64,000 nt of DNA from Argopecten irradians (taxonomy: Eukaryota; Mollusca; Bivalvia; Pectinida; Pectinidae), in the NCBI RefSeq assembly GCF_041381155.1, contig NC_091142.1:10535340-10599339 (forward strand), read 5' to 3'. Every line of letters begins with the position of its first letter. The stretch's first letter is position 1. The translations under genes were made by a program, and so were the position numbers. The notes beneath the pieces were generated by a model that worked only from the letters and a program-made list of their open reading frames with translations, had not been told where the DNA came from and made no database searches. Shown here piece by piece: positions 1 to 64,000 of this stretch.

Positions 1-2379
1 AAAATGTATTCTTAAAATTGAAGAAGTATATATATCTGTGTATATTTGGTTTATCGGCAGTCAGATACTGTCATTGTTTAATCGGTTGCTGATTACAACA
101 CACCAGAAGAAATTCCCCCCAAATCATCAACTGTTTATCGAATAGTATTCTTACTCTATACAGACGTATAAACGAACGCGTTTTATTGTTAAACTTTAGC
201 TTTTTTCCCTTTATAACTGGAACGACTAGTGATTTTGCCCGTATAATATTTTGCATGTATCACTAGTGTAATTAAGCATTCGTTGTCATATTTTGACATG
301 CATTGGTGTGTGACATAAATTGGTTGTTCTCGCATATCTATCATGGTGCGGATATATGTTAAAACACAGTCATATGATATACATCATGTACATGTATATG
401 TGTATATTTCTATTATGGAGTGCTAATTCGCACCAAGTATTTATAAGTATATTTTTGAAGTCCTTGTGCGTGCTATTTGATATGCTTTTTAAAAAAAAAT
501 TAAAAATAGCCGATGTATACAAAAATATGACATAAACAAGGTTACTGTATATCAAGCGCATTATGGGATAAACTAGTATACCCATTTCTAGTCTACTACA
601 AAATTAAGATAGCTTACACGTTAAATATTACGTCTAATGAATTTAATTCTAATAATAGTACAAAAATTGGTCCATTTTCATGTCATTATCTGAAAGAAAG
701 AAATCGAAACCGTACACTCACTTTTGTTTTAAACTTGTGTCTCAACCGTACACTATTGAAATTCGAAACCGTTGCGATACTAGTCTGATATCGAACACAA
801 ATTGTTGAATTTCATAAGTATTTTTAACATTATTGTAAACATATTATATACCAATGGAAACGGAAAAGTCTAAAGATTTCCAATATTGAATCACAGTAAA
901 ACTATACCTCAATATAAGTCGGCAAATCGAAGCTGAACGAAAAATCTAGCTGTGTTTTCTGTCATGTGTGATATTCAAATGCATTTTTTGAAATATAAGA
1001 AAACAGATAATAATACATTTTTTTGGTTTGGTTGAAACTTATCATACTCTTTAGCAATCACTACATACCATGAATCATGGTATCATCCGTAACACCAGCA
1101 AATTAATGATACAAAGCACAGTACCGTGGTCTTCATGTCGCCGAAGCGATACCGGAAACGGATCAAAACATCGTAGCCGTACTAGTTGCACTACAGTGAG
1201 TATACATATATACATATTATAGTATATTATACTATAATTTATATATATGTATAGGCCTACTGTTGGTTAAAAAATTTCGTGCCAGGTCCCTGTGTTCTGA
1301 AATGCTACCATACAAAGAATTTTAAGTTACAGGATTTCCTTAAGTAAGTAAATGAATATTGATGAAATTTAATATATTGACAACATTAATTTTTTTGCTT
1401 CGTTGATAAAGGATTAGAGAACACATCTTTTCATATTTTAGCTACTTTTATTCATGGTCGTAGTTCAAGTGAAATGATGTGTTTAATTCAGAAACATCAT
1501 ATCACCATGGAAACATGTCGGTAATACTGGTATTACATAACATATGATAGTCATTCAGATCAATGTTGGTCCAGGAAATAGATTTGTATATACATGTATA
1601 TACATATGTAACAGAAAAACAAGAGTTTGGTGAGAATATGCACTGCCTACATATGAGTTCTCGAACTGAGAAAATTCTCAATCAAGCTTCAGTTTGAGCA
1701 TAAATCTTAGTCAGATGTACAATGTATTGTGCAAGTGGACCTGTTCCCTTTTCTCAAATGTATGAAAGAAATACATGTAAGAGTTTGAGAGGACAAGAAA
1801 TGAATAACGTCAGTAGAACAGGGAAATTTCTTTTCAACTATTTTCATGAACACAATATATTTATAAGAGGAAAAGTTTAAGGTAGAAAACAAGAGAGAGA
1901 GAAAACAATTTCGTTAAGATTTCAGATGTCAACAAGAATGCTAGACTTTAAGTAGAAATCAACACATTTCAGCACTAACTTTCAGCAACTACAATCAAGA
2001 GTACATAGATAGCTACATATCACCAACACTGTCACTTACATTTTTATCTCTGATGTCATCACACACCCGTAACACTAGTCTCAAACATTCATAATCATAA
2101 ACAGTCAACAATCATAATAAATCTGTATTTTAATCAGATTGGTATCATGGTTAACTAAATGTAAAATTGTACCTGTGATCATATTCTTATTTCTAGCTGT
2201 AGGCCTGGGTGGTTCCTCTCACACATGTTACACACATTCACATCTACACACAAACCTAATACTAGCACTGTCTCAATAAAGCACGTACTTATTTGTCGTT
2301 AACACGAACATTAAAACAATTTGCGGCACTAATAATGCACTGTAGGAAGCCAAGGCTTCAATACTTCAACAATGCTGTG
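1..2379. other. Intergenic AT-rich DNA, no gene seen
   Basis: No coding exon could be recognised. The only open frames are 61 to 71 codons long, AT-rich and unlike any family I know. A low-complexity AT palindromic patch lies near 1200-1255. A short stretch at about 1258-1310 resembles one at about 27305-27362 (both contain 'gccaggtccctgtg'), so it is probably a small dispersed repeat. Confidence 0.5.
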
Positions 2380-2579
2380 TATTCTGTATTATTTGCATAT
2401 TACAGAGATATCTACCCTTGCAGGTAGGTATTGATTGTGACGTCATGTGCTTGCAACCGCAACATCATACATTTTGGAGAAAATGACGTGAATTGCACAG
2501 TGCACACCCAAAAGTATGATGTAACAATTAATACTTACCTGCAAGGGAGCTTACTCTGTAATATGCAAAGACGGAATAC
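2380..2579. mobile_element. MITE family 1, copy 1
   Basis: Non-coding inverted-repeat element of about 185-200 bp. It starts near 'tttgcatattacagag' and ends with the reverse complement near 'ctctgtaatatgcaaag'. The inner part of both arms carries the 'cttgcaggtaggtatt' / 'aatacttacctgcaag' pair. The interior has a TGACGTCA palindrome (a CRE-like octamer). Similar copies lie at 6190, 12845, 17192 and 43819. There is no transposase, so it would need to be mobilised in trans. A 2-8 bp target duplication was not defined. Confidence 0.75.
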
Positions 2580-3439
2580 TTTTTTTAAACTCCCAATAAA
2601 TCATACCTTTGAAACTCCTCTGTACATGTTACACGATACAATACATCAAATGAAGTTTGTACAATATATGTAGAGTCATATACCTGGTATTTGTGATGGA
2701 ACTGATATAACATATTATGAAACACTATGTAAAAGAGAAATATCACAAAATGTGTTTTTTGGATAGAAAATTTTGATTAAGAATTTTGACAATAAATAAT
2801 AATGATCTTATTTGCTGTGGTTGCTGTGGAAATGGTGGTTTGATGATATGATGACAGAATAAATGAGATGATGATGAACACTAGCATATTACTACTTAAT
2901 CATTTATTTGAAATAATGCCATGTATTGATAAATAGTATTTAAATGGGAAGCAGTTAACTTCTGTAATACCTAGTAAGGTAGAACTAGAACTGTAAAACA
3001 ATATCCCCCTCCACTTAAGGGCTAACAAATAACCCCCCACTCGTCTGAGATCATGGCAACTTATAAGTTAACTATATGATTAGTAGAAACAAGAACCACT
3101 ATTTTCTGCTGACAAAATTGTTCAGCCAATTTTTAAGCTTACAAACATGCAGGTCTTGAAAGGGGTGTGTCTACAAAAAGCAACACGAAATCATAAGGCC
3201 TATCCTTACTAGTCTATAAACAATTCTATAATGTAGGCCTTTGTTCAATGAAAATTGTCCATGGGATAGGTCTAGTAGCTAGGTACTATTAAGGAAAGGT
3301 AGTATAACTTTAACAAGGTTTGCGTTTGCGCCATTCCCATATTCTTCTTTAAGCACAGAAAATGAGGACACCATTTCTTCTTAAAGTCCATGTTATTGGT
3401 GATAATTCACATACAACAGGATACCTGATAACATTTGTT

Positions 3440-3620
3440 TGCGGTACTATTGTTTCTATTGGTGATGGAATAACATCAAAAGATGATATCTCTTGTTAAC
3501 AACATTTCAGGGGGAACATTACAAATACAATTTAGTTACGTTCTATCACCACTGGAGATACTAGTCCCACACAAACGCTATCGGGTATCACGTGATATGG
3601 GAATTATTCCCATTAAACAC
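3440..3620. repeat. Dispersed repeat, copy 1 (partner near 13425)
   Basis: This block matches 13425..13590 along most of its length, including the motifs 'gagatactagtcccacac' here and 'tagatactagtatcgcac' there, then a GGGTATCA stretch and 'ggaatta(t/a)tcccatt'. It overlaps a 90-codon open frame that has no recognisable protein family, so I read it as a repeat and not a gene. Confidence 0.5.
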
Positions 3621-3814
3621 AGGAACACAATTTCATCTGGGAAGGACCCCACTTCATGGAACCAAGCCTTAGTCCTAATTACATGTACTGTTGAGTGGAG
3701 TGGTCCTGTCATACATATACAGCATAGAGTGACACCAGTAATACCTAACAAGTAACAGCAGTGTGAACCTAACCAGTGTGACATCTTATAGAATGGTAAA
3801 AATTTCACAATATA

Positions 3815-4185
3815 TTAGGACCAAATAAATAATGAACATTTTCAACTAGAATGGTCAAAGATAGATAGAATTTAAGCATCAGTATATATAAGGATCAAAT
3901 AAATAATGGACATTTTCAACTAGAGTGGTCAAAGATGGATAGAATTTAAACATAAGTATATATTAGGACCAAATAAATAATGAACATTTTCAACTAGAGT
4001 GGTCAAAGATGGATAGAATTTAAACATAAGTATATATTAGGACCAAATGGATAATGAACATTTTCAATTAGAATGGTCAAATATGGATAGAACTTAGACA
4101 TCAGTATATATATTGGGACCAAAATAATAATGACTATTTTTAACTAGAATGGTCAAAGATTGATAGAATTTAAACGTCAGTAGCA
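3815..4185. repeat. Tandem repeat, about 73 bp x 5
   Basis: Five tandem copies with a period near 73 bp. Each contains 'aggaccaaataaataatg', then 'attttcaactagaatggtca', then 'gatagaatttaaacatcagt' and a short TATA run. Copies differ by scattered substitutions. It lies about 1 kb downstream of the HIRA stop, so it could be in or beyond the 3' end of that transcript. Confidence 0.85.
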
Positions 4186-4464
4186 GAGACTATGATTGCT
4201 TAGCATAGTTACTTCATACATATATAATAATAAAATGTATTCAAATGGCACATGCTTAAGATCTCAATGCCCATTTTTTTAAAACTAAATCAAACAGAAT
4301 ACTGGTGATAAAGAGAGCTCATTCAATTTAATATATTTGGAAAATCAGTTTTATCCTGTTGCTCTTTGAGAATACAGAATTGCTGCAAAAGCTTTTTGAG
4401 TCTTAAGGATCTTACAAAATAGCACATGAGAGCACTGCTTGTATTAAACAGCAAAATTTGTTGT

Positions 4465-4580
4465 TGTGCTTGTTTTTTTTATATCCTATTAACAGCTACG
4501 GCCATATAAGGATATTTCAGGATTTGGCAGTGGACAAGTCAGAGTTCCCGGAGTAAAACCAGGCAGTACCCAGCAACCTC
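4465..4580. mobile_element. SINE-like relic
   Basis: Contains 'tatcctattaacagctacgg', matching the recurring 'taacagccagggtcat' body of the SINE-like repeats at 20955 and 23775, followed by 'gttcccggagtaaaaccagg'. Truncated and diverged; no tRNA-like head is visible here. Confidence 0.4.
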
Positions 4581-5156
4581 CAATACTGGTGAGGACTTTT
4601 GGCCTAGAGGTAATGCAAGTAATGAATGTGAAACTCTTCCATATACTGCCTGTAATATTCAGACAAGATATTCTTGGCCAAACTATCATCTAAATTATTC
4701 ACGAGATCTCTAAATAGTTTGATTGTAGACCTTGTTTACCTGAATCAAATCTGTTTTGCTAACCTTGTTGTCTGAGAACCAAGTTTTGGAAAGTGATGGG
4801 AGTCCATCCTTAACACATCTTAACATTTTATCTTTGGAGCATCTGGAATCTATCTGGCATCTTTCAATTTTAATGCAAATACAATATGTTATGGTATAAT
4901 ACAAATGTTCCCTAAAAACATTTGTAAACACACTAGACTTTCTTCCATGACTCCTACAGTCCAGATTCATTTCTGTTGAATCCTGCAGAGATTATCTTCT
5001 CATAATCCACAAAACCATTTTGCGGAACGCCACAGAAAGTCTGATGCTTCACAGAGAATGATGTTCTATGTTTATACGGAGTGTGAAGCCAGGGTCTGAC
5101 TACACAGGAATTCCTCCCAGCTGTATGTGTCCATTGTCTATACTAAACACCTGTGT

Positions 5157-8100
5157 TCACCTGTCTATTGTGTCCAGTTGTTCCTGGTATTCTGTGAACA
5201 GTCTCTGTAGGCTCAGATTTTTACCAATTAAAGGTAGAATTTCCTGTAGTAGATCTCTCTTATCCATTCCCTGGTAAATAAATAAATCAATATACATTAA
5301 TGATCAATCAAATATCCAGCAATTTTCATATATTTTCACAGTATATGACTAATGACCTCGTGGGGGACATATTTCGCTGCTTTATCAATGGAGTATATTC
5401 ATGGTGTTTTAATTTCGCAGTACACCGATTCCTCTACATGCAATATTTAACACTTTTGAACAACAGTAGTAGATTTCAAAATATTCTGCTGGTGGTTTGA
5501 AAATATACACTATATAATACTAAAGGGCTCCCGAAAAATACAGAGATTCAGGGCCCTAATGATTCAGACAAAAATTACGACAGACGACATCACATATTAG
5601 CTCCGACATGATTTCCGAAGAATACAGAGATTCAGGGCCCTAATGATTCAGACAAAAATTACGACAGACGACATCACATATTAGCTCCAACATGATTTCC
5701 GAAGAATACAGAGATTCAGGGCCCTAATGATTCAGACAAAAATTACGACAGACGACATCACATATTAGCTCCGACATGATTTCCGAAGAATACAGAGATT
5801 CAGGGCCCTAATGATTCAGACAAAAATTACGACAGACGACATCACATATTAGCTCCGACATGATTTCCGAAGAATACAGAGATTCAGGGCCCTAATGATT
5901 CAGACAAAAATTACAACAGACGACATCACATATTAGCTCCGACATGATTTCCAAAGAATACAGAGATTCAGGGCCCTAATGATTCAGACAAAAGTTACGA
6001 CAGACGACGTCACATATTAGCTCCAACATGATACTCACCAACACATACGTGTCCCAGGATGATTTCCGTTTACTTTTATATATGGGGCCTAATAACTCAT
6101 CACACACTTCTCTCAGCTTCGTTTCTAAACCTACAAACAAGCATTGTATAATTGTAAGGTTTGTACTAATCCATTGCATTTAAATATATTATTCCGTATT
6201 TGCATATTACAGAGTTATGTGCCCTTGCATGAAGGATAGTGACTTATGTTTGTGATTGTGATGACACACTTAAAGAGAAACTGATGCGAATTTTGCTCAA
6301 AAACAATAACTGCAATATGCATAAACTGAATGAATAATATTACAGAAATAAATACATTAAAGATGCTCCACCGCTGACAGAGCATAAATGATATTCATCA
6401 TTTGAACAATAATTGGTGTTTAATCATGTATATGTAAGCTTAATTAACACAAAAATAACATAAAATAATATATTTTGCCTTTGGTGCATGCGAAAAACAT
6501 TACCTCATTCTATATAAGATATAGTGCCATGGAATTTTTTCAGGATGCAATTAATTCTTTTTCATATTTTTAACTTAATGTAAAATTAGAAGCTCAAACT
6601 TTTCAATGGTGGTAATGGTGTAAAGTAAGTAACTTTTGTAATTAGAGAAAAACACAAAATCGTCTGCTCCTGTTTTTGATACTATATTTTAGCGTGTTCT
6701 GAGCCAGAAATTTTACGCTAAAAGTATTATCTGTAGAACTTTAGTACAACTGTATAACAATTCTAATGAGTACACAAACTCAACACTATGCTAATGTTCA
6801 AAAGGAAGTTTTCATTAAAATTTGATTGTGCAAAATTAAGTACATTTAAAGAAACTCTCTTCAGGTATTCTAGTTTTCTTTTAATTTTGAACGGTTAAGT
6901 CAAGCAATGAATATAGTACCATAATTAGTTTAAAGGATGACTTTGAACCTACCTTCTTTGACAATGTAGCGGATGTAGGTGTGTAGCCAAAACTTGTACT
7001 CGGATCCCGACTGGAGGGACATACAGGCCATGAGTTGAGATTCTAGGTGACTTATGGTGGCCGTCTGCTGGAGATGGTGTCCGGAGTTCAGCACGCGTCC
7101 AGCCAGAGACCCAAGTCTGTTGTCATAACAAAAGAAATTTCTTTATTTTATGAATTTCTATATAAAACAAGAGGCCCATGGGCCTTAACGGTCACCTGAG
7201 TTAGAATATATAATGAAACAAATAATGAAACAAATAAAGACATATAAACACTATATGCTGGGCCTTGAAGTTGGTCAGTGATTTATAAATTTGACCTTTT
7301 TAGACTATGAAGAGTATTTGCTTCCATCAAACCTGTGAACTTAGAGGTATTTTTGAAATTTTAATCAATTTGACCCTGTTTGGTCCTGCCCCTCTGGTCC
7401 CCCATGGGGTCATCGAAGACGGATATGGATGTTAAAATGCTATATCTTCGGCTAATAATTCTAATCAAGTTTGACTAATTTCCTACAAAAATTGGGCAAA
7501 AAATGTTCACAAATATGTTTTTCCTATATAAACTAAAGTAAACTTGACCCCTCCCCAGGGGGTAATGTGAGACCCCAAGATCATAAAATTCACAGTTTTT
7601 ATAAAACACCTGAAGACCTTTCGATCTATAATTATTTGATTCTACTATATCCAGAATTTTAGAAGATTTTTGAAGTTTTAGCCTATTTGACCCTTTTTTA
7701 ACCCGTCGGCCAGGACCAATGTGGATATGATATTAAAATGCTATCTCAGGCTAATAATCATAACCAAGTTTGACTCATTTCCTATGAAAATTGAGCAAAA
7801 AATGCTCATTAATATGTTTTTCCTATATAAACTATAGTAAACTTGACCCCCTCCCCAAGGGGAAACAGGAGACCCCAGGGTCATATAATTTACAATTTTT
7901 ATAAACAAACTTTAAGACCTTTTCATATCTATAAAGTGTATTTGATTACACCATTTCCAGAATTTTAAAAGAATATTTTTGAAGTTTTAGCCTATTTGAC
8001 CTTTTTTGGCCCTGCCCCTCTGCCCCCAGGGGATCGGCCTGGACCAATATGGATATGATATTAAAATGCTATCTCAGGCTAATAATTCTAACCAAGTTTG

Positions 8101-11100
8101 ACTCGCTTCCAATGAAAATTGAGCAAAAAATGCTCATAAATGTGTTTTCCCTATATAAACTATAGTAAACTTGACCCCCTCCCCAAGGGGAAACAGGAGA
8201 CCCCAGGGTCATATAATTCACAATTTTTGTAAAGGACCTTAAGACCTTTCTATTTATGAAAAGTATTTGTTTCTACCATTTCCAGAATTTCAGAAGAAGA
8301 TTTTTGAAGTTTTAGCCTATTTGACCCTTTTTTAGCCCAGCCCCTCTGCCCCCAGGGGGTTTGCCAGACCCAATGTGGATATGATATTAAAATGCTATCT
8401 CAGGCTAATAATTCTAACTAAGTTTGACTCGTTTCCAATGAAAATTGAGCAAAAAATGCTCATAAATGTGTTTTCCCTATATAAACTATAGTAAACTTGA
8501 CCCCCTCCCCAGGGGGAAACGTGAGACCCCAGGGTCATATAATTCACAATTTTTGTAAAGGACCTTAAGACCTTTCTATTTATGAAAAGTATTTGATTCT
8601 ACCATTTCCAGAATTTCAGAAGAAGATTTTTGAAGTTTTAGCCTATTTGACCCCTTTTGACCCCGCCCCTAAGGCCCCTGGGGGTCAGTCATAGAAAATG
8701 TGTTAATAGGATTAAATGGCCATTTGACTCATTTCCTATTACAAATAACCAAATAATGCGCAAAAATGTGTTTTTTCAATATATGGTATAGTAAACTTAT
8801 CACAATTTTTGTAAAGGACCTTAAGACCTTTCTATCTACGAAGAGTATTTGATTCTACCACATCTGTGAGTAGAGAAGAAGATTTTTGAAATTTTACTCA
8901 ATTTTACCCCTTTTGGCCCCTCCCACAGCCCCCTGGGGGGTGGGGACCATATAATTCACAATTTTGATTGGCCTTATGCCTTAGAAGGTTTGTGCAAAAT
9001 TTCATTGAAATTGCTTCAGCAGTTTTGGAGAAGAAGTCGAAAATGTAAATTGTTTACGGACATACGACGGATGACGCACGACTCACGACGCACGACGGAC
9101 GACGACGGACAAAAGGTGATTAGAATAGGTCACTTGAGACTTCGTCTCAGGTGACCTAAAAATACACATTATATTGACTAGCAACGTTCTATTTGCTAGT
9201 CAATGTTTTCACCAAGAATTACTCGGATTTATATACTATGGGCTGCTGGTATAAATTCTATAAGGGAATGGTTGGACCAACAGGACCACTGAACAAGAGA
9301 TTCACAGAAATTGAGATAGATCAAATACTTTTGTTTACATTTAGCAAAACTAAAACATTTAAAAGTTTAAATTTAATATCCAGAAAATGTTAAACTATTA
9401 TCCAATTATAAGACTAACTATTTTATGTGTATATTTAATTAAACCTAACAAAAGGTCAATAGTACTGATATATGTGCTTCAGATCTTAAAGCATTCTCAA
9501 ATCCATACCTCATACTGATGGTCCCTGACAGGGGTCATAAATATTAGTTATGCAAAATTTGTTTACTTTCACAAAGAATATTGCTTACCAAATCGGTTTA
9601 AATCCATTCAATACTTAATGACAAGTAGCAATTTGAAGTAAATGGTGCTACATGATGAATAGACAAAGCTCACCTGTCCTTTAAGAGAGGAAAGTATACC
9701 TCCTGCACTTTAATTAAATTAAAGAATATTGCTCACCAAATCGGTTTAAATCCATTCAGTACTTAATGACAAGTAGCAATTTGAAGTAAATGTTGCTACA
9801 TGATGAATAGACAAAGCTCACCAAATTGGTTTAAATCCATTCAGTACTTAATGATAAGTAGCAATTTGAAGTTAATGTTGCTACATGATAAACAGACAAA
9901 GCTCACCTCACCTGTCCACCTTCTGCACTTTATTTGAATTTTAATGAGATTTATGTTCCTGTTCGACAAAATTTCTTTGTTCGGAGTACGAGTCTCTGAG
10001 CGAGCAATCTTACCTGTCCTGTAGTGGCTGCAGTGAGGCCAGTGGTCCATGAGTACGAGTCTCTGAGCGAGCAAACTTACCTGTCCTGTAGTGGCTGAAG
10101 TGAGGCCAGTGGTCCAGGAGTACGAGTCTCTAAGCGAGCAAACTTACCTGTCCTGTAGTGGCTGCATTGAGGCCAGTGGTCCAGGAGTCCTGAGTATGGA
10201 GGTGGCGGGAGTGTAACTATGGTGATCTGAACAGTGCTGCAGTGGGTCATCTTTATTGTATAGTAATGTCCTACAACACCAAATACATTTATATCAGTTA
10301 AAGGGTCAATACAACACCAAATACATTTAAATCCTGTTACCTGTTACCTCTTCATAGACACCATAGTTAGCTGATTCCAGCTAGGTGTCGCACGTTTTGT
10401 TCATTTACTAGGTGGTTGTTGTCTGGTTTGTGCCATATATCAGTAAAGGTTCGTACAGTATTACAAGGTACATTCATAGTCTTAATAAACTACCTTTTTA
10501 ACCTGAGAAGAAATTCATTATGACTGGTTCTTACCATTTTATGACAGGAACATAAAAATGAAAGCATTAGAACATTTTGAAAAGTATTTAGCAGAACTTA
10601 TTTATTTTACTAAGCAATTTGTGTTGATGATAATCAACTGAGCCTAGTCCCACTGTGTAGACGTTAAAACACTCGGAATGAGATCCTTTCTCTGATAGTG
10701 TCTAACTCCTATAAACAGCCAGGATAATTTTAGGACAGCCCCCATGTATGTGGTGTGTTGCATGTATGAAGCGTGTTTTGGGAGGCTGCAGTATATTTGT
10801 GTTTTGTCTTCTTGTAATAGAGGAACTAGTGTCAGATATGCTTAGAACAGTTTCAATAGACTGCTTTTGAAACAATTCTATATAAGGGAGGTGGAATACC
10901 ACTGTTAATTTGATACCAGTGAAGAAATGTTCGTTAGAAGAGCTTTACTTACCAGCATGCCATATCTGGTGAGAATGTATAAGACTTGTGTGTAGATAGT
11001 GTTACCATGGGAACACCGTCCTTGGTCATGGATGCCCTTGTAATATTATCCTCTCCTGTAAAACATACACAAACCTCATCATTCAACCCAGAATACACAC

Positions 11101-13243
11101 ATGTACTCACTTATTAGGTATACCACAATATATTACATAAAACACATTTTCTCTTCTAAATCTTGAGTTTTTGTTTTCAATTTCATTTATTTCTTCTTTA
11201 ACAAGACATATCTATAGGACAAGGAATCAGAAATTAGGACAACATAGACATGGATTATAGTAAATCCCCTTGCCATTTTATAGAGGAAAGCATAAAAAAA
11301 CATTTTACTATTCTTAAAGATGCTCCACCGCTGACAAATGGTATTTTTTCACTATCAAAAACAGCAGCAGATGATTTAGTATTTTTCTTCAGTTACAAAA
11401 GTTACTTACTTTACACCAATACCACCATTGAAAAGTTTGAAGTTCTAATCATACTTCAAGTTAAAAATATAAAAAATAATTATTTGCATCCTGAAAAAAT
11501 TCCGTGGCACTATATCCTATATGGAATGAAGTATTGATTGTGCATGCACCAAAGGCAAAAGAAATTATTTTATATTATTTTTTGTGTTAATTAAATACCA
11601 TTTATGCTCTGTCGGCGGTGGAGCATCTTTAAACAAAATGCTAAGTCTGTATCCATTAGTATAAGATGAGTATAACTTACCTGACATTATTGCAGAAAGG
11701 TTAACATCTCTTATCACAGCAGATTTAGATTGCATATTCCTGAAATGTAAGGTAAATATTTCTAATTGCTCAAAGGAAAAGTATTTCAAATCATTGGTAC
11801 AGAAAGAGCTGAACAAAAGTAATATATGAGAGATATGGCCAAGCTGAACATGCAATGACCTGGTCATCTTGTCTAAATCATTAAATTCATTATATTCATT
11901 AAAATCTTTCAATATTTTGAAATTCTTTCAATATTTTAAAATTTTTAGTTTCGTTTTTTATTTGTATGATAAATATATATACAGTACGTCGAAGTAAACT
12001 TCTGTTAACTGACTTACTGATCACATCATCTTGCCAACTGACATTTTATGGCTAAATACCAAAATTTACAGTATTTTGGCTAAATACCAAAATTTACACA
12101 TACCAAAGTTTACAAAATTAAACTTGTAGTTTAATCTGTTTTGCAGCGATTTATTTCATTGCCTGCAACATATGAGAAATTTAATGGCATTAGAAAATAT
12201 GTTGGTTTACAGTATTCGGTAAAATAATACTTTACCAGACATATACGCTGCCTTTTTGAGAGATTGCCATCACATAGTGGCCGTTTACAGAGAGTCGTGA
12301 TACTCGGGAGTTCAGGACAAGTTGTGGTACGAGGCGACGGCCACAAGCTGTGAACACATGAACGGATCCATCTTCACAACCGGCACAGATCACTTCCCTA
12401 AAAACAGTCAAATAGTATAATTCAAGACTTTGCTAGAAACAGTCAATAAGGACAATTTCAAACACAGCAGCACAAATTACTTTCATGGAAATGTCCAAAG
12501 AGTATGATTTAAAACCGAGAGTTCTGAGCAATTCACTATAGTATTTGTAGATCTCATTAAACTTGATCTAACTATTAACAAACTAAACAGACTCATCCTA
12601 AAGCAGCTGGGAGCTACTCCCTACCAATAAAACACAAGCTTACAAACTTATCTCTCCCAGTTGATCCAAATAAGCAAATATTTAGTTCAATGATTAAGTA
12701 AAAAAGTGATAATACTATAACTTGTCCAAACTGACTCTTGTCTTATCCAGATCCTGTGTATTCTGACAAAATTGTAAATCATTTTCCTTCTAAACCTATA
12801 ATAATTAGAACCTGTATTATCCAGAAACCTGGCCATACCAGCCATATTCCATATTTGCATATTACAGAGTTATCTGCCCTTGCAGGTAGGTATTGATTGT
12901 GACGTCATGTGTTTTTGAGCGTAACGTCATACTTTTCAGAGAAAATGACCTAAATTGCGCTCATAAAATAATGACATAACAATCGATACCTACCCGCAAG
13001 GGAGCTAACTCTAATATGCAAAGACGGAATAGGCTAGTCCGGTAACATCTGGTTTAAACATGTTACACTACATCATTTGTACCTGGAGCCTTCCACAGCC
13101 AGGACTCTGGCTGTATGGACCTGCTCCCACTCTCGTACACCGTCCCGCACCAGCTGGATGCGATGTACTTTGTGTGTTCCCAGAGGAATGTCATTTGTTA
13201 CCTCCAACATTGAAGACTTCTCATCAGTAGTTCGACCCTGGAT
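5157..13243 (-). CDS. HIRA: HIRA exons 20-27: C-terminal Hira domain
   Basis: Encodes about residues 675-998, the Hira domain that in the family mediates trimerisation and CABIN1 binding. Landmarks: REWEQVHTARVLAVEGS (exon 20), CGRRLVPQLVL and GHYVMAISQKGSVYVW (exon 21), GVPMVTLSTHKSYTFSPDM (exon 23), HLESQLMACMSLQSGSEYKF (exon 25), LREVCDELLGPIYKSK (exon 26) and LLQEILPLIGKNLSLQRLFT (exon 27). Intron 24, between 10148 and 7116, is about 3 kb and filled with a composite repeat. The donor of exon 24 lies in a three-copy tandem duplication. An ATTAAA at about 4869-4874 (minus strand) is a possible poly(A) signal. Confidence 0.93.
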
Positions 13244-16200
13244 CTGTAGAAGATCAAAATGACAATTTTACTTTGATATACACATCAATAATCTATAAAC
13301 TTAAGCATGGTTGATAAACATGTGAGAAAGGTTTATAGCATTCCTTCAAAATGGAAAATAATTGTCGAACTGCTTCAAAATGGGACTAATTGATGTACCA
13401 TGTGATACCTGATAAAGTTTGTACGGGACTTGTATTTTAGTGATGAAATGATGCTAAAAGATTATATCCTGTGCTAATGTCATTTGAGTGGTAATTTTAC
13501 AAAGAGTTACATTCCGTCACCACTTTAGATACTAGTATCGCACTAAAATGTTATGGGGTATCATGCAGTATAGGAATTAATCCCATTGAAATTTATTGTC
13601 TAATTGCTTAAAAATTATCAAATTTCTTCAAACTAGAAAAGGGCTTTTCTTGTTGTAATGACAAAATATTGTTTAAACTTGATGAGATGGAATCTAGTAA
13701 ATCGTAGCCAGGTAGCCAGTAAAGTAGAAGTAAATCATTAATATTTCCACAGATGCAAGAGTTAGGTCTCGTATTTCATACATTTTTGGTGAAGGACTTT
13801 TCTACAGATGGTGTTGGAAGCTTGAGATCAGAACTTGTTGCTACGTATCGTATTGTTTCCTTCTCTATGTGGGTTTGCTGAAAAAGAGAAAATATATTAC
13901 TGTTAATAAAAATTTTACTCATAGCGACTTTAATTTAGATGTTTAAACAGATTTAAAGTATCATTTCAACTTTTCATGACCATGACCAAAGACTTTTTTA
14001 TGGGGATTTACTTTCGCAAACTAGTTTAAAAGTAAATTTCAAATTGATATGTAGTTAAAACATTTTCCTGTGGTTTTTATTTTCATGAATTCTAATTGAC
14101 AGTGATATACTATAAACTCTAATTCACAGCAACTAAATTGAATGATTTCCGTTTCAAAATATTTCGCGGAGAATAAGTTTCGCAGATTTGGAATTGAATG
14201 AATATACCTTTGAATTCAATTGCTCAAAAGAATTATAAAAGATATTAATTTGCAGAAATAAACATTTGTCTATGTTTAATCCGAGAATCAATCTCTGACC
14301 TGCTTGGTTAACAGCAAATATCTTTACCCCTACACCGCTTGATCACCATTACACCTAAACTAAACCTAAAATATTTTGATCTTAAATTTGCTGTCAGAAT
14401 AACAAAATTTACAAACTGACATCATACACAATACTTACTGGTGTAGAAGGAACTGATGACATTTGAGCAGCCAGTTGTCTTTCCTTGTCAACCTTTCGAG
14501 GACGACCCCTTCGCTCCAGTCGTTCCCCATGAACACCATCATGTTTACGTTTGACCCCTTTCATCTTATCCTTCACCCTGTCCTTTTCAGGTCTATTTAG
14601 GAGAAAAGCAGAAAACATTCTGATTACAATACAATCTCTTTTGCTTTCCTATTTAAACACCTATCTCTTTTGCTTTCCTATTAAACACCTATCATTATAA
14701 ATCAGCTCTTTTGACTTTTATCATTTTGTGAATACACTGCTGAAAGTAGAAGCTTTAAACATGAGCCATATGCTTAGAACACATTTTTGTTTGTTGATAT
14801 GATATACGTGTATCTATAATTTAGTGAAGATTTTATCTCGAATACACTCTAAGAATTCTCAATTTTTTATGATCAATCTCTGTTACTTTCTAGACTTTCT
14901 CACCTCTCTGGGGTGCTGACAAGAGTCTTAGACTTGACCTTTTCATGTTTCTCTGTACTCTCCTTCACTGGGGTAAGGGCTGCCATGGGCTGGAGGATGA
15001 ACAAAATGATGTATTGAAACTAATGAAACAGGTGCAGAAACTTTATTGAAAATATTCTATCTTTAATTTAATTAGTCGTTTTCTGTCCTGGTAAACAGGT
15101 ATTACTTAATAGTTCAATAGATCTTAAATCTTTCAACTAATTCTGTAAGAAAACAAGATGCAGTAATTTTTTTTCTATATTTGGTTTATTTTTGCGAAAT
15201 CCCAGATCAAAGTAAATTTGCAAAGGTTTGTCCTCACAAATTAATGTTTACTTAAATGTTGTATCTAGATATGTCAACTCAATAAATCATTCACAAAAGT
15301 TTATCTCCCTGAACTTGATTTGAAACCAAAAGTACGAAATTTAGGAGCTGCGAAAGAAAGTTGGTTTGGAGTAAATTCATCAAGTCCCAATTAATACCTT
15401 CTAACAAGAGGTGATAACTGAATATTACACAACGATAGTCAAGAAAATTTTCTAGAAATATCCCAAGAACTTACTGTACATCCAGTGATATAACACAAAA
15501 GCTTTTCATCGCTCCTTACCTGTATAGATGCGTTGATTGGTTTTGGCGACTCGGCCCTGAGGCTAGATTTGGGCGTGGCTTCACTGCTGGACTTTGGAGT
15601 GGAGCCAGCGGGGGGTGAGGACATACTAGCTGTCTGGTTAGATTTAGGTGATGGAGAGGCAAGACCAGGGCGTGTTACTATATTCTGTTTCTCCACACGG
15701 ATCTTACTGGTATCCTTGGATGTGGTAAACTTGATACTACTATTGCTGACAGCACTATAGGGGGCCGGGATCACACTGGAATATTTACAAATAATGATAT
15801 AAGAACATGAACTAATCCAAACTCAACAAAGATTCAACAAGAATCAGCTACTACTATTTACAACACATTATTTTATGGGTTGAAAGATTCAAAGTATTTT
15901 TGTTGGTTGATGGACGGACATAGTAGACTTTGCATCCCTACATTATGTAAGGGTAGCATAGTTAACCTACCATTCTATACTAGAGAACCACTTGGCATTA
16001 AGCTTTTACTAATTACTAATACTCTAGCTGAATATGACTCGGGGAAAGTTTAAAATAAACCCTAATACCAATATATAATATGAGAACATTGACAATCAAG
16101 TTTTCTGTTTTTAACAAATCAGCAAAACAAAACCGCACTTCTTTCTGTACTACTGACCTGCCAGTAACATCTGGTTGTGGACAGAGAAATATCGGAGTGA

Positions 16201-19200
16201 TCCTCCGTCGACCATCAGGTGTCTTGGTTTCTATCTGTTTGTCTCTTGGCTGGAAGAAAATATTGGCCTTTCAGTAAGTGTCATTTCAAGTTATTTTTTA
16301 CAATTCAGTTATTTTTCACAAAATTGATCATTTTCATATTACATCATCACAAACTATTCAAAGAAAATATTGTCCTTTAAGTGAGTGACATGTCAAGTTA
16401 TTTTTTACAATTCAGTTATTTTTCACAAAATTAATCATTTTTATATTACATCATCACAAACTATTAAATATTGAAATATAGGTAAAACTTTCAATTTCAT
16501 TTCTATACTGGTGATATAATATATTTTTAATGTCTTGGTAAATGAAAACGTTTCATTCTGTGATATACAAGTTAGATTTAGCCATGTTTGCATACCTTGA
16601 AAGGTCCGTCCAATCCATTCATTAACGACGACCGACTACCAGAGGTATCCATTTTCTCTGGTGTCTCCTGTTTAGACTGAAGAAGTTGTTGTTTTTTCTC
16701 ATCCTCCTGCTTCTGTTTCTGCTGCTGTTGTAATTTCAGTAGAGCAGTTGATTCTATGATCTGATTGGCTGAATTACCCTGAGTTTTTGCTGTCAAGCAT
16801 CTTCCGTAGATTTTCTCAAGAAACATGTTCTATACAAAGAAATATTTCATTGATCTTTAGTATAAAATACCTTTTAAACTACACAGAAATCTGGTTATCC
16901 ATCCAGACACTAACAATCTGTACATAATTGCATCTATACAAAATGCTACAGTAAACTGGTGACACTAAATTCACAAATGACAAACTGTCCCAAAGTCTCC
17001 ATCCTCGGACTTCCAGGGGTTATCATCACCATCAATGTATCCACCCCTGAACTTTTTCATAGCAAAACTGAAGGCTCTGTGCGAGGCAAAAGTTTAGGCA
17101 GGTAGTTCAGTCCTTTGAGGTACAACAAAAGAATCAGATAATAGTACACTTTATGGTTTTGTAGCTTTCTGTAAATCTTCAAAAGAAGTCTTTATTCCGA
17201 ATTTGCATATTACAGAGTTATCTGCACTTGCGGGTGGGTATTGATTGTGACGTCATGTGTTTAAGAGCGTAACATCATATGTTTCGGAGAAAACAACGTG
17301 AATTGCACTCACAAAATAATGACATAACAATTGATACCTACCCGCAAGGGAGCTAACTCTGTAATAGGCAAAGACAGAATAGAACTTGATTGGTCAGTTT
17401 TTCCCCCTAAAATAACATCAGTTTTGCTATGACTTTGTCAAAGGGTTGATATAAAAACAGTGATAATAACCCCTGGAAAAACAAGGATCAGAGAATGTAA
17501 CCATTTGCACTCACCATTTCCTTTTGAGACAGGGCCACGCCAATCTCCTCTGGGCTGAAGTCAACATAGGCTATGCTTCCATCACAGGACCCAGCCACCA
17601 ACTCCATTCCATTCTGTCCCCTACAGACATGTGGGAAGTAAATATTCACTTAGTTTTAGTTTTTATAAAAAAAATCTACAAATTGTCTATTTATTATTGC
17701 TACACGGCTGAGTTGACATCACAAAAGTCACTACTACAGTTAATTCAAAATAGCATAATCACACTTGTTCACAATTTACATGCAAACATAAAAGCTGGGA
17801 AAAAATTATGTGAAATTAAACTTTTACTTGAGATTTTGTTTCTTAACTTTTGTAATGGTTTCCTATAGAAAATTAATAAATTCGTTAAAATTAAAGTATG
17901 TTGAAGGAACTGGGCCCTGAATCTACGGTATATACTCTAAAGGTGGAAGACAAAGAAAATCGTGAGTACTAATTATTTCTTTTCTTAAATTTTTGACAAA
18001 ACAATTTACCTAAAGATTAAATCACTTACCATGTTATGTCTAAAATAGAATTGGTAAACAGGTCATGAAGAACAACTAGGGGTCTTTTCAATGAAGTCAA
18101 CTGAAAGAAAAGAGTTTCGTTGTTTTCAAAATGTTTTATGTATATTTTTAGTAATGATATTGCTACCCAACTAGTAAATATTTCGTATGTGACGTTTAGA
18201 TGACTAGTACGATGTGTACACTGTCACTTTCATCAGACAAATAACCAGACAGTATGTGTACACAAAGGTATAAAAGTATATGAGTTGTCTTGTAATGAAA
18301 GTCGAAGATCGATGCTCAATGTTGATAGAGATGATAAGGTGTAAATTTTTGCTTTTATCTATTTAGTAATTTAATAGGTATATCATGCCAATTACCAAGT
18401 TTCAAGTCTGCTGCTCTTAATCTCACTGTTCTTTAGTTACACACAATAATGAAATAACATACTTACCCAAACTGATAAGGACTTGTCTCGACTTCCAATC
18501 GCACAACATGTGTACTGCTGAACCTGTCAATACAACACAACAATCTTACTACAATATTGTCGTTAATACAAATACTTTACGTTTAGGTTTTCAGTCCAAC
18601 AATATTCACTGACAAATCTTTCAAATCATGGAAATTTAATCAATAATATATCTATACATGTATCAATCATTCAGATTAAAAATGTTTACCTTTTCTGAAG
18701 ACTTCTTTGATTTCTTGGAGAATATGTTCGGGTTAAACCTCTAAAATCAGAAACAACATTAACTTTTAAAATAGACTTTTTTTTCTACATCTGTACCGTA
18801 TTCGACCCGATAAGCATCCAATCCATGTCCCTATATGAAATAAAAAAAACGACCAAAACTGTATAGGTTTGCAATTATTTTGTCATTTTACGCACCTTTT
18901 CATTTTTTTTGAAAGCCTTGGGCACTTATTGGGTCGAATATGGTAATTACTTCAGACATTGTCAGTAGTAGGAAGAAGAATAATTATCTATAAATATGAC
19001 AAAGTTGAAGGAGAAAATATTTACTGTATCTGATGATGTAAATGCCACCTTCCCATCTAAATGATATTGATCTTTTAAGACTCGAATCTTGTATGGTATA
19101 TCAGAAAGAAAAGAAAAGCTGAAAACCAACTTTCTTTCAAATTCACAAAATTTTTGTGAATTTTGTAAAAGAAGTAAATTCATATCTCCATGAAAAATCA

Positions 19201-22200
19201 CTCTCTAGACCCTTGTTTAATCTGAATCCCTGTGAAAACTGCTATATTTGTATTCTAGACCCTTGTTTAATCTGAATCCCTGTGAAAACTGCTATATTTG
19301 TATGACATTTTACTTATTGATTTAGAGTAAAACCTGCATAATCAGGAGACCTAGCTATACCAGCCAAATACGTTTGTCTGGTGACATCCAGTTTAGACAA
19401 GGTACACTGTATTCTGGGATGAAACCTTACCACAGAGGTTATAGCTTTGCGATGTCCCACGAAGTCTAGCGTACACTTCCAGCCGTCTCGTTCTATAATC
19501 TGTGCCACTGGTCCGGAGTTGTTCATGGCATGAGCCGACACAATGTAGTGACCATCTGGGGACCAGTTCAGTCTCAGGACGTGAGTTGTACCTCCACACT
19601 AGGGAAATCAAGGTTAGGATGTGACAATAACAATGTACTGCATAGTTGTAAAATTTTGCGAATTATATTTGTGGTCATTTCTACAACAGGCTATGATATG
19701 TGAAACCATAATTTTGATAAATTTCAAGAAGGATTAAATTTCGCGATTTTGGATGGATCCCCGAAATCACAAAATTATAACTTAATAATATAAGCAACTA
19801 TACAGTAGGAAAATACATGATCTAATGTGTGCCTGAGTGGACGACTAATACCCCCGGCCGACCAAATTTAGTAATAACTCCATTAATAGGGGACATTACA
19901 GAACCCTATATAGTTTACTCATCTCCCCTTTATGTCAGGGTTATGTGTACCAAATTTTATCAAAATCTGTCAAGTAGTTTAGGACGAGTTCGCCGAACAA
20001 AGTTGGTGTCCACAGACAGACAGACGGACAACCTAATTCCAGAATACCCCTCTTTACTTTGATGTGGGAGGTAATAAATGGCCCTTAAATAGTCTGTAAT
20101 GAGTCTGTATGATCCCCGCTTCATGATATAAGAAATAAGACTAATCAATTCAACTTGTTTACCTACATTGACAAACAACACAATACTGGCAACAGGTGAA
20201 TCAGTCATCCCCTGTGATTGGAGAGTATCCGCCACTTTACTGATCTAATTAAAATTAGACTATATTATTTCCGCTCCGCTGCGATGCTCTACGATATACT
20301 CCAATACAAGATCAAACAACTCCCTATTCGAGGTCACCTCAACATAACCCCTATGGTGAGCCAACCAGTGTGTTCCTTTTGGTATAGTTGAATCTCTCGG
20401 AAGCAGAAACAGCTACTAGTATGTCCTGAGATGTTCTGATTCTAGGCCATGGGTCATGCTGATGTGACCCTGAACAGGGAAATGTTAAGATCTTGTTTTA
20501 GAGCGTGTTGTTGAGCATCGTAGTGGAGTGGAATTACAAGTCTAATTTTTAATTAAACTACCACTTTACTAACCTCCTGGAATGGTTCTGTTATCACAGA
20601 CTCCTCCTGCCAGTCCTTAGTCCTCCAGATCCTCACACTCCGGTCATCAGACTGAAATAAAGGAGACACCATTCAATCTATCAAGCATTTTAATAATACA
20701 CTTAATTATCAAATCCCATGATTCCAAGTCTAGAATATAACAAGAAGTGTTCCTAAGGACAGTTTTGTTTTTCCACTGAATATAATATTAGTTAATAATT
20801 CATAATTTCACTATACCTTTAATTTAATAATAGCACATTGACAACTTTTTACTTATTTTTCTTAATGCAGAAATTTTTATTTTCATTTTTCTTTTATTAA
20901 TCTTAATATCTTACTTGCTATACTTCTTAATACCTTACTTTTGGTTTTATTAGTTTAATATCAATTTAACAGCCAGGGTCATTTAAGAATGTGCCAGGTT
21001 TGTTGGTGGAGGAAAACTGGAGTACATGGAGAAAGACCATCGACCAGCAGTCATTACCTGGCAACTGTCCTGCGTGGAATTTGAACTCGCAACCCAGAGG
21101 TGAAGCACTTATTAAGAAATCTTAACCACTCGGCCACAGCGCCCCCTGATCTTACTAAACACACTTCTTAATATCTTACTTACCATAACTAAGCATTTTT
21201 TTTAAAATTCAACCCGTTGTAACCTATTATAACCTACCTGAGAAGCGAGGTATTTGCCGACAGGATCCCACGTCACTCCCTTTACTAGACCTTTATGTCC
21301 TTTCAGCATCACTATTTGTTCTGAAATCACAAAAATATTCTTCAATAGAAAAAAAATATCTAATTTTAATAAATAAAATCTTTAATCTGGCAATAACAGA
21401 ACAATTGATTAATCTATTACTTTATCATTTCATGTATTAAATTTTCACAATTACAACAAATAAATTTTTCGCGATTACAACAATTTCTTCGAAAATCCTG
21501 GCTATACATATATTTTACAATGAGAATGACTTACAACCAGGTGACTTACCTGGAAACTTCTCTGCATTCCATACTATAACAGTATTATCTACACTGCAGG
21601 TGGCTAACCATGCGTCATTGCCCGACCACGACAAATCAAGGATGTCTACAAAATAAACAACCAATTGTTTCTATTAATACCTGTTACCTCTTCTGCGACC
21701 CCTTTGCCACTCGCTTTATTTTGACACAATTACTTCGCTGACTGCAGTTAAATAAGGCATGTCTTTAATGACCAGACCTGGATATGAGGAATATAAATAT
21801 TACCAGACCTTAGTGGAAGAGAACCTGTCAAGGACATACAAATTTATATCAACATTTCCTGGCTGTAGTATGTACTCATTCTCCCCTGCAAATTCATAAT
21901 GAACTGTTCCTGACTTTGAATTAGAAAAGTTCAAATGTGTCTCCAGGGGTCAATAGGTTTAAAGGACACTCAATAGTAAAGATGCCTACCCCCTGTGTGG
22001 CCCCTCAATGTACTGGCTGGTCGCCACTGCTCCACGTTCTGCTTACCAGAACCAAACACACTAGTACCTCCTGCATAACTGTAACCAGACAAAATAATAG
22101 TTTAGTGGTAATCAAGATATGAAAGTTCAAATTTTTAAATGCTTATTCTGATAGATTAGCCAGTTTGTAATGATATAACTTAGGTGTGTACTTACTTAGA

Positions 22201-25190
22201 TATCTGCCATACCATGACCAATTTATCGTCTCCAGCTGAAGCTAGGTACTTCCCACTGCTAGACCAGCGAACACAGTTTACACAAGCTACACAAAGGAAA
22301 CAACATATATAGATTATCACAAACTTTATAACATTCATCTCAATTATAAAAACTTTTATGCTAATCATAATTAGTACAAAAACCAACACGAGACAAAACC
22401 AAAAGATCTCAAACATGTACTTTCCATTTCCTACAAAGGTAATTAAACTATTGATACTAACTGATGTCATATAGCAATTATTGTGAAAAGAAAAGAGTAA
22501 ATTTACAGCATACCAATCGAATATTCATAACCAGAAATGTTTCCAATGCCTAATTACCCTGTGCTGCAAGAGAAGATGGGACAGCCACAGATAGTTTGTG
22601 CATATATAGGGTATGATGTATATGAATGTAAGAAAAAGATCATGAATCTATAATTAATAACTAGTATCATTCCAAACGAATAATCCTGAGATGGAAGGCT
22701 AATTGTGATATACAATGATGATTCGACTTGTGCCCTGTGAAGGGTCCACTATGCCCAGTATACTTTGTTACCTAGGTGATTATCCATCTGACACAGGAGC
22801 TTGGGAATATTTTCATCTTTCTCCTCCCTTTCATCTTTAATAGGTCCCATGTTCCAAATGGCCACCTTCCCTGAATCTTCTCCTGCAAACAAACACAACA
22901 AAGTTATCTACCATCATGACCATGTCACTACTGCAGGGGTACAGCAAAAATATCTTCAACAGGATTAAACATGATCAACAGAGCATAAAACTGACTTTGT
23001 ACAGAAGGTGTTTAATTCGCAGATATCTGCGCATGCTCTTGTGTTAGAAAGGAATATGACTATTTGATAAACATTATGTTTCAGCTCTTGAGATTGTTTT
23101 GGAAGTAGTCAATTTTCAACTTTATTTACTGCAATTAAAAAAAATCAAATGTCCTAGCTCACAAATTCCTTGAATAAACTGACTTCAGTATTTTTTTTAA
23201 CTATCATTTATATACGGTAATGAAATGAATTCATTGATTCAAGTGTGTTTAGAGAAATCGAAGCCTTATTTGCATCATAATCTTTCAAAATTCTGCGACA
23301 TAAAAAGGTAATTGTCTTATTAATTGAAATAAACAAATCATTCTCATCAATAATTATAAGTGGTCCGTACAGCTCTAACACCAAGCAGGCTAAAACTTTA
23401 CCTTGACCACCAGTAGCCAAACGAGATCCATCTGGGTGGATGTCAACAGAAAATATTGGTTTCCCTGAAATGGTAAAACAAAAGTTAGGTTACTATATTG
23501 TGATCAAAATGTATTGTTGTAGAAGCGTCAATTGTCAAAATTATTTCAAAAAATAAAAACAAAGGTGTTCAATTTCCACAAATATCAACCGTCTTATGAA
23601 ACTTTAGGATTTATTTGTTAAGAATCTTAGCAGTTAAGGTTAAAGTAGATGGTGGTGTTTGTGTATGCTTATTTTTCTGGGGTGTGGCGAAGGAGCGAGC
23701 ATAAAATAATCAGTATAACTATATAATTATATGGAAAATCTTGTCATTCTAGTTCCTGATATTAAATTTGCAGATTTTGTTTGTTTGTTTGATTATTTTA
23801 ACTTCCTATTAACAGCCAGTGTCATGTAAGGACGGCCTCCCATGTTTACAGTGTGTAGCGTGTGTGAAGTGTGAGGTGCGTGTTTTGGGAGACTGCAGTA
23901 TGTTCATGTTGTGTCTTCTTGTATAGTGGAACTGTTGCCCTTTTTATAGTGCTATATCACTGAAGCATGCCGCCGAAGACACCAAGCAACACACCCCACC
24001 CTGTCATATTATACTGACAACGGGCGAACCAGTCGTCCCACTCCATGTTTGCTGAGCGCTAAGCAGGAGCAGAAACTACCACTATTATAGACTTTGGTGT
24101 GTATCGGCCAGGGGACAGAACCCAGAGCCTTCCTCACAGGGGCGAACGCTCAACTCTAGGCCAAAAGTGAGGTGGTGCCAAGGGAGGCATTAGGAAAGAT
24201 AAAGTCAGTTAGGAAGAAGAGAAAAGATAAGATCCTTGATTTATTTGCCTTTTACGATCCTGCAATAGGGGCAGCAGGTACAATTCTAACGCCCACTCGA
24301 AAATATTTATGAACTATTGTTTACACTATACTGAATCAGTTATCATTTGCAATTATTTAAAGTAAAGCATGTCACAGACAGCTGTTTATCAGAAAAATTA
24401 AACTGTAACATGCTGTTTTTGGGGGATCCAAAGGTACCTGGCTCGTTTTTTAACGAGTCAGGTAATTTACATGTGGGGGAACACAGTTGTGTAGACGCAT
24501 GCTTCCGAGTTAGAAGTGAAAATTTGTCTTTATCTTTTTAAGAAACTGACCAAATACACGTAGGTAATAGTGTCCTGTAGAAAATTTATGGTGAGGTACA
24601 AAAAATAGCTGGAAAGAGGTTTATTATTTTACATTGATGGGTAGATAATCCAGATGAGTACAGTTGATCGCCAGATGGCTAAATGAAAGCGGACTCGGAG
24701 ATAGGGCTACAGATAAATTCTAAATTTTAATAAATAAAGGTTTACACTATTCCGCCAGATCGGAAAAAAGGTCGATATTGACCAGTGGGTCCTATAAGAA
24801 TGTTCATGCCAACCATTGTTGTGTTGACTTGTTTACACAAAGCAACTTATCCGAGATGACAATGGTGTCTGCAGATGCGACGAAAAAAAAACATGGGACG
24901 AAAAAGACCAACTACGGCCCGGTTCTGTTGTTTTGATAAACATAATAGAAGACAATTCAAAGTATGAAATATCAATAAAGTATATTTAATGTCTTAAAAT
25001 CAACATGCATACTCGAACGACGAGAAAAATAATTCAATTATTTCGGAAAAACGTGAATTTGACCAGTGCATGCGCAGCAACACTTGCACCTTCTGCACTT
25101 CATTAGGCCTGTCAACAAAAACAGTCAACAAATCAAAACCAATCATTGCATACCACCATGGTTGACCCAACTTGGCTTCAGGAGCCGCAT
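5157..25190 (-). CDS. HIRA: HIRA, histone H3.3 chaperone subunit (27 exons, complete)
   Basis: HIRA is the scaffold of the HIRA-UBN1-CABIN1 complex, which deposits histone H3.3 independently of replication in the nucleus. Exons 1-27 in transcript order: 25154-25190, 23402-23464, 22772-22882, 22196-22286, 21990-22078, 21550-21645, 21238-21320, 20574-20651, 19431-19598, 18690-18740, 18467-18523, 18030-18100, 17515-17620, 16596-16829, 16158-16249, 15520-15775, 14904-14989, 14439-14592, 13782-13877, 13083-13243, 12236-12397, 11681-11739, 10953-11055, 10148-10270, 6953-7116, 6039-6130, 5157-5270. They total 2997 nt, divisible by three, with every junction GT-AG and in phase, giving 998 aa against about 1017 in human. 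The start is MRLLKPSWVNH, matching the family's MKLLKPTWVNH; the end is ...EYQEQLDTIDR then TGA. Identity rests on long colinear similarity I recall for HIRA; exon edges could be off by a base or two. Confidence 0.96.
5531..6033. repeat. 84-bp tandem array, 6 copies, against HIRA exon 26 donor
   Basis: Six near-identical 84-bp units starting at about 5531, 5615, 5699, 5783, 5867 and 5951. Each contains 'cagagattcagggcccta', 'gacagacgacatcacat' and 'attagctccgacatgat'. The array stops about five bases inside the intron from the donor of HIRA exon 26 (exon edge 6039). Copies differ by only one to three bases, so the array is young. Confidence 0.95.
6190..6325. mobile_element. MITE family 1, copy 2 (diverged)
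   Basis: Left arm 'tattccgtatttgcatatta' is well preserved. The right arm is reduced to 'aactgcaatatgcata'. The middle has lost the TGACGTCA octamer. It lies in HIRA intron 25. Confidence 0.55.
6357..6695. mobile_element. MITE family 2, copy 1 (one end lost)
   Basis: Begins 'taaagatgctccaccgctga' and follows the family interior ('gagcataaatgatattcatc', a TTAATTAACACAAAAA stretch, 'gtgccatggaa', 'caatggtggtaatggtgtaa'), then stops after 'ctgctcctgtttttgatact' without the matching end. Family members lie at 11313, 28521, 28938 and 57121. It has no coding capacity. Confidence 0.75.
7168..9165. mobile_element. 2-kb composite repeat with internal tandem units
   Basis: Starts 'acaagaggcccatgggcctt' followed by 'ggtcacctgag' and ends '...ctcaggtgacctaaaa', so the ends form a short inverted repeat (GGTCACCTGAG / CTCAGGTGACC). 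The inside holds four to five degenerate units of about 310-330 bp, each with a 'ttgacccctccccaggggg' type block, a 'caggctaataattctaacca' type block and 'aattgagcaaaaaatgctca'. Near the right end is a simple 'acgacggacgacgacgg' run. There is no transposase or reverse transcriptase frame. A second member of the same superfamily lies at 44405-45378. It fills HIRA intron 24. Confidence 0.8.
9575..9907. repeat. Tandem repeat, about 100 bp x 3
   Basis: Three units, each with 'aaatcggtttaaatccattc', 'acttaatgacaagtagcaat' and 'gctacatgatgaatagacaa' and then 'gctcacc'. The first two are separated by an extra 50 bp. The array ends about 75 bp from the 67-bp duplication that carries the HIRA exon 24 donor. 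Confidence 0.8.
9984..10184. repeat. 67-bp triplication containing HIRA exon 24 splice donor
   Basis: Three head-to-tail 67-bp copies at 9984-10050, 10051-10117 and 10118-10184. Each holds the last 37 nt or so of HIRA exon 24, the donor (minus-strand ACAG|GTAAGT in the third copy) and about 25 nt of intron. Only the third copy is joined to the rest of exon 24; the other two are orphan exon ends with intact or near-intact donors (the first reads GTAAGA). Differences between copies are few. Confidence 0.9.
10720..10905. mobile_element. SINE-like fragment
   Basis: Contains 'acagcccccatgtatgtgg', 'gcgtgttttgggaggctgca' and 'tgtgttttgtcttcttgtaa', which match the same blocks in the longer element at 23775-24160. 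Truncated; inside HIRA intron 23. Confidence 0.55.
11313..11632. mobile_element. MITE family 2, copy 2 (both ends present)
   Basis: About 320 bp, from 'cttaaagatgctccaccgct' to 'cggcggtggagcatctttaa': imperfect terminal inverted repeats of some 20-25 bp. The interior includes 'caccattgaaaagtttgaa' and 'attccgtggcactatatcct'. It overlaps an open frame of 95 codons that is just the repeat. It lies in HIRA intron 22, about 50 bp from exon 22. Confidence 0.85.
12845..13031. mobile_element. MITE family 1, copy 3
   Basis: Full-length, about 187 bp: 'tatttgcatattacagagtt' at the left and 'ctctaatatgcaaagacgga' at the right, with inner arms 'gcaggtaggtattgattg' / 'caatcgatacctacccgc' and the TGACGTCA octamer at about 12900. 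It lies in HIRA intron 20. Confidence 0.85.
13425..13590. repeat. Dispersed repeat, copy 2 (partner near 3440)
   Basis: Matches the block at 3440-3620 through 'agatactagtatcgcac', 'ggggtatcatg' and 'ggaattaatcccatt'. It lies in HIRA intron 19. Confidence 0.5.
13782..16829 (-). CDS. HIRA: HIRA exons 14-19: linker, ASF1-binding B-domain, AT-hook-like motif
   Basis: Exon 14 (residues 368-445) is rich in Q, K and E. Exon 15 holds the B-domain core KTPDGRRRITPIFL at about residues 454-467; in human HIRA the equivalent DGRRRITP stretch binds ASF1A. Exons 16 and 17 are Ser/Pro/Thr-rich with several SPxP and TPxx sites, as expected for a disordered, phosphorylated linker. Exon 18 is strongly basic and contains RRGRPRKVDKERQ, the counterpart of the human KKKKGRPRK motif. 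Exon 19 contains DLKLPTPSVEKSFT, matching the conserved LKLPIPSPQRAFT region that opens the C-terminal domain. Confidence 0.93.
16254..16466. repeat. 106-bp duplication next to HIRA exon 15 acceptor
   Basis: Two tandem copies (about 16254-16359 and 16360-16466) sharing 'agaaaatattg', 'caagttattttttacaattc' and 'attacatcatcacaaactat'. The first copy begins five bases from exon 15 (edge 16249) and so includes part of the pyrimidine tract used for splicing. Confidence 0.85.
17192..17381. mobile_element. MITE family 1, copy 4
   Basis: About 190 bp from 'tattccgaatttgcatatta' to 'taggcaaagacagaata', with inner arms 'cttgcgggtgggtattgatt' / 'aattgatacctacccgcaag' and TGACGTCA. It lies in HIRA intron 13, some 130 bp from exon 13. 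Confidence 0.85.
17515..25190 (-). CDS. HIRA: HIRA exons 1-13: WD40 beta-propeller
   Basis: Encodes residues 1 to about 367. Recognisable blades include ATGGQGEDSGKVAIWN (exons 2-3), CVNCVRWSSSGKYLASAGDD (exon 4), DAW-LATCSVDNTVIVWN (exon 6), GLVKGVTWDPVGKYLASQSD (exons 7-8), VSAHAMNNSGPVAQIIERDG (exon 9), CCAIGSRDKSLSVW (exon 11) and GSCDGSIAYVDFS (exon 13). This follows the human protein colinearly, with no insertions in the propeller except a short K/S-rich loop in exon 10. In the family this domain provides the UBN1 contact. Intron 1 is the longest in this half (about 1.7 kb) and carries a SINE-like repeat. Confidence 0.95.
18795..18945. mobile_element. MITE family 3, copy 1
   Basis: Ends are 'accgtattcgacccgataag' and 'gcacttattgggtcgaatat', an imperfect inverted repeat of about 20 bp. 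The interior is AT-rich. Related copies are at 34523, 35075, 36667 and 56722. Intronic (HIRA intron 9). Confidence 0.7.
19202..19304. repeat. 53-bp tandem duplication
   Basis: Two almost identical copies of a 53-bp block ('tctagacccttgtttaatct' then 'gaaaactgctatatttgtat'). Intronic in HIRA, about 130 bp from exon 9. Confidence 0.85.
19820..20075. repeat. Dispersed repeat related to 60112-60358
   Basis: Shares 'gagtggacga', 'atttagtaataactcc', 'aataggggacatt', 'tttatgtcagggtt' and 'acagacggac' with the block at 60112-60358. The 77-codon open frame across it is part of the repeat. Confidence 0.7.
20250..20546. mobile_element. Fold-back element with about 35-bp inverted ends, copy 1
   Basis: Left end 'aaaattagac...ttccgctccgctgcgatgct' and right end 'gagcatcgtagtggagtgga...gtctaatttt' are inverted copies. 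The partner copy at 59817-60110 has ends 'ttcagctccactacaacgct' and 'gagtgtcgtactggagcgga'. Both copies sit beside the block repeated at 19820 and 60112, so the two blocks may belong to one larger element whose parts are rearranged here. Confidence 0.7.
20955..21152 (-). mobile_element. tRNA-derived SINE
   Basis: Read on the minus strand it opens with a tRNA-like head: 'gctgtggccgagtggttaag' (A-box region) then 'gggttgcgagttcaaattcc' (B-box region), followed by a body containing 'ccaacaaacctggcacattc' and the 'atgaccctggctgtt' block. A-box and B-box spacing is as expected for a type II (Leu/Ser-like) tRNA. Inserted in HIRA intron 7. Confidence 0.75.
23775..24165. mobile_element. SINE-like dispersed repeat in HIRA intron 1
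   Basis: Begins 'gtttgtttgattattttaac' and 'cctattaacagccagtgtca', followed by 'gtgttttgggagactgcagt', 'catgccgccgaagacaccaa' and 'gaacccagagccttcctcac'. Fragments of the same element occur at 10720 and 4465. It has no coding capacity. Confidence 0.65.
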
Positions 25191-26610
25191 GATAAGGAGA
25201 TCTGCATGCACGGAATCACTATCGAAAACTTATTCTGTGATGTCCCATCATTTTCTAATCCCGGGAAATTCAAGCACCCGCCATCTTTGCTAAGGTCACT
25301 CTCGTTGGCACGAGATTTCAAGTAAGCTCCGCCCACTTTTGTACATATAAGGAGTGATTGATGTCGCAAAGTTGACAATGCTATTACTTGATAACTTTTA
25401 ATATGGAAATAGATGTATTATATAAACATTACACGATCATTTATATCATAACCAGCGATGTTGAAATCATCAAAAACGAATATAATTATAAATATATTGA
25501 TTTTTTTATTAAAATTTGAATAAGAAACAACAAGGACGTTGATCTACAATATATTGTATTGAACAGAAATCTAAAATTATACTCAATCCTTGAATATAGT
25601 ATGTATTACATGTACAATTTATGTACATCTGTACGTTTCTATACATGTATGTAGATAAAGACCAGTATAGACTCTGCAGATATACATTAACTACCAAATC
25701 CTCACGTTCCTGTGATGAAGACTAGTATATAAACCACAATTGATGATGTAAAATTATTGTACCAAATACTCATACCCCTGTGACTTATTATATTTCCGTA
25801 TATAGGTCACAGGCATTTGGTTCTATAGATATATGAATACAATATTACAAATGTATATAAAAGTGTCCGTATAGATTCAAAAGCCTGTACATATACCATA
25901 TTAACTGTACAAAATTCTAACGCTCCTGTGACAGATATAAAGACTAGCATTAAAAAATTCAGATAGTTTAACTGTACACAATTCTCATAACCATGTGATA
26001 AAAACTATCAAAGATCTAATTAAACATTAATTAAATGTACAGAATGTTCACATCCTCTGAAAAAATCTTGTATATGTATCACCATTTGAAGTAATTAATT
26101 CGTATCCTACAGACTTAATTACGTTTGATGGGATCCCGTGTCATCTGGGAAATCCTGTTGATATTACTTCTTTGACCCTTGTATAGATCAATATTAACTG
26201 TACCTAATTCTCACGGCCCTGTGATTTTAAAATATGATACATTGTATATCAATAGCTGATAGCTGGAGCTATCGTCATTTGGCGTATGCAACTTATGATA
26301 TTCTCAGTCCCTGTGATAAACTTGTATTGGTCCATATATTAACTGTATCAAATTCTCACGTCCCTGTGGTAATTTTTTTTATATATATCTAGGATACACA
26401 TTAACAGTTTCTGATTCTCATCTCCCTGTGATCTGGACCAGGGTCGTTTTTGTGCATTTCAAGCATAAATCATGACGGACCTGCATTTTTTAATACAGGC
26501 CTGTGAGGGTTTTGTCAAGACTCGCCTGAAAACATTACAAAATCACCAGATCCATCTTTACATGTAACCATAGGGACCTGGCACGATTTTTTTTACCAAC
26601 ACTATATTAT
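25191..26610. other. HIRA upstream region and degenerate repeats
   Basis: The first 200 bp above the HIRA start should hold its 5' UTR and promoter on the minus strand; I see no convincing TATA box, which is usual for a housekeeping gene. From about 25690 to 26450 the DNA is a decayed tandem repeat with a recurrent 'ctcacgtccctgtgat' type motif every 100 bp or so. No exon was recognised. Confidence 0.45.
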
Positions 26611-26613
26611 AAG

Positions 26614-27095
26614 ACTCTTTCATAGGTTGAAATGAAGGATAAGGATATTCTATCCGAGGGTCACAAAATGTAGTAAAACCCGAGGCTTGCCGAGGGTTTT
26701 GCGACATTTTGTGATCCCGAGGGTAGAATATCCCTATCCTTCATATCAACCTATGAAAGAGTATTTTTCTTTCATACCTCAACGTTTTATTGCAATTTAC
26801 AACTAAAATATCCCACCATTTTGAAATAAATTCGAAGAAATCGATGACTGGAAGTCAATTTTCCATACATGAAAAATTACGTGATATTTTCAACACAAAT
26901 TCTGTTGTTTGCATCTTTTATAGTGAAACCAGTCATATTTGTGAAAAAAATGTTTACCGAGGAAATAGAGATTTTGTTGACGCCGTGACGTCACAAGACT
27001 TTATTGCATGGGTAGCCATGCAATACAGCCTCAGGCGACATGGGTGTATTGCCCTGGACCAGCCAGTATTACACCCGTAGGTATGAAAGAATATA
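26614..27095. mobile_element. Hairpin-bearing dispersed element, copy 1
   Basis: The left part is a strong inverted repeat: arms 'agactctttcataggttgaa' and 'ttcatatcaacctatgaaag', continuing inward through 'gaaggataaggatattctat' / 'atagaatatccctatcctt'-like arms, with the CCGAGGGTCACAAAATG and CATTTTGTGATCCCGAGGG segments pairing. The right part contains 'gttgacgccgtgacgtcaca', 'tgggtagccatgcaatacag' and 'cgacatgggtgtattgccct'. A second, partly deleted copy lies at 43362-43697. No intact protein is encoded. Confidence 0.75.
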
Positions 27096-28515
27096 ATTAT
27101 ATGACTTGACGGAGGGTTAATTGCGCTCCTTTATGTTGCTAACTGATATTTGTTTACTTTCATTGTCCCGTATTACTGTTCGTATTATATTTTGTAATCG
27201 TGTTCGTGTGTGTCTTGATAAAGTGGCAGATCGCCTCGATTTTTTTGATTTTTTTTTGTCCACACGGTTGGAATTACTTCTTTGTCCCATATATACATGT
27301 ATGTATATTTATATATTGTTGGTAGCTAAAATTTCCTGCCAGGTCCCTGTGTGTTCAACCTTTCGAATCGTATAATCGAAAACAGACCTATATATAATAT
27401 ATACCTACAACTGCTGTTTCTAATCACCTGTTTGACGTACTCGGTTCATAAATATCGCGCCAACTCACACGACAGGTGCTTGTCCGAACGTTAATTAAAT
27501 GCCCGGGGGTCAGTTTAATGGTCGATAAGATATACCGTCGCTAATTGCAGATGGATTAGTAACATTAAATTCCGTATATCACCGTGGGGTCAACAATGGT
27601 ATTTGTGTATTGATATGATGAAGATAACAAAGTTTTAATTTATTTCGTCCAGTCAAATTTCCGCCATATGGTAAATGACCACCACACTGACCATATATTA
27701 GTGTACACCGGTTGATATACGGAGAGGAGTATATACGTTAATTGTTTTTGTTTATTGTCCCGTCGTCTGTCCTGACACAGAAAGGTGAACTGTTGTGACC
27801 AGTACATATATAGGAGTATGCTACCGAGATGATGGCAGGGCCTTATAACATGTCATGGGTACGTATAATTGTTTGTTTTGTTTATTGGCGTTTTATTAAG
27901 CTTTGATGAAAATAAACCAGCCATTCAAACTCAATTCACAGAGATCTGATAATTGGTTACAGTTTAAATTATTATCCTACCCACCGGCAGATTGCTACAG
28001 ATCATTTTAGACGTTTTAGGGGTCTAGATAAAAGTCGGTAAAATTCGTATTCTACATAGTACTATTCATACAATCGTATTTAGTATTTCAAATTGAAACA
28101 ACCTTCTGAATTAACTATGGGATTTAGATGGAAGACGAATTATAAGATATACATGTATGTAAATATCAAGTTCCATACATTGGCGAGAAACTTTAATTAA
28201 ACACACAATGGCATTCTATACACATTATCATAAGAAATTATGTATAGTTGATTTTCTACTTTAATAATGCGTTTTTCTTTCAGATATTAGGGTAAAATAT
28301 TTCACATTTGCGACGTGAATGGCTCGGTTAACAGCCAATATAGAAGTTTCTGGATATCACAAGACGCGAACGTGTCCTTTTTAAGTCTAACACAGTAAAG
28401 TGTATAACAACGTGTATAAAATCCCAGTATACGTTTAACCAAATTGTCTCGTTGTGTATTGGAGAAATCTTTTACTTTCTTTGCTCAGTTTGACAACACG
28501 AGATTAACAATATCA
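27096..28515. other. Intergenic, no gene recognised
   Basis: AT-rich DNA between HIRA and the GPCR. It has no open frame above 84 codons and no recognisable exon. A short GT/AT-rich stretch near 27290-27360 resembles 1230-1310. Confidence 0.4.
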
Positions 28516-28520
28516 AACGC

Positions 28521-28885
28521 TTAAAGATGCTCCACCGCTGACAAATGGTATTTTTACACTATCAAAAACAGGAGCAGACAATTTTGTATTTTTCTTCAGT
28601 TAAAAAAGTTACTTACTTCACACCATTACCACCATTGAAAAGTTTGAGCTTCTAATTTTACTTCAAGTTAAAAATATGAAAAATAATTAATTGGATCCCG
28701 AAAAAATTCCGTGGCACTATATCTTATATGTAATGAAGTAATGATTGCGCATACACCAAAGGCAAGACAAATTATTTTATGTTATTTTTTGTGTTGATTA
28801 GGCATATATATACACGATTAAACACCAATTATTGTTCAAATGATGAATATCATTTATGCTCTGTCGGCGGTGGAGCATCTTTAAC
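28521..28885. mobile_element. MITE family 2, copy 3
   Basis: Full-length, about 365 bp, from 'cttaaagatgctccaccgct' to 'cggcggtggagcatctttaa', with the complete interior including the 'cacgattaaacaccaattat' block. It is separated from copy 4 by only about 50 bp, in the same orientation. Confidence 0.9.
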
Positions 28886-28937
28886 CGTATAGAAAGTCTC
28901 GTGTTTTTGCGTCACTATTAAAGCAAAAGGTCACAAG

Positions 28938-29300
28938 CTCAAAGATGCTCCACCGCTGACAAATGATATTTTTTCACTATCAAAAACACGAGCAGACGAT
29001 TTAGTTTTTTTCTTCAGTTACAAAAGTTACTTACTTTACACCATTACTTCCATTGAAAATTTTGAGCTTTCAATTTAACTTCAAGTTAAAGTTATAAAAA
29101 TAATTAATTGCTTCCCGAAAAAATTCCTGGCACTATATCCTATATGGAATTCAGTACTGATTGCGCATGCACTAAGGGCAAAATAAATTATTTTATATTA
29201 TTTTTTGTGTTAATTAGACATATATACACGATTAAACACCAATCATTGTTCAAGTGATTAATAGCTTTTATGCTCTGCCGGCGGTGGAGCATCTTCAAAG
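28938..29300. mobile_element. MITE family 2, copy 4
   Basis: About 360 bp, from 'ctcaaagatgctccaccgct' to 'ggcggtggagcatcttcaaa', interior colinear with copy 3 but with independent substitutions. The flanks differ from copy 3, which argues for two insertions or an old duplication. Confidence 0.9.
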
Positions 29301-29740
29301 AGACCTTATATATAATTAGATATCTTGGTTTGAAAGAGTCCATAGTGCGTTTTCATTAGTCCAATATCCTTTAGCTATTATAATGTTTATTGTTCAAAAA
29401 TCTCCAATCTTGTTTACCAATATTGGGGGCTAACCGTGGTTATATTTTTTTTCTTAATATACTCCAACTTGCACTCTCCTTCTAAATTTGACACGTCCGG
29501 CAACTCAATGATTTTAAACTAAATAATCCAAACTTCACATGGACTAGCATATTTATCCAGTATAACATTTTTTTCGGATTATACAGGTTTTGATTAGCAT
29601 CAATTAAGAAGGAAAATGCCATACAATTATGCCGGAGTACACGGCGATCTAAGTTAGACAAGAATCGGTTTTGACAGGTTATATTGTACATGTACATGTG
29701 TTTCATTAAGGACATTATAAGTATGATGCATATTTTATTG

Positions 29741-29878
29741 TTCTAGGAATGTACAGCATGGTAAACTTGTATGTGACAGAGCAGTGCAGTCACGTTAACA
29801 TTATATTTGATCTTTTTATGGTTCCAGGAATGTACAACATTGTAAACTCTGAGACAGAGCAGTGCAGTCACGTTAACT
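29741..29878 (+). repeat. Duplicated acceptor and 5' UTR segment before the GPCR
   Basis: Two copies of a roughly 50-bp block, each starting with an acceptor-like tract: 'ttgttctag|gaatgtacag' at about 29739-29756 and 'ggttccag|gaatgtacaac' at about 29820-29838. Both continue to 'gacagagcagtgcagtcacg' and 'ttaac'. The second copy runs to within about 25 bases of the GPCR start codon, so either acceptor could bring a 5' UTR exon to it. Splicing here is inferred, not seen. Confidence 0.6.
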
Positions 29879-29899
29879 AGAACGCACGGGAAGTTTGGC

Positions 29900-31246
29900 A
29901 TGGAGCAGGGAACGACCTCTCGTCAGGTCAACCACATACTGACAGAAGACGACATTAACAAGGAAACGTTTATTGTAAACTTTCATAAGATATTCCGTTA
30001 CGACTTCGAGATCTATATCTACGGTTATGTCTGGCCATTGTTAGCCGTGATTGTTGCAACAGTGAACAGCACCCTGTTGTACATATTTGCCAAAAGACAC
30101 TTTATGTCCAGAAACGTGACGCATCTCCTTATAGGGATGCTTTGTTTATTTGACACGTTGACGCTTGTCATTCCATCCCTTGCCTACGTCTATGTTTTTG
30201 TATACATGGGCATCGTGTCATATTTGCCATACGACCTCTGCTCTATATGGTACTTCTTAACAGACATGGCATCCACAATATGTCATAGCACCGCTAACCT
30301 TTTGACAGTGACGCTAGCGTTCCAACGTTGCCTTAGCGTTACCTATCCGCTACAAGTTGGACGCTGGTGTACCACTCAAAGAACAGTCATCGCTGCAATT
30401 ATTTGTTTTGCAATTTGCGTTATACCGGAAACGATAAACTCCTTAATGTTTGAACGAAAGAGCGTTGATGTAAGATTAAAAGACAATAAAACTATTTCAG
30501 CGTGTTCCTTGGAACCTCTGATTGACGATGTCACGATCGCATACATTCCACACATCTTTGTATGGCTTTTGCTCTTCAAGGTCATTCCATGCATACTTCT
30601 CATCGTGTTCGGCACCATCATGATCCGCCAGTTGCGGAAGGCGACCAAGGTGAGATCGTACCTTCTGCACGGCAAATCTTCGTCAGCACATCACCAGAGA
30701 AGAGAGGCCAAACTGACGGTCATGATCGGCTGGGTGATTGGGATATTACTTGTATTGGAAATTCCTGGATCCATTTTGGTGGTTTTGCATGTAATATCAA
30801 TGGTGTTTCATGTTGATATTATCTGCCGGGAAGACCTTGAAACGATCTTGGCCGTATTGTATTTAATAGTCATCTCGACGTTTGTCTCGAATTTCGTCAT
30901 ATATTACGTCAACTGCGAGGAATTCCGGACATACTTTAATCACATGATTACGTGTTCCAAGAAACAAAGAGACACCGGCACAGTTCACTCAAAAGCTTCA
31001 AATGTTTCGATCATTTCTGACACATCTGAAGATGGGAGCATGTCGGCACTCCACATGAGTACATATCGCACATTGGAAAACGTGATAGATCAACGTAGTC
31101 CTACACAAACGGTAAAAAACGGAGACAATGCTTCAAACAAGAAAGTTCTTTTCCGACAAAATACATCTGAGAATTCCCAGAATGGCACCACATGCGGTGT
31201 ACCAAAAAATAACAGTTCATTAAATCAGATGACATCTTACTTATAA
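29900..31246 (+). CDS. Class A (rhodopsin-like) peptide GPCR, single exon
   Basis: A 448-residue plasma-membrane receptor with seven hydrophobic segments: about 41-64, 75-98, 114-146, 162-180, 214-243, 272-300 and 314-338. TM2 carries the sodium-site Asp (LCLFDTL, D85). Cys113 and Cys202 fit the TM3-ECL2 disulfide. The E/DRY motif is replaced by FQRCL (Q142-R143-C144), TM6 has LVLEIPG where many receptors have CWxP, and TM7 ends NFVIYYV, not NPxxY. This combination is what I associate with invertebrate FMRFamide, sex-peptide/myoinhibitory and DMSR-type receptors, so a neuropeptide ligand is likely, but the ligand cannot be named. The C-terminal tail (about 340-448) is Ser/Thr-rich, suitable for arrestin regulation. 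The start chosen is the first Met; the coding sequence is intronless. Poly(A) signals (AATAAA) occur near 31440 and 31463. Confidence 0.88.
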   Translation: MEQGTTSRQVNHILTEDDINKETFIVNFHKIFRYDFEIYIYGYVWPLLAVIVATVNSTLLYIFAKRHFMSRNVTHLLIGMLCLFDTLTLVIPSLAYVYVFVYMGIVSYLPYDLCSIWYFLTDMASTICHSTANLLTVTLAFQRCLSVTYPLQVGRWCTTQRTVIAAIICFAICVIPETINSLMFERKSVDVRLKDNKTISACSLEPLIDDVTIAYIPHIFVWLLLFKVIPCILLIVFGTIMIRQLRKATKVRSYLLHGKSSSAHHQRREAKLTVMIGWVIGILLVLEIPGSILVVLHVISMVFHVDIICREDLETILAVLYLIVISTFVSNFVIYYVNCEEFRTYFNHMITCSKKQRDTGTVHSKASNVSIISDTSEDGSMSALHMSTYRTLENVIDQRSPTQTVKNGDNASNKKVLFRQNTSENSQNGTTCGVPKNNSSLNQMTSYL

Positions 31247-31259
31247 TCTCACCTGAAAA

Positions 31260-31400
31260 GAAGTGGTCGCATGGCGCACTGTCACAATTCGCAGGACTGA
31301 TTGACTGATTGTCGCAATTCGCAGGACTCATTGTCGTTCTTTGCTTGGCGCAGTGTAGCCTCTCGCATGGCGTCCTGTCGGTCTTTGCATGGCAGGGTCG
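31260..31400. repeat. Short irregular tandem repeat in GPCR 3' region
   Basis: A 'gtcgcaattcgcaggactga' type block is repeated twice, then decays into 'tcgcatggcgtcctgtcggt' / 'tgcatggcagg' variants. It begins about 15 bp after the GPCR stop, so it is probably transcribed in its 3' UTR. Confidence 0.5.
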
Positions 31401-31699
31401 CCTAAGCGGTAGAGCCACATGGACGAATTTAGCTACCATAAATAAACGTGTTAGGACAATAAATATGAAAGTAATAGAAAATAATAATATAAATTTTGTC
31501 GTGCGCGGTCATTTTCCATAGGTTCTTAGAGCGGTCTGAATACAAGTTTGACTTAATTAAAATATCGATTTTATGTATTTGTATTTTATCGACATATAAA
31601 CTTGCGTGATCAGTGAACACGTCTTATTTAGTTCCACGACTCTTTGGTCGATCCTGAAAATAAATGAGGTCTATTTAAGACATAGATCTTTGTTTTGAT

Positions 31700-32900
31700 G
31701 TTTGAAAGTCGGTATTGGCTTATGATCTGCTCCTGTTTCCGTCAGTACCTGTAAGCAGAGCGTCGCCAACTATCAGTAATTTTAGAAGCTGTCCTCCGTT
31801 TACATTAAATCTTAGTTGTCGGAATCGTTCTCGTTTAAACAGTGCACGATTGCTTCATTGAACGTTCGTAGATTCCCAATTCAGTAAGATCCTTTTGCCT
31901 TCTAAAGTCTTAGTCACCAGAAACTTGTTAGTATATCAGAAAACAGCTGTTGGTAGTGCTACTTAACCTTTGTCCACCCCTGTTCGATGGTTTAAACACG
32001 TTCGCAGGAACTCTTTTTGGATGTTGGGTCAGTATATTGGGTGATCATCCCTACTTTCCGACCGTTGGTTGGCGCAGATTGGACAGTAGCTGATGGTTCC
32101 AGCTACTGTCGCATCTGCGCAATCTCATCCAACAGGTTCCTCTTTATGCTTTCTTTCTTAGATCTATCAAGGCAATTTTCTTCACTATGGCGCCGAGGGC
32201 TTCATTCTCCACCATCTCCAGCATGACTGTCTAGAGAGTCGTTGACAATCCACCTCTACAGAGAAGTTCTATCTTTGCTATTCATTCCTTCCGTATTCGT
32301 CAGTCAACTCTGCATTAATCTTCCTTTTTCCTCCTCTTGAACAGATCGATATCTTGACATCCAGGGCACATTTCTTTTCAGACATCATGACCAGTCTCTT
32401 ATTAGTAGAAGATAGCACATGGGATCCCTGAAGAGTTTTCTCACTCACAGATCCACTAGCTTCTCCCACCTACACACACGATCCAGAACACCCAGACCGG
32501 TATTCCTTGATGATTTTAATGGTATTTCTCTACCCCCTGGATAAACGATACCCTTTTCCGTCTTGATCTATTCCACAAAGATATTTTTGATGTCCAACTG
32601 TATAGCCCTGTTGACTTGACAAGAAGCAACGAAAAACTGCTACACATCTTTAAAGATAATCTCATAGATCATCAATGGCTAGGATAGCTGTTGCAGTAGA
32701 CTTTGTCAGACTATCCACACCTAGAACATCCCTCTTGGCGATATTCCCCAGTCCTTCACAAAACTGCTGCTCTACCTTGAAACTGATGTTTGGAGTCTTT
32801 TAAGATATCTACGTATAATATTCCTGATTCATCCAGATTATGTTTTCATAAAGTCTTTGTTGAGTAAATTCAAGGAGAATTTTACGAATCCACATGTCCC
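31700..32900 (-). other. Possible degenerate coding relic
   Basis: Base composition is less AT-rich than the surroundings. The minus strand reads as short protein-like pieces in changing frames, broken by stops (for example around 31760-31990 and 32640-32780). I could not assign a family; a decayed retroelement or processed pseudogene would fit. No intact frame exceeds 70 codons. Confidence 0.25.
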
Positions 32901-33369
32901 GATTTTTGCATTATATCCTATTGGCTATGTGTATTGATAGTTGAGTGAGTTCCTCTGCTTGAAAAAATTAAGCCTGTCATTCTTGCACAATTTTGTAATA
33001 AGGCTACAAGACATTAAATATTGTAATTTCGTTTATTTCAAATGATATGATGTTGTTTGATTATCTACTACATGGAAATCTGTGGAAGACCCACATAGTT
33101 GTTTAGATGACCGCACAGACACATATACAATTGAATAATGACTGTATACAGATGGGATATTTCTGATGTTACTGAATATGCAATGTCTGATCTAAATACT
33201 TACATTTTTACATAATATCATTCTGCCACCAGTGGCTGAACACATAATTGACAACAATGAGACTGGTTTATAATATAATAGCACACCTTCAATATGAGGA
33301 AAAAAAGAAAATATATTGTTTACTTTTTAGTAAAAACATTACATCTTACCTAGTGACTGTATACAAGTC

Positions 33370-33625
33370 ACGAAAACGTTTTCTTCTACTTTCACTTTCC
33401 CTATGATTATTATTGATGTCATGTGATCAACTTTCAATGTTACTTTCACTTTCTCTATGGTTACTGTTGGTATGTGATCATCTTTTCATTTTTACTTTCA
33501 CTAAATTTACTATTTGTACAGGATCAACATTTGTGTAGTTTTACATTCTGTGATCGACCTTTTGCTTTACTTCCACTTTCTTTTCCAACATTTATTGTGT
33601 AAGAACTAATTTTTCACTTTTACTT
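33370..33625. repeat. Degenerate repeat of about 60 bp
   Basis: Three to four diverged copies with 'ttactttcactttctctatg' and 'tgtgatcaactttca' type blocks. No coding potential. Confidence 0.55.
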
Positions 33626-34522
33626 ATGATTATTGTACATATGTAATGAATTATAAATCATGTCACATTCATTATCATCAGCCAAATACACCCACAAATA
33701 TTCCACAATATGCTAAACAGGCACAATTTTCACCATTCATTATTAGAGCTATTGTAAACCAATTTTCTTTGGGTGTAATGTACTTTCGCAAATTTCATGA
33801 CAAAGTCGATTTGTGAAAGCTGATCTCTGCAAGTTAATACTACATCTTATGGTCGAAGGAATTTTCATTAAATTTTTTAAATCTGTTGATGCTAATGTTT
33901 ACAAACTTTTTTTCAAAATAAAAATAGCGAAATTTAGAAGCCATGAAAGGAAGTTGATTTGCAGTATAATGTAATATCGATGTGAAAGTTATGAAATGAT
34001 GTGCACCGAAAATATTTAGATCCAATATACTGTTTCCAGTACTTACACCATAATATCCAAATATAAATGCAAATTCTTACATCAGGTAAAAGGTAAACAT
34101 CTTATGTTTATACCTTCAAAGAAGACTATTATTATATACCATTCAATACACAATTGGCAGTTATGTTTGTATAATTCTAAATGCTTTTGATTCTCATGTA
34201 GATGTATATTAAGCTCGTACACACAAACTGAAGTACCAGTTTTTCTTTCCATAGTAATAACGGCAAACCAATTTATTTTTGTGCAAACATCAATTTCTTG
34301 TTTTGGATATGTGCCACAAAATTATGGCAATTTAACTTCAACAGTTCTAGCTTTTGAAAATGACTTGATTTTCTACATCTTCAAATTTGAATGAATTTTC
34401 GCAGTTTCACTTTGACCTTGAGATTTTGAAATTAAATTGCATACAATATATATGTAGATATTTTACAATCGTTTTGGTCCAAGCCAGCCTTCCCACTACT
34501 AACTTTAAGGTCAAATATTGTT

Positions 34523-34768
34523 ACCGTATTCGACCCAATAGGTGCCCAGGGCGTTTAAAATTGAAATAAATAAGAGGGCACTTAATAAAACCAAATTTGG
34601 ACTAGCCTTTCATAAAATAATTGCCAAAAGTAAATCAATTTGCCAAAGAAATCAATAAGTGTTTTTTATATTTTCTGTATGCATTTAATTTTAAGTGAAA
34701 TTGAGGCCTAAAAAGGGGGAGGAGCGCTTATAGGGATATGGACGCTTGATGGTCGAATACGGCAGTGG
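34523..34768. mobile_element. MITE family 3, copy 2
   Basis: Left end 'taccgtattcgacccaatag', right end 'gatggtcgaatacggcagtg'; interior has 'gtttaaaattgaaataaata' and 'aaaccaaatttggactagcc'. About 245 bp with imperfect inverted ends. Intergenic. Confidence 0.75.
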
Positions 34769-35074
34769 AAATTTTTATAAAGGTCAACAATATATATAAC
34801 TTAAGGTTACATCAATACCTAGCACATATGGTTAATGACTCATGATAACCTGATACCTAAAAATAATATGCATACATTCAATCTTACATAGGAAAGGCCA
34901 AAATATTTGAATTCTTGAACATTCACCTTCTAACTAGCTATTAAATACTTCCAGCAGTGTCCAGCAATATAATGGAAGTTTTGAATTTATATGCCTTACA
35001 TTTATAACCAGTATAAGATTAACAATTTCAAAATACCTGTTATATGTAAATACAATTCACCATAGGCTAACATA

Positions 35075-35258
35075 CCATACTCTCCCCAATAAGCGTCCAT
35101 GTCCCTATAAGCGCTCTCCCCACTTTTGAGGCTCCACTTTCAATTGAGCGGGCATAAATAAAGACCAAAATTGTATTGGTTTGCAAAATTTTTGTCTTAT
35201 TAAGCACATTTTCATTTTGTAAATGCCCTGGGGGCTTATTGGGTCGTATAAGGTATGT
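35075..35258. mobile_element. MITE family 3, copy 3
   Basis: Begins 'ccatactctccccaataagc' and ends 'cttattgggtcgtataaggt'. The layout resembles the 18795 copy (shorter, with 'gaccaaaattgtattggttt' inside), so the family has at least two length classes. Confidence 0.6.
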
Positions 35259-36666
35259 GTTTTCAGTGAGAGGTCCAAATATTTCTGGTAGTAGTAACAC
35301 CTTAACATTGATCTGAACTTTACACATGTTTAATACTAATACACCTCTACAGGTAATTTTCACATCAGCCTGTTTTAAGCAAAATTAAACAAATGTCGTT
35401 TAAACAATATAAATGTCAGCTAAACAAACATTAAGCTAAAAACTGATTTACAGTAAGTCGTAATTTTTCATATAAGTTATAGGAGGAGAAAAAACTTTGA
35501 CTTAAGTCAAATCTGCATTTTTGAGAAATTGGTACAAGGTCTTTATCTAAAATTTGGCTGACTTTTTCAATTGAAGTAAATCTCATTAAAATCCAGACAC
35601 TTATATGTGTCCCCTAATGGTTTTTTTTTCCGATGCTCTATGAATCCAAAGTTATGAATTTTAATCAGATTGGACTTGTGTGCAAAAGCTGTACATATCA
35701 AGGTAGATGTCTGATAAATAACATGATTTTATTCATATTTTTTTTTTCAAAATTCATGTATCCGGGTAATTTAAATAATGAATATGAAATATTTCTGTTT
35801 TAAAAACTGAAAAATAAACTTAAACATCAATAAATACTGAGGCACAAACCATTTTCAAAAATGTTTTTCATAAGTTTTTGATTGTTAATGGTCTATGACT
35901 AGATATATAAAAAAATAATTCATGAATTCATGTAAACCAAATATACAATGCTTGAATACATATAATGCATAAACAATTAATGTAAATAAAGTAATACCGA
36001 CAAAGGAGTAATAACAGTAAATGATACCTAAACATTTGATATCTCACTAAAAAAAATAATGAAACAGGAGTGTGACAGGGAGGAGCACTATACACTTGCC
36101 TTTTTAAAAATAATATTCCATTTCAAATATTTTTATTGTCAATGACAGAGGGATGAGATGTCATGCATTGTCTATACAAGTCTTCTCCCTAAAAATAATA
36201 TTAACCAATTATTAGGTGAATAGAAATACCAAACATATTTATCTGTCATGTTTGAAAGAAATAGGCTGAAAAGTGAGGATGATCGACATATGGAAATATA
36301 AACAAAGGGCAATAACTCTTGAGTAAAAATCCACAAATCCAAATATGTGAAAATTAAGACATCACTCGGAAAACAACAACTTAATACATGTGAACCCTGT
36401 CGTTTTTAAGTGAGCAACCAGTATTAATATCGGTGGCAATATCATTGGATAATTATCAATAACTGATGAGGTGTAAATGTACCAGTTATATAAAAGACAG
36501 GTAAATGAAATAAAAAAACAATCAAATAAATAAACAAAATAAATAAATGAATAATTGAAATAAGGTATAAACAAAAGTAATTTCAAAATCTGTAAGGAAA
36601 CACAACTAAATAATCAATGATTGAAGTCTAAAATAAAACGCATAAAATAAATAAAGCGCAAACAAT

Positions 36667-36920
36667 AGCATCCAATAAGTGCCCAGAGAGTTTAAAATTG
36701 GAAAAAAAAAAAAAAAAAAAAAAAAAAAATAGATGGTATTTAATAGGACCAAATTTGGACTAAATTTTACAAACTTTTGCAAAAGAAAACAAATACAAAT
36801 ACCTACACAAGTTTCATAGTTTTACAGATAGTCTGTATTGAATTTCAGTAAAGTGAAATTGAGGCCTTAAAAAGAAGGAATGGGCACTTAAAGGGGTGGG
36901 GTCGCTTATTTGGTGGAACA
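36667..36920. mobile_element. MITE family 3, copy 4, with long A-run
   Basis: Contains 'aataagtgcccagagagttt', 'aggaccaaatttggactaaa' and 'ggtcgcttatttggtgga'. An uninterrupted A-run of about 29 bases near 36701-36729 lies inside it. Intergenic. Confidence 0.65.
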
Positions 36921-37439
36921 AGATTCTTGATTAGAAGTAAACGTAGTTCTTACATCAAGATATACTTAGTAAGACATCAGTCTTCTTACAGGTTAATTCT
37001 TTATCATCACCTGGATCAAATTAACAAAAGTAGGCAGTGATATTGTCACAATATTATCTTACTACTTTGACAACACAATTCTAAACTTAAATCTATAATC
37101 TAGATCAAAATATATAAATACAATATATATGAAATTAAAAATGTATTACAATAACTACATATGTATATTATATAACTATATTTCAAATGTAACTTGTATG
37201 AAAAGCAAATCATTACAAAAAAAAAATAATAGAACAACAACCAGACTTGTTTACATTGAAAAAAAACTAAAGTAACAAAAAATGTTATAAAAATCCTATA
37301 TCAATTATTGACTTTGGCAAAAACATAAATTATAAAGAAATGTTTTGATTACATATTTGTATAAATCTACTGATAATGTTACAGATCTTCATATCTCATC
37401 TGCCAAAAATTTGAAGTCTACACACTTTAACCACATCAA

Positions 37440-37810
37440 TTACAGACAGATCATGAGCTGACTCGGACAACCTCGATCACACCGACTACTGTAGATATCC
37501 CGACAACCTACCGCGGTAGACCACCTTGACAACCACAAAATCAACACCCTAACAACCACATGTATACTCACCTCAACAGCCTCTATCACAAAGATACTCT
37601 GACAAGTTACCATGACAACTGGATGCCAACAAACTAAATCAACTTGACAACCAGACACCCCAAATTTCTTTATTACCATGACGAATTGAATCATTTTGAA
37701 AACCACACACCCAAACAAAATCATTCTATCGTCCACAAACATCAGTCTCAATCACCATGGCAACCACAGAACCTAAAAATCTAAAACAACCAGAAACCTG
37801 CATACTCTCA
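37440..37810. repeat. Degenerate short tandem repeat (TTGACAACCAC type)
   Basis: Irregular repetition of 'gacaaccac' / 'catgacaac' words every 25-35 bases with 'atcac' and 'aaatcaac' between them. A 103-codon minus-strand open frame here is a by-product. It lies in the intergenic region, more than 2 kb downstream of the ABCC stop. Confidence 0.5.
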
Positions 37811-39948
37811 CAAACACAACACATTACCCCAATCGACCGTTTATAACACCCTTACAATGAAATGACCAGTAATGCTATGGAGTCAAGAACTCCAATATTT
37901 CTCTTTAAGAAAAACAGTAGACTGCCAACTGAACTAGTGTGACAAATTATGAAATCATTCCCGATACGCCAATGGTTATGATAACATACACTCTATTTAG
38001 AAGAAAGAGACAGTAAATTCAAATCAAATGGCCTACTTATTTTCCGTTCTTCTAAGAAGAGAAATCTTCTCAAAAGATCTCCCAAATTTAAAAGCTTAAA
38101 TAAGTAGATGAACTACATATCGAATGAATGGAAGTAATATTCTAGAAATAGAAGATGGCAATTCAACTTAGGCTGCGGCATATTCAGGATGTAATGAAGC
38201 TTACTTCAAGGTTTTGTTGAGCAAGGGTGTTATACTTTAGGGCAACAAATTATGAATGGACGGATATATTTCAGGCCCTAACACATGTACATTTTAACAT
38301 AACACTTTCACACAAACTTATAAGACTACTTCCCTTAATACTTTAAACATTTGAAAGCACTAAATTCAGGGAGATAACTCACAATCAAGGACAGATAACT
38401 CACAACAAAGGGGAAGTAACTCTCTAGAAAAGTACCGTAAGATTTTAATTTGAACTACAAAAAACTTGAAATAAATAAGATATGGTAGCATAAACTCATT
38501 CACCCCTGAAATTTCAAGTTAGACTGGTATTGTCTTTGATGTAGAAGAGCCTAAATGTGTCTTCCGGGGTAAGTAAGTTAACAGATAAGCATATCGAAGA
38601 ATTATCATTATTCATGATTGGCTATATCTTAATTTTATGAACAATTCTGCAACAATAAATTTCCAGAGCATACAACTAAAAAATTACTAAACTGTAATTT
38701 ATGTTTATTAGGATCATAACTGCTTTTTATTCCAATGTAAATTGTTAAATAAAATTGTGTAGGTGGTACCCAGTGAACAAATCTGTAATATCGGGAGGGA
38801 AGATATTTTACATTAGAGCAATCTTCAATTACAGCTGAATTTAACACTCATATTCACAACTTATTAGGATTTCTTATGAACGTTTTGCAGAACACAATGA
38901 CAGTCTGTAACTTTAAGCACTAGTCCGATGCCCACAACAAGTAATTTTAAGGTTGGACTAGTGCCAATGGTAATGAACTAGTCCAATTGGACAAGTCGCT
39001 CCACAACCGATTAAAATCAGAAACTGTACTAAATTTACAAGATTCAACATGATTTTGTGAAAATTTGTGTTTACCAATGCATCTAGACAGCAACTTGGGT
39101 CGAAAATTGTAATTAAATTGATCATGACTAAAATGCTGAAGCAAAGCAACTGTAAATCTAATTTTGACTAGTGACTAAATAGTTGGACAAGTAAAATTTT
39201 GGGATTTACAAACCCAAATGACTAGCAGCGAAAACAAGTAACGTCACAGACTGCACTGAATCATGACATGTAATTATCACATTTGCTACTAAACAGAAAC
39301 TAAATCTTCAGATTGATCATAAAAAAAGAATATTGTGTCGAAGCTTGTATTGCAAATAACTAAGATTCATCTTTACAAGTGAATTGGTAAAATTAGTTAC
39401 TGCTCTACTGACTACTGAACACCAACTTACTTTCGCTTGCGATTTATTTTTCATGATCAAGTTAAATTTGCATTAGTTAATCTGTGCGAATTGATATCTT
39501 TCACAATACTTACACAACTAAATTCAAATGTATTTTCATTTCATTTTAAATCTGCCAAACTCAATCTCCGCGAAAATGTTTAGAAACAGAAATCGTGAAA
39601 TTTAATTGTCGCGAAAGAAAGTTGGATTGACCAAAAGTATGATTTTCTTTCAATGAGAAGAGGTAGACTCTACTATAGAACTCTCAGGTCATTAATAAAT
39701 TTCCTGGCCTACATAGATAAAAGGGGATTGTCTCTGGCCCTTAATTATGTATGTCTTAAAATTACAATACTGTTATTTTTTCCTTTTTTTTTTCATAGGT
39801 GAAATTCCTCCACCCTGTGCCACCCCTTACCATGTGTGTTTTATCATAACACTTAAAATAAATACAAAAATCAAATGTAAACGGTATTAATAATCTCCAT
39901 ACCATAAAAACACTATTTAAACTTGATAAAGACAAACATTTGGGGTCG
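37811..39948. other. Intergenic and ABCC 3' region
   Basis: No coding exon recognised. On the minus strand, an AATAAA at about 39443-39448, some 500 nt after the ABCC stop, is a candidate poly(A) signal. Around 38915-39240 there are repeated 'ggactagtgcc' / 'gactagtgactaa' words that suggest an old dispersed repeat. Confidence 0.4.
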
Positions 39949-63285
<23,337 letters not shown>

Positions 63286-63307
63286 CTGTCAACAACAAAC
63301 AACTGGC

Positions 63308-63660
63308 ATGAAACAACAAAAATCACGCATGAAACAACAAAAGACAGGCATAAAAATAACAAACGACAGGTATGAAACAACTAACGGCAGATATGAAACA
63401 ACAAACTTCATGCATGAAACACCAAACGTCAGGTATGAAACAACAAACATCAGGCATGAAACGACCAACGTCAGGTATGAAAAAAATGACAGGCATGAAA
63501 CAACAAACCTCAGGCATGAAACATGAAACCTCAGGCATGAAACAACAAACGTCAGACATGGAACAACAAATGTCAGACATGAAACAACAAACTGGACATG
63601 AAATAAAAAAAAATTTGGGATGAAACAACAAACATCAGGCAAGAAACAATGACAAAAATC
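63308..63660. repeat. 21-bp repeat at an ABCC acceptor, about 16 copies
   Basis: Units of the type 'atgaaacaacaaacgtcagg' plus c, more diverged than the arrays at 51953 and 61535. The array begins about 22 bp upstream (in transcript sense) of the acceptor of exon 63168-63285. On the minus strand each unit is a T-rich stretch (GTTTGTTGTTTCATG) like the pyrimidine tract of that acceptor. It fades out by about 63745. Confidence 0.85.
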
Positions 63661-63749
63661 AATAAATATTGGGAAAGAAACAAGAAAAAGTAAGTTATGA
63701 AACAACAACATAGATTGGACATGAAACAACAACAAACAAAAAACAACAA

Positions 63750-64000
63750 ATCCCAGAGGGATCTTGGCGCCCACCAAAGAATGATCTATGTCTGACAACA
63801 GAAAGAGGGATCTTTTCCCTGCTTTTCAAACTTTTACTACATACTATATATGAACCTTGAGAAAGATCTTTTCAGTACTTTCTGAGATATGTAGCAGTAA
63901 CAAACTTCAATTATCAAAATTCAAGATGGCTACCTGTCGATCATCTTGCTGACCGATCTGTCCCAAAATGCAATATGCATAACTAGGGTCGTAGGGGAAC
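63750..64000. mobile_element. Dispersed repeat, cut by window edge
   Basis: Contains 'cccagagggatcttggcgcc', 'tttcagtactttctgagata' and 'aattcaagatggctacctgt'. I recall sequence of this type as a repeat in bivalve genomes, but cannot name the family. It has no coding frame and continues beyond 64000. Confidence 0.45.

Follow-up and report, generated by a model that had tools for sequence, protein, structure and literature searches.

The genes and their repeats

Two genes lie on the reverse strand of the window, by which we mean the whole stretch of 64,000 nucleotides that was analysed.

5154..25190 (-): HIRA gene, 27 coding exons, from spliced alignment and database protein P0001
39949..63285 (-): 3' half of an ABCC8/9-like (SUR-type) transporter gene, 16 exons in the window, from orthologue alignment

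The HIRA model is identical to the independent protein P0001 (998 aa) at 997 residues, the sole difference being M870L. This agreement was reached after three acceptors had been corrected by hand, those of exons 15 and 18 before P0001 was known and that of exon 11 afterwards. P0001 comes from a contig of 3320 bp, and is therefore taken as a spliced transcript. One HIRA exon was also searched against PDB, with no informative result. The transporter gene starts beyond position 64000, and its protein matches the orthologues of Pecten maximus, Mizuhopecten and Ylistrum at 85%, 80% and 78% respectively. One of its exons in the window, exon 11, is broken; a 31-bp exon guessed at 50887-50857 proved to be wrong, the true exon 11 lying at about 51312. 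No same-species ABCC transcript was found among the best 120 of 260 matches.

Tandem repeats were located using TRF and a lag scan. The latter replaced a blastn self-comparison, which missed an exact 50-bp duplication at 19204. In HIRA, the repeats at exon edges are:

5531..6032 (-): 84-bp x 6 array beginning at +7 of the exon 26 donor (TTG|GTGAGT); TRF
9983..10188 (-): 67-bp x 3.1 array across the exon 24 donor (GGACAG|GTAAGT); TRF and lag scan
10272..10333 (-): 24-bp duplicate (lag 38) stopping 1 bp from the exon 24 acceptor edge; lag scan
16254..16465 (-): 107-bp x 2 array stopping 4 bp from the exon 15 acceptor edge; TRF

The unit of the exon 26 array contains neither the donor nor exon sequence, while the exon 24 donor array copies 41 exon bases. 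P0001 runs through two of the donors (exons 24 and 26) and one acceptor (exon 15) without added sequence, and agrees with the proximal exon 24 donor. In the transporter gene, and upstream of a GPCR reading frame, the corresponding features are:

29733..29877 (+): acceptor-like block (TTCYAG|GAATGTACA) present twice, at a spacing of 78-81, ahead of the GPCR reading frame; exon edge putative
40095..40185 (-): 31-bp x 2.9 array at the last ABCC exon, stopping 5 bp from its acceptor; TRF
45665..45983 (-): irregular repeats at ABCC exon 12, stopping 5 bp from its acceptor; lag scan only
51953..55887 (-): 35-bp array at the ABCC exon 9 donor, whose unit has about 21 exon bases plus the intron start; TRF and lag scan
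56372..56637 (-): about three diverged copies (lags 97 and 100) across the ABCC exon 8 donor (GACTG|GTATGTG); lag scan only
60539..60631 (-): 50-bp duplication at the ABCC exon 4 acceptor (TTTCAG|ACATTTGATAA); lag scan
61528..62637 (-): 21-bp array at the ABCC exon 2 donor; TRF and lag scan
63291..63649 (-): array built on a 21-bp unit, its coding strand rich in T, at the first ABCC exon of the window, stopping 5 bp from the acceptor; TRF

A preliminary description of this DNA had placed nine arrays at or near exon edges. Repeats are present at all nine positions to within about 20 bp, seven found by TRF and two (45665-45978 and 56372-56637) by lag scan only, and it numbers the HIRA exons concerned (26, 24 and 15) as the 27-exon model does. 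Its statement that four donor arrays contain exon sequence also holds, with 41 bases copied at HIRA exon 24, 24 at ABCC exon 9, 42 at ABCC exon 8 and 13 at ABCC exon 2. The duplicated block that it reported before the GPCR exists, with its exon edge putative. Absent from its list were the ABCC exon 4 acceptor duplication (60539-60631), which copies 25 exon bases, the HIRA exon 24 acceptor duplicate (10272-10333) and eight other lag-scan loci.

Most of the array-bearing ABCC junctions are supported by scallop orthologues, which align gap-free across the acceptor of exon 4 and the donors of exons 8 and 9. The exon 12 acceptor edge is without orthologue continuity, the preceding exon being broken. 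At exon 9, a 14-residue stretch of the exon protein is identical across the three scallops compared. The part copied in the 35-bp array encodes SITYALL, which is the same in three scallops and is SITYAL in Pinctada, so that the direction of copying was from exon to intron. The sequence CTTGTAAGT, which carries the donor CTT|GTAAGT, is present 108 times in this array.

Placement relative to exon edges

The edge set comprises 82 edges, including two at the broken ABCC exon 11 with uncertain borders. The lag scan used a single threshold, with a low-complexity filter applied to 948 raw segments, and TRF event counts exclude rows with a period below 15. Because the arrays have themselves lengthened the introns, the null model collapses each array to one unit, which gives a median intron of 524.5 bp.

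It had been suggested that chance placement of the arrays next to exon edges is unlikely, and that they arise by a process that creates tandem copies at splice sites. The first suggestion is only partly borne out. A duplication process that favours splice junctions, for example through slippage at pyrimidine tracts or transcription-linked breaks, does find some support. Eleven of the 19 lag-scan loci span an edge or lie within 25 bp of one, against 4.9-5.9 expected (p 0.002-0.007), an excess of roughly two-fold; the remaining eight are 41-686 bp from any edge. Loci are also denser in introns than elsewhere in the window (19 in about 26.3 kb of collapsed intron and 4 in the other 19.9 kb, as raw counts with no formal test), and a per-intron permutation gives 8/78 against 3.87 (p 0.018) at a score of 31. 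However, this permutation gives p 0.36-0.55 at scores of 38-60, and a combined distance test gives p 0.11-0.29. With all TRF loci the 25-bp figure is 7/17 (p 0.064-0.24), while subsets picked by score or copy number give 7/12 (p 0.016-0.053) and 6/9 (p 0.008-0.031). With the TRF score lowered to 40 instead of 50, two more loci appear, each of them interior, at distances of 175 and 288 bp from an edge.

The loci that actually span an edge are at chance level, with 5/19 found and 3.6-4.0 expected under uniform placement. Local duplications scoring at least 31 occur in 9/82 edge windows and 359/4426 interior intron windows (p 0.22), in a control that retains two units per array, so that the 21-bp edge array goes unseen and the 35-bp array is weakened. 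The boundary is copied at five edges, four of which had been proposed, but targeting of splice sites is not shown: intron interiors are duplicated nearly as often.

The excess consists of six arrays that stop 1-6 bp short of an edge, five of them 1-5 bp upstream of an acceptor, an arrangement that again favours a junction-directed process. Counting loci that span or lie within 6 bp, a cut-off picked after the distances were known, gives 11/19 against 3.9-4.5 expected (p 0.0002-0.0005). This signal comes mainly from ABCC (7/10, p 0.0002-0.0006); HIRA alone gives 4/9 (p 0.13-0.15). Two explanations for the abutting arrays were tried and rejected. If they were decayed spanning arrays, residual similarity might be expected, and was seen in none of the six (none with p below 0.17). 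Avoidance of AG at acceptors would fit four of five arrays, where AG is at or below expectation, but at ABCC exon 12 there are 23 against 8.9. Overall, we consider a process directed at junctions to be unlikely.

R-loops had been offered as one such mechanism. They favour a G-rich coding strand. Of the 12 arrays in which the coding-strand G skew was measured, the two longest have negative values (-0.54 and -0.33), which speaks against the idea there, and eight have slightly positive ones (0.05-0.27); taken together, the values tell neither for nor against R-loops.

The 21-bp array and the transporter linker

The 21-bp unit at the ABCC exon 2 donor preserves the reading frame. Of its 53 units, 37 read ACAG|GTA, 15 read ACAGATA, in which the GT is lost, and one reads ACAAGTA. 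Since most units carry a frame-preserving AG|GT, the exon end could slide along the array. It is possible, and we put it forward tentatively, that the array acts as a sliding exon boundary, whose movement in steps of seven residues would have lengthened the linker between the SUR-type halves in Ylistrum, less so in Pecten, and not at all in Mizuhopecten.

Linkers from predicted proteins were compared with the peptide encoded by the array, (NYDMETG)n. The Ylistrum linker scores 94 (shuffled mean 25, SD 7.5), that of Pecten 51 (mean 19.8, SD 5.6) and the exon in the window 34 (mean 18.7, SD 5.1, p 0.011), while the Mizuhopecten linker shows no match to this peptide (p 0.86). Seven-residue periodicity alone is detected in Ylistrum (p 0.018), and is not clear in Pecten (p 0.10) or in the window exon (p 0.72). 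In both Ylistrum and Pecten, 21-bp units seem to have become part of the coding exon.

These linker matches, the in-frame unit and the 108 copies of the exon 9 donor in a single intron could be taken to mean that the donor arrays are functional, for example as decoys for U1 snRNP or as a device that alters exon length while keeping the frame. However, GT is lost in 15 of the 53 units, and in-frame read-through of the array meets a stop after 67 residues. A functional role therefore seems improbable.

Probable mirage-type minisatellites

The closest known systems are the mirages of lancelets, described in Adh3, the globins BflGb6 and BflGb9, TnC and PGBD5 (PMC3087553, PMC3902484). As presented in the parts of these papers that we draw on, they are tandem repeats across exon-intron boundaries, at donors or acceptors, with splice signals in many of the units, and are reported not to disturb splicing, the mRNA being normal. 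The scallop arrays resemble them in that a unit containing both exon sequence and the junction is found at five edges (the HIRA exon 24 donor, the ABCC exon 2, 8 and 9 donors and the ABCC exon 4 acceptor). Normal splicing of the authentic exon copy is indicated by P0001 at HIRA exon 24 and by orthologues at the ABCC edges. They differ in their mollusc host, in the occurrence of five in two genes, in the suggested change of exon length across scallops, and in scale: one scallop array has 108 donor copies, whereas BflGb6 is described with 3 or 6 units depending on haplotype.

We therefore favour the explanation, with a probability of about 0.68, that the arrays are mirage-type minisatellites, produced by frequent local tandem duplication in scallop introns and tolerated at junctions since splicing continues to use the exon-proximal site. 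Short local duplications would arise often in introns, and some would lie across a junction. The original exon, together with its splice site, would remain adjoining the coding sequence, the proximal copy being the one used; copies deeper in the intron would be spliced out, so that their number is free to grow, reaching around a hundred extra donors within a single intron. Selection would require the exon-proximal copy alone. Use of the proximal sites in HIRA fits P0001, and at four ABCC edges it is supported by orthologous proteins. We infer that duplication occurs by slippage or template switching, and that the array copies are neutral. The six arrays that stop 1-6 bp short of edges fall outside this explanation, and count against it, since a purely uniform process does not give the 6-bp figures.

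Tandem duplications that carry splice signals also accompany intron gain, as in potato RdRp and the 24-bp AGGT arrays of fission yeast (PMC4974935, in part). Under the Rogers model, the scallop arrays would be introns being born through tandem duplication of AG|GT. The 21-bp and 67-bp units do have AG|GT at the copied junction, and the acceptor closing the 21-bp intron (ABCC intron 2) resembles an in-register unit (AACAG|GGAAC vs AACAG|GTAAC; p 0.05, with 77/5991 windows scoring as well). However, in the remaining cases that span an edge, no match of the array to the partner splice site was found, and AG|GT, counted at the copied junction of the unit only, is present in 2/5 edge-spanning units against 24/41 of all donors, so that the AG|GT-rich duplication proposed earlier fails as a general requirement. 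In contrast to the potato and fission-yeast cases, the scallop introns look pre-existing. Intron birth is accordingly very improbable.

Two further explanations carry little weight. Assembly error might be suspected from the broken ABCC exon 11 and from irregular indels in two arrays, the 27-bp one (84% matches) and the 35-bp one (89-91%), which could be unpolished long-read sequence, but from one locus to another the units vary in period, divergence and sequence, and several arrays, those of 67 bp x 3, 107 bp x 2 and 50 bp x 2, are clean as well as short, making it highly implausible. Insertion of a mobile or introner-like element is scarcely credible: the interior 158-bp and 85-bp arrays do have a related element in common, but 10 of 11 edge-locus units, searched within the window, match their own locus only, and at five edges the copies take in exon sequence from the locus itself.

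Returning to mirage-type minisatellites, two other systems are similar, as far as the published extracts go. Human variable internal tandem repeats have minisatellite-size units, occur at exon-intron boundaries and are sometimes tied to new introns, but they sit in segmental duplications, while the scallop arrays are in two genes (PMC2812944). The 27-bp minisatellite of the abalone TSSK1-like gene is likewise intronic and in a mollusc, and varies between individuals, with no splice junction described in its unit in that part of the account (PMC6905558).

Among the matches listed from the open-licence PMC literature, as far as the extracts go, mirages are described only in lancelets, where new introns and exons have been proposed to originate from them. 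The scallop arrays add a mollusc case to this little-studied phenomenon. The presence of five mirages in two scallop genes suggests that duplication of boundaries could be common among animals whose introns are unstable. More than 100 near-identical donors in one array raise the question of how the spliceosome picks the first. If boundary duplication is widespread, the scallop family would provide a test bed, in which a frame-neutral array would let the movement of an exon boundary be read across living species.

Exon models of the two genes

HIRA exons were located with a custom spliced-alignment script, using human HIRA as query, which yielded 27 exons. The acceptors of exons 15 and 18 were corrected by hand before the database search, and the resulting 996-residue model matched a database HIRA protein (P0001, 998 residues) at 100% as printed. 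After the acceptor of exon 11 was moved 6 bp upstream on the evidence of P0001, a single difference is left in 998 residues, M870L. The longest contig in the source of P0001 is 3320 bp, far shorter than the 20-kb HIRA locus, and P0001 is therefore taken to represent a spliced transcript. Its agreement with the model thus backs 26 of 26 HIRA introns at the protein level. M870L falls in the repeated end of HIRA exon 24 (10148-10270), and both intronic copies of this end encode the residue found in P0001.

The exons of HIRA and of the ABCC8/9-like transporter are on the minus strand, with a plus-strand rhodopsin-type GPCR reading frame between them; a tandem pair of copies, each about 415 bp long (28513-29298), lies upstream of this frame. 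The top three matches to the transporter are from Pecten maximus (85% identity), Mizuhopecten yessoensis (80%) and Ylistrum balloti (78%), which makes it most likely that the window comes from a different scallop. ABCC junctions 3-4, 8-9, 9-10 and 15-16 (exons numbered from the first in the window) are covered by gap-free alignment of scallop orthologues. Such support is missing at two array-bearing acceptors, that of the first exon because the preceding exon lies outside the window, and that of exon 12 because the preceding exon is broken. This exon 11 (51160-51312, the start of NBD2) carries several indels, its neighbours being intact. The allele may be a pseudogene, a functional copy may be missing, or the assembly may be unpolished. 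No same-species ABCC transcript was found among the best 120 of 260 matches.

Arrays and their distance to exon edges

Across both gene intervals, TRF (period at least 15) found 17 loci and a lag scan 19 (score at least 20; the top score in four Markov controls was 14). Five of the 19 cross an edge.

Edge-spanning loci in the lag scan (minus-strand genes)
HIRA exon 24 donor, 67-bp unit
ABCC exon 2 donor, 61528-62637, 21-bp unit
ABCC exon 8 donor, 97-bp unit
ABCC exon 9 donor, 51953-55887, 35-bp unit
ABCC exon 4 acceptor

The preliminary description had claimed that the exon-intron boundary itself was copied in four donor arrays, and these four donors are indeed spanned. Six further loci adjoin the nearest edge, at 1, 4, 5, 5, 5 and 6 bp, and the remaining eight lie 41, 127, 137, 180, 232, 239, 559 and 686 bp away. 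Alignment at 82 edges gives the same picture: 12 of them have a local duplicate (p ≤ 0.01), and at all five spanning loci the alignment crosses the junction (scores 39-85); weaker junction-touching alignments (26-31) occur at the ABCC exon 12 acceptor and donor and the HIRA exon 21 acceptor. One intronic array is far from any edge:

46346-50421, 27-bp unit in about 142 copies, plus-strand TRF consensus AATGTGTGCAATGTATTGTAGTCTGTG

The closest exon edge is 686 bp away, and the array is C-rich on the coding strand (skew -0.54).

Chance was modelled by collapsing each array to one unit and placing units uniformly. The earlier judgement that chance placement is unlikely holds for lag-scan loci spanning or within 25 bp of an edge (11 observed, 4.9-5.9 expected, p 0.002-0.007), but not for spanning loci, which are at chance level (5 against 3.6-4.0), for all TRF loci within 25 bp (7/17, p 0.064-0.24), or in a threshold-free combined distance test, which speaks against an excess (p 0.11-0.29). 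At a post hoc cut-off of 6 bp the lag scan gives 11 against 3.9-4.5 (p 0.0002-0.0005) and TRF the same seven loci (p 0.014-0.052); HIRA alone at this cut-off argues against an excess (p 0.13-0.15). At 25 bp, the TRF subsets scoring at least 150 (7/12, p 0.016-0.053) or with at least 2.8 copies (6/9, p 0.008-0.031) give lower values. Permuting within each intron yields p 0.018 at a score of 31 and no signal from 38 upwards. Also against an excess, duplicated windows make up similar shares of intron interiors (8.1%) and edges (11.0%, p 0.22), in a control that holds two units per array and so under-weights short-unit edges. We read this as a modest excess near edges, mostly of arrays that adjoin the edge without crossing it.

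Exon sequence within the units

About 21 bases of the 35-bp unit come from the exon and the rest from the start of the intron, and CTTGTAAGT was counted 108 times. The segment encoded by the exon part does not differ between three scallops and is almost identical in Pinctada; the exon was therefore the source of the copies and the intron their destination. With the 67-, 35- and 97-bp units, splicing at the second donor would shift the reading frame, and with the 21-bp unit it would keep it; in the frame-shifting arrays, farther donors can restore it.

In the 21-bp array, ACAG|GTA is retained in 37 of 53 units and the GT lost in 15. Among predicted proteins, the exon 2 linker of Ylistrum matches the array peptide with a score of 94 (shuffled mean 25, SD 7.5) and that of Pecten, labelled low quality at source, with 51 (19.8, SD 5.6); the linker in the window matches weakly (34 against 18.7, SD 5.1, p 0.011) and the predicted Mizuhopecten linker does not match. 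Plain seven-residue periodicity is found in Ylistrum only (p 0.018; Pecten 0.10, window 0.72). The 21 bases ending at intron base 5 are identical to the unit at 18 positions; of the two 21-base blocks before them, one agrees with it at 10 positions (p 0.04) and the other at 11 (p 0.014). These linker and block matches suggest that 21-bp units have moved into the coding exon. The ABCC exon 3 acceptor (61324-61374) resembles the 21-bp unit when aligned in the register of the AG|GT (p 0.05).

Origin and relation to mirages

Compared across the window, the units of 10 of the 11 edge loci are confined to their own locus, so that the arrays look like the product of local tandem duplication rather than insertion; slippage or template switching may be the route. 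Local duplications number 19 in the introns, over about 26.3 kb after collapsing, and 4 in the other 19.9 kb of the window; by these raw counts they are denser in introns, which leaves room for a transcription-linked contribution. The 158-bp and 85-bp arrays (44501-45291 and 9731-9907) have a related element in common (84% over 49 bp), which suggests a dispersed repeat turned tandem.

Among the matches listed, the titles and abstract openings contain no mollusc report of mirages, tandem repeats that span an exon-intron boundary and were named in lancelet genes; for abalone, the portion consulted describes only an intronic 27-bp minisatellite (PMC6905558). Lancelet mirages, in excerpts of the two reports (PMC3087553; PMC3902484), are of donor- and acceptor-boundary types and leave the mRNA undisturbed, and on this description the scallop arrays are the same phenomenon. 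We therefore file the scallop arrays, known here from one assembly, as mirages: at the five spanned edges the unit contains exon sequence and the junction, and the proximal copy is spliced normally, in HIRA exon 24 according to P0001 and in ABCC according to the orthologues.
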